Part shown: piece by piece, positions 1 to 64,000 of the stretch
How positions within the stretch are numbered: position 1 is the first letter of the stretch
Layout of the letters: each line of letters starts with the position of its first letter
Source: an uncultured Flavobacteriaceae bacterium
GTDB taxonomy: Bacteria; Bacteroidota; Bacteroidia; Flavobacteriales; Flavobacteriaceae
NCBI GenBank assembly: GCA_947501845.1
Contig: CANMXP010000004.1
Coordinates: 124,001-188,000 of the forward strand
Direction: 5' to 3'
Length of the DNA: 64,000 bases
Program-made: the position numbers and the translations under genes
Notes under the pieces: model-generated
Databases searched by the model: none
What the model was told of the DNA's origin: nothing
The model's input: only the letters and a program-made list of their open reading frames with translations

Positions 1-604
1 CATGCCACGTAAGGTTACCAATACTACCAAAGCCCCAAAATATATATTGTTGTAATTCTTCAGCAGAACTAAAAAAAGAAAGTACACTAACTGTTGCCGT
101 TGTAATACTACCAAACATTAAACCTATAATTAATATAGCCATGGTATCTCTAACTTTATTGGACATTATTAAAACAATAAGTAGCACTATAAAACTACCT
201 AGGCTGGCAGCAATTACAATGCTCCACTTGGAAACAAGTACGCCAGCTAAAGCACCGCCAAAAAAGGAAGCGCCCATAATAACTAATGCGACTCCTAAAC
301 TAGAACCAGATGTGATTCCTAAAACAAAAGGGCCGGCTAAGGGGTTTCTAAATAGTGTTTGCATGAGTAACCCAGAGATTCCCAAACCAGAACCAACAAT
401 AATGGCTGTGAAAGCCTTTGGTAATCTGTATTCATGAATGATATGCTGCCAGGCTACATTTTCTGTTGGATGTCCAATTAGGCCATTAAAAACATCCTTA
501 AAAGGGATAAGTACAGATCCTAAGCTTATGTTTGTACAGAAACATAGCAGTAGTACTAAAATTAGTATTATAAAAGGGAGTTTATATGTTTTGGTATCTG
601 GCAA
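1..604 (-). CDS. btuC: BtuC/FecCD-type ABC transporter permease (3' part off the left edge)
   Basis: This is the membrane permease of a B12/siderophore-type importer. The minus-strand translation shows a first membrane helix, then the family hallmark FRNPLAGPFVLGITSGSSLG (about residues 85-104) and further hydrophobic helices before the window ends. The frame is closed upstream by the stop codon of the binding-protein gene. The only start giving a full N-terminus is a TTG at 604-602 that directly follows that TAG (TAGTTG), so translation is probably coupled. It lies downstream of the cob genes and the binding protein, which supports cobalamin or cobinamide as substrate; a siderophore remains possible. 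The ATPase partner is expected beyond the left edge. Plus-strand frames here are antisense shadows. Confidence 0.88.
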   Translation of the reverse strand, partial: MPDTKTYKLPFIILILVLLLCFCTNISLGSVLIPFKDVFNGLIGHPTENVAWQHIIHEYRLPKAFTAIIVGSGLGISGLLMQTLFRNPLAGPFVLGITSGSSLGVALVIMGASFFGGALAGVLVSKWSIVIAASLGSFIVLLIVLIMSNKVRDTMAILIIGLMFGSITTATVSVLSFFSSAEELQQYIFWGFGSIGNLTWH

Positions 605-1747
605 CTATTCTAAGCGTTTAAAAAAGAAAGTTTCGTAATCATTTAATAAATCTGGATGGGCAATTTTTATCATGTCTTTTAAAATTAAGTCGGGTCTTAA
701 AGAGCCTAATTCGTAATATAGCAATCCGCCTTTGGTACCTTTTCTTTTTGTGTAAGTATACACAGTGTTATTTTTATAGGCATTAAAAAGAGCGTAGCCC
801 TTATGATTGTCTTGTATTTCCTTTTTTGTGTCAAAACTTCCAGCACCTATCCAAAATTCTGCATTTTGAGCCTTTTCCAATACATTTTCAAAGTTTAACT
901 GTAAACTTCCAGTGCTATTATTATCTTTCCAAAGATAATCGGTATTTGCATCTTCTAAATATTTTGCAATAAAACTTTTCCCACCAGGAACATGCCATAC
1001 ATCCTTAAATGTAGAGCCAGACATGACCTTTGGCTTTCTGGTTGTTATTTTTGCCGCTTCTTTGGCTTTTAAGTAATCGGTTTCTATGGTTTTAAAAATA
1101 GAATCGGCTTCTTTTTCCTTATTATAAAAAGCAGCAATAAATTTTATCCATTCTGCCCTTCCTAAAGGATGTTGTTCAGTCCATGCCCCATCAATAACAA
1201 CTGGAATGCCTAATTTTTCTATTTGATCTAACTTTATGTTGACACCATTAACAGAAAAGCCAATGACCAGCTCTGGATTTAGTTCTAAAAGGGATTCAAT
1301 ATTGATCTCTAAATCGTTGCCTAAATCCTTAATGGCTCCATTATCCACCCTTGCTCTGGTTTTTTCTGAACAAATATATTTTGTATTAGGAAAACCGATT
1401 AAGCTATGGTCTACTTCTAAATATTCTAAAGCAGGGATGTTAGTCGTAGAAACAGCTACGAGGGTTTTAATAGGAATTTCTATTATTTTAGCATTAGTGT
1501 CAAGGTTTGGTAGTTTTCCATCTTTTTGTACTAAAAAATAGGTAAACGTTTTATTGCTATTTGGCCATGGGGAACTAACAATAACTTTTTTATAGCCTTT
1601 GTAATTCGTTATAGAAAAGCCTTTGGCATAACGGATGCTTTCTTCTATACCTTTTGATTCGTTTACAGAAGTGACTACGTGTTGCTTTTCTTCTTTACAA
1701 GATATAAGAAGTGTAGCGCATATTGCTAAAAGTATAAGAAATCGCAT
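605..1747 (-). CDS. btuF: BtuF-like ABC transporter substrate-binding lipoprotein
   Basis: A 380-residue periplasmic binding protein of the TroA/BtuF-FecB fold that should deliver B12 or another metal-chelate to the adjacent permease. It has a lipoprotein signal peptide ending LLISC, with Cys17 as the lipid anchor. Family-like segments include the ALEYLEVDHSLIGFPNTKYI stretch and ESLLELNPELVIGF, the usual 'nominal location' motif of this family. The stop codon abuts the start of the permease, so the two form an operon. A 193-bp gap separates it from cobC upstream on the same strand, so it may share the cob transcript or have its own promoter. Cobalamin specificity is inferred from position only. 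Confidence 0.85.
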   Translation of the reverse strand: MRFLILLAICATLLISCKEEKQHVVTSVNESKGIEESIRYAKGFSITNYKGYKKVIVSSPWPNSNKTFTYFLVQKDGKLPNLDTNAKIIEIPIKTLVAVSTTNIPALEYLEVDHSLIGFPNTKYICSEKTRARVDNGAIKDLGNDLEINIESLLELNPELVIGFSVNGVNIKLDQIEKLGIPVVIDGAWTEQHPLGRAEWIKFIAAFYNKEKEADSIFKTIETDYLKAKEAAKITTRKPKVMSGSTFKDVWHVPGGKSFIAKYLEDANTDYLWKDNNSTGSLQLNFENVLEKAQNAEFWIGAGSFDTKKEIQDNHKGYALFNAYKNNTVYTYTKRKGTKGGLLYYELGSLRPDLILKDMIKIAHPDLLNDYETFFFKRLE

Positions 1748-1896
1748 GGGAAAATAATTAAGGTCTAAAGGTCTTTATTTTTTTTGTAAAATTATAAGCT
1801 AATTGTAATTAAACCTATTTTTCATCTTGGCAGGCTTAAATGTAGTGATCTATTTAGTTTATAATTTCTAATAAAGTAGTGTTTTATTAAATAGGA

Positions 1897-1922
1897 AAAT
1901 CTCTGCTTTAGCAGGAATGATA
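1897..1922 (-). repeat. Dispersed intergenic repeat, GTCATTC/GAATCT family (divergent copy)
   Basis: Read on the minus strand, this gap between cobC and btuF holds ATCATTCCTGCTAAAGCAGA followed by GATTT. It is a divergent relative of the short hairpin-like units seen in other gaps of this window (13.08, 43.99, 50.39, 52.2 and 59.9 kb). CTGCTAAAGCAG forms a small stem. I see no gene in 1748-1940. Confidence 0.45.
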
Positions 1923-1940
1923 AAGTAGCCTAAACTGAGT

Positions 1941-2519
1941 TTATGTTAGCTTAACTTCAGAAATGAGATGCCATGAATCTCCTTCTTTTTTAAGATGAAA
2001 TATATCACCATATTGAATTTTAATATTAAATGATTTTTCCAATGGGATATTTAAAACAGATGCAAGAAATGCTCTTATAGGACCAGCATGGGTAACAATT
2101 ATAAGGTTTTGCTTGTCTTGCGAATGTATCATGTCTTCAAAGAAACCATTAACTCTAGAAGCTAAATCAATATAAGACTCTCCATTAGGAACTCTAATAT
2201 TTACAAAGTCTTCCATCCATGGATTCAATGTTTCTTCAGAAATATCATTCCATCGTTTCATTTCCCAGTCCCCAAAATCAAGTTCTTTTAAACGGTCATC
2301 AAAAAGAACTTTCGTGTTTAAGTGTTTAGCTAATAACGCACAACGCTTTAATGGGCTACTCTTTATAATATAGTTTTTATTATTGGTATTATTGGGGATT
2401 TGTTGTTTGATTGTTTTAAATTCTTCATGAAAAGTGTCTACTAGGTCTAAATTGGTTTGCCCATAACAAATTCCTTTTTCAATATCTGGTGTTGTATGTC
2501 TAATTATATAAATTTCCAT
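1941..2519 (-). CDS. cobC: Alpha-ribazole phosphatase, histidine phosphatase family
   Basis: A 192-residue histidine phosphatase that would remove the phosphate from alpha-ribazole-5'-phosphate, or from cobalamin-5'-phosphate, in nucleotide-loop assembly. The N-terminus carries the RHG-type motif as RHTT (Arg7, His8). Family features ELDFGDWEM and the second catalytic His in VTHAGPIRAF are present, and length is normal. The start overlaps the end of cobS by 16 bp, a sign of translational coupling. Its place as last gene of cobU-cobT-cobS-cobC is what favours CobC over a generic phosphoglycerate-mutase-like enzyme. Confidence 0.9.
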   Translation of the reverse strand: MEIYIIRHTTPDIEKGICYGQTNLDLVDTFHEEFKTIKQQIPNNTNNKNYIIKSSPLKRCALLAKHLNTKVLFDDRLKELDFGDWEMKRWNDISEETLNPWMEDFVNIRVPNGESYIDLASRVNGFFEDMIHSQDKQNLIIVTHAGPIRAFLASVLNIPLEKSFNIKIQYGDIFHLKKEGDSWHLISEVKLT

Positions 2520-3265
2520 AGCGCTATAACACTTAAATAAAATACAACTTCACATAATTGCTGAACGGCTCCTGCGCAATCTCCTGTTTGTCCACCTAGC
2601 CATTTCTTAAATTTACCACCTAGATATACTTTTGCTAAATAACAAGGAACGATAGCTATGAAAATTAAGGGTTTGTTAAAAAAGAATAATGGTGTTATTC
2701 CAAAAATAGCACTAATAATGAGCATGTTTATCGTAATATTTTTAGCGGCTGGTTTTGCTTTACTGTCTTCAGTATCTCTAACATACGGGTGAGTATAAAT
2801 TAATGTTGTGGCTATAAATCTACTTAGGCTATGTCCAACAATGATTGTAATTGGAATAAATTTAAGCGGTACTTCTCTTAATGCTAAAAATTTAATGGCT
2901 AGGATTAAAATTAATCCAATGACACCATAGGTACCTAAGCGGGAATCCTTCATGATGAGGAGAATTTTTTCTTTGGTCCACCCACCTCCAAACCCATCAC
3001 AAACATCCGCAAAGCCATCTTCATGAAATGCCCCTGTTGTGTATACGGTCGCTACCATACTTAATAAAAGAGCTATCTCGGTAGAGAAAATAAACGAAAA
3101 ACCAAAAAATACTAAAGCGCCTATACTTCCAACAACAATACCAACTAACGAAAAATATTTAGCACTTTTAGAAAGGTATTCGGGGTTATGATCTATCCAT
3201 CTTGGGCAAGGAATCCTTGTGAAAAACATGATAGCAGTTAAGAAAATATGGAGTTCTTTTCTCAT
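2504..3265 (-). CDS. cobS: Adenosylcobinamide-GDP ribazoletransferase (cobalamin synthase)
   Basis: A 253-residue integral membrane enzyme that joins adenosylcobinamide-GDP to alpha-ribazole (phosphate), giving adenosylcobalamin (phosphate). Several hydrophobic helices are evident. The family motifs TGAFHEDGFADVCDGFGGGW (acidic Mg-binding segment, about residues 78-97) and the C-terminal GGQTGDCAGAVQQL are intact. It sits 5 bp after cobT and overlaps cobC. Members of this family act at the inner membrane, so the product probably couples salvage to uptake by the nearby importer. Confidence 0.95.
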   Translation of the reverse strand: MRKELHIFLTAIMFFTRIPCPRWIDHNPEYLSKSAKYFSLVGIVVGSIGALVFFGFSFIFSTEIALLLSMVATVYTTGAFHEDGFADVCDGFGGGWTKEKILLIMKDSRLGTYGVIGLILILAIKFLALREVPLKFIPITIIVGHSLSRFIATTLIYTHPYVRDTEDSKAKPAAKNITINMLIISAIFGITPLFFFNKPLIFIAIVPCYLAKVYLGGKFKKWLGGQTGDCAGAVQQLCEVVFYLSVIALWKFI

Positions 3266-3270
3266 ATCTT

Positions 3271-4314
3271 TTAATTTTTAGTTTCTCCGCTTACACCAGC
3301 GGCATCAAAACTAGCCATATCATTTAAGAAATTAACCGATGCTTGCACTATAGGTATCGCTAATGCTGCACCTGTGCCTTCTCCTAATCTTAATCCTAAA
3401 GATAATAATGGTTTAGCATTTAAAAACGTTAACATTTTTACATGTCCTTTTTCATTTGAATTATGAGCAAATACACAATAGTCTAAAACATTTTTATCTA
3501 TAGCTTGTGCGACCAATAGGGCTGCAGTTACTATAAACCCGTCAATAATTATAGCCATTTTTAGCTCTGCTGCTTTTAAAATAGCACCGCAAAGCATGGC
3601 TATTTCAAAACCACCAAAAATAGACATGGCTTCTAGTGCATTCTTTGGATTATATTTTTTATAAACTTCAGATAAAATGCGTTGCTTCTTGGTAATTCCA
3701 TCACTATTTAGACCAGTGCCAGCACCGACACATTCATTAAGAGGTGTTTTTGTAAAATAGGCCATAAGTAAGGCCGCCGATGATGTATTGCTAATGCCCA
3801 TTTCTCCAAAACCAATGGTATTTGTGCCTTCATTTTTAAATTTAGAAATAATATCACCACTTTTATTAAAAGCTATTTCACATTGTTCTAATGTCATGGC
3901 AGGTTTTTCTTGATAATTGTTCGTGCCAAAATCAATTTTGGCATTAATAATATCAAATGTTTCTGGAAACTTATGATTAACACCAGCATCAACTATTTTT
4001 AAGTTTAGACTATTGGTATTACTAAAAATATTGATAGCAGCACCGCCATTAACAAAATTATAAACCATTTGGGCTGTTACCTCTTGCGGAAAAGGGTTTA
4101 CTTCTCCTTTAATAGCAATACCATGATCACCAGCAAATACAATAATAGTGGGTTTTTCTACTTTAGGTTTTTCGGTTTGTTGAATACATCCCATTTTAAA
4201 AGCGATATGTTCAAGTTCTCCCAAGGCACCTAGAGGTTTTGTTTTTAGGTTTATTTTTTGCTGAAGTTTTACCTCTAATTCAGGATTAACAATAGATTCT
4301 ATATTATAGGTCAT
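3271..4314 (-). CDS. cobT: Nicotinate-nucleotide--dimethylbenzimidazole phosphoribosyltransferase
   Basis: A 347-residue cytosolic enzyme that activates the lower-ligand base to alpha-ribazole-5'-phosphate using nicotinate mononucleotide. Visible family motifs are the N-terminal KTKPLGALGELE, FAGDHGIA, GFGEMGISNTSSAAL, GAGTGLNSDG, and the C-terminal GLRLGEGTGAALAIPI, which carries the catalytic glutamate. Length is typical. The start follows the cobU stop with no spacer, and cobS begins 5 bp downstream, so the set is one transcript. No gene for making dimethylbenzimidazole is visible, consistent with scavenging of the base. Confidence 0.96.
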   Translation of the reverse strand: MTYNIESIVNPELEVKLQQKINLKTKPLGALGELEHIAFKMGCIQQTEKPKVEKPTIIVFAGDHGIAIKGEVNPFPQEVTAQMVYNFVNGGAAINIFSNTNSLNLKIVDAGVNHKFPETFDIINAKIDFGTNNYQEKPAMTLEQCEIAFNKSGDIISKFKNEGTNTIGFGEMGISNTSSAALLMAYFTKTPLNECVGAGTGLNSDGITKKQRILSEVYKKYNPKNALEAMSIFGGFEIAMLCGAILKAAELKMAIIIDGFIVTAALLVAQAIDKNVLDYCVFAHNSNEKGHVKMLTFLNAKPLLSLGLRLGEGTGAALAIPIVQASVNFLNDMASFDAAGVSGETKN

Positions 4315-4818
4315 TTATTTTAAGTTTAGAGGTATTCCAGATACCATTAAAGTTGCTTTATCGGCATGCTTAGCAATATGTTGGTTCATCCAGCCTTGTA
4401 GCTCTGTGAATTTTCGGCCAATTTCGGTTTGAGCGTGTACCCCCATACCAATTTCATTAGAGATAATAATAATAGTGGCATCTACATTGAGCAGTTTGTC
4501 AAACTCAATTTTAGCTAACTCTAAGCTTTTTTCGATATCATTTTTAGTATCTACAAAGAAATTTGTAAGCCATAGTGTAACACAATCAATCACCACAACA
4601 TCTTTAGGACTTATCATTTTAGAAAGCGCTTTTTCCTCTTCAATAGATGTCCATCTTTCGTCTCTATCTGCGATATGTCTATCAACTCGTTTTCTATGGT
4701 CATCGTCCCAAATCCGAGATGTAGCAATATATTTAGGGGTGTTAGAAAGAGTGAGCGCTAAGTTTTGTGCGTAGCTACTTTTTCCTGAGCGTTCGCCTCC
4801 TGTTATGTAAAAAATCAT
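4315..4818 (-). CDS. cobU: Adenosylcobinamide kinase / adenosylcobinamide-phosphate guanylyltransferase
   Basis: A 167-residue bifunctional enzyme that phosphorylates adenosylcobinamide and then transfers GMP to it. The P-loop GGERSGKS lies at residues 7-14. The RVDRHIADRDERW segment holds the histidine expected to carry GMP, and VVIDCVTLWLTN is the Walker-B-like strand. It is the first gene of the minus-strand cob operon. The 102-bp divergent region towards the riboswitch carries an imperfect -7-like AATCTTTG for this strand but no riboswitch, so the operon appears not to be directly B12-repressed from this side. Confidence 0.95.
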   Translation of the reverse strand: MIFYITGGERSGKSSYAQNLALTLSNTPKYIATSRIWDDDHRKRVDRHIADRDERWTSIEEEKALSKMISPKDVVVIDCVTLWLTNFFVDTKNDIEKSLELAKIEFDKLLNVDATIIIISNEIGMGVHAQTEIGRKFTELQGWMNQHIAKHADKATLMVSGIPLNLK

Positions 4819-4906
4819 ATCAGAGAATTAGTTAATGAGTTTGCAAAGATTAAATATTTTATACGAATAAAGCGAGAAGTGTACTTATAAATCTAAAATT
4901 GATTAG

Positions 4907-4914
4907 TATATTTG
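4907..4914 (+). promoter_or_regulatory. Bacteroidota -7 promoter element upstream of the B12 riboswitch
   Basis: TATATTTG matches the Bacteroidota -7 consensus TAnnTTTG. The expected transcription start, just after it, coincides with the first base of the riboswitch fold at about 4921. No convincing -33 TTG was found. Confidence 0.6.
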
Positions 4915-4920
4915 CAGCGA

Positions 4921-5123
4921 ATTTTGGTTCTATTCAGTTTTATTTGAATGGATTAAAAGGGAATCAGGTGCAATGATTAAATCGTTAATTCCTGAACTGT
5001 TCCCGCAACTGTAAGTTTATACTGAGTTTGCTCAGTACCTTTTAGAAGGGTGTTATTAACTTCAAAACCACTGGCTTTGTGCTGGGAAGGTGAAATAACA
5101 TTAGATAAGTCAGGAGACCTGCC
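4921..5123 (+). promoter_or_regulatory. Cobalamin (B12) riboswitch
   Basis: The 5' leader of the TonB receptor gene holds the conserved landmarks of the adenosylcobalamin aptamer in order: AAAAGGGAATCAGGTG, then CTGTTCCCGCAACTGTAA, then CCACTGG, CTGGGAAGGTG, and the B12-box-like AAGTCAGGAGACCTGCC ending near 5123. GTCAGGAGACCTGCC closes the element about 45 bp before the receptor start. In this family, B12 binding represses expression of the downstream uptake genes. I did not resolve whether this copy acts on transcription or translation; no obvious U-tract terminator follows it. Confidence 0.96.
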
Positions 5124-5168
5124 ATTTTCAAAACAAAATAAATTAAGCTTTCGGGATAAAAGTTAATT

Positions 5169-7040
5169 ATGAGGAAAATTCTAATTATATCGATATTTTA
5201 TATTATTAGTTTTAATAGCATGGCTCAAAACGATAGTTTGGTAAATCGTTTGAAGGAGATTGTTATTCAGGCCGATAAGAAATTAAAAAAATATTCTGTA
5301 GGGTATAAAGTTACTACCTTAAGTGACTCTGTGCTTGTTAGAAACACAGAATCCTTTACATCTTTATTGCGCTTTAATTCTCCTTTATATTTAAGAGAGT
5401 ATGGATCTGGAGGTACGAGTTCTGCCAGCTTTAGAGGTACGAGTTCTTCTAATACTGCTGTGATTTGGAATGGTATTAATATTAATTCTATTAATAATGG
5501 ACAAACAGGATTTAACGCATTAACTGTAAGTTTATTTGATGCCATAGATATAAGAAGTGGAGGCGGGAGTTTGGAATATGGGTCTGGAGCTGTTGGAGGT
5601 ACCATACACTTAAATGATTATTTACAGTTTACAGATACTAAGCAAATTAAAAATCAATTTGTTGCCTCTCTTGGTAGTTTTGAAACTTATAGAGGTTTAT
5701 ACAAACTTAAATTCTCAAATTCTAAATTAGCCATTAATTCTGGTGTTTCTTATAATCGGTCTGAAAATAATTACAAGTTTTTAAATACAAATTTTAAGAA
5801 TACAAATGGTGCTTACGAAAATTTTGGATTTAATATAAGTGCAGCATATTCCCTAACTGAGTTTTCTAAATTGAAATTTTATAGCGCCAATTATTTAGGA
5901 GAACGATTCTTTTCTGGTGAGCTGCCAAACCCATTGATGGCAAATGATAAGTATCAGGATTTTAGCCATAGAAACTTATTGATTTACACACATAAAAAAT
6001 CTAGATTAAGCCATGAGGCTAAACTTGCTTTTTTGATTCAAGAATATCGATATTTTGAAGATAAAGCTTCGAGTATGTTTAACTTTGGTAAGTCTAAACG
6101 CTACCTTGCTAATTATGATGTTTCTTATAGTTTTCCAAAGTTAAAAGCAAGTATAACATCTCATTCTGAGTATGAATCTGCTTTTGGGAAAACGGATCAA
6201 ATCTTGGAAAGAAACAGGAAGCAATTTTCTCAATCTTTTATTTACAATCAGGATGTCAATAGCTCGGTATCTTTTGATGCTAAGATTAGAAAGGATTTTA
6301 ATTCAGATTATGATGTTCCATTTACTTATGCTTTAGGCGTGAAAGTAAAACCAATTAAGAATTTATTTTTTAGAGCCAATGGATCTAAAAACTTTCGTGT
6401 GCCAACTTACAATGATTTGTTTTGGCCTGGACAAGGGAATTTAGATTTAATACCTGAGACTGCCTTACAAGGAGAGTTCGGAATTGGTTATAAGAACAAC
6501 CAATTTGTAATCGATATAGGCATCTTTTACATAAATGCTAATGATAAAATAGTTTGGACACCAGTAGGAGATCCTGACAGATCAGGAGTTTGGGTGCCTA
6601 TAAACCTATCTGAAGTTAATAATAAAGGTCTGGAAATGTCTTTGTCGTTTAATAAAACTTTTAGCGAACGTACTGTAAAATTTAATATAAACTATAGTTA
6701 TACAATAGCTACTGATAAAACTACAGATAAGCAGCTGATTTTTGTGCCTAAACATTTATTTAACAGCAACCTGGGATATACTTACAAGCGGTTTAGTTTT
6801 TTTTATCAGCAGTTATTTACTGGTAAAGTGTATACCACAGAGAGTAATTCCAGCGATTTTGTTATGCCACATTATTTTGTGGGTAATATGGGGATGGATT
6901 ATAGACTTTTAAGCTCTGAAAAAAAACAACTAACTATTGGTTTTAAGGTTAATAATGTATTCAATAAATATTATGAAGTATTAGCCAGAAGACCGATGCC
7001 TAACAGAAATTTAAACTTTAATATAAACTATAAATTTTAA
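5169..7040 (+). CDS. btuB: BtuB-like TonB-dependent cobalamin receptor
   Basis: A 623-residue outer-membrane receptor. It has a signal peptide ending SMAQ, followed by an EIVIQADK segment in the TonB-box position. A plug domain (SSASFRGTSSSNTAVIWNGI and EYGSGAVGGTIHL, about residues 85-155) precedes a beta-barrel that ends NNVFNKYYEVLARRPMPNRN and a terminal Phe. Length matches BtuB-type receptors. The B12 riboswitch directly upstream is strong evidence that the ligand is cobalamin or a related corrinoid. The propeller lipoprotein begins 3 bp after its stop, so the two are co-transcribed. Confidence 0.95.
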   Translation: MRKILIISIFYIISFNSMAQNDSLVNRLKEIVIQADKKLKKYSVGYKVTTLSDSVLVRNTESFTSLLRFNSPLYLREYGSGGTSSASFRGTSSSNTAVIWNGININSINNGQTGFNALTVSLFDAIDIRSGGGSLEYGSGAVGGTIHLNDYLQFTDTKQIKNQFVASLGSFETYRGLYKLKFSNSKLAINSGVSYNRSENNYKFLNTNFKNTNGAYENFGFNISAAYSLTEFSKLKFYSANYLGERFFSGELPNPLMANDKYQDFSHRNLLIYTHKKSRLSHEAKLAFLIQEYRYFEDKASSMFNFGKSKRYLANYDVSYSFPKLKASITSHSEYESAFGKTDQILERNRKQFSQSFIYNQDVNSSVSFDAKIRKDFNSDYDVPFTYALGVKVKPIKNLFFRANGSKNFRVPTYNDLFWPGQGNLDLIPETALQGEFGIGYKNNQFVIDIGIFYINANDKIVWTPVGDPDRSGVWVPINLSEVNNKGLEMSLSFNKTFSERTVKFNINYSYTIATDKTTDKQLIFVPKHLFNSNLGYTYKRFSFFYQQLFTGKVYTTESNSSDFVMPHYFVGNMGMDYRLLSSEKKQLTIGFKVNNVFNKYYEVLARRPMPNRNLNFNINYKF

Positions 7041-7043
7041 ACA

Positions 7044-8096
7044 ATGAAAATCAATAAATTACTAACTAAACTCTTTATTTTAAGTGCACTATTTTTAGCA
7101 TCTTGTAGTGATGATGATACACCACAAGTGCCTAAAGGCGATTACGAAAATGGTATTTTAATTAGCGGCGAGGGTAGTGGAGCAGGAACAGGTTCCATAT
7201 CTTTTATTTCGAATGATTTAACTACCACCGAAAATCTTATTTATAAAAAAGTGAATAGTACTGAATTAGGAATTTATTTGCAATCAATAGCTTTCGATAA
7301 CGAGAGAGCTTTTGTTGTTGTTGATAATGCAAATTCGGTGACTGTTGTCGATAGATATACTTTTGAAGAAAAATCTACAATAACTACGGGCTTAAATGGC
7401 CCTAGATATATGGCGGTTGTAGGTGATAAGGGCTATGTAACCAATTGGGGGTCTACATCGGATGAAACAGACGACTTTATAGCTATTGTAGATTTAAATA
7501 CATATGACGTAGATGGGACAATTGCAGTAGGTAATGGCCCTGAAAGAATTATAGAAAATAATGGCAAATTATATGTATCTCATAAAGGGGCGTTTGGTAC
7601 TAATAATATTATTTCTGTAATTGATTTATCAGATAATAGCGTAGAGACTATAACAGTTGGATATAAACCAGATGAGATTTTTGTAAATGGTAAGGGAGAG
7701 TTGGTTGTTTTATGTGGCGGAAATGAATCTTGGACAGGAAACGAAACCATAGCATCAATTGTTAATATAAATATGTCTACAAACACCGAAGTATCTTCTT
7801 TAACTTTTGCTAACGGTGAACATCCAAGCTTAATGGTATTAGATAATGGTATATTATACTATGAAGTTGAAGGAAAAGTATTTTCGATTAGTGAAGATGC
7901 AACAGCATTGTCTTCTACTTCAATTGTAGAATCTCAAGGATATTTATATGGATTGGCAGTGAAAAATGACAGAATATATTTGTTAGATGCCAATTTTAAA
8001 GATTTAAGTGAATTGAACATTTACGATTTATCGACTAAAAATATAATAGATACCAAGGCTATAGCCTTAGGAGCTTCTAAAATTTATTTTAATTAA
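7044..8096 (+). CDS. BtuG-like surface beta-propeller lipoprotein (YncE/YVTN family)
   Basis: A 350-residue lipoprotein: the signal peptide ends LFLASC (Cys21), followed by SDDD, an acidic stretch like the export signal that sends Bacteroidota lipoproteins to the cell surface. The mature part is built of YVTN/YncE-like blades, for example ENNGKLYVSHKGAFGTNN, NGKGELVVLCGG and VKNDRIYLLDANF, fitting a seven-bladed propeller. In Bacteroides, BtuG proteins of this architecture capture B12 at the surface and pair with BtuB. Position directly behind a riboswitch-controlled BtuB makes that role likely here. The fold is clear; the B12-capture role is inferred from context. Confidence 0.85.
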   Translation: MKINKLLTKLFILSALFLASCSDDDTPQVPKGDYENGILISGEGSGAGTGSISFISNDLTTTENLIYKKVNSTELGIYLQSIAFDNERAFVVVDNANSVTVVDRYTFEEKSTITTGLNGPRYMAVVGDKGYVTNWGSTSDETDDFIAIVDLNTYDVDGTIAVGNGPERIIENNGKLYVSHKGAFGTNNIISVIDLSDNSVETITVGYKPDEIFVNGKGELVVLCGGNESWTGNETIASIVNINMSTNTEVSSLTFANGEHPSLMVLDNGILYYEVEGKVFSISEDATALSSTSIVESQGYLYGLAVKNDRIYLLDANFKDLSELNIYDLSTKNIIDTKAIALGASKIYFN

Positions 8097-8131
8097 GGCA
8101 TTTATCTACCTTAATTCTTAGCTACTTTATT

Positions 8132-8157
8132 AAATGCCGCTTTTAGCGGCATTTTTT
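8132..8157 (+). terminator. Rho-independent terminator of the btuB-btuG operon
   Basis: AAATGCCGC-TTTTA-GCGGCATTT followed by a T run: a perfect GC-rich stem with U-tract, 35 bp after the propeller gene stop. It ends the riboswitch-controlled transcript. Confidence 0.9.
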
Positions 8158-8195
8158 ATACAAACTTTTGTGTTCTCCTTGAATGCTATTTATTT

Positions 8196-8918
8196 TCAGG
8201 CGTTATTTGCAATTAAATCACAATACCAGACACCATACTTATCAGCTTTGCAAATGGAATCATCTGTTTTAGGAGTGTTATATTCTCGATACACTTTTTC
8301 GCCTATTGTAAACGAAATGGGTTTATCAAAGATAGGACCATCAAAGCAAAAGGTATGAAACTCTCCGTTTTCTCCGCACGGATCTACACCTTCGGGTAAG
8401 TTGTCAATAAAATGTTTGTCTATAACAGTACCAACAAAATCTTCACTAAAATATTTAGAATTGGCACACACAATAATAGTTTTAAAACCTAAATCTAAAA
8501 ATTCATGAATTAACTCTTTAGTATCTCGTTTCCAGATAGGAAATACAGCTTTTAAACCTACTTTTTCCAATTGGCTTTCGCGATATACTTTTAAATCTTC
8601 AAGAAAAATATCACCAAAAGCACTGTGTGTAAAACCATTACTTTTCAATCTGGTAACGATTTCTGTCATTTTTTGCTCATAAATTTCCATACTAGGCATT
8701 TCGGGCAATTCAATAAGACTAGACTTTATTTTTAAGGCTTTTGTCTGTGCCAACAATAGTTCTTTTCTAAGCCCATGCATGGAGACCCGATTATAATGAC
8801 TATTAACCGTTGTGATGAGCTCATCAACCGAATAACGTTTATCTTGTAATAAATGGTAAAGTGCCAGTGCGGAATCCTTTCCTGTACTCCAGTTGAAATA
8901 GGTTTTTAATTTTTGCAT
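8196..8918 (-). CDS. Dph6-like PP-loop ATPase (diphthine--ammonia ligase family)
   Basis: A 240-residue adenine-nucleotide alpha-hydrolase-type protein. The N-terminus has the PP-loop as FNWSTGKDSALALY (STGKDS, about residues 10-15). Downstream are HSAFGDIFLEDLKVYRE and PIWKRDTKELIHEFL, which are typical of the Dph6/MJ0570 family. Bacteria do not make diphthamide, so the true substrate is unknown; an ATP-dependent amidation or adenylation is expected. The gene converges on the B12 uptake operon. An association with corrinoid metabolism is speculative from position only. Confidence 0.8.
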   Translation of the reverse strand: MQKLKTYFNWSTGKDSALALYHLLQDKRYSVDELITTVNSHYNRVSMHGLRKELLLAQTKALKIKSSLIELPEMPSMEIYEQKMTEIVTRLKSNGFTHSAFGDIFLEDLKVYRESQLEKVGLKAVFPIWKRDTKELIHEFLDLGFKTIIVCANSKYFSEDFVGTVIDKHFIDNLPEGVDPCGENGEFHTFCFDGPIFDKPISFTIGEKVYREYNTPKTDDSICKADKYGVWYCDLIANNA

Positions 8919-9044
8919 ATAATTACTTGTTGGCTAAGATAAATTATATAAATAAAAACGTTCTCTAATAATAACTTTTATTGAGAACGCTTTTCTATTT
9001 ATTATAATCGAATGCTACGCGATTAATATCATAGCAATTGAATT

Positions 9045-10508
9045 CTACTTTTCATGATTCCCAATATACATTTCCTTTTCAAATTTATTGTCAAGAATAC
9101 TAAGATCTAGTTTTTTTACAAATGGCGAAGCTTTTTTAATACTGATATTTTTTGTAGTTAATCCTCTTATATCATCAAGTGCAGCTTTTAAAACAACTTC
9201 ATCTTCGTGTCCCAAGGGTAGTATATTATTCCAAAATTCATATTCTTTTACTTCAATATCTGGAGCAAATCCTTGGGTATAATCACTTTCTCCATTTTTA
9301 TTGAATATTTGAAAAGCTATGGGTTGCATGGCATTTAAGTGACCAGAATTAGCAGAAGTTCTATCTCGAAAATCGGAAGCAGGGGAATCAAACAACATTA
9401 CAGACCCAACATTTTTACCAAATGTTGTAGTTCCAATTACTTTCACAGGAATAAAAGGTTTCAATCCGTTTATAACCATTTCACTTGCCGAAGCGGTGCT
9501 ATTTGATGTTAAAACATATAAGTTGTTAATGGTATTTAGCCTATTAATAGTTTCTTCTCCAACTTTAATATCATTTGTATCGAATACATTTAGTGTATTT
9601 CCAAAGTTATAGAAGCCATTTTCATCATTATGCTTTGAATTAAACTTTAAATCGGCAAATTTATCCAATCCAGCATTGGCATAAATCATACTTGCTAAAT
9701 ATGACGACGTAGCAACAGACCCACCTCCATTGATTCTCAAATCTAAGATTAACTCATTTATATTTTCGCTTTTAAAAAAGGAAAAAACAGCATTTAATTC
9801 ATCATTGTACGACGACCTAAATGCGTTATAAACTAAATAACCAACTTTTTTACCGTCTACATCATCAAAAATTTTCATTAAGTAAACAGGATTTTCAGAT
9901 AAAAGAGAGGCAGTAATAATTTTATCTTCAATAGGCATTAAAACGCCTCCACTTTCAGAAACAAAAGATAATGTTATTGTTTCATTCGACAATTCACTAA
10001 CTATATTATTGAAATTGCTGGAATTTAAAATAGTTCCGTTTATAGCATTTATAATATCACCTCTTTTGATATTGGCATTGCTAGCAGGGGAATTATCTGC
10101 AACGTATCTTACGTATAAGATTATATCGCCGTTGTTATTTATTTGAACAGATTGAAATCGAATACCATGAGATTTTGAAATACCCTGAAATTGTTGAAGT
10201 TGAACTATATAGTCTTCTATATACCAAGAAAATCTATCAACACTACCAGTTTCGTATTTAAGGCTATTAAACAAATCTTCAGGATTAGTGAATTGATTCA
10301 AAAAGGCACTATATTCACTTGAATTGTCATCTTTAGAGTCAGCCAAATCAGACACCTGAGACTGCCAGTTATACCAAGAGTTCATACCTTTCCAAACAAA
10401 ATCATTTATATCGTTTGTAGAAATTGCAATATCATCACCATCTTCAAAACAACTTGTTGTTAAAAAGCTAAGCGTAAGTAATAGAATTAGGGCCTTAAAA
10501 TATTTCAT
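9045..10508 (-). CDS. S41-family (C-terminal processing) peptidase lipoprotein
   Basis: A 487-residue predicted lipoprotein: the signal peptide ends SFLTTSC (Cys20), followed by FEDGDD, so surface or outer-membrane location is likely. A PDZ-like segment (NSPASNANIKRGDIINAING, roughly residues 140-160) precedes the S41 protease core. ELILDLRINGGGSVATSSYL is the family strand, and the STASASEMVINGLKPF segment carries the catalytic serine. A later GTTTFGKNVGS motif has the partner lysine. The start is supported by the signal peptide. It appears to be a single-gene unit, divergent from the ECF sigma operon. Substrate unknown. Confidence 0.9.
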   Translation of the reverse strand: MKYFKALILLLTLSFLTTSCFEDGDDIAISTNDINDFVWKGMNSWYNWQSQVSDLADSKDDNSSEYSAFLNQFTNPEDLFNSLKYETGSVDRFSWYIEDYIVQLQQFQGISKSHGIRFQSVQINNNGDIILYVRYVADNSPASNANIKRGDIINAINGTILNSSNFNNIVSELSNETITLSFVSESGGVLMPIEDKIITASLLSENPVYLMKIFDDVDGKKVGYLVYNAFRSSYNDELNAVFSFFKSENINELILDLRINGGGSVATSSYLASMIYANAGLDKFADLKFNSKHNDENGFYNFGNTLNVFDTNDIKVGEETINRLNTINNLYVLTSNSTASASEMVINGLKPFIPVKVIGTTTFGKNVGSVMLFDSPASDFRDRTSANSGHLNAMQPIAFQIFNKNGESDYTQGFAPDIEVKEYEFWNNILPLGHEDEVVLKAALDDIRGLTTKNISIKKASPFVKKLDLSILDNKFEKEMYIGNHEK

Positions 10509-10581
10509 AGCTATTTTTTTATAAACGTTTAGTCTTTAAAACCCTAAATTTACTTACATTATTATATAATTAAAAATAATT

Positions 10582-10607
10582 TGTAACAAAATAGATAGTG
10601 GGTCGTC
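10582..10607 (+). promoter_or_regulatory. Predicted ECF-sigma-type promoter (TGTAAC-N16-CGTC)
   Basis: TGTAAC at 10582-10587 and CGTC at 10604-10607 are separated by exactly 16 bp, the arrangement of ECF sigma promoters with an AAC -35 box and a CGTC -10 box. It lies 53 bp before the ECF sigma start, so the sigma factor probably activates its own operon. Confidence 0.65.
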
Positions 10608-10660
10608 GTAATATCAAATAGCAATAATAAAGCTAATTTAACTAAACCAAACCATCAAAA

Positions 10661-11170
10661 ATGACTCAAAGAGAGTTTTTAAATATTGTAATGCCTTTTA
10701 AAGATAAAGTTTTTCGTTTAGCAAAACGATTACTGGTATCGACAGAGGAAGCAGAGGATGCCACACAAGAGGTATTATTAAAATTATGGAATAATAAAAA
10801 GAAGATACAGGAGTATAAAAATGTTGAAGCTTTTTCTATGACAATGACCAAGAATTTTTGTTTTGATAAATTGAAATCCAAACAAGCTCAAAATTTAAAA
10901 ATTGTACATAGCAATTATGAAGACGGCAACACATCGTTACAAAAACAAGTTGAATTAAATGATAGTGTAGATTGGGTTTCAAAAATAATTCAGGAATTGC
11001 CCGAACAGCAAAAAATGATCATTCAACTAAGAGATATAGAAGAATACGATTTTGACGAGATTGCAAAAATGCTGGATATGAACAATACGGCAGTACGTGT
11101 AAATTTATCAAGAGCAAGAAAAACAATAAGAGAAAAATTAACTAAAACACATAATTATGGTGTTAAATAA
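10661..11170 (+). CDS. ECF RNA polymerase sigma-70 factor
   Basis: A 169-residue two-domain sigma factor. Region 2 ([20 protein letters not shown], about residues 18-37) and region 4 ([20 protein letters not shown] then [20 protein letters not shown], with the HTH) are both intact, with no extra C-terminal domain. An ECF-like promoter lies just upstream. The next gene starts inside its 3' end with a 14-bp overlap, so that gene is the likely cognate anti-sigma or partner. The presence of DUF4252 proteins downstream suggests a cell-envelope-linked regulon. The inducing signal is not visible. Confidence 0.93.
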
Positions 11171-11624
11171 TATAGAAGACTTACTTGAAAAGTACGAGAA
11201 CGGAGAAACAACACTAAAAGAAGAGCAGCAGTTAAAACACTATTTTTCGCAAGAAACTGTAGCGCCACATTTAGAAATGTACAAACCCATGTTTACGTAT
11301 TTTTTGGGAAACCAACAAGAACAATTCACTAAAGACATACCATTAAAAACGAAGCGTACTTTTAATTATAAATGGATTGCTGTCGCTGCAGTTGCTGTTC
11401 TTATGTTAGGGTTTTATTTTAATCAAAAACCTAATGATGTTGGTACGATTGAAGATCCACAGCTTGCTTTTAATGAAGTATCAAAAGCTTTGGAAATGAT
11501 TTCTACTCATTTTAATAAAGGCACCTCTACTGTAGGGTACTTAAACGAAGTAAACAAAGGTACAGCTACACTAGGTTACCTCAATGAGATTGAAAATACA
11601 ACCAGTATAATTTTTAAAAATTAA
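11157..11624 (+). CDS. Single-pass membrane protein, putative anti-sigma-like partner
   Basis: A 155-residue protein not assigned to a family. Residues 1-65 are acidic and helical ([20 protein letters not shown]), a pattern seen at the N-terminus of many Bacteroidota regulators. A basic patch (KTKRTFNYK) and one membrane helix ([16 protein letters not shown], about residues 76-91) follow, then a short periplasmic tail with two VGYLNEV/LGYLNEI repeats. It overlaps the sigma gene by 14 bp, so it should be made in step with it. Topology and context fit a membrane-anchored anti-sigma factor, but no known anti-sigma domain is recognised. Confidence 0.7.
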
Positions 11625-11714
11625 CAATTAAAAAACAAATAGGTGAAATGCGCATAACTAGAAATTTAATATGTGAATCGCATTTCAGCATTAAAAATCA
11701 TTAAAAATAAAAAC

Positions 11715-12308
11715 ATGAAAACAACAATAAATTTTAATAAAGGAAAGATGAATAAAAAAGTAATTGTATTCATAATGGCATTGATGTTAGCCCCATTAAC
11801 AGGAATAGCGCAAAATATTTTTGATAAATATAGCGATAACTCTGATGTGACTTATGTATCCATTAAACCCAAAATGTTTCAAATGATAGCCAAAATGGGT
11901 ATTAATATAGAAGATGCCGAAGCCAAAGCTTATATGGATATGGTTAAAAGTATTACTAGTTTTAAAACTATCGTAACCGATAACAAAGCGATCTCTGGAG
12001 ATATAACAAAATGGGTAAAATCCCGTTCAAGTTCTTTAGAAGAGTTAATGGAAGTTAAGGATGATGGAACCGAAGTGAAATTTTATGTAAAAGAAGGTAA
12101 AGATGCAGATCATGTAAAAGAACTTTTAATCTTTGTGAGTGGTATTGATAAAGCTATGAAAGGAGAAGGTGTTGAAATTAATGGTGAGAAGAGAAAAATT
12201 GAAACAGTTGTGGTATCGCTTACAGGAGATATCGACTTAAATGAAATCTCTAAACTTACCGATAAAATGAATATACCAGGCGGTAAGCATTTAGAGAAAA
12301 AGCATTAA
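11715..12308 (+). CDS. DUF4252 family exported protein
   Basis: A secreted protein of about 197 residues. The body (FDKYSDNSDVTYVSIKPKMF, then MVKSITSFKTIVTDN, EVKFYVKEGKDADHVKELLI) matches the DUF4252 family, whose function is unknown. Start choice: an in-frame GTG at 11673 gives an unlikely extension. ATG 11715 is used here, and ATG 11748 gives the cleanest signal peptide (MNKKVIVFIMALMLAPLTGIA ending before Q). It is the third gene of the sigma operon, with a 90-bp gap, and is followed by a paralogue. The tail HLEKKH is basic. Confidence 0.82.
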   Translation: MKTTINFNKGKMNKKVIVFIMALMLAPLTGIAQNIFDKYSDNSDVTYVSIKPKMFQMIAKMGINIEDAEAKAYMDMVKSITSFKTIVTDNKAISGDITKWVKSRSSSLEELMEVKDDGTEVKFYVKEGKDADHVKELLIFVSGIDKAMKGEGVEINGEKRKIETVVVSLTGDIDLNEISKLTDKMNIPGGKHLEKKH

Positions 12309-12332
12309 AAATAATCATCAATCAAAAAGTAA

Positions 12333-12376
12333 GTATATCTAAAGGTTTCAACAATTACTGAAACCTTTGGATATAC
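12333..12376 (+). promoter_or_regulatory. Long perfect hairpin between the two DUF4252 genes
   Basis: GTATATCTAAAGGTTTCA pairs with TGAAACCTTTGGATATAC around an 8-base loop (17 of 18 pairs). There is no following T run, so it is more likely an mRNA stability or partial-termination element than a full terminator. Confidence 0.55.
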
Positions 12377-12430
12377 AAATTATATCTGCTAATTAGCAGG
12401 TCTGACATCTAACAAATAAATAAAAAACAG

Positions 12431-12973
12431 ATGAAACGAACAGTCAAACATATATTTTATACATTATTTATAACGGCTATTTTAGTAAGCTGTGGTAGTG
12501 AAGCCAGCTTGCAACACTATTTTGTAGATAACCAAGAGTCAAGTAATTTTATATCGCAAGATATACCAATTTCTATGGTGAAATTAGATAAGTCTAATTT
12601 TTCAGAAGAACAAAACGAAGCTTTTAATTCTGTGAAAAGATTAAACTTTTTAGGCTATAAAGTAAGTGAAACAGAAGCCGAAACGTTTAAAACCGAATTG
12701 ACAAAGGTTAAAACTATTTTAAAAGATAGTAAGTATAACGATCTTATGGAATTTAGCGATAAGGGAAGAAAAGTTATTGTAAAATATGTTGGTACTGATG
12801 ATGAAGCTGATGAGGTCATCGTTTTTGGAAGTTCTAAAGATTTAGGGTTCGGAATTATTCGTGTGTTGGGTAATGATATGAACCCAGATAAAATGGTAAC
12901 TCTAGTTACTGCTTTACAAACGGCAAATATTGATGAAAGTCAGATAGAAGATCTAATGAATTTCTTTAAGTAA
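12431..12973 (+). CDS. DUF4252 family lipoprotein
   Basis: A 180-residue lipoprotein (signal peptide ends TAILVSC, Cys21) and a divergent paralogue of the preceding DUF4252 gene. Shared features are the KVKTILKDSKYNDLMEFSDK stretch and the VKYVGTDDEADEVIVFG strand, which align with the same parts of the upstream protein. Having one soluble exported and one lipid-anchored copy behind an ECF sigma factor is a recurrent arrangement in this group as far as I know. Function unknown; an envelope stress or surface role is an inference. Confidence 0.8.
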   Translation: MKRTVKHIFYTLFITAILVSCGSEASLQHYFVDNQESSNFISQDIPISMVKLDKSNFSEEQNEAFNSVKRLNFLGYKVSETEAETFKTELTKVKTILKDSKYNDLMEFSDKGRKVIVKYVGTDDEADEVIVFGSSKDLGFGIIRVLGNDMNPDKMVTLVTALQTANIDESQIEDLMNFFK

Positions 12974-13060
12974 TTATAGTATGTTAATAGAGAAGAATTC
13001 TTGAGATTTTATCTCAAGGATTTACTTTATAGATTTTCAATCTCGTAAATACGAGACGTA

Positions 13061-13225
13061 AAAAAGAGGCAGTCTGAAAAGTGTCATTCAGAACGTAGTG
13101 AAGAATCTCTTAAAATTTAAACATTTGTTTGTCAGAATATTGAGATTTTTCGACTTTAGTTTATGCTGAGCGTATTCGAAGTGCTCAAAATGACAATTTA
13201 TGAACTTTTTAGACAGCCTCTTTTT
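13061..13225. repeat. 165-bp imperfect palindromic element between convergent operons
   Basis: The ends AAAAAGAGGCAGTCTGAAAAG (split as 13061-13081) and the reverse complement of 13205-13225 agree at 19 of 21 positions. Inside, TGTCATT...AATGACA and GAATCTC...GAGATTT are nested inverted pairs, and the left half holds the dispersed GTCATTC...GAATCTC unit. The right arm touches the stop codon of the small gene at 13226. With T runs at both ends, it could terminate both converging operons. A MITE-like origin is possible but unproven. Confidence 0.7.
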
Positions 13226-13426
13226 CTATTCTGAATCATTTTGATTTTCTGTGTCTTCTTTCTGATTTGTTGTTTTTGAATAAAACAAATTGCCAACAAT
13301 TGTTAGGAATATAATTGTGAGAACCGTTAAAACAATAAAATTATTTAAGATGTCTAAAATTCCAGTAACAAAAATACCACCAGCCATTAGACCACAAAGT
13401 AATAAAGATTGTTTATCGGTTAGCAT
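13226..13426 (-). CDS. Small two-helix membrane protein
   Basis: A 66-residue protein with two hydrophobic helices (LLLCGLMAGGIFVTGILDI and FIVLTVLTIIFLTIVGNLFY) and a charged, acidic C-terminus (NQKEDTENQNDSE). It begins 8 bp after the purB stop and is therefore probably co-transcribed with it. No family recognised. The hydrophobic pattern, normal codon use and operon position support a real gene. Confidence 0.65.
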   Translation of the reverse strand: MLTDKQSLLLCGLMAGGIFVTGILDILNNFIVLTVLTIIFLTIVGNLFYSKTTNQKEDTENQNDSE

Positions 13427-13434
13427 ATAAATTT

Positions 13435-14778
13435 TTAGATTCCCGTATAATTACTAGGTGTAATACGTTTTAATTCTTCTTTTATTGTGTCAGTAACCTC
13501 TAAAGTGTCAATAAAATTAGAAATAGAATCTTGATTAATTTTAGCATTGGTTCTTGTTAAGCCCTTTAAAGCTTCGTATGGATTTGGATAAGCTTCACGA
13601 CGCAAAATAGTTTGAATAGCTTCGGCAACCACAGCCCAGTTATTTTCTAAATCTTCTGCAAATTTAGATTCATTTAAAAGCAATTTATCAAGCCCTTTTA
13701 AAGTAGATTTAAAACCAATAAGCGTATGCCCAAAAGGTACACCAACATTACGTAAAACAGTACTGTCTGTTAAATCGCGTTGTAATCTGGAAATAGGTAG
13801 TTTAGCCGATAAATGTTCAAAAACTGCATTGGCAATACCTAAATTACCTTCGCTATTTTCAAAATCAATAGGATTTACTTTATGTGGCATGGCAGAACTT
13901 CCAACTTCGCCTGCTTTAATTTTTTGTTTGAAATAATCCATTGAAACATAAGTCCAAATATCTCGATCTAAATCAATTAAAATGGTATTTATACGTTTTA
14001 AGGTATCAAACAACGCAGCCATATGGTCATAATGCTCAATTTGAGTTGTAGGAAACGAATGTTGTAAACCTAATTGTTCTTGCACAAATTTAGAGCCAAA
14101 TGCTTTCCAATCTATATTTGGATATGCCACATGATGGGCGTTAAAATTACCTGTAGCACCACCAAATTTAGCAGCACTAGGTATATCATTTAGTAAATTA
14201 AACTGTTCTTCTAAGCGCTTTATAAATACCTCAATTTCTTTTCCTAAACGTGTAGGAGATGCTGGCTGCCCGTGTGTTCTAGCAAGCATAGAAATAGATG
14301 CCCAATCTTGGCTTAACGATTTTAATCTATTTAAAACATTAAAATATTCAGGAACATATACGTCGTTCATGGCTTCCTTAATACTCAAAGGAATAGCTGT
14401 ATTGTTAATATCTTGGGAGGTTAATCCGAAGTGGATAAATTCTTTATACTGTGATAGATTTAAAGCATCAAATTTTTCTTTTATAAAATATTCAACAGCT
14501 TTAACATCGTGGTTGGTAACCCCCTCAATTTTTTTAATGGCTAAGGCATCATCTTGAGAGAAATCTTTATAGATGTTTCTTAAGTCCTTAAAAACACCTT
14601 TATCAATATTTTCAAGTTGTGGTAACGGAATTTCACAAAGTGCAATAAAATATTCAATTTCTACTAAAACACGATATTTTATAAGAGCTTCTTCAGAAAA
14701 ATAAGGTGCTAATTCGTTAACTTTACTTCTATATCGCCCATCAATAGGAGAGATGGCATTTAATGATGATAATGACAT
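13435..14778 (-). CDS. purB: Adenylosuccinate lyase
   Basis: A 447-residue enzyme of purine synthesis (SAICAR to AICAR and adenylosuccinate to AMP). The N-terminus LNAISPIDGRYRSKV and the signature GEVGSSAMPHKVNPIDFEN (flexible loop with the catalytic serine) identify it. HFGLTSQDINNTA and ARTHGQPASPTRLGKE supply the other active-site segments. Length is typical of the E. coli-type PurB. A TATCTTTG promoter element lies 24 bp upstream. The small membrane-protein gene follows closely. Confidence 0.97.
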   Translation of the reverse strand: MSLSSLNAISPIDGRYRSKVNELAPYFSEEALIKYRVLVEIEYFIALCEIPLPQLENIDKGVFKDLRNIYKDFSQDDALAIKKIEGVTNHDVKAVEYFIKEKFDALNLSQYKEFIHFGLTSQDINNTAIPLSIKEAMNDVYVPEYFNVLNRLKSLSQDWASISMLARTHGQPASPTRLGKEIEVFIKRLEEQFNLLNDIPSAAKFGGATGNFNAHHVAYPNIDWKAFGSKFVQEQLGLQHSFPTTQIEHYDHMAALFDTLKRINTILIDLDRDIWTYVSMDYFKQKIKAGEVGSSAMPHKVNPIDFENSEGNLGIANAVFEHLSAKLPISRLQRDLTDSTVLRNVGVPFGHTLIGFKSTLKGLDKLLLNESKFAEDLENNWAVVAEAIQTILRREAYPNPYEALKGLTRTNAKINQDSISNFIDTLEVTDTIKEELKRITPSNYTGI

Positions 14779-14801
14779 TATTATGTGTTTTTTTGAAGTT
14801 G

Positions 14802-14809
14802 CAAAGATA
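14802..14809 (-). promoter_or_regulatory. -7 promoter element of purB
   Basis: TATCTTTG on the minus strand, an exact TAnnTTTG match, 24 bp before the purB ATG; the -33 box is not clear. Confidence 0.6.
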
Positions 14810-14850
14810 CGTTTTTGATTTGCGTTTTCAGGTATCTGATTTAGGATTTT

Positions 14851-15426
14851 TTAAGAAGCTTTGTTTTTCTTTATTCTAAGCAATGTGCGTTTTGCTCTAG
14901 CTTTAAAAGCAGCACTTTGACTGTGGAAATTTTGCTCTAAAATCTGTGTTAACTCTGGGTAAACCCAATCATAATCCATTCCATAAAAAAATAAAGATTC
15001 CATAGCATATACTTTTGGGGCCACTTTTTGGTCACTAATCATCCAATCGAAACAGGCTTCGATAATACGTTCTTTATGTTTGGGAGTCAATGCTTTTTTT
15101 ATAGGATTGGGTTTTTTAGAATAATATGCTTTAGTGATAAATTCACAGACTTTAGAAACTGGACGTACAGACGAGTCTAAATGAACTTTATTAATGTTCT
15201 TCGTAAATGTTTCTAAATGAGGTACAATGGCATAAATATATTCTGCGCAAACAAACTCTAAAATCCATGCTGCTCTGCTTGATACTTTATCATCAACCAT
15301 AAATAAAATATCTACGAGTTTAGGAAATAAACTCATGTCGTTTAGAACTGTATTGGCATATTTCATTCGGTTTTCACGCGAAGTACTTACATTACTTAAC
15401 TCTTTATGGAATTCTTCTAAAGTCAT
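14851..15426 (-). CDS. HEAT-like repeat protein of unknown function
   Basis: A 191-residue cytosolic, helical protein. Alternating helices such as SSRAAWILEFVCAEYIYAIV and DQKVAPKVYAMESLFFYGMD resemble HEAT/armadillo repeats, and the C-terminus is strongly basic (AKRTLLRIKKNKAS). It lies directly upstream of purB on the same strand, 72 bp away, with a purB promoter in the gap. I know of similar proteins next to purB in flavobacteria, but no function is established. Confidence 0.75.
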   Translation of the reverse strand: MTLEEFHKELSNVSTSRENRMKYANTVLNDMSLFPKLVDILFMVDDKVSSRAAWILEFVCAEYIYAIVPHLETFTKNINKVHLDSSVRPVSKVCEFITKAYYSKKPNPIKKALTPKHKERIIEACFDWMISDQKVAPKVYAMESLFFYGMDYDWVYPELTQILEQNFHSQSAAFKARAKRTLLRIKKNKAS

Positions 15427-15559
15427 AAGATAATTTTATTTATTTTTAAGTTTCTAAAACACCTGGATAATAAAATGAGCATAATATATAGCTCAATATT
15501 AATAAAAATGTTTAATATGCGAATTGCATCTAACAATTAATAATGATAAACATATTTAG

Positions 15560-16033
15560 ATGAAAATAATAAAAAAGATACTCTTGTTGTTATTGGTTAT
15601 ATTCGTTATTGCTCAATTTTTTGGACCAGAAAAAAACGAAGGAAATTTAGCCTCAATCGAGCCTTTCTTGGAAGAAACACATCCACCAGAAGACGTTAAA
15701 ATTATTTTAAAGGAGAGTTGTTTTGATTGTCATAGTGATGTCACGAGATATCCTTGGTATAATCATATCACACCTGTAAACTATTGGTTGGAGGATCATA
15801 TAAAGCATGGAAAAAAACATTTTAATGTATCTAAATGGGAAGGGAATTCCATAAAACGAAAAGACCATAAATTTGAAGAACTCATAGAAATGGTTGAAGA
15901 TAAGAGTATGCCTCTTAACTCTTATACCTGGACACATTCTGAGGCTAAACTTACAGATGAGCAAATAGCCGCTATTATTGATTGGGCTAAACAAGTACGT
16001 TTTAAGTATAGCTTGGTACCAAATCCTCAATAG
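15560..16033 (+). CDS. Haem-binding domain protein with CxxCH motif
   Basis: A 157-residue protein with one N-terminal membrane helix or signal anchor (IKKILLLLLVIFVIAQFF). A periplasmic domain has one c-type haem site, ESCFDCHSD (about residues 53-61), and the flanking segment VTRYPWYNHITPVNYWLEDH, which is typical of the Haem_bd family. The C-terminus LTDEQIAAIIDWAKQ resembles the last helix of cytochrome c. It could be an electron carrier or redox sensor. The gene stands alone between divergent and downstream neighbours. Confidence 0.85.
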   Translation: MKIIKKILLLLLVIFVIAQFFGPEKNEGNLASIEPFLEETHPPEDVKIILKESCFDCHSDVTRYPWYNHITPVNYWLEDHIKHGKKHFNVSKWEGNSIKRKDHKFEELIEMVEDKSMPLNSYTWTHSEAKLTDEQIAAIIDWAKQVRFKYSLVPNPQ

Positions 16034-16092
16034 ACAACATTCCGTATTGACTTAAACAGTACTCTGAAAAAATTATAAATATTCGTGAATTA

Positions 16093-17328
16093 GTGGCAAA
16101 AAAAATATTAATTATTGGCTTTGTTTGGCCAGAGCCTAAAAGTTCTGCAGCAGGTAGTAGAATGATGCAGTTAATTCGGTTTTTTCAAACTCAGAATCAT
16201 CAAATAACATTTTCTAGCCCCTGTGCTAAAAGTGATAATGCTTTCGATTTAACGACCATAGGAATTGATCAAATTTCTATTGAATTGAATAATACTAGTT
16301 TCGATGTTTTTATAAATAAGTTGAACCCAGAAATTGTTTTATTTGACCGTTTTATGATGGAAGAGCAATTTGGTTGGCGCGTTGCGGAACACTGTCCCAA
16401 TGCGTTAAGGGTTTTAGATACCGAGGATTTGCATTGTTTACGAAAAGGAAGGCAACAAGCTTTTAAAGATGGGAAAGCATTTGATAGGTCTTATTTGTAT
16501 AGTGATATAGCCAAACGAGAAATAGCAAGTATTTACAGAAGTGATTTAAGTTTAATTATTTCTGAAGTTGAAATTGAAATCCTTAAAAAAGAGTTCAAAA
16601 TAGATGCTGCTTTATTACATTATTTGCCTTTTATGTTAAATGAAATCTCGGAAGAGGACATTGAGAAATTCCCGAATTTTGATGAACGTCAGCATTTTAT
16701 AACTATTGGCAATTTTTTACATGAACCCAATTTTAATGCAGTATTGTATCTAAAGGAAACTATTTGGCCATTAATAAAAAAACAATTGCCAGAAGCAGAA
16801 TTGCATATTTATGGAGCCTATGCATCGCAAAAAGTAAATCAGTTGAATAATAAAAAACAAGGGTTTTTAATTAAAGGTTTTGCAAAAGATGTAAATGATG
16901 TCATGCAACGTTCCAGGGTTTGTTTGGCACCTATAAGATTTGGAGCAGGATTAAAAGGGAAGCTGGTAGATGCTATGCAAAATGGTACCCCTTGTGTAAC
17001 TACAAGTGTGGGGGCAGAGGGTATGTTTGGTAGCATGGAACTTAATGGGTTTATAGAAGATACTCCAGAAAATTTTGTAGAAAAAGCGATAACATTATAT
17101 ACCAATAAAAATACTTGGAAAGAAAAACAAGAAAACGGATTTAAGGTGTTTAACCAACGTTTTAATGTTAAAGTATATCAGCAAGGCCTAAGTTTACGTA
17201 TACAAGGAATAATTATGAAATTGAATGAGCATCGGCTTAATAACTTCACAGGACAAATGCTACAACATCATGGTTTACAGAGTACTAAATTTATGAGTAA
17301 ATGGATTGAAGAGAAGAATAAAAAATAA
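16093..17328 (+). CDS. Glycosyltransferase family 4-like protein
   Basis: A 411-residue GT-B-fold glycosyltransferase. The N-terminal half begins KILIIGFVWPEPKSSAAGSR, the donor-side half carries HFITIGNFLHEPNFNAVLYL, and the hallmark RFGAGLKGKLVDAMQNGTPC followed by VTTSVGAEGM lies at about residues 280-310. Start: GTG at 16093 fits the N-terminal beta-strand; no ATG gives a better N-terminus. The sugar and acceptor are unknown. The cupin gene begins 10 bp downstream and may be co-transcribed. Confidence 0.85.
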   Translation: MAKKILIIGFVWPEPKSSAAGSRMMQLIRFFQTQNHQITFSSPCAKSDNAFDLTTIGIDQISIELNNTSFDVFINKLNPEIVLFDRFMMEEQFGWRVAEHCPNALRVLDTEDLHCLRKGRQQAFKDGKAFDRSYLYSDIAKREIASIYRSDLSLIISEVEIEILKKEFKIDAALLHYLPFMLNEISEEDIEKFPNFDERQHFITIGNFLHEPNFNAVLYLKETIWPLIKKQLPEAELHIYGAYASQKVNQLNNKKQGFLIKGFAKDVNDVMQRSRVCLAPIRFGAGLKGKLVDAMQNGTPCVTTSVGAEGMFGSMELNGFIEDTPENFVEKAITLYTNKNTWKEKQENGFKVFNQRFNVKVYQQGLSLRIQGIIMKLNEHRLNNFTGQMLQHHGLQSTKFMSKWIEEKNKK

Positions 17329-17338
17329 GCAATTAAAA

Positions 17339-17758
17339 ATGAAAAAAATACTCGTCCTTTTTAGCTTTGTGCTGGTTTTATCATCCTGTAGAGCTACTAA
17401 AACAAAAGAAATACAGGTTGTTAAGTTGGCTGAAACGACCAAGAGTTGGAATGGGGATAAACTACCAAATTATCCAGAAGGAAACCCAAAAGTTACCGTT
17501 TTAAAAATAACGATTCCGCCTAAAACCACATTGCATAAGCACTATCATACTGTTATTAATTCTGGTATTTTGTTAAAAGGAGCATTAACCGTTGTAGATA
17601 TAGATGGTAAAATCTTAGAACTTAAAGCAGGCGATGTTATTGTAGAGCTTGTAAACAAAGTTCATTATGGTGTAAACAAAGGCAACAAACCTGCTGAAAT
17701 TGTAGTGTTTTATGCAGGGGTAGAAGGTTTACCCATTACTGTGGTTGAAAAAGAATAA
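17339..17758 (+). CDS. Cupin-domain lipoprotein
   Basis: A 139-residue protein. ATG 17339 is preferred over the upstream in-frame start at 17306, because it gives a proper lipoprotein signal peptide ending VLVLSSC (Cys17). The single cupin barrel shows TLHKHYHTVINSGILLKGAL (metal-ligand histidines) and LKAGDVIVELVNKVHYGVNK with the second motif's histidine. Enzymatic or binding role unknown. It lies next to the interrupted sirtuin, with which it converges. Confidence 0.82.
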   Translation: MKKILVLFSFVLVLSSCRATKTKEIQVVKLAETTKSWNGDKLPNYPEGNPKVTVLKITIPPKTTLHKHYHTVINSGILLKGALTVVDIDGKILELKAGDVIVELVNKVHYGVNKGNKPAEIVVFYAGVEGLPITVVEKE

Positions 17759-17786
17759 TTTCTAATTTAAAAACAATTTGGAGGTG

Positions 17787-18458
17787 CTATTTATTTAGCA
17801 TACTTAAAATTTTTGAAACCCCAACTGTAGCAGGTTCAGCGATAACCGTTAAGTTTTCTTTACTGGCAATACTTGGTTTAGGGTCTATAAAATAGGTTGG
17901 TGTATTTTGGGGCACATAATGCATCAAACCAGCAGCTGGGTAGACTTGCATAGATGTACCAATAATGGTTAAAATGTCGGCAGTTTCGCAAATAGAAATT
18001 GCTTTATCAATCATAGGAACATCTTCGCCAAACCAAACAATATGAGGTCGTAATTGATAGCCTTTTTGGCATGTATCTCCTAAAACCAAATCAGTTTTCC
18101 ACGTTTGTATATCACGTTCGTCCCCAGTACTTCTCACTTTTAAAAGTTCACCATGCAAATGAATTACATTGCTACTTCCAGCACGTTCATGTAAATCATC
18201 AACATTTTGCGTAATAATAGTAACTTTAAAATGGTCTTCAAGTTTGGCTAAATCGTAATGGGCTGTATTAGGCGTTACCTCAAAAAGCTGTTTACGACGT
18301 TGGTTATAAAAATCCAAAACCAGTGCAGGGTTTGCTTTAAAGCCTTCGGGTGTTGCTACTTCCATAACATCATGGCCTTCCCATAAACCATCAGCATCTC
18401 TAAAAGTTTTAATGCCACTTTCGGCACTCATACCAGCAGTAAAATTATTTGTTGGCAA
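17787..18458 (-). pseudogene. cobB: Sir2-family NAD-dependent protein deacylase, main part, cut off from its first 11 codons by the 25.5-kb element
   Basis: The body of a sirtuin: SAESGIKTFRDADGLWEGHD, TQNVDDLHERAGSSNVIHLH with the catalytic His, QLRPHIVWFGE and GTSMQVYPAAGL. Native sequence runs from 17787 to the GCT at 18437. Beyond it the reading frame enters element DNA (TTG 18458, encoding LPTNNFT) and the NAD-binding GAG motif is reduced to T-A-G. The missing start, MKKHLVVLTGA, is found at 43966-43934 on the same strand. Joining the two gives an in-frame 226-residue protein with LTGAGMSAESG. A TTG-initiated product lacking the first beta strand is possible but should be inactive or impaired. 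Confidence 0.93.
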
Positions 18459-18459
18459 C
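18434..18459. other. Left attachment-site junction of the element (attL)
   Basis: Host sirtuin sequence ends and element sequence begins around the core CAGCA (18434-18438). The same five bases form the right junction at 43933-43937. From the central GC outward, the left element arm agrees with the right arm at 14 of 22 positions, including GTAAA, ATTTGT and AAC blocks at equal distances. Confidence 0.9.
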
Positions 18460-19054
18460 TAATTTGTTATTCCAAATATTTTTTTAAACCTTTCAATTTT
18501 ATTGGGCTTTGGTGGGGCTTAAACAAAGGTTTAATTGACTTGCTCAATTCCAATAAGCCTGATTTGATAGGTTTAGCTTATGGGCGGTTTAGTTTCTATT
18601 CTTAATGTATTTAAAAATAACTTAATACTTTTCGCCCACTTAGTCAATTCTATCATATTTTGGTAAACCTATTTAATGGAGGTAGGATATAAAAGATAAA
18701 GCTCATCACGTGCCATTTCGTCCTAATTCTTTTAATGCAACAATCTTGGAATGATTAGATGGCACAAATTCCTCTATTAAAAAATTCAAATAGGTGGTAG
18801 TTCTTGGTGCTGTGGCACTTCTGGATTACACCTATGTTTTATCCCATTTTTCACTAAATAACCGAAGGTTAGCCTCTAAGTGCCTTTTAACAAGTGGTTT
18901 GTGTTACAAAATTTTCTAAAAAGAAAGGTGTCACGCAATATATATATAATAATATAAAGAAAATCTAAGCCCTAATCCCTACTGATTTAGTAGGGAAAAT
19001 TTGTCTTTTTGTGACATAATTGCCAGAAAAATCAAATTGCAATAATTTTACGTC
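18460..19054. other. Left-end non-coding stretch of the element
   Basis: No full gene is visible in these 595 bp. On the minus strand, a stop-free stretch ending at TGA 18708-18706 reads SKIVALKELGRNGT at its end and is broken upstream near 18815 by a stop, so it may be the decayed end of a gene. A perfect hairpin, TCCCTACT-GATTT-AGTAGGGA (18976-18996), followed by an A/T-rich tract, lies 58 bp before the next gene and could be an operator or attenuator. Confidence 0.5.
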
Positions 19055-19819
19055 ATGAAAAAAAAGAAAGTCAAAAGGAAAAAGGATAGCAAAATAACAC
19101 TCACAAAACGCAATAGTTTAGAAGAATTAAATGAATTATTTACCATAGGCACACTTTTACCTGGTACAGAAATAACTTATTTGGAAGATGGTAAGAGTAA
19201 AATATATCACAAACCTTTTGGTAATGTTCTTACCACAAATAAACATCTTGTTTTAAAGAGTCAAGATTTTAATGGAGAACCTTTTTTAAGAGGTAAATTT
19301 GAGTATATGCAAGTATTACTACCAGAATACAGAATGAAATCTATGTATAAGTTCTATCCTGTTTTAAAGGGTGTTCTAAACGGTTATCGAGTTTGTACCA
19401 AAGCCGATAAAAATTGTTTGACTGCATTAGCTAATCAAATATATCATTATTATGCTCCGATTATACATGTATTTAGACAGACGCAAGAACGAATAAATTC
19501 ATTCCGTAAGATTGAAGATATAATAAACGATGTAATTGCTAATCCCTATGCATTTAACGGACGAAAAAAGTATGAAACAATTTTTTGGAATCCAGATTAC
19601 AATTTAACATCACAGGAAAAAACAGATTTATTTAACAAATACAGAGGTAAAGAATTACTAAATGAGAATCTAAAAAGATTAATAGAAATTTATACCAAAG
19701 GAATGACACAAAAAGAGTTACAAGAGAAAAGCAAAATGAGTCTTAGTACAATTAAAAGGCGTTGGAAATCAATTATAGAATTTTATAACCAAGAGCAAGA
19801 ATTTCTGATAGCTGCTTAA
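19055..19819 (+). CDS. Unrecognised element protein with C-terminal helix-turn-helix
   Basis: A 254-residue, strongly basic protein; the N-terminus MKKKKVKRKKDSK is lysine-rich. No family is recognised for the body (PGTEITYLEDGKSKIYHKPF, RMKSMYKFYPVLKGVLNGYR). Near the end, GMTQKELQEKSKMSLSTIKR is a helix-turn-helix that suits DNA binding. As the first gene inside the left end, it could be a regulator or an excision/replication factor of the element; that is a guess from position. It converges with the resolvase gene. Confidence 0.65.
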   Translation: MKKKKVKRKKDSKITLTKRNSLEELNELFTIGTLLPGTEITYLEDGKSKIYHKPFGNVLTTNKHLVLKSQDFNGEPFLRGKFEYMQVLLPEYRMKSMYKFYPVLKGVLNGYRVCTKADKNCLTALANQIYHYYAPIIHVFRQTQERINSFRKIEDIINDVIANPYAFNGRKKYETIFWNPDYNLTSQEKTDLFNKYRGKELLNENLKRLIEIYTKGMTQKELQEKSKMSLSTIKRRWKSIIEFYNQEQEFLIAA

Positions 19820-19837
19820 CAAACTTTCATTTTTGAT

Positions 19838-20434
19838 TTATTGATTTTTCAAAATGGACTTTACTTTTTGTACAGTTCCTAAAGAGACGTCACATAGCTT
19901 CGCTGTATTTCTCAAAGACTGCCCATTTTTAAGCTGTTTAACAACGTTTTTGTACTTGTACAGCACTTGTTTGTCAGATTCGGCAGATCCTTTTATTCTA
20001 CCTTTATAAACACCTTTAGCTTTAGCAATAGCGATACCTTCTCTTTGCCTTTCCAAGAGAGATTCTCTTTCCATTTCTGCAATGTTAGCCATAACAGAAA
20101 TAATTAATTTAAATGCATGGTTAGGTTTATTGTCAACTAAACTTTCTATACCTAAATTATCTACTTTGAGTGTAATTTTATTTTTATTTAATATTTCTAA
20201 AGTAGAAAGTATATCATATAAGTTCCTACCGAGCCTATCAATACTATGTACAGAAATGTAATCAATATTGCCTTTTTCAATTTCTTTTAATATTTCTTTT
20301 CCTTTAGGTCTTTCTCTAAACGGTATAGCTCCACTAATAACATCAATGTATAAAACTTCGTTTGGATGCTTTTTCACAAGTTGCCTTTCCGTTTTTTGAT
20401 TTCCAGTACTTACTCTTATGTATCTTGTTTTCAT
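19838..20434 (-). CDS. Small serine recombinase (resolvase/invertase family)
   Basis: A 198-residue resolvase. The N-terminal catalytic motif is YIRVSTGNQKTERQL (Ser9 predicted as nucleophile), followed by the family segment YISVHSIDRLGRNLYDIL. The arm LIISVMANIAEMERESLLER leads to the REGIAIAKAKGVYKGR linker and a C-terminal HTH (NGQSLRNTAKLCDVSLGTVQ). It is too short for the large-serine class, so it is unlikely to be the integrase. It may resolve element dimers or invert DNA; the repeats at 21.35-21.67 kb are candidate targets. Confidence 0.93.
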   Translation of the reverse strand: MKTRYIRVSTGNQKTERQLVKKHPNEVLYIDVISGAIPFRERPKGKEILKEIEKGNIDYISVHSIDRLGRNLYDILSTLEILNKNKITLKVDNLGIESLVDNKPNHAFKLIISVMANIAEMERESLLERQREGIAIAKAKGVYKGRIKGSAESDKQVLYKYKNVVKQLKNGQSLRNTAKLCDVSLGTVQKVKSILKNQ

Positions 20435-20478
20435 TTTCTATAACTTGAATAAAGCCCCCATTTAGAGGGCTTAATATT

Positions 20479-21000
20479 TTACATTAATCTAAAATAATGG
20501 TTATTATGATTAGCATAGTCCATCATAATATCCGAAGCTGTTCTTTCCCAATCTATATGAATATAAGAAGGTAATTCAGGTTTCAAATCCCCCGTTTCTT
20601 CTAAAAGAAGCTCTGTGAATTGAACATCGCTTAAAAACTCTCCACAATAAGATTCATTAACATTATCTAAAATTTCTTGAATATTATTTGCGCCTCCAAA
20701 GCAATGAATATAAGCTTCAACTATTTCTTCTTCATAACAACAATCTTCAATTTCTTCAATGATTTCATATATTTCTTTAGAAATATGGCACTCACTAATT
20801 AACCCTAAACTTTCTATTATTTCAGAACATTCGTAATCTTGAATCATAAACTCTGGGTCTTCCTCGTCCTTATGATATTCTTTAATTGCTTTTTGCAGTT
20901 CCAGATAATCAGAATAATCTTTTAATTTGAACCATTTTCCGTAAATGCTTCCATTGTTGTACTTGGCATAAGTACCGACATAAATTTGTACATTTGTCAT
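20479..21000 (-). CDS. ardA: ArdA-family antirestriction protein
   Basis: A 173-residue, very acidic protein. The N-terminus VQIYVGTYAKYNNGSIYGKW followed by KLKDY is the ArdA signature, and the Glu/Asp-rich body (EIIEEIEDCCYEEEIVEAY) suits the DNA-mimic fold that blocks type I restriction enzymes. Length matches the family. In known elements ArdA protects incoming DNA on arrival in a new host, which agrees with horizontal movement of this island. It lies 44 bp upstream of the resolvase on the same strand, and the two could share a transcript. Confidence 0.88.
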   Translation of the reverse strand: MTNVQIYVGTYAKYNNGSIYGKWFKLKDYSDYLELQKAIKEYHKDEEDPEFMIQDYECSEIIESLGLISECHISKEIYEIIEEIEDCCYEEEIVEAYIHCFGGANNIQEILDNVNESYCGEFLSDVQFTELLLEETGDLKPELPSYIHIDWERTASDIMMDYANHNNHYFRLM

Positions 21001-21353
21001 GTCATTAAATTTTAATTAGCGTTAAACATTTTTTGATATGCCTTGTCGTACTCGTAATACTTCAAGGCTTTTTTTATTTATAATAAATATACAAAAAACC
21101 TAATTAATGTACTAATTTTAGGGTAGGTATATTTAGTATATTTTTATGTCTTTTTTTTTGTGAAGTATTATTTTTTGCCTGTATTGCAATTAGGCTATAA
21201 TCTAAAAATAGCACGTTAATTGTTTTATGATAACATTCTTATTTATTAAGATTTTTATTATGGAAAAACATTCCAAAATTCGAGCTGTTTTAAAATGTTG
21301 AATTTGGATATGCAGGGGGTATTCCAAAAGATTTAATACCAGAGTTTTGTATG

Positions 21354-21427
21354 GGGGGTTATCGGTACAGACAGGGGCAAATATGCAATTTTTACAAATC
21401 GACATAAACCTACAAAAAACCATACAA
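21354..21427 (+). repeat. Bipartite direct repeat, copy 1
   Basis: GGGGGTTATC (21354-21363) and AAACCTACAAAAAACCATAC plus AA (21406-21427), 52 bp from start to start. The same two motifs recur in copy 2 about 240 bp downstream with almost the same spacing. Confidence 0.8.
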
Positions 21428-21560
21428 AGAGATTTTAAAAAATAAAGAAAATAAAATATTTAGAACTTCTGTAATTTCATATATAGTAAGCGTTTCGAAG
21501 AATTGAAAGTTCGGAAATTATCCGATTTAAAAAATTAAAGTTATTTTGTTCTGAACGTGG

Positions 21561-21592
21561 ATTTTGGGCAAAAAATGGCATTTTGGGCAAAA
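21561..21592 (+). repeat. Short iteron-like direct repeat
   Basis: ATTTTGGGCAAAA occurs twice, at 21561-21573 and 21580-21592, with a 19-bp period. It immediately precedes copy 2 of the bipartite repeat. Confidence 0.75.
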
Positions 21593-21593
21593 T

Positions 21594-21668
21594 GGGGGTT
21601 ATCAAGGTGTTTTTGCCTAAAAAGGCGTTTTTTAGAGGATTATTAAAAACCTACAAAAAGCCATACAA
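21594..21668 (+). repeat. Bipartite direct repeat, copy 2
   Basis: GGGGGTTATC (21594-21603) and AAACCTACAAAAAGCCATAC plus AA (21647-21668; 21 of 22 identical to copy 1), 53 bp from start to start. Confidence 0.8.
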
Positions 21669-21997
21669 GGTAATTTACAAATAAAATTTATTAAATCAAT
21701 TAAAACTCAAATATATCAAGGGTTTCAAGGATATTTATAACAAGATTTTAAGGCATTTAAAATTTAAAGTTATTCAATATCGGTTAGGAATTTAATTATA
21801 AAAACAAGCTAAATCACGGCTTTTTAGGTACACACTCACAAAAGGACATAATTATTACCAAAAAAGTGGTTTTTTAAAATTAAAATGAAGTGTTTAAGTG
21901 AGTTATTAATATATTTCTGATAATAATATTTATGACAATAGTATTGTCAAGTTTAATGCGAAAAAATATTCCTTTTTTTCAATAAAAGTGGCATAAA

Positions 21998-22390
21998 CTA
22001 ACTTGGTATTTCTTCTAACAAATTTATTTGACTAATACTCGGAATCATACACATATCTGCCCTTTTAATTTTCCCTTTTTGAGATTCAATTAGTAGTGTT
22101 ACTATTTTAGTTTGTTTTCTTTTGCTAAGGTCTATTTGATATATCACAAGACAATAGTTATTACGATATAGACCTAATCTTGCTATTATTTTTATATCGG
22201 AATTTAAAAATTGCTTTAATTTTTGTTCAAAATACTCCAAATAGTCCTTTTTACTCTCAATCTCACTAAAAACCCATTGAGAAGTATATTGAAAGCCATC
22301 AGCTAAATAATCACTAATATAATTTGAATTTAAGTGGTTAAACGCTCTTGCGTAATTTGAAACTAATTCCTTATGAGATTTTAACTTCAT
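21998..22390 (-). CDS. NTF2-like fold small protein
   Basis: A 130-residue protein whose order of elements suits an NTF2/SnoaL-like fold: helices (ELVSNYARAFNHLNSNYISD), the YLADGFQYTSQWVFSEIESK segment, a YLEYFEQKLKQFL helix, then long strands (IKIIARLGLYRNNYCLVIYQ). No catalytic role can be assigned. The start overlaps the preceding 59-residue gene by 20 bp, so the pair is probably coupled. Confidence 0.65.
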   Translation of the reverse strand: MKLKSHKELVSNYARAFNHLNSNYISDYLADGFQYTSQWVFSEIESKKDYLEYFEQKLKQFLNSDIKIIARLGLYRNNYCLVIYQIDLSKRKQTKIVTLLIESQKGKIKRADMCMIPSISQINLLEEIPS

Positions 22391-22550
22391 TGAAAAGCCT
22401 TTTGTATTTTTTGTATTGATAAAACAAGTATGTAGTTATTAAAGGATGAATAATTACAAATATCCAAACATTAATTGCTTCGTATGAAATACCCATAATT
22501 TTAGCTGTTTCTCTTAATATATCAACACAAAACTGAAATATTGAGTCCAT
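22371..22550 (-). CDS. 59-residue membrane protein (short gene)
   Basis: ATG 22550 to TAA 22371 encodes MDSIFQFCVDILRETAKIMG, then a hydrophobic helix (INVWIFVIIHPLITTYLFYQ) and a basic tail (YKKYKRLFNEVK). Small proteins with an INVWIFVIIHP-type core recur in Bacteroidota mobile elements as far as I recall, though their role is unknown. It lies 3 bp downstream of the next gene and overlaps the NTF2-like gene, so the three form a tight minus-strand group. Confidence 0.65.
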   Translation of the reverse strand: MDSIFQFCVDILRETAKIMGISYEAINVWIFVIIHPLITTYLFYQYKKYKRLFNEVKIS

Positions 22551-22553
22551 TTT

Positions 22554-22976
22554 CTATAGGGAGTTTAATTTATTAGCGTGATTAAGAACTTTTTTAGCAG
22601 CTTCATTTAGAGAATATTTTATTTGCTCATCACTCAATAGTGAGTTAGGTGCAGAAGTTTTATAAACCGTTTTAGATATTTCTTTAGTTTGATTTTCTAT
22701 CAATACTTCAATATATCTTTTAAGATAGTCTGGGTTTTCCCTGATTTCTTCTGATGCTTTTTCTAACCCTAATGTTAATGTTCTATATAACCTATCTTCT
22801 GTAAGTTTTTGCAAATCGTTCATTGCCTTTTGCTGTTTATTCATAACATTTTCAATACTATCAATTGTTACCCTGTTTATTTGAGACTTTGGCTTAGTTT
22901 TGTTAACTGCCTTATCGGAAATATTAAATATTATTATAAACACAACTACCGCTATTCCAATATATACAAATGCCAT
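22554..22976 (-). CDS. Membrane-anchored helical protein of unknown function
   Basis: A 140-residue protein with an N-terminal membrane helix (VYIGIAVVVFIIIFNIS) and then a long charged helical part (NVMNKQQKAMNDLQKLTEDR and ENPDYLKRYIEVLIENQTKE). The layout suggests a single-pass protein with a cytosolic coiled-coil-like domain. No family recognised. It heads the group with the 59-residue and NTF2-like proteins. Confidence 0.65.
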   Translation of the reverse strand: MAFVYIGIAVVVFIIIFNISDKAVNKTKPKSQINRVTIDSIENVMNKQQKAMNDLQKLTEDRLYRTLTLGLEKASEEIRENPDYLKRYIEVLIENQTKEISKTVYKTSAPNSLLSDEQIKYSLNEAAKKVLNHANKLNSL

Positions 22977-23008
22977 AAATACACTTTTATCAATATCACA
23001 TTAATTAA

Positions 23009-23773
23009 TTACTCAAAGAAAATTGTTTCAACTACACCTCTTATATCTTCTTCGTATATAACGAAGTATTGGTTACTGTAATCAGAATTATATAATCTAC
23101 CTATTACGGTATAATCGATACCACTCAAATTGTCTAAATCTTTAACAGTCAATACCGCTTTTGTTGCTTCTTTGTCTATCCTAATTGCCTTTTGGATATA
23201 TGAGTTTGGATCTGATTCATCTGTTTCTGTTGTACCATCTTCAAAGTGTATTTCCAATTTAACTATAGCTTGGGCAGGTGCATTTCCCACACTAATAACA
23301 AACCAGGCATCCTCGTTGTTCAGGGGATAAATAGTGTTTTCATCAAATAAACTACAATTTACCCAATCATCTTGCTGTTTAGTATAAACAGCACTTTGGT
23401 TTATCCTTTTGATTTCTGTATCTGAAACCTTTTCAAACTCATATTCTGTTCTTGTTGCCGAAGTATTATCCGAATTTGACCTAATAATAGCAAAAGAGTA
23501 ATAACTTTCGGTTATTTCTTCTTCATAACTGATATTAAAGCTTCCTGCTTCATCTCCGATACAAGATTTATCACATAATTCAATAAAACAGAAGTCATCA
23601 TTAGTAAATTCATATCCTGCATCTATCCAAGTACTTGTTAACCATACACCTCTTATCCACTCTGGTGGATTTAATGAAGAATCATTGTTTGAATCTGTAT
23701 TATTATCGGACTTACTTGAACAGCTAAAAATTATAGAAATTACTATAACAAATAATATTAGATTTTTTTGCAT
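23009..23773 (-). CDS. Hypothetical lipoprotein
   Basis: A 254-residue predicted lipoprotein (signal peptide ends ISIIFSC, Cys18) with a low-complexity Ser/Asn/Asp spacer (SSKSDNNTDSNNDSS). A beta-rich body has four cysteines in FCFIELCDKSCIGDEAG and VNCSLFDE, suggesting a small disulphide-stabilised fold. No family recognised. It may belong with the small membrane genes downstream on the same strand (32-bp gap). Why an integrative element carries it is not evident. Confidence 0.65.
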   Translation of the reverse strand: MQKNLILFVIVISIIFSCSSKSDNNTDSNNDSSLNPPEWIRGVWLTSTWIDAGYEFTNDDFCFIELCDKSCIGDEAGSFNISYEEEITESYYSFAIIRSNSDNTSATRTEYEFEKVSDTEIKRINQSAVYTKQQDDWVNCSLFDENTIYPLNNEDAWFVISVGNAPAQAIVKLEIHFEDGTTETDESDPNSYIQKAIRIDKEATKAVLTVKDLDNLSGIDYTVIGRLYNSDYSNQYFVIYEEDIRGVVETIFFE

Positions 23774-23927
23774 TGGTAGGTTTTGAGGTTTTTATATTGT
23801 TCAAGCAACAATTAATCTTGGAGATAATCATAAGCTTAAATTCAAATATATAAATAATATTTCATACAGGGCATATACGCCCTCTGGTTAATGAAGCCAA
23901 AAATATAATTTGTCATTCATTCAACAA

Positions 23928-24161
23928 ATGATGTCATTAACCAAAAAAGAAAAAGAATACTTAAAAAAGCTTGGTAAGCGTATCGTCTATATAAGAGATG
24001 AGAAAGGAATTAGCCAAAAAGAACTATCAGACATTCTTGATATGGATGATGGGTCTCTAAGGCGCATTGAATCAGGTAGAACGAATCCTACCACAACCAC
24101 CTTGTTAAAATTATCTGAAGCTCTTGAAGTAGAAATGAAAGAATTATTTAAATTCCATTAA
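23928..24161 (+). CDS. XRE-family helix-turn-helix regulator
   Basis: A 77-residue DNA-binding protein that is nearly all HTH: LGKRIVYIRDEKGISQKELS, then DILDMDDGSLRRIESGRTNP, and the ALEVEMKELFKF helix. ATG 23928 is chosen over an upstream in-frame TTG at 23910. The 3' end overlaps the convergent gene at 24144 by 18 bp. It is a candidate repressor for the nearby unknown pair or the defence gene, as XRE proteins often control such cargo; there is no direct evidence here. Confidence 0.85.
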   Translation: MMSLTKKEKEYLKKLGKRIVYIRDEKGISQKELSDILDMDDGSLRRIESGRTNPTTTTLLKLSEALEVEMKELFKFH

Positions 24162-24581
24162 TTGTTCAGGAATATCGGGTTCATGTAAATATATTTTATT
24201 GCCAAGTTGCACATAATCGTCTTTTGAATTTAAATAAAAATAGAATCGCATGATATCATACTTTGCATTATAAGTCTTCTGTGTCTTTTTCAAAAGAGCC
24301 TTTGATACAGCAAAACTATTTACAACTTCATTTCTTGAAATACATTCGAGGATTTTCATGTTAGGTAGATTTAACTCAACTTTTTCTTCATTGATTAATA
24401 AATTATCAACAACTAAAGAACCAACCTTTAATATAACTTTATCTATATCAATACTCACTTCATAGCCTCTCGACCAATGGTATTTCATATTTTCATTACT
24501 TTCTTTTCCTGCATTATATGCATCAGCATATTTCTGGTCAAAGTCAGAATTAAACTGCTTAAATGTTACTATCAATTTCAT
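24144..24581 (-). CDS. Unknown protein, second gene of a coupled pair
   Basis: A 145-residue protein with no recognised family. It has beta-rich segments (YEVSIDIDKVILKVGSLVVD) and a short helical middle (NSFAVSKALLKKTQKTYNAK). Its ATG shares a base with the TAA of the upstream gene (TAATG), so it is translationally coupled to it. Stable pairing suggests a partner or immunity-like subunit for the 447-residue protein; this is inference. Confidence 0.6.
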   Translation of the reverse strand: MKLIVTFKQFNSDFDQKYADAYNAGKESNENMKYHWSRGYEVSIDIDKVILKVGSLVVDNLLINEEKVELNLPNMKILECISRNEVVNSFAVSKALLKKTQKTYNAKYDIMRFYFYLNSKDDYVQLGNKIYLHEPDIPEQLMEFK

Positions 24582-25924
24582 TATTTTTGGATTGAATTAG
24601 CAAGTTTTATTAATTCTTCTTTATCTACTTTTAATCCAAACAATCTTTCTATATCTAAAGCTTGTCTTTCTAATGTTGGATTATCTAAAAATAATTCCCA
24701 TAAATTGGTAACTCCCTTGAATCTATTTAATGCTTTTCTATCTTTATACAAGTCATAGAACTTGGATAAAATAGAGGTTGAAAAGTTAGTCACATTCAAA
24801 TCCTTTGTGAAATCCTCAATTTTATTTCCGTCCAAAATATTCTCTACAGCTTTATTTAAATTTGATTTATCTTTTAAATCCCAAAAATGAAATGCCAATC
24901 TATTTGAAGTTGTTTTATACTTTTTGCTAAATGCTTTCCAAAAAGATTGGAACTCATCATTTATTTTCATTTGTTCCCTTACACTATCACATGCATCTAA
25001 CCTTTTTTCTATATCAACAAATGACTTTCTTAATTTTGTAAAATCATTTCTTAATTCAATTAATTTTTTAGGAATGTCCTCTTTAGTTTCACATTTTGAA
25101 AGCAAAATTGCCACAAGTGGTGGAATTGGTATTTTTTTATATCCAACATATTGATTCAAACTACCCAACTTCTCATTATATGTTTTTGCAAGAATGTCAT
25201 ACGTCTTATTAGGAATGCCAAGTGATTTATTAACTTCAATATCTGATTTAAAACCTCTAAAAGGTAAAGCCGTTTGAAAGATAGAGTGAGACAACGTATC
25301 ATACATTCCATTCAAAAGCTTTGAAAAAGTGGTTTCAGTTTCAAATACCGCTAATCTTTTCTTTTGTCCACTAACCTCGGTAATACCATGCCACAAATAA
25401 GAATATTTTTCAGCCTGTCCTTTTAAGTATGGCTCTTTGAAGTATTTGGTATTTAGGTATTCTGAGTTTTGTTTTTGAAATTCAACAAGAATATTAGACT
25501 CCTCCTTTTTATCATCGGGGTTATTCATGTCTTTCACAAATTTTACCACTCCTTTGTCAATCCAAATTGGCCATCCTATTAACGTGACTCCCTTTGGGTT
25601 TGTCAGCACCAAGTTAGTTATAGGTCTTCCGTCTTTAAACACTTCCTTAGCAATACAAAAATGATGATCCCATTCTTGTTTAGAAACCAAAAACACTTCA
25701 TTCAGAACAAAGGCTTCAACAAAAGTATTTAAGTTAAATATAAACTTATGGTCAGCCTTTCCATATCCTCCGATTATGAAGTCAAGTTCACTTAACAATC
25801 CAAAATTATAGTAAGCCGTATTGTAAGGAAGTTTTATTTCTTTTGGATTTTTGTAGCTTTTTAAATTCTGAAGTGGAAGCCCCATAATAATTATTTTCTT
25901 TCTAAAAATATCAAATATTAGCAA
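24581..25924 (-). CDS. Unknown 434-447-residue protein, first gene of a coupled pair next to the NACHT gene
   Basis: No family recognised. Two starts are possible: 25924, or the later ATG at 25885, which begins MGLPLQNLKSYKNPKEIKLP and looks more natural. The N-terminal half is mixed alpha/beta (LVLTNPKGVTLIGWPIWIDK). The C-terminal half is helical and charged (LRNDFTKLRKSFVDIEKRLD, AFHFWDLKDKSNLNKAVENI). No Walker, nuclease or membrane motif stands out. It diverges from the nuclease-NACHT gene across 91 bp, so the two units may be regulated together. Confidence 0.6.
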   Translation of the reverse strand: MLIFDIFRKKIIIMGLPLQNLKSYKNPKEIKLPYNTAYYNFGLLSELDFIIGGYGKADHKFIFNLNTFVEAFVLNEVFLVSKQEWDHHFCIAKEVFKDGRPITNLVLTNPKGVTLIGWPIWIDKGVVKFVKDMNNPDDKKEESNILVEFQKQNSEYLNTKYFKEPYLKGQAEKYSYLWHGITEVSGQKKRLAVFETETTFSKLLNGMYDTLSHSIFQTALPFRGFKSDIEVNKSLGIPNKTYDILAKTYNEKLGSLNQYVGYKKIPIPPLVAILLSKCETKEDIPKKLIELRNDFTKLRKSFVDIEKRLDACDSVREQMKINDEFQSFWKAFSKKYKTTSNRLAFHFWDLKDKSNLNKAVENILDGNKIEDFTKDLNVTNFSTSILSKFYDLYKDRKALNRFKGVTNLWELFLDNPTLERQALDIERLFGLKVDKEELIKLANSIQK

Positions 25925-26015
25925 TTAAATATCTGATTTTTAATCAAGATTATTTTTTTGTTTTTTCACATTCAAATATATTGCTTTTCCCACATAAATT
26001 ATGTAACATTCGTTA

Positions 26016-29000
26016 ATGAAAAATGATGGTAAAAAATTTGAAAAATTAACCAAAGAGTTCTTCTCTTATCTATTCAACAGGTTAGGTTATATAATCCATA
26101 AAGAGCGTATTCAATTTAGTGGAACACAAGATGGTTTTGATATTCAATTTGTAATTAGTGAAAATTTAAAAGAGAGGTCAATTTATATTGAATGTAAAGA
26201 TTATTCAAAAGACTTAAAGTTTGGACCCATTTATGCTAAAGCTATTGATTTAGAATCAAATTATAAATTCAGCAAATATGATTTAGCGTTATTTATTAGC
26301 CCAAGAGCTAATTTTCGTAATAATAGAAATGCTGAAAAAGTTGAACCAGTATTTGATAAATTTTCATTTACAACAAGGCTTTTAGACCAAGCAAATGGAG
26401 TCGAAAACTTATTCGCTCTTAATAAAGCCATATATAAAGAAATTTACAAACGTCAGTGTAACCTGAAAATTAATGAGGAAGAAGAAATTGAGAAGTTTAA
26501 GAGCATTATTCTTTCAAGAGGAAATTTCAGGAAAATCATAATTAGCGAAGAGGATAAAGAAAAATTTATTTCGAATGCCAAAAAATGTTCAAATTATATT
26601 CCTCGAAGTTTAATTAAAGAAAGAAAAGCTAAGAAGTCTCATAGATATTTATATCACGAAGAAGAAGATTCAGATAACCTAATCTCAATAGTTAAGGACA
26701 ACATTTCTAATTCAGATAATGATGGGTTAGCATTGTTAGGTAATCCAGGTTTAGGTAAATCTGTAGAATTAGCAGAATTGGCATTGTACTTTTGGGAGAA
26801 TAGAGAAGAAACGAACACTATTCCTTTTTACAGAGTAATAAACAGTTTTACTGTTGATAGTAAAATAAGTGATTTTCTTCCAAAAGATTGGGATAAGATA
26901 CCTAACCTTTTGATTATTTTGGATGGCTTGGATGAAATATCCTATATAAATGAGTTTAAGGCTAAACTCCAAAACTTCATTTCTAATAACAAAGATGAAT
27001 TTCAGAATATTTATTTTGTTCTTAGTTGTAGAACCAACATTTATGAAAATATTGTAAAAGGAATACCAAAATTTGAATGCTTTTTTCTTGACAGTATAAG
27101 CTATCAAAGCGCAATAAATCATTTACAGTCAGCATTCAAATTTCCACGTAAAGTAATTTTAGGCTTACATGTTAATGAAGACCAAAGAGAGTTTTTAGAA
27201 AACCCTTTTTATTTAAACCTTTTCGGAGAATACTATTCGGAAAACTCCAGTTTACCAAAAAACAAAACTGACCTAATTGAAAAATACGTTGATAAAAGAT
27301 TAGAGGAAGATAGAGTTAGAAAATTTCAGAATAAAGAATATGATAAGTCTATAATATTTTCTGCATGTAAAAAAACTGCATTAACCATAGAGGCAATGCA
27401 ATCAAGAGTGATTGAAGATTCCGAACTAACAATGTTAATTCCAAATCATAAGGCAGAACTAATCAATTCTTGTTTTATTGAAAAAGTTTACAACGCAGAT
27501 AAATGGCAATTTGAGCATAAAAACCTTCAAGAGTATTTTGTCTCAAAAGCCTTGATGAAGCTTCCATTTGATGAAATTATTAGCTTTATTAGTCTTAATT
27601 CTGATAATAATAAAACACACCCTTCATGGTTAAATTCAATATCCTATTTGATTAATGATTTAGAATCAACTGATGAAACTTATATAAATTTAACGGAATG
27701 GCTTAAAAAATACGATTCAGAAGTTCTATTTAAATCTGATTCGGACAGAATATCTAAAGATATAAGATCAGATGTTTTTCAAGATTATTTTATTAAAAGG
27801 TGTAAGGTTAACACTTTGTGGATAAGGACTAATGATAGTGAAACAATAAAAATTGCCAAGTTTGGAGACGACGTTAAAAATATCGATTTTTTAATCTCTG
27901 AAATAAATGACACAACAAATCATAGAAGAACAAGAATATCAGCTTTTGATTTATTGACTCACATGAATTTGAATGAAAGAGAAAAAGAAATAAAGGCTCT
28001 AATCCTAAAATATTTAGATGATAATAATGAGGATTTTGACTTAGATGCTAAATCAGATTTATTAAGGTTTGTAAAACGATTAGAGTATCATTTAGATGAA
28101 GAGTTTTTTACAGAGTTATTATCTAAGATTAAGGAAAATGATTATCACAGAATATTTACTTCCATATTAGAATGTTTTCAAAAAGAACTATTCTTAAACG
28201 AAAAATCTGTTGACCCCAATAACCATGTTGACTACATTAAGAAAGTAGCTAACGTAATAAGTGGTAAAATAGAACGAAAACATCTAAAAGACAGAAATAT
28301 TTCTTCAAATGAAACACAAAATTTGAAGAATGCTCTGTTACAATTTAATGATATTGACTCATTTTTATTTGCTTTAGATTTTTTATTAATAAGAAGAGAC
28401 CCTTATCGTCTCAACGAAAGTGAAATGACAGACTCTATTCAAAAGCTTTCTATTATGTATTCTAAAGATGCCAAGATTTTAGATAGGGTTGTGAATTTTA
28501 TTTACAGAGGCATTGAGAAAAGACAATACATTTTTGATTTTGAAAAAGACTTTGCTGAGTTTTTCAAAATCACAAATACTCAACATGAAGCCTTTTTAAA
28601 GTTCTATGTTTTTAGAAATAAGATAGGAATGCGATTTATGTCGCATATAGCAACTGAAAAGTGTATTGAATTTCTATCAAAAGAATATAAAAAAAATAGC
28701 ATTAATGATATAGCTGTACTGCATTTCAGAAATAATTTGAATTGGCGAAATTTCGAATTGGCGTTAGAATTTCAAAGGCTTATTTTAAAAGAGACAAACT
28801 ATGATTTTAAAGGAGATATTTTAGAGAGGAAAAAGAGAAGTGAATGGAAACAATTCCATGAAACTAAAGAAAGTTTATGTTTTAATTTATTGTTTGATAA
28901 AAACGAATTAATAGAATTAGTAAAAGTTTTATTTGAAAACCTTCAATCAGAAAAAACAAGTTGGGAGAGTCTTCATGATTTTGAGATAGTTTATCACGAG

Positions 29001-30263
29001 AGTCTTGAATTACAAAAGTCCATTCCACAATTAGTCATTAATATTGTTCATGAGACATTACGTCATTCTAATTCCAAATATGTTACTTGTGATGATGTTC
29101 TTAAATTAGTCAACAGCGAATTATACCTAATAAAGAAAATTAAAGAAGAAATACATTCTAAGCGTAACAACAGACTAAACAAGCCCATAGAGATTACAAA
29201 AGAGCAATATGATTTTATCAATAACTGGTGCCAAGAATCGATTAAATCTATAAATCTTGAATCAGAATCTTTATTAGATAAAGAGGAATGTGATTTTCTT
29301 TGGTATTTTAGAAATCTACTTAATTTAAAGTATCCTGATGAAATCCTTTTAGAATTATTGGAGGTTGATGGTACAATGAATTTTAACGGACAGCATCATG
29401 GTATTGGCTATATATGTAAAATATTAGATAAATCTACAGTTGATGACAGGATTATTCGAAACATTGAAAAAGGCATTACTGCTGAGCAAATAAGAAAAAA
29501 TCACTTTATCTATGCTATTGATAACCGTTTAAGAAAGGCTTATTCTAAAATAGAAGACTACTTATTAGATAACAATCAAAACCATTACTTTAGAAAAGAA
29601 ATCTTAAAGAAATATTATCAAATTAACCCTTCTGTAGATTTACTTAAAAAAATTGCAAACAAAAATATGCAAGAAGAGATTACAGATGATATAGTATGGT
29701 CAATTTTCGATATTCTAATTGAAAATAACCAAAGTGATTTCGTTATTGATAAAATACTGTATTACTATAATGCAAATGATGAACACTTAAAAGAATTAAT
29801 CACTATTAAATACCTTATTAAATCTAATTATGAAAAGGCATTCCTATATTTTAATAATTGGATTAAAGAGCAAAAGATATATACACGAAGAACTAAAAAT
29901 AGTTTACGTACAGAGGACTTTCCTAAGCATAACAACCCAAAATCAATCCCATATATCATTGAATTAATTAAAACTTATTATGAAAATAATGAGTTTAAAT
30001 TTGATGAGTATAGCAACCCAATAAGGTTTATTGTTGAATCAATTAATGCTATTGCTCAAAACAATTCTCCAGATGTGTGTAAACAACTTATTGAAGAGTT
30101 AGAAAAATGTAGAAAACCCCTTAACAAAAACAAGCATGATTTATATTATATAAATCAAGCCTTACTGGATTTAAAAGATATTCAAATAAAGCTTGAATCT
30201 AAACCAATGTCATTTCCGTCAATCGCAAGTAAAATGGAGAAATATCAATATTATTTTGTATAG
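26016..30263 (+). CDS. Nuclease-NACHT STAND NTPase, likely anti-phage defence protein
   Basis: A 1415-residue protein. Residues 1-110 resemble an Mrr-like PD-(D/E)xK nuclease: SGTQDGFDIQF (Asp39, Asp42) followed by IYIECKDYSK (Glu59, Lys61). A NACHT-type NTPase follows, with Walker A GNPGLGKS (242-249), Walker B LIILDGLDE (299-307), SCRTNIYEN, and the QFEHKNLQEYFVSKAL winged-helix motif near residue 500. Residues about 520-1415 are long helical repeats, the usual sensor part. Nuclease-NTPase-repeat order is that of bacterial NACHT/Avs defence proteins, which degrade DNA on sensing a phage protein. The C-terminal sensor is not matched to a known subgroup. Confidence 0.85.
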   Translation: MKNDGKKFEKLTKEFFSYLFNRLGYIIHKERIQFSGTQDGFDIQFVISENLKERSIYIECKDYSKDLKFGPIYAKAIDLESNYKFSKYDLALFISPRANFRNNRNAEKVEPVFDKFSFTTRLLDQANGVENLFALNKAIYKEIYKRQCNLKINEEEEIEKFKSIILSRGNFRKIIISEEDKEKFISNAKKCSNYIPRSLIKERKAKKSHRYLYHEEEDSDNLISIVKDNISNSDNDGLALLGNPGLGKSVELAELALYFWENREETNTIPFYRVINSFTVDSKISDFLPKDWDKIPNLLIILDGLDEISYINEFKAKLQNFISNNKDEFQNIYFVLSCRTNIYENIVKGIPKFECFFLDSISYQSAINHLQSAFKFPRKVILGLHVNEDQREFLENPFYLNLFGEYYSENSSLPKNKTDLIEKYVDKRLEEDRVRKFQNKEYDKSIIFSACKKTALTIEAMQSRVIEDSELTMLIPNHKAELINSCFIEKVYNADKWQFEHKNLQEYFVSKALMKLPFDEIISFISLNSDNNKTHPSWLNSISYLINDLESTDETYINLTEWLKKYDSEVLFKSDSDRISKDIRSDVFQDYFIKRCKVNTLWIRTNDSETIKIAKFGDDVKNIDFLISEINDTTNHRRTRISAFDLLTHMNLNEREKEIKALILKYLDDNNEDFDLDAKSDLLRFVKRLEYHLDEEFFTELLSKIKENDYHRIFTSILECFQKELFLNEKSVDPNNHVDYIKKVANVISGKIERKHLKDRNISSNETQNLKNALLQFNDIDSFLFALDFLLIRRDPYRLNESEMTDSIQKLSIMYSKDAKILDRVVNFIYRGIEKRQYIFDFEKDFAEFFKITNTQHEAFLKFYVFRNKIGMRFMSHIATEKCIEFLSKEYKKNSINDIAVLHFRNNLNWRNFELALEFQRLILKETNYDFKGDILERKKRSEWKQFHETKESLCFNLLFDKNELIELVKVLFENLQSEKTSWESLHDFEIVYHESLELQKSIPQLVINIVHETLRHSNSKYVTCDDVLKLVNSELYLIKKIKEEIHSKRNNRLNKPIEITKEQYDFINNWCQESIKSINLESESLLDKEECDFLWYFRNLLNLKYPDEILLELLEVDGTMNFNGQHHGIGYICKILDKSTVDDRIIRNIEKGITAEQIRKNHFIYAIDNRLRKAYSKIEDYLLDNNQNHYFRKEILKKYYQINPSVDLLKKIANKNMQEEITDDIVWSIFDILIENNQSDFVIDKILYYYNANDEHLKELITIKYLIKSNYEKAFLYFNNWIKEQKIYTRRTKNSLRTEDFPKHNNPKSIPYIIELIKTYYENNEFKFDEYSNPIRFIVESINAIAQNNSPDVCKQLIEELEKCRKPLNKNKHDLYYINQALLDLKDIQIKLESKPMSFPSIASKMEKYQYYFV

Positions 30264-30358
30264 AAATTATCAAAAATTATTAATTATCATTATTAACTTA
30301 AAACTTTAGTACCTTTAAAATACTTCATAAAATTCATCAAACTATTATATTGCTAATT

Positions 30359-30398
30359 AAACAACTCCCTTAGCTTACTTAAACAAAGAGAGTTGTTT
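30359..30398. terminator. Inverted repeat between the NACHT gene and the copper cluster
   Basis: AAACAACTCCCT and AGAGAGTTGTTT pair at 11 of 12 positions around a 16-base loop, with short A or T runs at the ends. It lies in the convergent gap (30264-30454) and could stop both transcripts; the U-tracts are weak. Confidence 0.5.
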
Positions 30399-30454
30399 AT
30401 AACTTAGAACGTCTTTTACATTCTTGATTAATGATTATCCTCTTTGATTTCGAT

Positions 30455-30850
30455 TTATTGATTCATTGCCATTTCATGATCGTACTGACAGCAACCAGGT
30501 AAACCCTTATAAGCTTCTTCGCTACCAGACACTTTTTCAGTATCATAGCCAGAAGCCGCTATTGCTTTATGAATAGCTGTTGCATCAGTTTTAGAATCGT
30601 CAAAAGTTACATCAATTTTCTTTTTATCTACATCCCAAGTGGCTTTTGCAACACCATCTACACTATTGGCTGATTTTTCAATAGTCTTTTTGCACATACC
30701 ACAATTTCCTCTAACACCAAAAGACAAATTTGTCATCGCCATTTCATGAGAAACTTCGGTAGTTGTTTCTGTTTTCTGTTTTGAATCACTTTTACAGCTC
30801 ACTAAACCAATAGCTGCAATTATTGCTACACTTAAAATTACTTTTTTCAT
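30455..30850 (-). CDS. Heavy-metal-associated (HMA) domain lipoprotein
   Basis: A 131-residue lipoprotein (signal peptide ends IGLVSC, Cys19) with one ferredoxin-like HMA domain whose metal motif is GNCGMCKK (Cys50, Cys53). A C-terminal GCCQYDHEMAMNQ adds a second Cys/His/Met-rich site. It probably buffers or hands Cu(I)/Ag(I) to the export system in the periplasm. It is the last gene of the copper cluster, 33 bp after the adaptor gene. Confidence 0.88.
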   Translation of the reverse strand: MKKVILSVAIIAAIGLVSCKSDSKQKTETTTEVSHEMAMTNLSFGVRGNCGMCKKTIEKSANSVDGVAKATWDVDKKKIDVTFDDSKTDATAIHKAIAASGYDTEKVSGSEEAYKGLPGCCQYDHEMAMNQ

Positions 30851-30883
30851 TTTTAAAAATTTAATTGTTATTATTTATATTAA

Positions 30884-32653
30884 TTACTCTATTACTTGTT
30901 TTACTTCTCCACAGGTAAGCATGGCTTCCCCAAAATATGGATTGATTACTTTTTCTTCTTTACTCAACCAATATGCTCCAGTATTACTGTCTGCCATAGG
31001 GCAAAATTGATAATAAACCTTTTCGTTTATACCAAATAACTGAAGAGCCTTTGCCAATTGTGAAGACAGATGTTTAAAATGATTTCTCTGTTCTTTAATA
31101 TTTGATGTGTTTGAAATTGAATTTGCCGAAGTCTCTAATTCTTTTTCTAAGGTCATCCAATGGCTATGTCCATTATTAGTTAATAGCTTCATATCTACCT
31201 TGCTTAAATTAGACAATAACTCTTTTGTTGATTTAGTCCCTTTTTTAGAATCCTCGTTTACCAAAGCATCCTTCAATTCGATATAATCATTAAAAACTGC
31301 TCTTAATTGATTTTGAAAATCTTCTGACACTTCTATTCTTTCATCCATTTCGGAATGATTCTCTTTAGGACTTGAAGGGTTTGACCCCATACCAAGATGT
31401 CCTTCATGACCAGTCATCACTTTACCTCCTTCTTTATTCATCATTGATTTTTTACCTTGTAATTGTGCAGCAGCATCCACAGTAAATGTGCCATTCGTTA
31501 CAATTTCATCTCCATTATTAACCCCTTCTAATACTTCATAATTTTCTCCAACTCTGTTGCCCAATGTTACTTCTCGTAATTCAAATATGGGTTCGTTAGG
31601 ATTCTTCTTTAAGTACACTACGGAGCGTTTTCCTGTCCATAAAACAGCACTTGAAGGTATAACAGATATTTGTCCATTAATTGCGTTAACAGGCTTTATA
31701 TTACCTTCTATAAACATACCTGGTTTAAACAAATCTTTTCCATTGCTTAAAACAGCTCTCAATTTCATTGTCCTTGTTTTAACATTAAGTGTAGGGTCTA
31801 TAAAAGAAACTTTAGCATTAAAAGTTTTATTGGGGTATGCATTAGTCTTAATAGAAACTTCTTGCCCTTCCTTAAATAGGTCTATTTGATTTTCATAGAC
31901 ATCAAAATTTGCCCAAACTGTATTTAGGTTTGCAATTTTCAACAAAGGCTGCCCTTGCTTTATATAACTACCTTGCTCTACTAATTTTTTAGATACCGTA
32001 CCTGATACAGTAGCATAAACAGAAAAGTTCTCTTTTACTTTTCCAGAAGCTTCAATCTGATTTATTTGGATATCTGATAGCTTCCAAAGTTTTAGCTTGT
32101 TACGAACTGCCTTATATAATTCTGGTTGAGATTCTTTTAAGGAAGATGCTGTAATAAGCTCTTGTTGAGCAGCAAATAGTTCTGGAGAATAAATAGTTGC
32201 CAATAACTGACCCTTTCTTACTTTTTCTCCTGTATAACTGACATTTAGTTTTTCTATTCTACCAGAAAAGTAACTGACTTGAACAACATTTGCTTCTTCA
32301 TTTTCAACTATTTTACCAGAAAGTTTTATAGTACTTCCTTCAGCTTTACTATGACCTACAACTGATGTTTGAATGTTAGCCAATGCCATTGCATTTTTAG
32401 TCAGTTTAAATTGGTCTGCGGTTAACCCATCAGCTCCAGCTTCCGCAGGAATTAAATCCATACCACATATTGGACAATCCCCTGCTTCTGGTTGCATAAT
32501 TTGCGGATGCATAGAACATGTCCACATTTGATTGCTTTCAACTGTTTCGTTATGATTATGTGCTGTTTCTTCATTGGAGGCACTACCAAAAAGTAACCAT
32601 CCTAACAGAAGTCCCACAGCCAGTATTCCAATATAAATTATATATTTTTTCAT
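30884..32653 (-). CDS. cusB: CusB-type RND periplasmic adaptor with metal-binding and DUF3347 domains
   Basis: A 589-residue membrane-fusion protein. An N-terminal membrane anchor (YIGILAVGLLLGWLLFG) is followed by a heavy-metal-binding zinc-ribbon-like domain (WTCSMHPQIM then CPICGMDL, about residues 45-68). The adaptor core holds lipoyl and beta-barrel parts (KLNVSYTGEKVRKGQLLATI; LVEQGSYIKQGQPLLKIANL). The C-terminal DUF3347 (LAKALQLFGINEKVYYQFCP) ends with FGEAMLTCGEVK. It bridges the CusA pump and the TolC-like channel. Many Met/His/Cys residues agree with copper or silver. Confidence 0.92.
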   Translation of the reverse strand: MKKYIIYIGILAVGLLLGWLLFGSASNEETAHNHNETVESNQMWTCSMHPQIMQPEAGDCPICGMDLIPAEAGADGLTADQFKLTKNAMALANIQTSVVGHSKAEGSTIKLSGKIVENEEANVVQVSYFSGRIEKLNVSYTGEKVRKGQLLATIYSPELFAAQQELITASSLKESQPELYKAVRNKLKLWKLSDIQINQIEASGKVKENFSVYATVSGTVSKKLVEQGSYIKQGQPLLKIANLNTVWANFDVYENQIDLFKEGQEVSIKTNAYPNKTFNAKVSFIDPTLNVKTRTMKLRAVLSNGKDLFKPGMFIEGNIKPVNAINGQISVIPSSAVLWTGKRSVVYLKKNPNEPIFELREVTLGNRVGENYEVLEGVNNGDEIVTNGTFTVDAAAQLQGKKSMMNKEGGKVMTGHEGHLGMGSNPSSPKENHSEMDERIEVSEDFQNQLRAVFNDYIELKDALVNEDSKKGTKSTKELLSNLSKVDMKLLTNNGHSHWMTLEKELETSANSISNTSNIKEQRNHFKHLSSQLAKALQLFGINEKVYYQFCPMADSNTGAYWLSKEEKVINPYFGEAMLTCGEVKQVIE

Positions 32654-32659
32654 TTCTAT

Positions 32660-33367
32660 TTATTTTTTCGTTTTAATAATTTTTCTAACTGATGGCGAAC
32701 TTGTAAACCATAATAAAAAGCCACTCAAAACAGTAACTAACCCTAAAAGAGAAAAAGCTCTTAAAACAATGGTGTTAAAGTTGTCTCTACCTTCATAATC
32801 CATTGTATGGGTCATCCATAAAAAATCGAACCAACGCCAACTTCGATGTCTAACTGTTTGAAATTTTCCATCTTTAATGGAGATATAAGCTTTGATGGAC
32901 TCATCTGCTTTATATGATATAACATGAGCTGGCAACAATCGTTCTCTATATTCGTGATGCTTACCAACTTCATTGATTTGTTCAATAGTTTCTACTTCCA
33001 AATCACTTTTCATGTGGTTTTTAGCTATATATAAAGCTTCATCCTTTGTGATGTGATTTTTTGGGTTTCCATCGATGGCATTATATAGTTGATTGTTATT
33101 TATCCAATAAAATGGTGTATTACCAATGTCTCGCAACTCAATAGTATTTAAACCACCTGAAACATTTAGTTGTGCTGGACTAATAAGGTTATTGAATGAT
33201 TTCGGTTGATAATCAGGGTTTTTAAATTGGTCTCCATGAATATCATCAATATCAGTCCAACTAAAATATAAGCCACTCGCTGTCCATAGTAAAAACTGAA
33301 TACCTAAAAACAAACCTAAATAGCGATGCGTTTTTCTAATTTTTAGTGCTGTGTGTCTATTTACCAT
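32660..33367 (-). CDS. PepSY domain membrane protein
   Basis: A 235-residue inner-membrane protein. It has an N-terminal helix (YLGLFLGIQFLLWTASGLYF), a periplasmic PepSY-like part (TKDEALYIAKNHMKSDLEVE and HVISYKADESIKAYISIKDG), and a C-terminal helix (VLRAFSLLGLVTVLSGFLLW). A HRSWRWFDFLWMTHTMDYEG segment carries several His and Trp residues and resembles PepSY_TM reductases. It sits inside the copper cluster, 6 bp from both neighbours, so a metal-linked role such as copper reduction is likely but unproven. Confidence 0.85.
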   Translation of the reverse strand: MVNRHTALKIRKTHRYLGLFLGIQFLLWTASGLYFSWTDIDDIHGDQFKNPDYQPKSFNNLISPAQLNVSGGLNTIELRDIGNTPFYWINNNQLYNAIDGNPKNHITKDEALYIAKNHMKSDLEVETIEQINEVGKHHEYRERLLPAHVISYKADESIKAYISIKDGKFQTVRHRSWRWFDFLWMTHTMDYEGRDNFNTIVLRAFSLLGLVTVLSGFLLWFTSSPSVRKIIKTKK

Positions 33368-33373
33368 ATTCGT

Positions 33374-35866
33374 TTATATTTTAATATTCCTTAATCTTAA
33401 TGCGTTTGCAATAACCGAAACTGAACTAAAACTCATAGCCAAAGCTGCAATCATTGGAGATAGTAGCAACCCAAATACTGGATATAAAACACCTGCTGCA
33501 ACTGGTACACCCAATACATTATATACAAAAGCAAAAAATAGATTCTGCTTTATATTTTTAACAACACCATGACTTAACTTTTTAGCCTTTACAATGCCCT
33601 GTAAATCTCCTTTTACTAATGTTATTGCTGCACTTTCAATAGCAACATCTGTTCCTGTACCCATAGCAATACCAACATCCGATTGGGCTAAAGCTGGGGC
33701 ATCGTTAATTCCATCTCCTGCCATGGCTACTACTTTCCCTTGTGATTGCAGTAATTCTATTTCTTTGAGTTTATCTTCTGGAAGACATTCAGCTTTATAG
33801 TGTTTTAGATGCAACTGGTCTGCTACTGCTTTTGCGGTATTTTTGTTATCTCCAGTCAGCATTATTACGTCAACACCATTGTTTTGAAGTGCTGTAATAG
33901 CCTTTTGACTTGTTGTTTTAATTGCATCGAAAATAGTAACATAGCCTACAGCCTTATTATCTACTGTGATGTATGAAACTGTTTTACCTTGTTCTTGTTC
34001 AGCTAAAACTTTGTTTGCCAAACTTTCAGGGATGCCAACGGTATATTGCTCTAATAACTTTGCATTACCTAAAGCAACCTTTTTATTTCCAACAGTACCA
34101 ACAACTCCCTTTCCTGCTATTGCTTGAAAATCATTTACTTTAGTAATAGACACCTTTTTTGATTTACCGTATTTTACGATGGCTTCTGCTAAAGGGTGTT
34201 CGCTATATTGGTTTAAAGATGTTATATATTCTACTAAAACTGTTTCCTCTACATCATCGGTTGCTATAATTTTTTCAACAGAAGGTTTTCCTTCGGTTAT
34301 AGTACCTGTTTTATCTACAATTAAGGTATCAACCTTATTCATTTTTTCTAAGGCTTCTGCATTCTTAATCAAAACACCAGATTGTGCGCCTCTTCCAACA
34401 CCAACCATAACCGACATTGGTGTGGCTAAACCTAACGCACAAGGACAGGCAATAATTAATACAGCAATGGCATTGACAAAAGCAAAAACATAAGCTGGTT
34501 CTGGACCAAATACAGCCCAAACAATAAATGTTATTACAGATACAACTAATACAATTGGGACAAAATATTTAGAGATTCTATCTGCTAACTTTTGAATTGG
34601 TGCTTTTGAACGACTTGCATTATTAACCATGTGAATAATTTGAGACAGTAAGGTTTCTGCACCAACCTTTTCAGCTTTCATTACAAATGATTTTGTACCA
34701 TTGATTGTACCAGAACTTACTTTGTCATCTACTTTTTTATCTACAGGAATAGGCTCTCCCGTAATCATAGATTCATCTATACTACTATGCCCTTCTATAA
34801 TACTACCATCAACTGGAATTTTTTCTCCTGGCTTTACACGTAATAAATTGCCTTGTTCAATTTTATCAATCGCAATTAACTTATCCTCCCCATCACTTAC
34901 TAAGGTCGCAGTTGATGGCACTAACTTTAATAATTCCTTTATCGCTCCACTTGTTTGACTATGCGCTTTAGCTTCTAATAATTGTCCTAATAATACTAAT
35001 GTGAGAATTACAGTTGTAGCTTCAAAATATACAAATACGTTACCATCAGTAGTTTTAAAATCTTGCGGAAACACATCTGGAAACAACATAGCAAACACAC
35101 TAAATATCCATGCAATTCCAGACCCAATTCCTATAAGTGTAAACATGTTAAGATTCAACGTTTTTATGGAAGTCCAAGCACGTTCAAAAAACATCCAAGT
35201 CGCATAGAACACTACTGGAATTGATAAAATAAATTGAATCCAGTTCCATTGCTTTTGTTCTAAAACAGCATATAACGGATTGTTATTTAGCATTTCGGAC
35301 ATGGCTATTAAAAATATGGGGACGGTAAAAGCTACAGCAACCCAAAACTTTTTTAATAGCTTCTTATAGGTCTTATCTTCTTCTGAAGTATCAGCTTCCG
35401 ATGATACTAAATCCATCCCACAGATAGGGCAAGAACCAGGTTCATCTTTAATAATTTCAGAATGCATAGGACATGTAAATTGAACACCTGAAGGGACTAT
35501 ACTTCTTTCTTCTACCAAGTCCATTCCACACACAGGACAATTCCCTGCTTTATCATAGGTTTTATCTCCTTCACAATGCATAGGACAGTAAAAAGTACCT
35601 GTGCCTTTCCCTTTTGGAGCTTCTTCTTTCTTTAACTCCTTATGATGATGTTCTCCTATATTATGTATGCTATATCTGTCACTATCTTTCTTTAAGACTT
35701 CCTGAAAAGTTTCTAAAGAAATATGCGATTCCATTTCAATAGTCGCTTCTGATTTTTCTAAATCGACTAATGCCTTTGAAACACCTTCCACTTTTGAAAG
35801 CGTTTCCTTTACATGACTTCGACAACCGTTACAGGTCATTCCATGTATGTGATATGTATGTTTCAT
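33374..35866 (-). CDS. copA: Copper-translocating P-type ATPase
   Basis: An 830-residue P1B-type ATPase that exports Cu(I)/Ag(I) from the cytoplasm. An N-terminal HMA domain has [11 protein letters not shown] (Cys12, Cys15). Two heavy-metal-binding ribbons follow (CPMHCEG...CPVCGMDL and CPMHSEI...CPICGMDL, within about residues 90-160). Then come the membrane helices, the [20 protein letters not shown] actuator, the [13 protein letters not shown] ion-binding helix, the DKTGT phosphorylation site, SEHPLAEAI, and [20 protein letters not shown]. Two ribbon domains in tandem is more than most CopA proteins carry. It starts one base after the channel gene ends. Confidence 0.97.
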
Positions 35867-35867
35867 T

Positions 35868-37103
35868 TTACTTAGTTAAATAATTAACGATTGTTGATTG
35901 CACATAATAGTTCTTCACAGATTCTATTTGATTAATTTGAAACCTTAATTGTAACTCTTGGATGTCTAAAACATCATTAAAATCAATCGTTCCAGTTTCA
36001 TAACTTTTTATCAAAATGTCTTCTGCATCTTTTGCCTGTTTTAAGTTTTTAGCTTGCGTATCATAACTAATCCGTGAAGCTATTCTGTTATTAATTGCTT
36101 TAGACAAAGCAGTTTCCAATACATTTTCTCTTTCTTGTTTCTGAAATGTAATTTCTTGTTGTTTTAAAGCGTTCTGTCTTGTTTGCGATTTGTTTTTCTT
36201 ATTGAAAATCGGAATTGAAAGTGACACCATAGGCATAACAATATCTTTTCCGTTATCACTAAAACTCATGTTTGGTCGTTCTGAGACTGAAACATAATCT
36301 AAACCAAAACCAACCATAGGTTGACTATCTTTTTGATTCAATAATTCGGATTGTTCTACAGATTGAAACAACTTATCATACTTAGTCAATTCAGGATGTA
36401 GGGCTAAATTCCCTGAGTCATTTAGAGTATCATTTAGCGGTATAGTCAATTCATTTATTAAATCAATTTCAACAGACTTTTCTCTATTTAAAAGCTTATT
36501 GAATGTTGTTTGTTCTGCTAAATACAACTGCGCCAATACTTGCTTAGATTGCTCTAATTCGTTTTGTCTCATCTGTAATCTTAATACATCAACTGCCGAA
36601 GCTTTACCTACTTCAAGAGACGTTAAAGCCATTGTTTCGTAGGTTTTAAGTAATGCAATATTGTCATCTAAAACCCTTTGTTTTGTTTTAAGGGCATAGA
36701 GGTTATAGTAAGACTGAGATACAGAAGCTACTAACTTTCGTTTGGCAATCGTAATATCTTCATATTTAGCATCCGCCAATGAGTTAACATAATTTTCTCT
36801 GGCAGTAATAGAGCCAAACCAAGGCATCATTTGTTTTGCAGAAATTTTAAAACGTTGCGCTCCAGTTCTTGTTTCAGGTTCACTTACAAAATAGCCTACT
36901 CCAAATTCGGTGTTTGGAATGGTATTAACTTCATTTACTTTTTCTGAAACAATACTATATTGTAATTCAAACTTCTGAATTTCTGGATTGTTCGCTAAGG
37001 CTTCATTGATTAATATTTCCAACTGTTGTGCATTACCTTTTAGAAAAAAGAATAAAGACAAAAGAGCAAAGATTATTGAAGCATTCTTTTTTAAGTATTT
37101 CAT
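35868..37103 (-). CDS. cusC: TolC/CusC-type outer-membrane efflux protein
   Basis: A 411-residue channel protein with a signal peptide ending FLKGNAQ. Long helical hairpins follow, for example [20 protein letters not shown] and [20 protein letters not shown], in the pseudo-repeat order of TolC-family proteins. ATGA overlap (4 bp) with the pump gene shows coupling. It completes the tripartite CusCBA-type exporter with the adaptor and pump. Confidence 0.9.
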
Positions 37104-40100
37104 TTTTCTACTTTTTTAAGTTGTAATTCTGCTTTCCAACTGTATAAAACTGGAACAACAAATAGTGTGATTAAGGCAATGAGCATACCTCCAAAACTTG
37201 GAATTGCCATAGGAATCATAATATCACTACCACGCCCCGTTGATGTTAGAACTGGTAACAGTGCTAATATGGTAGTTGCAGTTGTCATTAAACAAGGTCT
37301 GATACGCTTTTCTCCTGCCTCTATTACTGAAGCTCTAACATCATTCTTGTTCGTTGGCTTATTCCTATCAAATATTTGAGTAAGGTAAGTTGCCATAACA
37401 ACGCCATCATCAGTTGCTATACCAAACAGGGCTATAAAACCAACCCAAACAGCTACACTTAAATTAATTGGATGCATCTGGAATAAGTCTCTTAGGTTTT
37501 CGCCAAAGAAATTGAAGTTTAAAAACCAGTTTTGACCATATAACCAAATCATGATAAAACCACCTGCAAAAGCAACGGCTATGCCTGTAAATACCATAAA
37601 AGAGGTTGCTACTGAACGAAACTGAAAATATAGTATTAAGAAGATAATGAACAATGCCAATGGCACTACAACCGATAAGGTTTTTTCTGCTCGTAATTGA
37701 TTTTCATAAGTTCCTGTGAATTTATAATTAATCCCTTTAGGAACTACTAATTCTCCTGAATCTATTTTTTGTTGAATTAAGGTTTGCGCATTTTCAACAA
37801 CATTAACTTCTGCATACCCATCTAATTTATCGAACAACACATAACCCACTAAAAAAGTATCTTCACTCTTAATGACCTGTGCGCCTTGTTCGTAACGAAT
37901 AGTTGCTAATTCACTCAATGGAACTGGACTTCCTTTTTCTACTGGGATATAAATGTTTTCTAAATCTGAAGGATTGCCCCTTAACTCTCTTGGATAACGA
38001 ACTCTTACTCCGTATCGCTCTCGACCCTCAACAGTTTGAGTTAATACCATACCGCCTACAGCAACTTTTAAAACATTTTGGACATCATCTATGGATATGC
38101 CATAACGTGCCAATTTTTCCCTATCTATATCAATTAACAAATAAGGCTTTCCGACTATTCTGTCAGCAAATACAGCTTCAACTTTAACACCTTCAACTTG
38201 TTTTAAAATATCCTCTAACTGAACACCAAAGGCTTCAATTTGCTTTAAATCTTGTCCTTTAACCTTAATTCCCATTGGAGCACGCATTCCTGTTTGCAAC
38301 ATGACCAAACGTGTTTCTATGGGCTGTAATTTAGGGGCTGATGTAACACCTGGCAACTTAGTTACACGTACAATTTCTTTCCAAATGTCATTAGGGTTGT
38401 TTATTACCGGCCTCCAGTTTCTATAAAATTCTCCATCATTATCTTCAATTAATTGTTCTCTAACTATATCAGAATTAAGAACAATGTTTTTATCAGAGTT
38501 ATTAGGGTTTGCTACAAAACTTCCATCCTTCAATTCAAACAAACCATCTTCGTTAACCCTATAGCGTTGACGCTCTCCATGTAGATTTAACATATATTCA
38601 GGTTTATATTGAATCATATTTTCATACATAGATAATGGAGCTGGGTCTAAAGCAGATTCTGTCCGTCCAGCTTTCCCAACTACGGTTTTAATCTCTGGAA
38701 TGCTTGCCACAGCCATATCTAATTGCTGAAGCACTCGTTTGTTTTCTTCTAAACCTGAATGTGGCATGGAAGTAGGCATGAGTAAAAAAGACCCTTCGTT
38801 TAACGATGGCATAAATTCTTTACCTGTATTTTTCATTATGAAAAATCCACCAATCACGATAAGCGTTGGAATAGATAGAAATAAGATTTTATTAGCTAAT
38901 GCCCATTGTAAAATGCGAGTATAGAATCTTCTAAATAATGTAAACACACCTAATAAGCCAAAGCATATCATACCAACAAAAATGAGATTCCAAAATATGC
39001 TTTTGTCAACACCTAAAGGTCTCCAATATTCAGCAAGAAGAAAGACGATTGTTAATGCTGAGATTACAATATTTATAAGGTTCGCTCTTTTTTCTAAAAG
39101 TTGTCCATTAAATTTTAATAAGGCTGTAATGCCAAATGCTATCAATATAAGACCGATCCAATATCCAGATATTATTGTTGCAATACCAATTATGATTAAA
39201 AGCCCATTTACTACATAACTAAAGGTCTTTTTTATATTCTTCTTTCTAAATAGAAATGCCGCAAATGGTGGTATCAGGAATAAGGCAACTATTATAGAAG
39301 CCGTTAAAGCAAAGGTTTTTGTAAATGCCAATGGTCTAAACAATTTTCCTTCTGCACCTATCATTGTAAACACAGGAATAAAACTTATAATAGTGGTCAT
39401 TACTGCGGTTACAATAGCCCCTGAAACTTCAGCAGTTGCATTATAAACCACAGTATTTATTGGTAGCTTATTTTTGTTTTCATCTAAGTGTCTTATTATG
39501 TTTTCTGAAAGAATAACACCAACATCTACCATCGTACCAATAGCAATAGCAATACCAGATAAGGCTACAATGTTTGCATCAACTCCAAAGAGTTTCATAG
39601 CTATAAACACCATTAAAACAGCAACAGGTAGTAAACCAGAAATAAGAACTGAAGCTCGTAAATTGAACACCATAATAATGATGACCAAAATTGTTATCAA
39701 TATCTCTAAAGTTAAAGCTTCATTAAGTGTCCCTAACGTTTCTTGAATCAATTCTGTTCGGTCATAAAAAGGTACAATAGTAAGTTGAGACGTTCTTCCA
39801 TCACTCAATACTTTTGATGGTAACCCAGAACTTAACTCACTTATTTTTTCTTTTACATTTGTGATGACTTCCATTGGATTTGCTCCATATCGAGCTACAA
39901 CTGCTGCTCCAACAACTTCAGCACCTTCCTTGTCCAAAACACCTCGTCTTGTTGCTGCTCCTAAAGACACATTTCCTATGTCTTTAATTCTAATTGCTGT
40001 AAAGTCTTCAGAAATTATAACAGCATTTTCTATATCTGCAATGGATTTTATATAGCCTAACCCTCGAACCAAATATTCAGCCTGATTAATCTCTAAGGTT

Positions 40101-40813
40101 TGTGCGCCTATATCTTTATTGCTTTCTTTTACTGCCTTTACAACATGATGCAAACCAATATTGTATTGTCGCATTAACTCAGGATTAACATCGACTTGGT
40201 ATTCTTGAACATACCCACCAATCGAAGCAACTTCTGAAACACCACTTGCTGATGACAAAGCATACTTTACATAGTAATCTTGAATACTCCGTAATTCATG
40301 TAAATCCCAACCACCAGTTACATTTCCGTTTTCATCACGTCCTTCAAGGGTGTACCAAAATATTTGACCTAAGCCAGTAGCATCTGGACCCAAAGCTGGA
40401 TTTACACCTTCTGGAAGTAATCCACTTGGTAGTGAGTTCAATTTTTCAAGAATCCGACTTCTACTCCAGTAAAATTCTATATCTTCTTCAAAAATGATAT
40501 AGATACTGGAAAAGCCAAACATTGATGAACTACGAATGGTTTTCACTCCTGGTATTCCTAATAATGAGGTGGTCAATGGGTAGGTAATTTGGTCTTCAAT
40601 ATCTTGTGGAGAACGACCATCCCATTTAGTAAAAACGATTTGTTGATTTTCCCCAATATCAGGGATGGCATCAACGGCTACAGGGTTACTTGGTAAAAAG
40701 CCAACATCCCAATTAAAAGGAGCATTTACAGTTCCCCAACCTATAAAAAGAACGAGCAATAAAACTGCTACAAGTTTATTTTCTATTAAAAATTTTATGC
40801 TTTTATTTAGCAT
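37100..40813 (-). CDS. cusA: CusA/CzcA heavy-metal RND efflux pump
   Basis: A 1237-residue inner-membrane proton-driven pump. RND features are the N-terminal LVAVLLLVLFIGWG helix, FTKWDGRSPQDIEDQITYPL and MFGFSSIYIIFEED in the porter domain, the mid-membrane motif IAIGTMVDVGVILSEN, and FGIATDDGVVMATYLTQIF in the second half. The first half of the membrane region has extra hydrophobic segments (FSYVVNGLLIIIGIATIISG), so the protein is about 180-190 residues longer than E. coli CusA. Such longer CusA forms occur in Bacteroidota. Copper or silver is favoured by its neighbours. Confidence 0.95.
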   Translation of the reverse strand: MLNKSIKFLIENKLVAVLLLVLFIGWGTVNAPFNWDVGFLPSNPVAVDAIPDIGENQQIVFTKWDGRSPQDIEDQITYPLTTSLLGIPGVKTIRSSSMFGFSSIYIIFEEDIEFYWSRSRILEKLNSLPSGLLPEGVNPALGPDATGLGQIFWYTLEGRDENGNVTGGWDLHELRSIQDYYVKYALSSASGVSEVASIGGYVQEYQVDVNPELMRQYNIGLHHVVKAVKESNKDIGAQTLEINQAEYLVRGLGYIKSIADIENAVIISEDFTAIRIKDIGNVSLGAATRRGVLDKEGAEVVGAAVVARYGANPMEVITNVKEKISELSSGLPSKVLSDGRTSQLTIVPFYDRTELIQETLGTLNEALTLEILITILVIIIMVFNLRASVLISGLLPVAVLMVFIAMKLFGVDANIVALSGIAIAIGTMVDVGVILSENIIRHLDENKNKLPINTVVYNATAEVSGAIVTAVMTTIISFIPVFTMIGAEGKLFRPLAFTKTFALTASIIVALFLIPPFAAFLFRKKNIKKTFSYVVNGLLIIIGIATIISGYWIGLILIAFGITALLKFNGQLLEKRANLINIVISALTIVFLLAEYWRPLGVDKSIFWNLIFVGMICFGLLGVFTLFRRFYTRILQWALANKILFLSIPTLIVIGGFFIMKNTGKEFMPSLNEGSFLLMPTSMPHSGLEENKRVLQQLDMAVASIPEIKTVVGKAGRTESALDPAPLSMYENMIQYKPEYMLNLHGERQRYRVNEDGLFELKDGSFVANPNNSDKNIVLNSDIVREQLIEDNDGEFYRNWRPVINNPNDIWKEIVRVTKLPGVTSAPKLQPIETRLVMLQTGMRAPMGIKVKGQDLKQIEAFGVQLEDILKQVEGVKVEAVFADRIVGKPYLLIDIDREKLARYGISIDDVQNVLKVAVGGMVLTQTVEGRERYGVRVRYPRELRGNPSDLENIYIPVEKGSPVPLSELATIRYEQGAQVIKSEDTFLVGYVLFDKLDGYAEVNVVENAQTLIQQKIDSGELVVPKGINYKFTGTYENQLRAEKTLSVVVPLALFIIFLILYFQFRSVATSFMVFTGIAVAFAGGFIMIWLYGQNWFLNFNFFGENLRDLFQMHPINLSVAVWVGFIALFGIATDDGVVMATYLTQIFDRNKPTNKNDVRASVIEAGEKRIRPCLMTTATTILALLPVLTSTGRGSDIMIPMAIPSFGGMLIALITLFVVPVLYSWKAELQLKKVEK

Positions 40814-40921
40814 TGTGCATGATTATTAAACAGTTAGACATTGATGTTAGAAAAACATCGAATACAACAAATTATCCTTATAGTGCATGGACTATAGGAT
40901 AAACAGTCTATTGTTCAAAAA

Positions 40922-41335
40922 TCAAATTAAATAGGTCTCGTCAAGCTTGAAGATTTGCCTTATGACGAGTGGCGGTTTGTATTCTTCGTAAGAAGATACA
41001 CTTTCATTTAAACCTTCAAAAAGGTTAATATAAGTAGATATAAATGAAGCTATAAATACTTGTTGGTCGAAAGTTAATTTATCAAAAGATATTTTTAACT
41101 CATCCTGACCTTCAATAGTAATTTGTTCATCTGTACAACAATTCTTTTTTGTAACAGCACAATCAGTACTTGAAGGGTTTTGCATTTCCATACCACAACC
41201 TTTTGCTTTATGGAATACAGCAGTCTCAACCAAAGTATCTCCGCAATAGTGCATATCTATTGTAAATGACATTGTAGAAAATAATACTACAAAAGCCATT
41301 AAAAACGACATTATTTTATGGAATACTTGTTTCAT
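40922..41335 (-). CDS. HYC_CC_PP family protein (copper-cluster small exported protein)
   Basis: A 137-residue exported protein with a signal peptide MKQVFHKIMSFLMAFVVLFS and the three signatures that name the family: MHYCGD, KKNCCTDEQ, and the YKPPL near the C-terminus. Such proteins occur beside heavy-metal efflux genes in Bacteroidota; the Cys and Met residues (KGCGMEM) suggest metal binding. It is the first gene of the minus-strand copper cluster, 108 bp before the pump gene. Confidence 0.88.
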   Translation of the reverse strand: MKQVFHKIMSFLMAFVVLFSTMSFTIDMHYCGDTLVETAVFHKAKGCGMEMQNPSSTDCAVTKKNCCTDEQITIEGQDELKISFDKLTFDQQVFIASFISTYINLFEGLNESVSSYEEYKPPLVIRQIFKLDETYLI

Positions 41336-41343
41336 ATCTGATA

Positions 41344-41351
41344 CAAAGGTA
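41344..41351 (-). promoter_or_regulatory. -7 promoter element of the copper cluster
   Basis: TACCTTTG on the minus strand matches TAnnTTTG and ends only 8 bp before the first ATG of the cluster. The predicted transcript would have almost no leader. Confidence 0.5.
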
Positions 41352-42139
41352 TAAAAAATTAAGAACTCCTTATTTTGTTTAACATAAGTTTAGATGTCCT
41401 ATTAGAAGAATCAATAGGGTAAATTGTTGTACTACTAAATATACATTAAAAAAATCTAATATGGGTATAGTCCACCCCGTGCCGTATTTTGTTTAGCCTA
41501 TTCGAAAGAAATACAAATCTTTAGAATATAAATATTTATTTAGGCTGCTTTATCTAAAAGGGGGAGCGTCAGCTCCGACTTTTGACTGTCAAAAAAACTA
41601 AAAAGACTCAATGATTTAGCCATTGTTGAATAGATACACAAATCCCAAGGGAGAAAATCAGTTAAAATACTGAAAATCAACTATTTAAAATTCTATTCTT
41701 GAATTTCGGACAAGCTGTTTTGACTTCAAAAAGCCTTGCCAGATTCCAAGTTTCTACACTTGAAAAATATAGGGGATACTTCCCTACGACCTGCATTTAT
41801 ATCAAGAACTTTCAACTATGTAGGATTGCGATACGGATTCCAACCGCTCTTCAAATTTCTCCGCTATGTTTCCCTGTTATTGCAAAGGTGCAGATATTAA
41901 ACCCTCTAAGACCCCAACCAAGCATATTTGTGGATGCTCGTCCTTGGTCTGACTCGGCATGTCTCCATGTCCCAGTATAGTTTCCCTAAAATTAAGGTTA
42001 ATATTAGCCTTAAAGGGTCAAAATTAACAAATAGTAAGTTAGAAAAAAAAAGTATTAAAATTCTACAAACAATAAAACATAGTACTTTTATTTTCAATTA
42101 GTTATAATATAACTATAAAATCAACAAAAAGGAGAATAT
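41352..42139. other. ORF-poor, GC-richer stretch between the copper cluster and the integrase
   Basis: No convincing gene. Two overlapping frames (41699-41980 plus, 41906-42097 minus) are mutually exclusive and protein-unlike. The part at about 41700-41990 is clearly richer in G+C than the surrounding DNA. Self-complementary pieces include GGAGC-GTCA-GCTCC (about 41562-41575), TTTTGAC-T-GTCAAAA (41580-41594) and AGCAT...ATGCT (about 41920). On the minus strand, a short frame reading MAKSLSLFSFFDSQKSELTL ends near 41540. Options are a structured RNA or a decayed insertion; I cannot decide. Confidence 0.45.
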
Positions 42140-43876
42140 TTATAGTTTATACTTTTGCAGTCTTGACTGTACATCTTCAATAGTTACCTTTCTATGTTTT
42201 TTTAATTTATCTGTATTTGCCCATTGGGTTTGTCTTTTTTTAGCATCAACAACGTGCAATGTTAAACTATCCATTAAATACAATTCATCCTCAATAGGTA
42301 ATTTGTAACTAATTGTAATTTCAAACAGTTTACTTTCGGGCTTCCATTTTACCAGTATGTTCTTTATAAACTTTCTAAATGTTTTTTGTCTTTCCAAAAA
42401 AGGTAGTTTTAAAGCGAGATACCCCTTAAAAACAGCGTCGGTGTAATTCTTCATAAAACCAGGGTGTGTATCTTCAAAAGGGTAATCTATATATGAATGA
42501 GCGATATTTGTTAGTTCTTCAATTTCTCTTAAAATATTTGTATCTCCTTTCAGCGATTTCAAGCTTTCCTCGATATTAGCTTTCTTTATTTTAATCTCAT
42601 TTGCCTTACTATCTAACCTTTTAACTTGTCTTAAATATTGTACTTTATTATAAGTGCGGTCAGCAAGATAATTTTCTACACTTAGCTTGTTATTTTCTAT
42701 GTTTTTTAAGTCAGCTTCGAGACTTTTAATTCTTGTTTGGAGTTCTTCTCGTTTATCTGAATTATTATCAGAAAATGATTCCTTAACTGTACTGTAGAGA
42801 TTTCCATATATTAATTTAGTTATTATTGAATCAAGTACATTAACTGGAATGTATTTAGAATTACACTTTTTTTCCTTGTACCTTTTTCCTGCACAACCAT
42901 AATAGTTTTCAAGTTTATTTGAACGCCCATTAAGTGATTGACCGCAACCGCATTGGAGTAATGGAGTAAGTAAATATTTATGGTCTGTATTTTTGCCTCT
43001 TAGAGAGCCTTTGTTTCTGTTTATATAACTATTATTAGCTTTTTCCCATTTTACTGGGTCAACTATTAAAGGAACATCGAAAAATTCATCCCTCCAACGT
43101 CTTTTCCCTTTGTAAATTGGATTTCTAATTATTTGTAAGATTGTGCCAGTTGTCCAAGTTGAATCAGACTTTTTATATACTCTTGTTTCATTCCTACCTT
43201 TATGAATTATTTTATTAGTGCCGCCTATTTTATTGTATCTTGTTTGCACATTATTATCAATTAACCAATTTCTTATCTCTGAAGATGTTTTACCTTGTAT
43301 GAAGTCATCAAATATCTTTTTAACTATTTTAGATTCACTTTCGTCAGGCTTTAGATAACTATTTTCATCTTTAGTATATCCATAAGGTAAAACAGCACCG
43401 TTTACCTTTCCTTCTCTTGCTTTTGACCTTAATGTATCTTTAATTTTAATAGAAGTTAAGTCAACAAAAAATTCATCTGTTGCAGATAAGATATTATGTA
43501 AAAGTTTAGAGTGAGGGTCATTCCAATCAAACCTACCTGATTTAAAATATAATTCAATATCTTTTCTTTTGATAATAGCTAAAAACTTATGCTTAGTTTC
43601 ATCATTTCTATATAATCTACTCGTATCATAAGCAAAGACAGCTTTGATTTTAGAATCTTTAGCACTTATTTTTTGTAGCATGTCCATCATAACAGGTCTA
43701 TCCTTTAAGTCAAGCTTCCCTGAACTGGTGTCTTCAATAAATAATACGGGTTCTAAATTAAGTTCTATAGCCTTTAAATTACCCTGATTCTTTTGTTCGT
43801 CAATTGAAGTAGAATCCCTATCTTTATTATCCTGAGATTTACGACAGTATATCGCTAATTGCTCCATAATTTCCAC
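42140..43876 (-). CDS. Large serine recombinase, the element's integrase
   Basis: A 578-residue site-specific recombinase. The N-terminal catalytic domain has LAIYCRKSQDN (Ser14 predicted as nucleophile) and the AVFAYDTSRLYRNDETKHKF segment. The recombinase domain follows (LPYGYTKDENSYLKPDESES; SGEIRN-like SSEIRNWLIDN). A zinc ribbon (LLQCGCGQSL ... YYGCAGKRYKEKKCNS, about residues 275-310) precedes a long coiled coil (LQTRIKSLEADLKNIENNKL). Size and domain order are those of phage-type large serine integrases. The start is 57 bp from the right junction, the usual place beside attP. No directionality factor is recognised. Confidence 0.96.
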   Translation of the reverse strand: MEIMEQLAIYCRKSQDNKDRDSTSIDEQKNQGNLKAIELNLEPVLFIEDTSSGKLDLKDRPVMMDMLQKISAKDSKIKAVFAYDTSRLYRNDETKHKFLAIIKRKDIELYFKSGRFDWNDPHSKLLHNILSATDEFFVDLTSIKIKDTLRSKAREGKVNGAVLPYGYTKDENSYLKPDESESKIVKKIFDDFIQGKTSSEIRNWLIDNNVQTRYNKIGGTNKIIHKGRNETRVYKKSDSTWTTGTILQIIRNPIYKGKRRWRDEFFDVPLIVDPVKWEKANNSYINRNKGSLRGKNTDHKYLLTPLLQCGCGQSLNGRSNKLENYYGCAGKRYKEKKCNSKYIPVNVLDSIITKLIYGNLYSTVKESFSDNNSDKREELQTRIKSLEADLKNIENNKLSVENYLADRTYNKVQYLRQVKRLDSKANEIKIKKANIEESLKSLKGDTNILREIEELTNIAHSYIDYPFEDTHPGFMKNYTDAVFKGYLALKLPFLERQKTFRKFIKNILVKWKPESKLFEITISYKLPIEDELYLMDSLTLHVVDAKKRQTQWANTDKLKKHRKVTIEDVQSRLQKYKL

Positions 43877-43912
43877 ACTAAAATATGGTTAAAGATAGGG
43901 ATTAAAATTTTT

Positions 43913-43937
43913 GTTTTACACAAATTTGTTTACAGCA
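43913..43937. other. Right attachment-site junction of the element (attR)
   Basis: Core CAGCA at 43933-43937 is shared with the left junction at 18434-18438. To its left is the element arm (minus strand TGTAAACAAATTTGTG), which mirrors the left arm; to its right is host sirtuin sequence encoding KKHLVVLTG. Confidence 0.9.
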
Positions 43938-43966
43938 CCTGTAAGTACGACTAAATGTTTTTTCAT
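43916..43966 (-). pseudogene. cobB: Severed 5' end of the sirtuin gene
   Basis: ATG 43966 reads MKKHLVVLTGA, the expected first beta strand and start of the GAG motif of a Sir2 protein, and then runs into element DNA (VNKFV, stop at 43916-43918). The native codons are 43966-43934. The rest of the gene is 25.5 kb away at 17787-18437 in the same orientation. The native promoter must lie in the 82 bp shared with the divergent trmH gene. Confidence 0.92.
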
Positions 43967-43987
43967 ACGATAAAAGTAGTTATTATT

Positions 43988-44015
43988 TGTCATTCCAGCT
44001 AAGCGAAGAATCCAC
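43988..44015 (+). repeat. Dispersed intergenic repeat, GTCATTC/GAATCT family
   Basis: TGTCATTCCAGCTAAGCGAA followed by GAATCCAC, in the gap between the sirtuin start and trmH. It is related to the copies near 13.08, 50.39 and 52.2 kb. Confidence 0.6.
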
Positions 44016-44048
44016 ACTTTTTTATTAAATTAGATATTTTACTAAAAT

Positions 44049-44705
44049 ATGGTCGATTTAAAACTTTTAGAGCATTTAGAAACCTATTTAACAGAAAATC
44101 GTAAAGCGCGTTTTGAAAAGGTGCTATCTCAACGGACTAAACATTTTACGGTAGCTACAGAGGATGTTTATCAATTGCATAATACAAGTGCTGTTATACG
44201 TAGTTGTGATGTGTTTGGTATTCAAGAGGTAAACATTGTTGAAGAGCAAAACTCGAAACGTATAGACAGAGAGATTGCTATGGGTGCTCAAAAATGGGTA
44301 GATTTAAATAGATATCATACAGTAAGCGATTGTATTTCCAGTTTAAAAGAAAAAGGGTATCAAATTGTAGCTACAACACCCCATAAAGACGATTGCGAAT
44401 TACATGCGTTTGATGTCACTAAAAAATCATGTTTTTTCTTTGGAAAAGAAACCGATGGATTATCTCAGGAAGTGCTAGATGCTGCCGATTGCTATTTAAA
44501 AATACCAATGGTTGGTTTCACCGAGAGTTTAAATATATCGGTATCAGCAGCCATTATTTTACAGCATGTCACTTCTAAATTAAGACAAACCAATATTAAT
44601 TGGCAATTAACAGAAAAAGAGGTTTTGGAAAAACGTTTAGATTGGATTACAAAAACGATTAAAAGTTATGATGAGATCGTTGCCCGTTTTTATAGTCAGC
44701 AATAA
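44049..44705 (+). CDS. trmH: TrmH-family tRNA/rRNA 2'-O-methyltransferase
   Basis: A 218-residue SPOUT methyltransferase. The tRNA-binding N-terminus has VLSQRTKHFTVATEDVYQLH, followed by HNTSAVIRSCDVFGIQEVNI, the TrmH hallmark. The SAM-binding trefoil-knot motifs CFFFGKETDGLSQEVLDAAD and IPMVGFTESLNISVSAAIIL are intact. The close match to TrmH favours Gm18 methylation of tRNA, although rRNA targets are possible in this family. It was the divergent neighbour of the sirtuin before the element was inserted. Confidence 0.9.
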   Translation: MVDLKLLEHLETYLTENRKARFEKVLSQRTKHFTVATEDVYQLHNTSAVIRSCDVFGIQEVNIVEEQNSKRIDREIAMGAQKWVDLNRYHTVSDCISSLKEKGYQIVATTPHKDDCELHAFDVTKKSCFFFGKETDGLSQEVLDAADCYLKIPMVGFTESLNISVSAAIILQHVTSKLRQTNINWQLTEKEVLEKRLDWITKTIKSYDEIVARFYSQQ

Positions 44706-44746
44706 TTTTTGTAATTTTAAAACCATTAATTAATAATCTGTTAATC

Positions 44747-45274
44747 ATGCATATAGCTTTTTATGTAATGGCCACAATTATTGGTCTATTTGTTATTTTA
44801 GCACTTATAGCTCCCAAAAAAACTCAAGTAAGTAGAAGCATATTAATAAAAAAAACGCTTCCAGAAGTATTTCAATACTTAAAACATATAAAAAATCAAG
44901 ACAATTGGTCTCCTTGGAAAAAGAAAGACCCAGATATGAAACAAGAATTTATTGGTAACGATGGTGAAATTGGATTCACGGTTAAATGGGAAGGTAATAA
45001 AGATGTTGGTATAGGAGAACAAGAAATTTTAAATATTGTCGAAAATGATCGTGTAGAATCTAAATTACGTTTTTATAAGCCTTGGAAATCGGAGTCTGAT
45101 GCTTTGTTAAGTGTAAATGATGCTGGTGACGGAAATACGAAAGTGACTTGGGGATTTACAGGAGTTAATAAATTACCCGCAAATATTTTTATGATGCTTT
45201 ATAATGTTGATAAGCACATCGGTAAAGATTTTGAAGAGGGTTTAGCAAGTTTAAAAGAAATTTTAGAAAATTAG
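44747..45274 (+). CDS. SRPBCC (START-like) family protein
   Basis: A 175-residue protein with an N-terminal membrane helix (FYVMATIIGLFVILALIAP) and a SRPBCC fold: SRSILIKKTLPEVFQYLKHI, NWSPWKKKDPDMKQEFIGND, and VTWGFTGVNKLPANIFMMLY. Such proteins bind hydrophobic ligands; the ligand here is unknown. It lies 41 bp after trmH and 5 bp before the VOC gene, so at least the latter is co-transcribed. Confidence 0.85.
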   Translation: MHIAFYVMATIIGLFVILALIAPKKTQVSRSILIKKTLPEVFQYLKHIKNQDNWSPWKKKDPDMKQEFIGNDGEIGFTVKWEGNKDVGIGEQEILNIVENDRVESKLRFYKPWKSESDALLSVNDAGDGNTKVTWGFTGVNKLPANIFMMLYNVDKHIGKDFEEGLASLKEILEN

Positions 45275-45279
45275 AAACT

Positions 45280-45657
45280 ATGGATAATAATATGGTAGGT
45301 TGGTTTGAGATTCCTGTAACTAATATGGATCGGGCTATAGCCTTTTACAATGCGGTATTCAAAATAGAAATACAAGCACAAGATTTTGGAGGGACTTTAA
45401 TGGGATGGTTTCCTTTTAGTGAAGGTAAGCCAGGAGCTGCAGGCTCGCTAATTCAAAATCAGGCTTATCAACCGAGTGATAAAAAAGGAACATTAGTATA
45501 TTTTAATTCTAAAGATGTTGATAACGAATTAAGTAGGATAGAAGGTGCAGGAGGACAGGTTGTTCAAACTAAAACACAAATCTCGCCAGATATAGGTTAT
45601 ATGGCTATTTTTATAGATAGTGAAGGAAATAGGATAGCGCTGCATTCCAGAACATAA
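45280..45657 (+). CDS. VOC (glyoxalase-like) family protein
   Basis: A 125-residue single-unit vicinal-oxygen-chelate protein: MVGWFEIPVTNMDRAIAFYN at the start, GTLVYFNSKDVDNELSRIEG, and GYMAIFIDSEGNRIALHSR at the end, with an acidic residue (Glu7) in a usual metal-ligand position. It probably acts as a dimer. The substrate is not evident. It directly follows the SRPBCC gene. Confidence 0.88.
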   Translation: MDNNMVGWFEIPVTNMDRAIAFYNAVFKIEIQAQDFGGTLMGWFPFSEGKPGAAGSLIQNQAYQPSDKKGTLVYFNSKDVDNELSRIEGAGGQVVQTKTQISPDIGYMAIFIDSEGNRIALHSRT

Positions 45658-45807
45658 AAATATGTTATTAAGAAGCCAGTCTGTCTATAGGCAGGTGGGA
45701 ATGTGTGAAGAATTTAAACACTGCTTTTAGTTTTAATAGGGGTAAGTGTACTGAGGTTCTGCTCTTACTTTGGCTACGCTCTACAGGTTGTCCAGAATGA
45801 TTATTTT

Positions 45808-46584
45808 TTAAATTCTTCTGCTTCTGCCTCGACTTAGCAATTTATATTCTTCGTAACATTCGCTAATAGCATCAAGTATTTGTAAATCGTTAGCAGTCTG
45901 TATAAAGCCTTTAGAGTAATTGCATTGGCTTACAATTTCATCCAGATCTACACGATCGACTTGCAGTAAAACGGTTAGCATTTCCCTATCAAATCTTGAT
46001 GCCAATAGGGTTCTAATTTCATCATCCTCCTTCATCTTTTTTAACTTGCGTAACTCATTTGGTTTTTTGCCAAACATACGATGTAAAAAATCGGCAGGAT
46101 TAAAAATAGATCCAATAATTTTGGTTATGGCTCCTTTTGAACCCGCTTCATAGCCTGTGCTGGGTAATCCAGAAATGCTATAACGATAATTATTGTTAAT
46201 GGCTGGTAACTGTTTTATATCAACTTCTAAATATCCTGTAAGTTTTAGTTGGTTTACAACTACTTCTTCAAGGGCCAAAGCCAATTCTGTTAACTCAATT
46301 TTAGAGCTTCCAAACTTTAACCAGTCGTTAGTAACCCTAACTTTTATCGATTTAAAACCTAAATACGAAAAATGAAGTGTATCGTTTGCTTTAGCAGAAA
46401 TTTCAAATTCTCCTTTTTTATTGGTTGTTGTACCAATTACCTGATTGAGGTTAACAATATTAACATTTTCAAGAGGTGAATTATTAGATGAATTTACTAC
46501 AACACCTAAAACCGTATCGGCTTCCTGTCCCATGCAAATAGCAGAAGTAATTATAAAAGCAAAAAGAAGCAGGTAGTTTTTCAT
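45808..46584 (-). CDS. Exported protein with carboxypeptidase-like regulatory domain
   Basis: A 258-residue exported protein with a signal peptide ending ICMGQ. A CarboxypepD_reg-like beta-sandwich follows (VLGVVVNSSNNSPLENVNIV, TTTNKKGEFEISAKANDTLH, FSYLGFKSIKVRV), as at the start of many TonB receptors but here without a barrel. The C-terminal half is helical (KMKEDDEIRTLLASRFDREM; TANDLQILDAISECYEEYKL). Role unknown. The gap 45658-45807 holds divergent pieces of the intergenic repeat family (GTCCAGAATGATTA near 45790). Confidence 0.8.
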   Translation of the reverse strand: MKNYLLLFAFIITSAICMGQEADTVLGVVVNSSNNSPLENVNIVNLNQVIGTTTNKKGEFEISAKANDTLHFSYLGFKSIKVRVTNDWLKFGSSKIELTELALALEEVVVNQLKLTGYLEVDIKQLPAINNNYRYSISGLPSTGYEAGSKGAITKIIGSIFNPADFLHRMFGKKPNELRKLKKMKEDDEIRTLLASRFDREMLTVLLQVDRVDLDEIVSQCNYSKGFIQTANDLQILDAISECYEEYKLLSRGRSRRI

Positions 46585-46830
46585 AGGTAATAACTCATTT
46601 CATATGTTAAAATTCAATAGCTAAAATACTAAAGAAAACGTCAAAAGCATCAGTTTAGTCGTAATTTGACTAAAAATTAACAAAAAAGTTTAATCTTATA
46701 AATAAGAATTAAAGCATTTTTTTACGAGAACTGGAATTGTAAATTTTAAAATAGTGTTGTTCTCATTCAAGATTATTATCTTACTCAAAGAATAATACTA
46801 ATTCACAAAATTATATAAACTAGTCATCCT

Positions 46831-48285
46831 ATGAAGATTCTCAATTTTAAAATATTCTATGTTTTATTTGTCTTGCTTTTAAATAGTAAAATTTCTTATT
46901 CCCAATTGAGTATAGCCAGCATATTTAGTGATAATATGGTGTTGCAGCAAAATGAAGAAAATTACATATGGGGATGGGCGAAAAAGGATCAAAAAGTAAT
47001 GGTGAAATCTTCTTGGTTAGCAGAAAAACTGATTACAACTACCAATGAGAAGGGCTATTGGAAGATTGCTGTTCCAGTACCTAAAGCTGATTTAAAACAA
47101 CATTCAATTGAAATTTCTACCGAAACAACCACTATAGTATTAGAAAATATTCTTTTCGGGGAAGTTTGGCTCTGTTCTGGTCAATCCAACATGGAAATGA
47201 AAGTTAAGGGTAATGCCAATGAACCAATTATTGGTAGTAATGAATATATTGCCAATAGCAAGAACCCTTATATTCGTCAGTGTTTTGTGAAACTCAACTA
47301 TTCCGCTGCTCCGCTTAATGATTGTGATGCCAAGTGGGAAGAAGCGCATCCAGAGACTGTTGCTAATTTCACTGCTATTGGGTATTTTTTTGCCCTGCAA
47401 TTATATAAAAGTTTACAGGTGCCAGTTGGTATTGTTAATACAACTTGGGGAGGAACGAGAGTTGAAGCCTGGATGGACAGAGGAATCCTGGAGAATAAAT
47501 TTAAAGAAACAAATCTATCTAAGATAGGAACTGATAAAATGACATTTCAGTCTCCAACAGTACTTTATAACGCGATGATAAACCCCTTGGTAGGGATGAG
47601 GATTAAAGGTGTTTTATGGTACCAAGGAGAATCAAATATTTTTGGAAATCCTAAAGGGTATTATTCTCTTTTTCCTGCCATGATAAACCGATGGCGCAGT
47701 TTGTGGGCGCAAGGAAACTTCCCCTTTTATTATGTACAGATTGCACCATATGAATACCGAAAAGGAAACGAATCGTATATCATTAGAGATGCACAGCTTA
47801 AAACACTTGATGTAACATCTAATTCAGGCATGGCAACTACTAATGATGTGGGAGATAGGTGGAGTATTCATCCTGGACAAAAAAAAGAAGTTGGAGATCG
47901 TTTATCTTACTTAGCTTTAAACAAGACTTACGGGTATAAAAATATACTTAGTGGCGGTCCTATGTATAAAAGTATGGAAGTTGTTGAAGGAAGAGCCATT
48001 CTTGAATTTAAAAATGCCCCCAGTGGTCTTACTACATTTAATAAACCCTTAACAGATTTTTTAATTGCTGGTTCTGATGGAGTTTTCTTTGAAGCCAAAG
48101 CAAAGGTAAAGATTGAGTATGATAAACCTCATCACGAAAGAAGGGCTCTCCTAGAGGTATATCATGAAAAAGTACCAAATCCTGTAGCTGTTCGATATTG
48201 TTGGAGCAATTGGTATACGGGGTATTTATATGATACAGGGGGCAATCCAGCTTCACCATTTAGGACTGACAATTGGGATAAATAA
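46831..48285 (+). CDS. Sialate O-acetylesterase (SGNH-type)
   Basis: A 484-residue secreted esterase with a signal peptide ending SKISYS. The SGNH nucleophile motif is FGEVWLCSGQSNMEMKV (about residues 109-125). The conserved blocks TTWGGTRVEAWMD, GVLWYQGESNI and FPFYYVQIAPYEYR follow, with the late Asp/His-type segment WSIHPGQKKEVGDRL. It removes acetyl groups from sialic acid or, as often in marine Bacteroidota, from plant or algal polysaccharides. No sugar-utilisation genes lie alongside, so the substrate is open. The 245 bp before it contain no gene. Confidence 0.9.
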   Translation: MKILNFKIFYVLFVLLLNSKISYSQLSIASIFSDNMVLQQNEENYIWGWAKKDQKVMVKSSWLAEKLITTTNEKGYWKIAVPVPKADLKQHSIEISTETTTIVLENILFGEVWLCSGQSNMEMKVKGNANEPIIGSNEYIANSKNPYIRQCFVKLNYSAAPLNDCDAKWEEAHPETVANFTAIGYFFALQLYKSLQVPVGIVNTTWGGTRVEAWMDRGILENKFKETNLSKIGTDKMTFQSPTVLYNAMINPLVGMRIKGVLWYQGESNIFGNPKGYYSLFPAMINRWRSLWAQGNFPFYYVQIAPYEYRKGNESYIIRDAQLKTLDVTSNSGMATTNDVGDRWSIHPGQKKEVGDRLSYLALNKTYGYKNILSGGPMYKSMEVVEGRAILEFKNAPSGLTTFNKPLTDFLIAGSDGVFFEAKAKVKIEYDKPHHERRALLEVYHEKVPNPVAVRYCWSNWYTGYLYDTGGNPASPFRTDNWDK

Positions 48286-48301
48286 GCATATAAAAATAAT
48301 G

Positions 48302-48342
48302 AAACCGAGTAAGAAAATCTATTAGTATTTTCTACTCGGTTT
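48302..48342. terminator. Terminator hairpin after the sialate esterase
   Basis: AAACCGAGTA(A)GAAAAT pairs with ATTTTCTACTCGGTTT around a short loop, 16 pairs with one bulge, followed by TTATATC. It lies 17 bp past the esterase stop, in the convergent gap with the helicase, and may serve both. Confidence 0.75.
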
Positions 48343-48442
48343 ATATCTATCCATTATATCTAAAATAAATAATTGGCTAACTTAAAATATAGAAGATTAC
48401 TGGTCTTAATTCTAAAACCAATACACTATATTATAATGTTTT

Positions 48443-50239
48443 TTAACGCCTAGAACGTCTAGGTTTAAAGGCATTAGAGTTACCAGAATCAGAATGTCTA
48501 GGTTTTGAAGTCCCTTCCGAACGGCGTCTTTCACTTCTGTTTCCAGAACCAGACCTTCTGTCATCACGTCTTCCTCCACCTTTTCTGTCGTCGCGCCTTC
48601 TACCTCGTTTTCTGTCGTTACGTCTTCCTCCACCACGATTTTCAGATACTTCAACATTAACAAAGCGCCCTTCATGTTTAAAATCTGTGAAGAATGCCAA
48701 TACTTTTTCTTTTAATTCATTTTCAGTATTAAAAAATGAGAAGCTGTCTTTTACTTCAACTTTAAAAACATCATCTCTTCCAAGCTGTAACTGTTCTTTT
48801 AAGAAGTCTTTAAGTTTCATCCAGTCGAAACCATCTTTGCCACCAACATTAATAAAGTAGCGTGTAGAATCAGACCTGCCGCCAGAATCACCTCCACTAT
48901 CACGACTACCATCATAAGAAACATTTAGATTTTTAGCTTTTTCATAATAGTTATAGAAACGTGTAAATTCTACCGAGAAGAATTTTTTAATCAATTCATC
49001 CTTATCTGTGTCTTCAAACAATGTGTTAATATTTGATAAATGCTTATCAATTTCATGATTAACCTCTGTGTTATGTATTTTGTTGGCAAGAGACATCAAT
49101 TGTACTTCACAAATTTCAGCACCATCTGGGATGTCTTTTTTTTCGAATTGACGTTTAATAATACGTTCAATACTTTTTATTTTGCGTACTTCGCTTTTAG
49201 AAACAATAACCATAGAAACACCAGTTTTTCCAGCACGTCCTGTACGTCCAGAACGGTGAGTATAGGTTTCAATTTCGTCAGGCAATTGATAGTTTATAAC
49301 ATGGGTAATATTATCAACATCAATCCCACGAGCAGCTACATCTGTAGCTACCAATGTTTGTATCTGCTTATTTCTAAACGATTTCATTACCAGATCACGT
49401 TGGTTCTGACTTAAATCACCATGCAGTGCTCCGGCACTATATCCATCTTCAATAAGTTGTTCTGCTACTTTTTGAGTATCACGTTTAGTACGACAAAATA
49501 CGACCGAAAATATATCAGGATTGGCATCCGATAAGCGTTTTAAAGCTTGGTAACGATCTCTGGCGTTTACTAAATAATATTCATGTGATACATTACTAGT
49601 ACTTTCATTTTTGTTACCAACCGTAATTTCCTGAGGATTGCTCATAAAGTTTTTAGCTATGGCAGCTACTTCTCTAGGCATGGTTGCAGAAAATAACCAA
49701 GTACTTTTATCTTCTGGCGTATGTGATAAAATATCTGTGATATCTTCTTTAAAGCCCATATTCAGCATTTCATCAGCTTCATCTAAAACAGAATATTGTA
49801 TTTTGGAAATGTCGACTAGGCGTCTGCTAATCATATCTTTCATACGTCCAGGTGTAGCTACAATAATTTGAGCACCTCTTTTAACCTCTCTGGCCTGGTC
49901 TGTAATACTAGATCCACCATAAATAGCAACCACATTAAGTCCTTTACAGTACTTGCCATATTGTTTCATTTCATTGGCAATCTGCAAACAAAGCTCTCTG
50001 GTGGGAGATAAGATTAGCCCTTGAGTCGTTCTGCTATTGGCATCAATTTTTTCCAGCATTGGAAAACCAAAAGCTGCTGTTTTACCAGTTCCTGTTTGTG
50101 CCAAGGCTACCAAATCTCCTTCAGAACCTAATAAAATAGGGATGGCCTTTTCTTGTACTTCACTCGGTTTAATAAAACCTAAATCTGTAATTGCTTGTAA
50201 TAGGTCGTCGTTAAGACCTAAATCTTGGAATGTGCTCAT
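48443..50239 (-). CDS. DEAD-box RNA helicase with DbpA-like domain and basic tail
   Basis: A 598-residue helicase: the Q motif (FQDLGLNDDLLQAITDLGF), AQTGTGKTAAF, PTRELCLQI, the DEAD box, SAT, RGIDVDNITHVINYQLPDE and HRSGRTGRAGKTG are all present. Residues about 475-550 form a DbpA/CsdA-type RNA-binding domain (DGFDWMKLKDFLKEQLQLGR). The tail is Arg/Gly/Asp-rich (KRGRRRDDRKGGGRR). This is the CsdA/DeaD class, acting in ribosome assembly and cold adaptation. A TATCTTTG promoter lies about 130 bp upstream, giving a long leader. Confidence 0.95.
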   Translation of the reverse strand: MSTFQDLGLNDDLLQAITDLGFIKPSEVQEKAIPILLGSEGDLVALAQTGTGKTAAFGFPMLEKIDANSRTTQGLILSPTRELCLQIANEMKQYGKYCKGLNVVAIYGGSSITDQAREVKRGAQIIVATPGRMKDMISRRLVDISKIQYSVLDEADEMLNMGFKEDITDILSHTPEDKSTWLFSATMPREVAAIAKNFMSNPQEITVGNKNESTSNVSHEYYLVNARDRYQALKRLSDANPDIFSVVFCRTKRDTQKVAEQLIEDGYSAGALHGDLSQNQRDLVMKSFRNKQIQTLVATDVAARGIDVDNITHVINYQLPDEIETYTHRSGRTGRAGKTGVSMVIVSKSEVRKIKSIERIIKRQFEKKDIPDGAEICEVQLMSLANKIHNTEVNHEIDKHLSNINTLFEDTDKDELIKKFFSVEFTRFYNYYEKAKNLNVSYDGSRDSGGDSGGRSDSTRYFINVGGKDGFDWMKLKDFLKEQLQLGRDDVFKVEVKDSFSFFNTENELKEKVLAFFTDFKHEGRFVNVEVSENRGGGRRNDRKRGRRRDDRKGGGRRDDRRSGSGNRSERRRSEGTSKPRHSDSGNSNAFKPRRSRR

Positions 50240-50376
50240 TCTTGTATAAGTATTCGATTATGTTATGTAGTGTTACATAAAGAAGCGAATCGACATACTT
50301 AACCTTAAACTTCTGGTAACACATCCTCACTCTGAGGAATTTAACTCCACTTTAGGAGTTTCAAGCGGCAAAGATA
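50240..50376 (-). promoter_or_regulatory. Promoter and structured 5' leader of the DEAD-box helicase
   Basis: TATCTTTG at 50376-50369 (minus strand) is an exact -7 element. The leader of about 120 nt that follows holds two hairpins in a row, AACTCC-TAAAGT-GGAGTT and CCTC-AGAGT-GAGG, and a GTGTTAC...GTAACAC pair nearer the gene. Such a leader suits autoregulation or cold-responsive control. Confidence 0.6.
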
Positions 50377-50386
50377 GACAAATATT

Positions 50387-50415
50387 TGTCATTCTAGCGA
50401 AAGCAGGAATCTTTT
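50387..50415 (+). repeat. Dispersed intergenic repeat, GTCATTC/GAATCT family
   Basis: TTGTCATTCTAGCGAAAGCA followed by GGAATCTTT. It lies upstream of the helicase promoter in a gap (50377-50554) that otherwise shows nothing recognisable. Confidence 0.6.
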
Positions 50416-50554
50416 TGGTTTTTGGCTTATTGCGTTTGGGATGATAGGGGGTATGTGAAAGAAAATTGAAGTGGTTAATTCTATTTAGTAAACTAAGTTG
50501 ATAGTATAATAATATATATCAGTGAATTTTTATTTGATGCTTAAAATAGGGCTT

Positions 50555-50908
50555 TCAATCATTTTTTAACCAAATATTATCAGTTTGAATATGTTTTAGA
50601 GTTGTCATATTTATAATACTAAACGAGATATCATAATTTAACCCAGGCTTTTTTACGAAGTTAATTTCATTGTCACTTATTGTATAATTAGTTCGATAAA
50701 CAATATCGCCGCCGTCAATCAAAATATCAGCTTTTGAATCTTCTAAAAATTTAATAAATAAAATACAATTTATTTCTGGATTACCTCCGTTATCACAATT
50801 GGGAATTGTATAAGTAAAAAGTCCATTAATATCTAAGGTATCTTTACTGGTATTGGAACTTGAACAAGAAAAGAAAACTATGAATAAAAAGAAGCAAAAA
50901 TTTTTCAT
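50555..50908 (-). CDS. Small hypothetical lipoprotein
   Basis: A 117-residue predicted lipoprotein (signal peptide ends FFSC, Cys15) with a beta-rich body: GLFTYTIPNCDNGGNPEINC has two cysteines that may pair, then KADILIDGGDIVYRTNYTIS. No family recognised; the layout resembles the small lipocalin-like lipoproteins common in Bacteroidota. It follows the M48 peptidase gene by 56 bp on the same strand. Confidence 0.7.
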   Translation of the reverse strand: MKNFCFFLFIVFFSCSSSNTSKDTLDINGLFTYTIPNCDNGGNPEINCILFIKFLEDSKADILIDGGDIVYRTNYTISDNEINFVKKPGLNYDISFSIINMTTLKHIQTDNIWLKND

Positions 50909-50964
50909 GTCGTAGTAAAGTTTTATTTATAGATGCATATTACTACAAATGGTTGCGCCTAGAT

Positions 50965-52200
50965 TTATTTTTTTCTCAAATTATTAATTCGCTCTAACAG
51001 TGTAGGATGCGAGTAGTGCATAAACACATAAGCAGGGTGTGGTGTTAAATTGCTCAAACTATTTTTAGAAAGTTTTTTAAGCGATGTAATTAAAGGTTCT
51101 GCTTTATAGGTGTTTTTTGCATAGTCGTCGGCCTGGTATTCAAATTTTCTAGAAAAAACATTCACAATTAAACCTGTAATTTCAGAAATAGGAGAGTATA
51201 ACAACCCAAAAGCAATAAGTCCGATATGAAAACTTGGTATTTCAACCCCAATAGCATGCGATAATAGCGGATTTGAAATAAAAAGTGACAAAATAAAAAA
51301 CGTTAATCCTGTTAATAGAACCGAAGCAAATAAATTAAAAATAATATGCTTCTTTTTATAGTGACCAACTTCGTGTGCCAATACAGCTACAATTTCTTCA
51401 TCGTTTAAATCATTGACTAACGTGTCATAGAGTGTCACCCGTTTTTCACTGCCAAATCCAGAAAAATAGGCATTCGCTTTGGTGCTACGTTTTGAGCCGT
51501 CAATCACAAATATTTTATCAAGTTTAAAACCAACTGTTTGTGCATATTCAGAAATTTTATCTCGTAAATTTCCTGCTTCTAAAGGTGTCTGTTTATTAAA
51601 TAAAGGCACGATTAGTTTGGAGTAAAACATATTCATAAACAAGGTAAATACAGCTACTAATCCCCAGGCGTATAACCAAAAATGATTGCCAGTTACCTGA
51701 TAAAACCAAATGATAAGTGCTAAAATACCACCACCGAGAATAACCATCATTAACCAGCCTTTTATTTTATCAAGAATAAATGTTTTTACAGTTGTTTTGT
51801 TAAAACCAAATTTTTCTTCAATAACAAATGTGCTATAATAGGAAAAAGGTGTAGAAACTATATCGCTACCAACCATAATGATGCCAAAAAAGATTAAAGC
51901 AATAATAATTGGATTATCGCTATAGCCTCTAGCCATATTATCGACAAATTCAAATCCATCAAAAAACAAAAAACCTAAGGTTAAAAGTATAGAAAATGTA
52001 GATGTTAAAATTCCAAATTTATATTTGGTCGCTTTATAGCTTTGTGATTTTTTATATTCGGTATCATCATAAACATCTTGTAAGTCCTTAGGAAGCTTGT
52101 CATTGTAATGCTTGGCATTTAAAGCATCTAGAATTTTATCGACTAAAAAGTTGATAATTAATATAGCAATGATGATATAAAATAAAGTTGTTGATGTCAT
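50965..52200 (-). CDS. M48-family (Ste24-type) membrane metalloendopeptidase
   Basis: A 411-residue inner-membrane protease. Four or more membrane helices precede the zinc motif VAVLAHEVGHYKKKH (HEVGH, about residues 275-279). Further on, SRKFEYQADDYAKN supplies the third ligand (Glu). FVIDGSKRSTKANAYFSGFG is the typical pre-motif segment, and the C-terminus HYSHPTLLERINNLRKK is family-typical. It probably works in membrane-protein quality control or in processing of CAAX-like or lipoprotein substrates. Length is as in eukaryotic Ste24 relatives. Confidence 0.93.
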   Translation of the reverse strand: MTSTTLFYIIIAILIINFLVDKILDALNAKHYNDKLPKDLQDVYDDTEYKKSQSYKATKYKFGILTSTFSILLTLGFLFFDGFEFVDNMARGYSDNPIIIALIFFGIIMVGSDIVSTPFSYYSTFVIEEKFGFNKTTVKTFILDKIKGWLMMVILGGGILALIIWFYQVTGNHFWLYAWGLVAVFTLFMNMFYSKLIVPLFNKQTPLEAGNLRDKISEYAQTVGFKLDKIFVIDGSKRSTKANAYFSGFGSEKRVTLYDTLVNDLNDEEIVAVLAHEVGHYKKKHIIFNLFASVLLTGLTFFILSLFISNPLLSHAIGVEIPSFHIGLIAFGLLYSPISEITGLIVNVFSRKFEYQADDYAKNTYKAEPLITSLKKLSKNSLSNLTPHPAYVFMHYSHPTLLERINNLRKK

Positions 52201-52214
52201 GTTTATATATTTGT

Positions 52215-52253
52215 TGTCATTCTATGAAGCGCTAAAGCACGATGCGAGAATCT
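52215..52253 (+). repeat. Dispersed intergenic repeat, GTCATTC/GAATCT family (longer variant)
   Basis: GTCATTCTATGAAGCGCTAA ... GCGAGAATCTG, with GCGCTAAAGC forming a partial stem. It lies between the M48 peptidase and the TrmH-like methyltransferase genes. Confidence 0.6.
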
Positions 52254-52283
52254 GTTTACTGATAACTTTAATTACTAATGTTT

Positions 52284-53084
52284 TTATAAAAACCCGCGTT
52301 GTCTTTTGGCTTCAAAAATAAGAATTCCAGCGGCAACAGACACATTCATAGAATCTATTTCTCCCTGCATGGGTATAATAATATTCTGAGTCGAACTTTC
52401 TAGCCACTCATTACTCAATCCAGTTGCTTCCGTGCCAACAACAATTGCTGTAGACCTATTGAAATCTTGCGTGTGATATTCTATAGAGGCTTGCAAAGCT
52501 GCACAGTAAATATTAATGTCGTTTTCTTTTAGAAAATCAATAATTTCAGAAGTGCTTCCAGTCGCAATTTTATTAGTAAATATACAACCGACGCTGGAGC
52601 GAATAATATTAGAGTTGTATAAATCTGTTTTCGGATTGGCTATAATAACGGCATCGATATTAGCGGCATCTGCAGTTCTTAAAATAGCACCGATATTTCC
52701 AGGTTTTTCGGGAGCTTCAGCGACTAAAATTAATGGGGTTTTATTACTGAATTTTAAATTGACTATGCTGTGATCTTTATTTTTAGCAACTGCTAAAATA
52801 CCTTCGGTTGTATCGCGATAAGCTAATTTTTGGTATACCTCTTTAGAAATTTCTATGGTATTAGTGTCCCTGGTAATTAAGTTGTTTAATTCCTCTTTCG
52901 AGAATAATTCTGGATAAAACAAGAAGGTTTCAATGTTATAATTGCCTTTTATAGCTAATGAAATTTCGCGTATTCCTTCAATCAAGAATAATCCTGTTTT
53001 TCTACGTTCTCGAGACTTATCTTTTAATTGAGTAAGTTGTCGAATAATTGAGTTTTGTGTACTGGTTATTAATTTGGTAGACAA
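52284..53084 (-). CDS. TrmH/RlmB-type RNA 2'-O-methyltransferase
   Basis: A 266-residue SPOUT methyltransferase. An N-terminal substrate-binding domain (IRQLTQLKDKSRERRKTGLF, LIEGIREI) is linked to the knot domain with EKPGNIGAILRTADAANIDA, VVGTEATGLSNEWLESSTQN and IPMQGEIDSMNVSVAAGILI. This two-domain build suits rRNA methyltransferases such as RlmB or the TsnR type more than tRNA TrmH. A TAAATTTG -7 element lies upstream at 53107-53114 (minus strand). Confidence 0.9.
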   Translation of the reverse strand: MSTKLITSTQNSIIRQLTQLKDKSRERRKTGLFLIEGIREISLAIKGNYNIETFLFYPELFSKEELNNLITRDTNTIEISKEVYQKLAYRDTTEGILAVAKNKDHSIVNLKFSNKTPLILVAEAPEKPGNIGAILRTADAANIDAVIIANPKTDLYNSNIIRSSVGCIFTNKIATGSTSEIIDFLKENDINIYCAALQASIEYHTQDFNRSTAIVVGTEATGLSNEWLESSTQNIIIPMQGEIDSMNVSVAAGILIFEAKRQRGFL

Positions 53085-53122
53085 TTATTAGCTAGTTTTG
53101 TTTAGGCAAATTTACTATAATT

Positions 53123-53354
53123 ATGGCACAACGATTACTATTCTTTCTTTTCATTTTTTGCTCTTTTTCTGTTTTTTCTCAAAGATATTGGGGGTAACAT
53201 ATTCAATATTCAAGGAAAAAACATGCTAGGCTTGAAGAAAGAGTTGCAAAACAATCTGTTACAGATAAATGTATCATCTTTAAAAAGTGGCATGTATTTT
53301 TTAAAGTTGGATAACGGTATAAGTTGTATAACACAAAAGTTGATCGTTAAATAG
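53123..53354 (+). pseudogene. Remnant of a T9SS cargo gene: signal peptide and C-terminal sorting domain with the middle deleted
   Basis: ATG 53123 encodes a good signal peptide (MAQRLLFFLFIFCSFSVFSQ) and then stops after RYWG at 53195-53197. In the other frame, from about 53205, the DNA reads NIQGKNMLGLKKELQNNLLQ and VSSLKSGMYFLKLDNG...QKLIVK to a TAG at 53352-53354. This is the end of a type A Por-secretion (T9SS) sorting domain. Both ends of a secreted protein thus remain, with the passenger lost and the frame broken. The original cargo cannot be told. Confidence 0.8.
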
Positions 53355-53461
53355 GCGAATAGATGCCGCTTTATTGATAAAACTTCAGATGTAGTTTGAA
53401 GCTTTTTTGTAATGTAGTACCTTTATAGTTGACTAAGAACCTAAACAGTTTTAAAGACAAA

Positions 53462-54247
53462 ATGAAACATATACCTCTTTTTATAACTTTAGTTTTGCTT
53501 ATTTCCTGTAAAGGAAAAACAAAGGAAGTGAATTATTCCGAAGAAAACCTAGACGTAACTACTAGCATTTATCCAGAAAACATCTCGAAAGTATTTGATG
53601 CTCACGGTGGTATTGATGTATGGAATAAGATGAGATCTTTAGTATTTACAATGCCAAAACAAAGTGGTGATGAGGTTACTACTACCGACTTAAAAAATAG
53701 AAATTCACTTATTGAAATGCCTAGGCATACCATTGGTTTTAATGGTAAGGATGTTTGGTTGTATTCTAAAGATACAACGCCTTATAAAGGAAATGCCAGA
53801 TTTTATTATAACTTGATGTTTTATTTTTATGCGATGCCATTTGTGTTAGCCGATGATGGCATTATTTATGAAAATGTAGAACCTTTAGTATTTGAAGGTA
53901 AATCATATCCAGGGATTAAAATTTCTTATGAAAGTGGTGTCGGAGAATCTCCAGAAGATGAGTATGTTTTGTACTATGACTCCGAAACCAATCAAATGGC
54001 TTGGCTAAGCTATACCGTTACTTATTTTTCGAAAGAAAAAAGTAAAGAATTTAGATTCATAAAATACAGTAATTGGATAACTGTAGATGGTCTGTTGTTG
54101 CCAGAAACTATAACCTGGTTTCATTATGAAAATAATGTGCCTACAACCAAGAAAAATGATGTCAAGTTTATAAACACTAAATTTTCAAACGAAAAACCAG
54201 ATGTAAAACTTTTTGAAACTCCAAAAAGCGCTACTCTTATAGAATAA
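53462..54247 (+). CDS. DUF6503-like lipoprotein of unknown function
   Basis: A 261-residue lipoprotein. ATG 53462 is chosen over the upstream in-frame start at 53429, because it gives a clean lipoprotein signal peptide (MKHIPLFITLVLLISC, Cys16). The mature part (KVFDAHGGIDVWNKMRSLVF, PRHTIGFNGKDVWLYSKDTT, PGIKISYESGVGESPEDEYV) resembles large-barrel LolA-like outer-membrane-associated proteins of Bacteroidota. Function unknown. It is a single-gene unit that converges with the DUF3810 gene. Confidence 0.8.
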   Translation: MKHIPLFITLVLLISCKGKTKEVNYSEENLDVTTSIYPENISKVFDAHGGIDVWNKMRSLVFTMPKQSGDEVTTTDLKNRNSLIEMPRHTIGFNGKDVWLYSKDTTPYKGNARFYYNLMFYFYAMPFVLADDGIIYENVEPLVFEGKSYPGIKISYESGVGESPEDEYVLYYDSETNQMAWLSYTVTYFSKEKSKEFRFIKYSNWITVDGLLLPETITWFHYENNVPTTKKNDVKFINTKFSNEKPDVKLFETPKSATLIE

Positions 54248-54258
54248 TTAGGTGTAAA

Positions 54259-55326
54259 TTATAAATTTTCAGTTTCAAAATAATTAACTAGTAAAGCCAC
54301 AACATAACTATAGCTTTCCATACCTTTATTTTGGTTGTTGGCCTTTAAAAAGTTACCATAAAACAATTTAAACAGAGGTTCGGTGGGGTTTTCATGTGCT
54401 TCCCAAAATTCACGTACTTCTTTGTAATTTTTTAAAACCCCTTTATTAACGTCGGCAACCATATCTTCAAACAAACAAACATCTCGTCTGTAAATTTCAT
54501 TTAAGCAAAATCGCAATCCAAAAGTATAACCAGTATATCTAAAATAAATATCATCGTGCTTTATAGCAGCCATGCACCCAATAAAGTTGGCCTCATTTTC
54601 GGCTGCATAACCTAATTGATGAGCAATTTCATGTGAAGCTGTAGTAGGGACTTTATGGATAGGAATTAATCCATTAACCTGAGCTTCGTTAGTAAACGGA
54701 TTCAAATAGCCGCTAAACCCCATATAGGTTAGCGGATAGCTATATAATGATTTTTTTATGCTTTTAGGATGGTACTCTAAATGAGGGAATATCTGTTTTA
54801 AATTTTCATAGCCCACAGGCGTCATTTTTAGTACGTCATTTTTACTATACGATAAATCAACTTTAATAGTATCGTTGTTAGTGATTTTCAAATGAAGCGT
54901 ATTCGACTTTTTAATAAGCATTTCGGTTACAGAAATTAGCTGTTCTGTGGTATAATTATTAGCAATATTTAAACTCTTATATAATGGCAACCGATAATAA
55001 TTAAATCCCCAAAACAAGTGAAAGGCAAAGTACATGATTGCTATAGCAGAAAATACATCAACAAACCACTGTTTTGTGTTTTTTCTCAATTGTTTTCTGT
55101 TTTTGTAAAACCATCGAGCTACATAAATAATAGAAAAAGTATAAACAATATCTCCAAACGAAAATGGAAGCCAACCCAGCATATGCCTAAATATTTTAGA
55201 AATAAACGGATAAACGCCATTGCTATAAAACTGCTCAACAAAATCAGGATGGTTAGATAGCCATGTAATTAATACATATTGTGGAATTAATGATAAGGCT
55301 ATTAGGTTTTTTTTCTTTTTCAGCAT
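54259..55326 (-). CDS. DUF3810 family membrane protein with zinc-peptidase-like motif
   Basis: A 355-residue protein with two or three N-terminal membrane helices (LIALSLIPQYVLITWLS; FSFGDIVYTFSIIYVARWFY; VDVFSAIAIMYFAFHLFWGF). The extracytoplasmic domain carries the gluzincin-type motif TASHEIAHQLGYAAENEANF (HEIAH, with a downstream Glu). This matches DUF3810. A membrane-bound metallopeptidase is likely, but the substrate is unknown. Confidence 0.88.
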   Translation of the reverse strand: MLKKKKNLIALSLIPQYVLITWLSNHPDFVEQFYSNGVYPFISKIFRHMLGWLPFSFGDIVYTFSIIYVARWFYKNRKQLRKNTKQWFVDVFSAIAIMYFAFHLFWGFNYYRLPLYKSLNIANNYTTEQLISVTEMLIKKSNTLHLKITNNDTIKVDLSYSKNDVLKMTPVGYENLKQIFPHLEYHPKSIKKSLYSYPLTYMGFSGYLNPFTNEAQVNGLIPIHKVPTTASHEIAHQLGYAAENEANFIGCMAAIKHDDIYFRYTGYTFGLRFCLNEIYRRDVCLFEDMVADVNKGVLKNYKEVREFWEAHENPTEPLFKLFYGNFLKANNQNKGMESYSYVVALLVNYFETENL

Positions 55327-55488
55327 ATATCAAAAGTACCTAAAAAATTAATTTGTTTATATTTTTATAAACCAAGTTTTTTAGTCTATGATTTAGTTTC
55401 ATAACTGATAATATAGGTAGTTTGTATGAAAAAAGTTATAATTCATCGAAAAGTAAATAAGAAACTTATAATGAAATAAAAATATAAA

Positions 55489-55496
55489 TATATTTG
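55489..55496 (+). promoter_or_regulatory. -7 promoter element of the XrtF operon
   Basis: TATATTTG, an exact TAnnTTTG match, lies 35 bp before the first ATG of the exosortase trio. A -33 TTG is not evident. Confidence 0.6.
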
Positions 55497-55531
55497 AGCT
55501 AGCTATTATCAATCTTTTTAAATTACACATT

Positions 55532-55888
55532 ATGAAAATTAAGACGAATACCCTGTTTAAAACTATGAGTATGTTTATAATACTTTTAGCTTTAACATTC
55601 TCTACTAATATGAACGCAAGTTCTACTAGTATAGCAACCATTCCTGCAAGTGTTAATTCAGTTCACACTAACTTTATTGCAATTTCTGGTAAGTGGTGGC
55701 CAAAAAAGGATAAAAAGAAGAAACAAAGATGTCGTAGATGTGGATCACCAAGTTGTAAAAACAAATGCCGTAAAAAAGGAGGGCATAAAGATGGCATTCC
55801 TTTAGATGGTGGTCTAAGTATCTTATTGTTAGGTGGTGCTGCATTTGGGGTTAGAAAATTGCTTAAAACTAAGAATGATAAACTTTAA
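55532..55888 (+). CDS. Cys-rich exported protein with PID-CTERM-like exosortase sorting signal
   Basis: A 118-residue protein: signal peptide (MSMFIILLALTFSTNMNAS), a basic Cys-rich middle (QRCRRCGSPSCKNKCRKKGG), and a C-terminal sorting signal made of GIPLDGGLS, a hydrophobic helix (ILLLGGAAFGV) and a basic tail (RKLLKTKNDK). This tripartite end is that of exosortase substrates, of the P-[IL]-D-G-G type known from Bacteroidota. It overlaps the exosortase gene by 14 bp, so it is probably its dedicated substrate. The role of the Cys-rich part is unknown. Confidence 0.82.
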   Translation: MKIKTNTLFKTMSMFIILLALTFSTNMNASSTSIATIPASVNSVHTNFIAISGKWWPKKDKKKKQRCRRCGSPSCKNKCRKKGGHKDGIPLDGGLSILLLGGAAFGVRKLLKTKNDKL

Positions 55889-56471
55889 TTCATTAAAAAA
55901 TAAAATTCCTTTACCAATAAGGCTTTTCTTAGGAAAAGCCTTATTGCTTTTCGTTGCTTGGGAAATTATTTATGGTGTTTTCTTGTTTGATTCACAATTC
56001 TTAGATCGTATATTAACGACTCATGTTGGAGAATCCTCAGTTATATTTTTAAATAATTTTACTTCAATGGATGGGTTTAGTGCAAAAACTGAAGGGTGGA
56101 GTTCTACTTATGCTGGTGAAGCACTAGAAAATAAAGTTTCGGCAATATATCATGATGACTATATGGTTTTATATATAGCTAATGCTTGCAATGGATTGTC
56201 ATTAATGGCTTTATATGTTGGTTTTATTATTTGTATGCCTTCTAAGTTTTTGCGTAAAATACTTTATATCGTTCTCGGTTTATTAGCGCTCGACCTTATA
56301 AATATTCTTAGATGTGTTGGATTGATCTACCTTAGAGAATATTTTTATGTCTACTTCGAATTTGCACATCACTATTTATTTAAAGCTACGGTGTATACGG
56401 CTACATTTTTAATATGGATGCTTTTTTGCCGTAAAATACATTTTAAAAATGAATCTCTACAAGTCGGATAA
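55875..56471 (+). CDS. xrtF: Exosortase XrtF
   Basis: A 198-residue multi-pass membrane cysteine protease/transpeptidase that should cleave PID-CTERM-type signals. Start: ATG 55875 (MINFNSLKNKIPLPIRLFLG), overlapping the substrate gene; a longer frame from 55833 is less likely. The exosortase triad is visible: Cys in YIANACNGLSLMALYVGF, Arg in LINILRCVGLIYL, His in FEFAHHYLFKA. Short length and gene order fit the flavobacterial XrtF class. It is followed by its usual small membrane partner with a 23-bp overlap. Confidence 0.9.
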   Translation: MINFNSLKNKIPLPIRLFLGKALLLFVAWEIIYGVFLFDSQFLDRILTTHVGESSVIFLNNFTSMDGFSAKTEGWSSTYAGEALENKVSAIYHDDYMVLYIANACNGLSLMALYVGFIICMPSKFLRKILYIVLGLLALDLINILRCVGLIYLREYFYVYFEFAHHYLFKATVYTATFLIWMLFCRKIHFKNESLQVG

Positions 56472-56856
56472 AGTTCGTTTTATATTCGGGCTTATATTTA
56501 TTATCATTATTTATTCTTGGTTCTATTTGTATTTTATGGAAAATAAAAATACACTACCAATATCAAGAAAAATGAGGCATGTTATTACGTTTTTAACCAC
56601 AATAACAGTTTATTTAGTTGGAACGTTTCATCTTGGAAAATTAAAAGATACCTGGATGTCGTCCATTTGGCATTTTGTTCATATTTCTGGATTATGTATT
56701 ATTACCTTTCTGGGACTGTTTGATTGGTTAATATCTGAAATAAGCTTGAGTTTAAGAGATTTTGCTCTTACTGTTCAAGAATTATTAATTTCACCTGTTT
56801 TATATGTAGCTATGGGACTAATCAATAAAAGTTTAAATAAAGATTCTGTTAAATAG
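56449..56856 (+). CDS. Exosortase F system-associated membrane protein
   Basis: A 135-residue protein with four hydrophobic helices (FIFGLIFIIIIYSWFYLYF; VITFLTTITVYLVGTFHLG; ISGLCIITFLGLFDWLI; LTVQELLISPVLYVAMGL). It overlaps the XrtF gene by 23 bp and is the third gene of the trio. Proteins of this kind regularly accompany XrtF in flavobacteria; the biochemical role is unknown. Confidence 0.85.
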   Translation: MNLYKSDKVRFIFGLIFIIIIYSWFYLYFMENKNTLPISRKMRHVITFLTTITVYLVGTFHLGKLKDTWMSSIWHFVHISGLCIITFLGLFDWLISEISLSLRDFALTVQELLISPVLYVAMGLINKSLNKDSVK

Positions 56857-56916
56857 GGGAGAGTCTTGTACAAAAACTAATTTATTTAACGGAATCATTT
56901 TATAGACTTCAATTAG

Positions 56917-56924
56917 TATCTTTG
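56917..56924 (+). promoter_or_regulatory. -7 promoter element of pepD
   Basis: TATCTTTG, an exact TAnnTTTG match, 32 bp before the PepD ATG. Confidence 0.6.
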
Positions 56925-56956
56925 TGCATCATAAAACAAAAAGAAAATAGGCGGAA

Positions 56957-58417
56957 ATGAGCACAGAAATAAGACAACTTCAACCCCAACAACTTTGGAC
57001 TAAATTTGCAGATTTAAATGCTGTACCTAGAGGATCTAAAAAAGAGGAACGTGTTATTGCGTTTATGAAAGATTTTGGTAAAAATCTTGGTTTAGAAACC
57101 ATTGAGGATGAAGTTGGAAATGTTATTGTTAAAAAACCAGCTACTCCGGGCATGGAAAGTAGAACGACCATAGTCATGCAATCGCATTTAGATATGGTAC
57201 ATCAGAAAAATGGTGATACTGATTTTGATTTTGATACTCAAGGAATCGATATGTATGTAGATGGAGATTGGGTGCGTGCCAAAGGGACAACCCTAGGAGC
57301 AGATAATGGTTTAGGGGTTGCTACCATAATGGCTATTTTAGAAAGTACAGATATTCTGCATCCTGCCATAGAGGCTTTGTTTACTATCGATGAAGAAACT
57401 GGCATGACTGGAGCTATGGGATTGAAAGGAGGATTGCTTTCTGGTAGTATTCTTTTAAATTTAGATACAGAAGAAGATGATGAAATTGGTGTAGGTTGTG
57501 CTGGTGGTATAGATGTTACCGCAACAAGAGTTTATAACGAAGAGGAAACACCAGAATTTAAAATAGGGTACAGGGTCACTGTAAAAGGTTTGCAAGGCGG
57601 ACACTCTGGAATGCAAATTCATGAAGGCTTAGGGAATGCTAATAAAATAATGAACCGCGTGTTATTTGATGGTTTTGAAAATTTCGGATTGAGAATTTCA
57701 GAAATTGACGGAGGTAGTTTGCGTAATGCTATTCCTCGAGAAAGTAATGCCATTATAGCTATTGATGCGGTTCATGAAGATGCCTTTTTGTTAGAAATAG
57801 CCTTAATCTCTAACACGATTAAGAAGGAATTAAAAACAATGGAACCAGATTTAGAAATTAATATTTCTAAAATAAATACACCAGAGCGTATTATGGATTT
57901 AGGAGTTCAGGAAGGATTGACTAGAGCTTTGTATGCGGCCTGTAATGGGGTTTACAGAATGAGTGCTGATATTCCAGAGTTGGTAGAAACTTCTAATAAT
58001 ATAGCACGTGTTATTGTTAAAGGTGGAAATATCCATATAGGCTGTTTAACACGCTCTTCTGTTGAAAGCTCTAAAATGGATTTGGCCAATACATTGCGTG
58101 CAACATTTGAGTTAACTGGTTGCGAGGTTGCATTTTCTGGAGATTATCCTGGGTGGACACCAAATATGGATTCCGCCATATTAAAAGTAATGACGAAACT
58201 ATACGAAGATTTAAATGGAGAAAAACCGCATGTGGCTGCATGTCATGCTGGGTTAGAATGTGGTATTCTGGGAACAAATTACCCCGATATGGATATGATT
58301 AGTTTTGGACCTAATATAAAAGGAGCACACTCACCCGATGAGAGAGCCCAAATATCATCTGTTCAAAAATATTGGAGGTTTGTTTTGGAGATATTGAAGG
58401 AGATTCCTGTTGGGTAA
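56957..58417 (+). CDS. pepD: Aminoacyl-histidine dipeptidase (Xaa-His dipeptidase, M20)
   Basis: A 486-residue metallopeptidase that cleaves Xaa-His dipeptides such as carnosine. M20 features: MQSHLDMVHQ (first metal-ligand His), TTLGADNGLGVATIMAILES (bridging Asp), FTIDEETGMTGAMGLKGG (catalytic Glu pair), and the dimerisation-domain segment GGHSGMQIHEGLGNANKI. HAGLECGILG and SFGPNIKGAHSPDER near the end complete the site. Length is typical of PepD. It stands as its own unit with a promoter element upstream. Confidence 0.95.
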   Translation: MSTEIRQLQPQQLWTKFADLNAVPRGSKKEERVIAFMKDFGKNLGLETIEDEVGNVIVKKPATPGMESRTTIVMQSHLDMVHQKNGDTDFDFDTQGIDMYVDGDWVRAKGTTLGADNGLGVATIMAILESTDILHPAIEALFTIDEETGMTGAMGLKGGLLSGSILLNLDTEEDDEIGVGCAGGIDVTATRVYNEEETPEFKIGYRVTVKGLQGGHSGMQIHEGLGNANKIMNRVLFDGFENFGLRISEIDGGSLRNAIPRESNAIIAIDAVHEDAFLLEIALISNTIKKELKTMEPDLEINISKINTPERIMDLGVQEGLTRALYAACNGVYRMSADIPELVETSNNIARVIVKGGNIHIGCLTRSSVESSKMDLANTLRATFELTGCEVAFSGDYPGWTPNMDSAILKVMTKLYEDLNGEKPHVAACHAGLECGILGTNYPDMDMISFGPNIKGAHSPDERAQISSVQKYWRFVLEILKEIPVG

Positions 58418-58475
58418 AATCAATATTGCTTGTCCATATTCTCAAAAAAGCATAAACCTTTCGAAAAACCTTTAT

Positions 58476-59552
58476 TTATGATTCTTTACCACCGTGTTTG
58501 GGGCTGGCTTTCCAGGCTTGGTTGAGTATGTTTTTTAATAAATCTACATAATTCCAACCAATTTTTTTTGCAGCCAATAAGGTTAGGCTATCTTGATTTT
58601 CTCTATGGGGTCTAGATGGTCCAGTCATATTAGGTTTCATGTTTAAATCGAACAGAAAATAGTCGCCATGATTATTTGCGCGGCAATCAATTCTTATCGG
58701 TGCTTTAATATTTATTAAGCCTGCTGCTTTTATGCAATGTGAGTAAACCTTTTTAATTTTCTTAGAATTAAGTTCGTTATCTGTTAATACCAAACTATTT
58801 TTCATTACCGCGACCGTACCATTATAGGGAGCGATTCCATTTTTATGATTAAATCTTTTTATCGCAGGAAGTGTCCAGGGTTTGTCGAAAACTATTTCTT
58901 GGTTATCAATTAAATAATTACCAGAAGGCATTACCGTTATTGTTACTTCTTGTCCGCTTAAGAATTGTTCGACATAGACTTTGTTTCCGTATTTTTTATT
59001 TGAGAATAATTCATTTAGTTTTTTGTCTAATTCTTTTCTGTTTTTAGCAAGTGAAACTCCTTGGCTACCGCGTCCTCTGATAGGTTTGACTACGATTGGA
59101 AAATCGATATCTAATGTGTAATCCGTTAAGTTTTCTGCTGAAATTAAATTAGTATTAGGAATAGGTATTTTGTTTTTTCTTAAAAGTTCATTAGTAACAT
59201 ATTTATCGTCATTAATATCCACTTGACTTGGTATTTGTCCGATAAATTGAATATCCCGATCAAAGAATTTTTCTATTATATGGTTTTTGTATAAAATTGT
59301 GTTTAGCCAAATGACGTCGGCACCTTTTTTCAAAGCGTCATGAATGCCTTCTTTTGTATCAGGAAAAACCCAATCGAAATCATTATTTAAATCTGGATTA
59401 ATTTTTGGGGTTACGATTTGAACATTATTTTTTTTCAATTCGCAGGCTATATCTGCACCACTATCAGAATAACCACCAAGCTTTAGAGGTTTTTGAATTC
59501 CATCTTTTATTGGTGGAAGTTTGGCTTGGTATAGTATTGCAATTTTTTTCAT
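58476..59552 (-). CDS. ATP-grasp protein, D-alanine--D-alanine ligase-like
   Basis: A 358-residue ATP-grasp enzyme. DIDFPIVVKPIRGRGSQGVS is the ATP-binding strand-loop (about residues 148-167). NKVYVEQFLSGQEVTITVMP and PIRIDCRANNHGDYFLFDLN are the further nucleotide and Mg segments. The fold and order resemble Ddl, but substrate residues differ, so it may ligate another carboxylate and amine. It is not in a peptidoglycan cluster. A weak TACCTTCG promoter-like element lies at 59622-59629 (minus strand). Confidence 0.8.
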   Translation of the reverse strand: MKKIAILYQAKLPPIKDGIQKPLKLGGYSDSGADIACELKKNNVQIVTPKINPDLNNDFDWVFPDTKEGIHDALKKGADVIWLNTILYKNHIIEKFFDRDIQFIGQIPSQVDINDDKYVTNELLRKNKIPIPNTNLISAENLTDYTLDIDFPIVVKPIRGRGSQGVSLAKNRKELDKKLNELFSNKKYGNKVYVEQFLSGQEVTITVMPSGNYLIDNQEIVFDKPWTLPAIKRFNHKNGIAPYNGTVAVMKNSLVLTDNELNSKKIKKVYSHCIKAAGLINIKAPIRIDCRANNHGDYFLFDLNMKPNMTGPSRPHRENQDSLTLLAAKKIGWNYVDLLKNILNQAWKASPKHGGKES

Positions 59553-59668
59553 AATTTATATTCAGTTTGTTGCTAAACAAAACATAAATATCTGTTTTAT
59601 AGTGTTTTATTGATTTCTGTACGAAGGTAGATGAAATTTTATGCAAAATCAAGTGAAGGAACTTACGT

Positions 59669-59893
59669 TTAAGGAACAGGATCGTAACCACTACCGCCCC
59701 AGGGATGGCAACTAAAAATACGTTTTAAAGCCAGTTTTCCGCCTTTAAATAAACCATGTTTCTTTAAAGCTTCTTTAGTGTAGTGCGAACATGTGGGGTG
59801 AAATCTACAAGTTGCAGGTGTTAATGGCGATATCAATATTTGATACACTTTTATTAAAAATAAAAACGGTGCAATGAGTAGTTTCTTTAGCAT
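59669..59893 (-). CDS. yidD: YidD, membrane protein insertion efficiency factor
   Basis: A 74-residue protein: [20 protein letters not shown] is the amphipathic/membrane-associated start. The invariant [20 protein letters not shown] and the end [15 protein letters not shown] identify YidD, which assists YidC-mediated membrane insertion. All conserved Cys residues are present. Here it is apart from rnpA and yidC, and lies 78 bp downstream of cysS. Confidence 0.95.
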
Positions 59894-59899
59894 GAATAC

Positions 59900-59930
59900 T
59901 TGTTATTCCCTCAAAGGAGGGAATCTTTTT
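59900..59930 (+). repeat. Dispersed intergenic repeat, GTCATTC/GAATCT family (hairpin variant)
   Basis: TTGTTATTCCCTCAAAGGAG followed by GGAATCTTTTT: ATTCCCTC-AAAG-GAGGGAAT is a perfect hairpin with a T run. A second piece, GACGAGATTCTTGCCTGCGC (59948-59967), is in inverted orientation. It may also end the cysS-yidD transcript. Confidence 0.6.
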
Positions 59931-59971
59931 AATTGAATTTCAAAAGACGAGATTCTTGCCTGCGCAGCAAT

Positions 59972-61453
59972 TTAATTAGTCGAAAAAGTCGTCCCGTCTT
60001 TACCATCTTTAAGTTGAATACCAACTTCTGCTAGTTCGTCACGTATTTTATCAGACAAGGCAAAGTCTTTATTAGCTCTGGCTTCTTGCCTTAATTTAAT
60101 TAATATATCTACAGCTCCAGATAGTTTATCGGTTCCAGAATCACTTTTAGTAGCATTTTCAAGACCTAAAACATCAAAAATAAAGTTGTTTATAGTATTC
60201 TTAAAAGTGTTTAAATCTTCAGTATTTATAGTTTCAGAGCCTTCTTTAATTTGATTGATGTATTTGGCTGCTTCAAACAAATGCGAAATTAAAATGGGCG
60301 AGTTGAAATCGTCATTCATCGCATCATAACATTTCTGTTTCCATGCATTAACATCTATTGTAGAGCTATTGGAAGCTTTTAAATAGCCTAAAAGGTTAAC
60401 TGCATCCATCAATCTATAAAAACCTTTTTCACTTGCTAATAAACCATCATCTGTTAAGTCTAAAACACTACGATAAGATGACTGTGCATTAAAAAAGCGG
60501 ATGACACTAGGGCTGTAGGCTTTACTGAAAAATTTGTTATTTCCAGATAATAACTCATCAGGGTTAACCGTGTTTCCAGTGGTTTTAGACATGCGTTGTC
60601 CATTAAGCTCTAACATATTGGCATGCATCCAATATTTAACAGGAGGTTTTCCTTTAGCAGCTTCATTTTGAGCAATTTCACATTCGTGATGCGGGAATTT
60701 TAAATCCATACCACCGCCATGAATGTCAAATTGCTCGCCTAGATATTTGGTACTCATAGCTGTACACTCTAAGTGCCAACCAGGGAAACCATCACTCCAA
60801 GGAGAAGGCCATCTCATAATATGCTGAGGCTCTGCCTTTTTCCAAAGTGCAAAGTCTTGCGGGTTCTTTTTATCGCTTTGTCCGTCTAACTCGCGTGTAT
60901 TATGAATTAAATCATCCAGCTTACGTTTGCTCAGTTTTCCGTAATCGTTTGTTTCGTTGAATTTATGAACATCAAAATAAACAGAACCATTAACCTCATA
61001 TGCAAATCCATTATCTATAATATTTTTTATAAGTTCAATTTGTTCGATAATGTGCCCAGTAGCAGTAGGTTCAATACTTGGTGGTAAAAAATTAAATATA
61101 TTTAAGATATTGTGAAAATCAACGGTATAACGTTGCACGACTTCCATAGGCTCAATTTGCTCTAAACGTGCTTTTTTAGTGATTTTATCTTCACCAGTAT
61201 CAGCATCGTTTTCTAAATGACCAGCATCAGTAATATTTCTAACATAACGTACTTTGTAGCCTAAATGCTTTAGATATCTAAATATCATATCAAAAGACAT
61301 AAAAGTTCTTACATTACCTAAGTGTACATTGCTATAAACTGTGGGACCACATACGTACATGCCTACATAGCCTTCGTTAATAGGTTTGAACGTTTCTTTT
61401 TTACCAGTAAGTGAGTTATATAGTTTTATTTGTTGATGCTGAAAAAGTTGCAT
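59972..61453 (-). CDS. cysS: Cysteinyl-tRNA synthetase
   Basis: A 493-residue class I synthetase. [20 protein letters not shown] holds the first zinc Cys and the HIGH box (as HLGN). [10 protein letters not shown] and [17 protein letters not shown] give the zinc and tRNA(Cys) recognition parts, and [15 protein letters not shown] is the KMSKS box. Length is normal. The C-terminal [20 protein letters not shown] is family-typical. It is followed by yidD on the same strand. Confidence 0.97.
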
Positions 61454-61631
61454 AAGCTATTATTATATTTTGTTAAGTCGCTTGCCATTAAGCTTTCAAA
61501 AAATGATTTTTAAAGCACTAATTTTTATTAATTATAGATTCGACTTCAAATCTAATATTTTTGCGGCTTTTTTCAGAAATAAAATTAAGTTCTTTTGAGG
61601 TAATAGCTCAATTTAACAATTAGGAAACAAC

Positions 61632-62309
61632 TCAGAATTTAGTATCTAATTTTATGTAATCTAAAAATTCTCTACGCGTTGCCTCTTCTTTAAATTTACC
61701 TCCAAATTCTGAAGTGACTGTACTACTTTCAATATCTCTAATACCTCTTGAATTAACACATAAATGTTTAGCATCTATGACGCAAGCTACATCTTTGGTG
61801 CCTAAAACTTCCTGAAGTTCTTTAACGACTTGAATGGTAAGGCGTTCTTGAACTTGCGGACGTTTAGCATAGTAATCTACAATACGATTCATTTTGGATA
61901 AGCCTACTACGGTACCGTTAGAGATATAAGCAATATGTGCTTTACCTACTATAGGCAATAAATGGTGTTCGCATGTTGAATAGACCGTAATGTTTTTTTC
62001 AACAAGCATTTCACCATACTTATATTTGTTTTCGAATGTGGAAGCACTCGGTTTTTTCTTCGGATTTAGTCCTCCAAAAATTTCCTTAACAAACATTTTA
62101 GCAACACGGTTAGGTGTGCCATTTAAGCTGTCGTCTGTTAAATCTAGACCCAATGTTTCCATAATATGACGCACATCATCTTTTATAATGTCTATTTTTT
62201 CTTCATTAGAAAGTTTAAAGGCATCATTTCGTAATGGTGTGTTTGAAGAAGTTCCTATATGGTCATCTCCTAAAGATTCAAATTCTTCTATGTTGTTTTC
62301 AATTTTCAT
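61632..62309 (-). CDS. folE: GTP cyclohydrolase I
   Basis: A 225-residue FolE making 7,8-dihydroneopterin triphosphate for folate or pterins. Key motifs: LDLTDDSLNGTPNRVAKMFV, then ITVYSTCEHHLLPIVGKAHI (zinc Cys and His), VGLSKMNRIVDYYAKRPQVQ and QERLTIQV, ending RREFLDYIKL. The N-terminal 30 residues are an acidic extension. The TATCTTTG element at 62345-62338 (minus strand) lies 28 bp upstream of the ATG. Confidence 0.97.
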   Translation of the reverse strand: MKIENNIEEFESLGDDHIGTSSNTPLRNDAFKLSNEEKIDIIKDDVRHIMETLGLDLTDDSLNGTPNRVAKMFVKEIFGGLNPKKKPSASTFENKYKYGEMLVEKNITVYSTCEHHLLPIVGKAHIAYISNGTVVGLSKMNRIVDYYAKRPQVQERLTIQVVKELQEVLGTKDVACVIDAKHLCVNSRGIRDIESSTVTSEFGGKFKEEATRREFLDYIKLDTKF

Positions 62310-62337
62310 TAGCTAAAAAAGTGATGTTTTTAGTCTG

Positions 62338-62345
62338 CAAAGATA
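62338..62345 (-). promoter_or_regulatory. -7 promoter element of folE
   Basis: TATCTTTG on the minus strand, 28 bp before the folE start; exact TAnnTTTG match. Confidence 0.6.
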
Positions 62346-62497
62346 AGTAAAACACTTTTGTTATGTTTTGTCTTAACAAACAATTATATAACAAGGTTTG
62401 TCTCTAAATTAAATCATAAATTACATTTAAATTAAAAAGCTTGAACTTTTTATGGTTCAAGCTTTTTAATAACGTTTTTATTTAGATATATTTATTT

Positions 62498-64000
62498 TTA
62501 TATATTAAAACTCAATGATAATGTAATGTTAGAGTTCGTTCGGTCTATATTTGCAGTATCAATTAATCCAATATTATATAATGGCGTGGCATCAGTACGT
62601 TCAGAACGGTCGTAGGTAACATCTAATTTTGTGTTTCCAAAATTGTAACCAATTCCTAAAGAATACCCATTTAAATCGCCAATAGTAAGACCATTTACAT
62701 AAGGACTTTCCTCAAAACGGTAACCACCTCTAAAACTAAATTGTTCGTACTTGTATTCGCCACCAAGTCTATAGGTAGCAGCATCGGTTAAGATATTACT
62801 CATTAAATCGTTCTGATCTGCAAAAAAGGTATCAGATGTTGGTCTAAATTTTGTCTTACTGTAATCTTTACGAGAATAATCAAAACTAATTAATCCCTGT
62901 TTTCCAAAAACATATGCTAAGCTTCCTGTTAATTTTGCAGGCGTTTGTAATTTATAGCGCGGAAAGACATTTACAACGTTTGGGTTTATAACTTGCGTAA
63001 CATTAGAACCAGCATCGTTTCTTACAGTAGCTAGATATTGTGATGTCTCTTCTTCTATGGTATACCAGGTAGGAGAATCGTAAGTAATACCAACTCTAAA
63101 CTCATTTGATAGTTTCATAATACCTCCCAATTGAAAAGAAAAGCCATTACCCGTGGTAGATAAGTTATTTTCAAACTCCACACTATTAACTATAGAGCCA
63201 ACATTAGAATTGTCTTCAAATAATAAAGAAGAGCGTTCATAATCAATAAAATGTGAGTTTAAGTTTAATCCTAAATATAAATTGTCTTCATATTGAGTTG
63301 CTATGTTAAATGTCACTTTACCATTATAGCCCTTTGCAAAATAAGAGTAATCATGGGCAAAATTTCCAGGGCTTACATTGGCAAAATATAAGGTGTTGGC
63401 ATCATTGTTAACATCATCAGGTTCAAGAATAAATGATTCAAAACCTAAAAATGCTTGTTGGTTAGCGAACCCATAAACAGCTCCAATGTCTTGATAAGCT
63501 TCACTTAAAGATTCATCAGGTAAAGCAGATATTTCGTCTAATCTTCTACCATCTGCATAATCGTAAAAATAACTGGCAATTGAGTTGCTAAAATTACCAT
63601 CATCATTTGTGTTTAAACCATTTGCTCTCCAATTTGTATCGTGGTTATTAGTCCTTTCATAAGCAATAGCAATGGTGAATTTTCGCCAAGGAGAATTATC
63701 ATTACTAGCAAATACAAAGGCTGCCCCGCCTTGATTGATATCAAATCTAGAGTCATTGGAATTATTTAAGCTATTAAAATATTGTGTATTGTTTTCGGTA
63801 TCTGCATTTGAGACCGTAAATGAAGCATGGCTTCTACTAAAAACAGCAGAACCAGCAGGGTTTAGACTAACGGCACTCATATCGCCTCCTAATGCACCAA
63901 AAGCACCACTCATTGCTCTAAAACGAGCTGTTCCTTGAATTTCATCCTGAGAAAATCTTATAGCATCATCAATTTCTTGAGCGTAAATTGTGGACATAGA
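62498..64000 (-). CDS. OmpP1/FadL-like outer-membrane beta-barrel protein (5' end off the right edge)
   Basis: At least 500 residues of an outer-membrane transporter-like protein. The visible start SMSTIYAQEIDDAIRFSQDE is the end of a signal peptide that begins beyond the window, so ATG 63997 is not the true start. FRAMSGAFGALGGDMSAVSL followed by NPAG is the hatch-domain motif of FadL/OmpP1 proteins. Many beta strands follow, and the C-terminus NSNITLSLSFNI ends in the usual aromatic/hydrophobic strand. A role in uptake of hydrophobic compounds is inferred from the family. Confidence 0.85.
   Translation of the reverse strand, partial: SMSTIYAQEIDDAIRFSQDEIQGTARFRAMSGAFGALGGDMSAVSLNPAGSAVFSRSHASFTVSNADTENNTQYFNSLNNSNDSRFDINQGGAAFVFASNDNSPWRKFTIAIAYERTNNHDTNWRANGLNTNDDGNFSNSIASYFYDYADGRRLDEISALPDESLSEAYQDIGAVYGFANQQAFLGFESFILEPDDVNNDANTLYFANVSPGNFAHDYSYFAKGYNGKVTFNIATQYEDNLYLGLNLNSHFIDYERSSLLFEDNSNVGSIVNSVEFENNLSTTGNGFSFQLGGIMKLSNEFRVGITYDSPTWYTIEEETSQYLATVRNDAGSNVTQVINPNVVNVFPRYKLQTPAKLTGSLAYVFGKQGLISFDYSRKDYSKTKFRPTSDTFFADQNDLMSNILTDAATYRLGGEYKYEQFSFRGGYRFEESPYVNGLTIGDLNGYSLGIGYNFGNTKLDVTYDRSERTDATPLYNIGLIDTANIDRTNSNITLSLSFNI

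Follow-up and report, generated by a model that had tools for sequence, protein, structure and literature searches.

A large serine recombinase element splits a flavobacterial sirtuin gene at a codon that two related elements also occupy

Serine recombinase elements in bacterial genes

The sigK (skin) element and the nitrogen-fixation element of fdxN are excised developmentally, and the target gene of the staphylococcal SCC islands is rlmH. The element described here (25,499 bp), which splits a SIR2-family gene in a marine-type flavobacterium, shares with the sigK (skin) and fdxN/XisF elements the splitting of a gene by a serine recombinase element, and with SCC the combination of a serine recombinase, variable cargo and one conserved chromosomal gene as the target, which here is a sirtuin gene rather than rlmH. 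Its large serine recombinase (LSR) scored 59.3 bits against the XisF model (cut-off 375), and its 62.5 bits against CcrA (cut-off 700) and 46.2 bits against CcrB (cut-off 900) place it outside the SCC recombinases.

The Listeria phage A118/comK prophage is likewise an LSR element in a protein-coding gene that is rebuilt upon excision, with a 2-bp crossover and a pseudo-palindromic attP (PMC3556126, PMC8987985), as in the sirtuin element. However, the A118 core is GG, asymmetric and fixed in orientation, whereas the core of the sirtuin elements is GC and both orientations are found; furthermore, A118 targets comK, is phage-borne and has an established regulated excision (PMC3556126, PMC8987985), whereas in the sirtuin element excision is a prediction and phage structural genes were not recognised. 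For the A118 integrase, the asymmetric core dinucleotide alone sets orientation, and engineered symmetric cores yield both orientations with loss of control (PMC3556126). Repeated insertion of related LSRs into one gene family, with its disruption, is also a feature of the LSR clusters in PMC10083194, whose main text makes no mention of sirtuin, Sir2 or "palindrom". A natural symmetric core is undescribed in the passages considered of PMC3783163, PMC3556126, PMC4111918, PMC5311408, PMC10083194 and PMC8987985. A search of titles and abstracts, mostly outside subscription journals, found no report joining an LSR with insertion into a gene for a sirtuin or NAD-dependent deacetylase; both negatives are weak evidence of absence.

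The split sirtuin gene and its attachment sites

The window, namely the whole stretch of 64,000 nucleotides that we analysed, contains a sirtuin body without its first strand and, on the host side of the right junction, the N-terminal fragment MKKHLVVLTGA, after which element sequence follows (Table 1). Both pieces lie on the minus strand, as the first-pass annotation had described, and its claim that fusion at the common core keeps the frame was borne out: the joined gene encodes a 226-residue SIR2 protein with 1s5p as its best match among solved structures (E 1.6e-56). This protein has a SIR2 domain together with what we take to be the GAG (NAD-binding) and catalytic His motifs, features that would assign it to the CobB/SIRT5-like deacylases; sirtuins are enzymes that remove acyl groups from proteins. 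Judged by its frame, which excision would restore, the interruption is of the type found in the gene-restoring elements of sigK and comK.

An empty site is present in the nearest relative (G307), whose sirtuin is 96% identical, uninterrupted and flanked by the same neighbours on both sides. Its intact gene reads MKKHLVVLTGAGMSAES, exactly the joined reading, and thus an uninterrupted copy of the predicted sequence does exist in a relative.

Table 1. Features of the element and its flanks (positions in the window)
Feature	Position	Strand	Evidence or remark
Cupin-like gene, host flank	17339..17758	+	adjoins sirtuin end in G307
Sirtuin body without first strand	17787..18437	-	PF02146 9.7e-43
GC core, left junction	18436..18437	.	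three-element comparison
Far attP arm, 26 bp scored	18438..18463	.	pseudo-palindromic with LSR-side arm
254-aa backbone protein, weak HTH-like C-terminus	19055..19819	+	58-73% identical in other two elements
Small serine recombinase, resolvase/invertase type, backbone	19838..20434	-	Pfam Resolvase 2.6e-25; in all three elements
ArdA antirestriction protein	20479..21000	-	Pfam 2.8e-23
Two small proteins, common to G200 element	21998..22976	-	53% and 79% identity
254-aa lipoprotein-like backbone protein (by eye)	23009..23773	-	81% (G200), 54% (G304)
Cro-like HTH regulator	23910..24161	+	Pfam HTH_3 7.7e-15; 32-35% relatives in other two elements
Two proteins	24144..25924	-	no Pfam, NCBIfam or PADLOC match
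NACHT-type protein, 1415 aa, cargo	26016..30263	+	Pfam NACHT 7.6e-6, 26.3 bits vs cut-off 26.7
Heavy-metal efflux cargo: HMA, CusB-like, PepSY_TM, P-type ATPase, OEP, CusA-like RND	30455..41335	-	Pfam; no match in 40922-41335
LSR, 578 aa	42140..43876	-	Pfam Resolvase, Recombinase, Zn_ribbon_recom
LSR-side attP arm, 26 bp scored	43909..43934	.	pseudo-palindromic with far arm
N-terminal sirtuin fragment	43934..43966	-	host side, right junction
GC core, right junction	43935..43936	.	three-element comparison
trmH-type gene, host flank	44049..44705	+	adjoins sirtuin start in relatives

The first-pass annotation had named TGCTG as the core. This pentamer is indeed common to both window junctions, as AGCTG is to both junctions of the element in genome G304, but comparison with the two sister elements narrows the exact crossover to GC, the sole sequence common to all junctions of the three elements and all that the junction pair of the G200 element has in common. 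The Ala codon of the GAG motif begins with this self-complementary dinucleotide, which every one of the 34 intact rows (33 distinct loci) has at the insertion site. In other respects the three target sites are not unusually alike (three-way identity 36/42, a value reached by 42 of 578 gene windows). The two attP arms of the window element match at 16 of 26 positions (shuffle p 0.0017; range of arm matches 16-18/26), and by themselves they do not reveal orientation. With patterns of 27 bases for the rejoined attB (at most 3 mismatches) and 25 bases for the circular attP (at most 2), neither form is found in the window assembly, a consensus that would hide rare forms.

The LSR open reading frame starts, as listed, with GTG at 43876, 57 bases from position 43934, the distance that had been given originally. 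The protein scores above the cut-off for each of PF00239, PF07508 and PF13408, and it has the attributes of its class, namely a long three-domain protein and a 2-bp crossover within a pseudo-palindromic attP beside its gene; from its sequence and its position next to the junction, it is likely the integrase.

The window and G200 each have a TTG start shortly past a stop; rescue of the sirtuin body by this start was considered and rejected, as it yields Thr-Ala-Gly instead of Gly-Ala-Gly. Since the TTG start spoils this motif and the body reading frame of G304 begins only at Met13, we infer that the sirtuin gene is inactive while the element is integrated. The body is the sole match to the PF02146 profile in the window genome, and an element-bearing cell is expected to be without its only PF02146 sirtuin.

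Sister elements and the proposed recombination

The same sirtuin codon is occupied by elements of 15.4 kb (15,426 bp) in Flavivirga rizhaonensis and 19.1 kb (19,148 bp) in Pontimicrobium aquaticum, whose LSRs are 76% and 83% identical to that of the window, respectively. Of 12 genomes from the genus of the window, 10 have an intact sirtuin gene and 2 a cut one, and these same 2 carry the LSR; among six genomes of the genus to which the third host (G200) belongs, a single one has both the cut gene and the LSR. Among the matches listed, the sirtuin of a further genome (G170) starts at residue 15; it was discarded as a cut gene, as a contig end truncates it. Because two related islands sit at the exact same codon in other species, the sirtuin gene looks like a fixed docking site for a family of mobile elements, and chance is excluded by the intact G307 gene between the same neighbours together with two further LSR elements at this codon. 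By gene order, the G304 element is reversed, and it is the one reversed element in a sample of three. Three elements at one sirtuin codon, in two orientations, lay beyond the view of the first-pass annotation.

While the boundaries, the empty site, the three elements at one codon, their common GC and the reversal of one of them can be read directly in the aligned sequences, the reaction behind them is modelled on characterised serine integrases. We consider it very probable that the 25.5-kb element integrates site-specifically, its LSR recombining attP with an attB in the sirtuin gene and the crossover falling at GC. Strand exchange would take place at the GC dinucleotide of the Ala codon in the GAG motif, and its self-complementarity may leave the orientation of insertion open, so that one reversed element is what a symmetric crossover dinucleotide would lead one to expect. 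By the same analogy, the reverse reaction, assisted by a putative directionality factor, would rebuild the sirtuin gene from either orientation. A broader reading has, in our estimate, about an even chance of being correct: these elements form a natural LSR family whose self-complementary crossover lies on the two non-degenerate bases of the Ala codon in the sirtuin GAG motif. Such a family would for this reason dock either way at a single codon, could in principle invert in place as well as excise, and would silence the only PF02146 sirtuin of its host while present. The locus would then be a natural, possibly reversible sirtuin knock-out made by a site-specific integrase with its landing site inside a conserved protein motif; what looks like a natural symmetric core with two-way insertions raises the question of whether elements of this kind need to control their orientation at all.

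An alternative of some weight, though clearly the less probable course of events, is that the island is degenerating and its integration effectively irreversible, the sirtuin gene being a pseudogene on its way to loss and the insertion tolerated because the enzyme is dispensable. The G200 body is altered at three columns that are invariant in 17 intact genes (G18D, a conserved glycine of the SGI stretch, E36K and K219E), and no sirtuin match at 1e-20 was obtained in 72 of the 397 genomes of the family, several of which are incomplete or small. However, the congener G335, with an intact sirtuin, has more such changes (10), the window body has none at any invariant column, and the LSR is open and 73-84% conserved among the three elements. 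The preserved window body (dN/dS 0.039 against G307) might instead speak for a regulated switch of the sigK/comK type, in which conditional excision restores the sirtuin to the benefit of the host, and the frame would, as computed from the junctions, be rejoined in all three hosts. Nevertheless, absence of decay fits a recent insertion equally well, the assembly holds no excised form, the cargo is that of a mobile island and the G200 changes include G18D; we therefore regard such a switch as improbable.

The extended identity in two of the three junction pairs could mean that GC is part of a longer core and that the G304 element, the one reversed case known, was flipped by a later inversion, the LSR not being naturally two-way. 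This is unlikely, if a shade less so than the switch, given that the G200 pair has GC alone in common and that the G304 element is joined precisely at this GC on either side; any inversion must therefore have used GC too. Finally, the window assembly is a draft of 75 contigs, in which unrelated pieces might have been fused. The agreement of three genomes, each with this arrangement and with both junctions on a single contig, rules out such an artefact for practical purposes. We retain LSR-mediated integration at GC as the preferred reading.

Gene content and relatives of the recombinase

The three elements have a common backbone and differ in their cargo. Phage structural or packaging genes were not recognised with Pfam among 18 window element proteins or with PHROGs among 8, nor were relaxase or conjugation genes with Pfam among the same number (18) or with NCBIfam among 10; several proteins match nothing.

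The LSR has no match in plasmids at 1e-20 and no close relative among phages, where 3 records reach 28.9% identity at most, or among viral contigs, with one relative at 23%. A scan of genome contigs with two exact peptide patterns recovered 3 loci, namely both sister elements and a relative with 22% identity. The search of 395 genomes of the order at 1e-60 gave, as other hits, 2 distant ones, and among 299 family genomes searched at 1e-30, 11 had a match, the window's own included; apart from this one and G200, the family matches are 29-35% identical. The sirtuin start motif was absent from the short flanks scanned around the LSR at 9 distant family loci and 2 order loci.

The HTH-like backbone protein of 254 residues has weak sigma/HTH profile matches and a predicted fold that is not confident (mean pLDDT 46.7). 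No viral relative of it was found, and the 397 family genomes hold, besides the window and G200, only 2 weak relatives. One of these sits in what appears, by eye, to be a tailed prophage, which also carries a 31% identical LSR.

Structure of the split sirtuin locus

The window belongs to the 5.37-Mb genome of a Flavivirga-group flavobacterium. PF02146 matches only once in this genome, at the sirtuin body (see table), while the start absent from this body, MKKHLVVLTGA, lies in the same orientation 25,499 bp away (crossover point to crossover point), adjoining a trmH-type gene. The first-pass annotation was thus correct in proposing that an inserted element has cut the gene in two. When the parts are joined, the closest solved structure of the encoded protein is 1s5p (E 1.6e-56), which is E. 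coli CobB.

The sirtuin alignment begins at residue 1 in 10 of the 12 genomes of the window's genus, and only at residue 10-11 in the window genome and Flavivirga rizhaonensis RZ03 (G304); the same two alone carry the large serine recombinase (LSR; scored at E <= 1e-30), the likely integrase of the element. In the genus of Pontimicrobium aquaticum CAU 1491 (G200), the sirtuin is present in 6/6 genomes, and both a late start and the LSR are confined to G200. The uninterrupted sirtuin beside trmH that the first-pass annotation advised seeking among relatives was found in G307, the closest one; it reads MKKHLVVLTGAGMSAESG (96% identity) and has the neighbors seen in the window: trmH followed by one further gene before the sirtuin start, and a cupin gene and a glycosyltransferase gene on the opposite side. 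Of the earlier interpretation as a reversible disruption, the structural part, the boundaries and this intact gene with the same neighbors, was borne out, and reversibility is a prediction.

Coordinates of the sirtuin parts, cargo genes and minor observations
Feature	Genome or locus	Position	Strand
Sirtuin body	window	17787-18437	
Sirtuin start	window	43966-43934	
Adjacent 145- and 447-aa proteins	window	24144-25924	-
1415-aa NACHT-type protein	window	26016-30263	+
GmrSD-type protein	G200, L046	6403-8157	
Degenerate second sirtuin C-terminus	G304, L043	2712-2853	
Sirtuin with one in-frame stop	G110, C31	96446-97123	
Sirtuin with one in-frame stop	G048, C158	2903-3577	
Tailed prophage (by eye)	G215, L064	3817-19882	

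Three elements at one codon

The elements of the window, G200 (19,148 bp) and G304 (15,426 bp) have the dinucleotide GC in common at all six junctions. Between the two G200 junctions the flanking bases differ on both sides of GC, so that crossover there was confined to GC, assuming no later mutation. In the target site (attB), GC forms positions 1-2 of the Ala11 codon in the GAG motif and is present in 34/34 intact rows, representing 33 distinct loci (L013 and L047 are one gene; nine rows starting after residue 5, from cut genes or a contig end, were left out). Pseudo-palindromes surround GC at the element ends (16, 16, and 18 of 26 positions match; p from shuffling 0.0017, 0.00225, and 0 of 20,000). 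The attP of the Listeria phage A118 is reported to be a pseudo-palindrome in which crossover spans 2 bp (PMC3783163, PMC3556126). A control argues against a special similarity of the three target sites (36/42 positions identical three-way): 42/578 windows along the gene score equally well or better.

Read from the end opposite the LSR, the backbone has one order throughout the three elements: a 245-254-aa HTH-like protein, a convergently oriented small serine recombinase, a lipoprotein-like gene, a Cro-like regulator and the LSR. The LSR end abuts the sirtuin start in the window and G200, and the body in G304; because the backbone order is unchanged, the whole G304 element is reversed, not the LSR alone; it may have inserted the other way round or have been inverted after insertion. 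The attP arms are so alike that they alone cannot reveal orientation. A natural GC core with insertions both ways fits the behavior of the A118 integrase, for which both orientations are reported with engineered symmetric cores (PMC3556126). LSR-borne islands as such are already known; new is an element family that re-uses one sirtuin codon, has a symmetric core and occurs in both orientations.

Fate of the interrupted gene

The comparative evidence suggests that the LSR would recombine attP with attB at GC in either direction, inactivating the sirtuin; recombination of attL with attR, aided by a putative directionality factor, might excise the element as a circle and rebuild the gene. That such switching is regulated we consider improbable. 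Among 20 genes (17 intact, three cut) compared over 210 codons, changes at columns invariant among intact genes number 0 in the window copy, two in G304 and three in G200, one being G18D within the conserved SGI stretch; intact genes show 0 to 10. The dN/dS value is 0.039 for the window copy vs G307 and 0.035 to 0.148 for the remaining pairs (highest, G304 vs G299). Both measures are compatible with recent insertion and with continued selection alike.

The C-terminal fragment near the interrupted G304 sirtuin is a leftover of duplication or recombination; the in-frame stops in G110 and G048 are possibly independent losses or sequence errors.

History and cargo of the elements

LSR identities (window-G200, 83%; window-G304, 76%; G200-G304, 73.6%) run opposite to those of host TrmH to the window's (G200, 70%; G304, 88%); hence the elements moved between hosts. 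The window element carries a heavy-metal efflux cluster, ArdA and the NACHT-type protein, and that of G304 a pair of similar PAS/LuxR-like proteins (one of them tested), an alpha/beta hydrolase and an AAA_31/CbiA ATPase protein. The G200 cargo comprises a UvrD-like helicase, an S24 peptidase alongside a Y-family polymerase, SRAP and the GmrSD-type protein; the last matches PADLOC HEC-05 (8.5e-231) and is defense-type cargo. No relaxase, secretion, capsid or terminase genes were recognized among the window proteins searched (18 in Pfam, 10 in NCBIfam, eight in PHROGs).

The NACHT match (7.6e-6) is slightly below the Pfam cut-off and the protein has no PADLOC match; by eye, its start appears nuclease-like and its long tail repeat-like. 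It is possibly an undescribed defense protein. The two proteins encoded directly next to it gave no match in Pfam, NCBIfam or PADLOC. What by eye resembles a tailed prophage in G215 carries an LSR (31%) and a protein distantly related to the backbone HTH protein.
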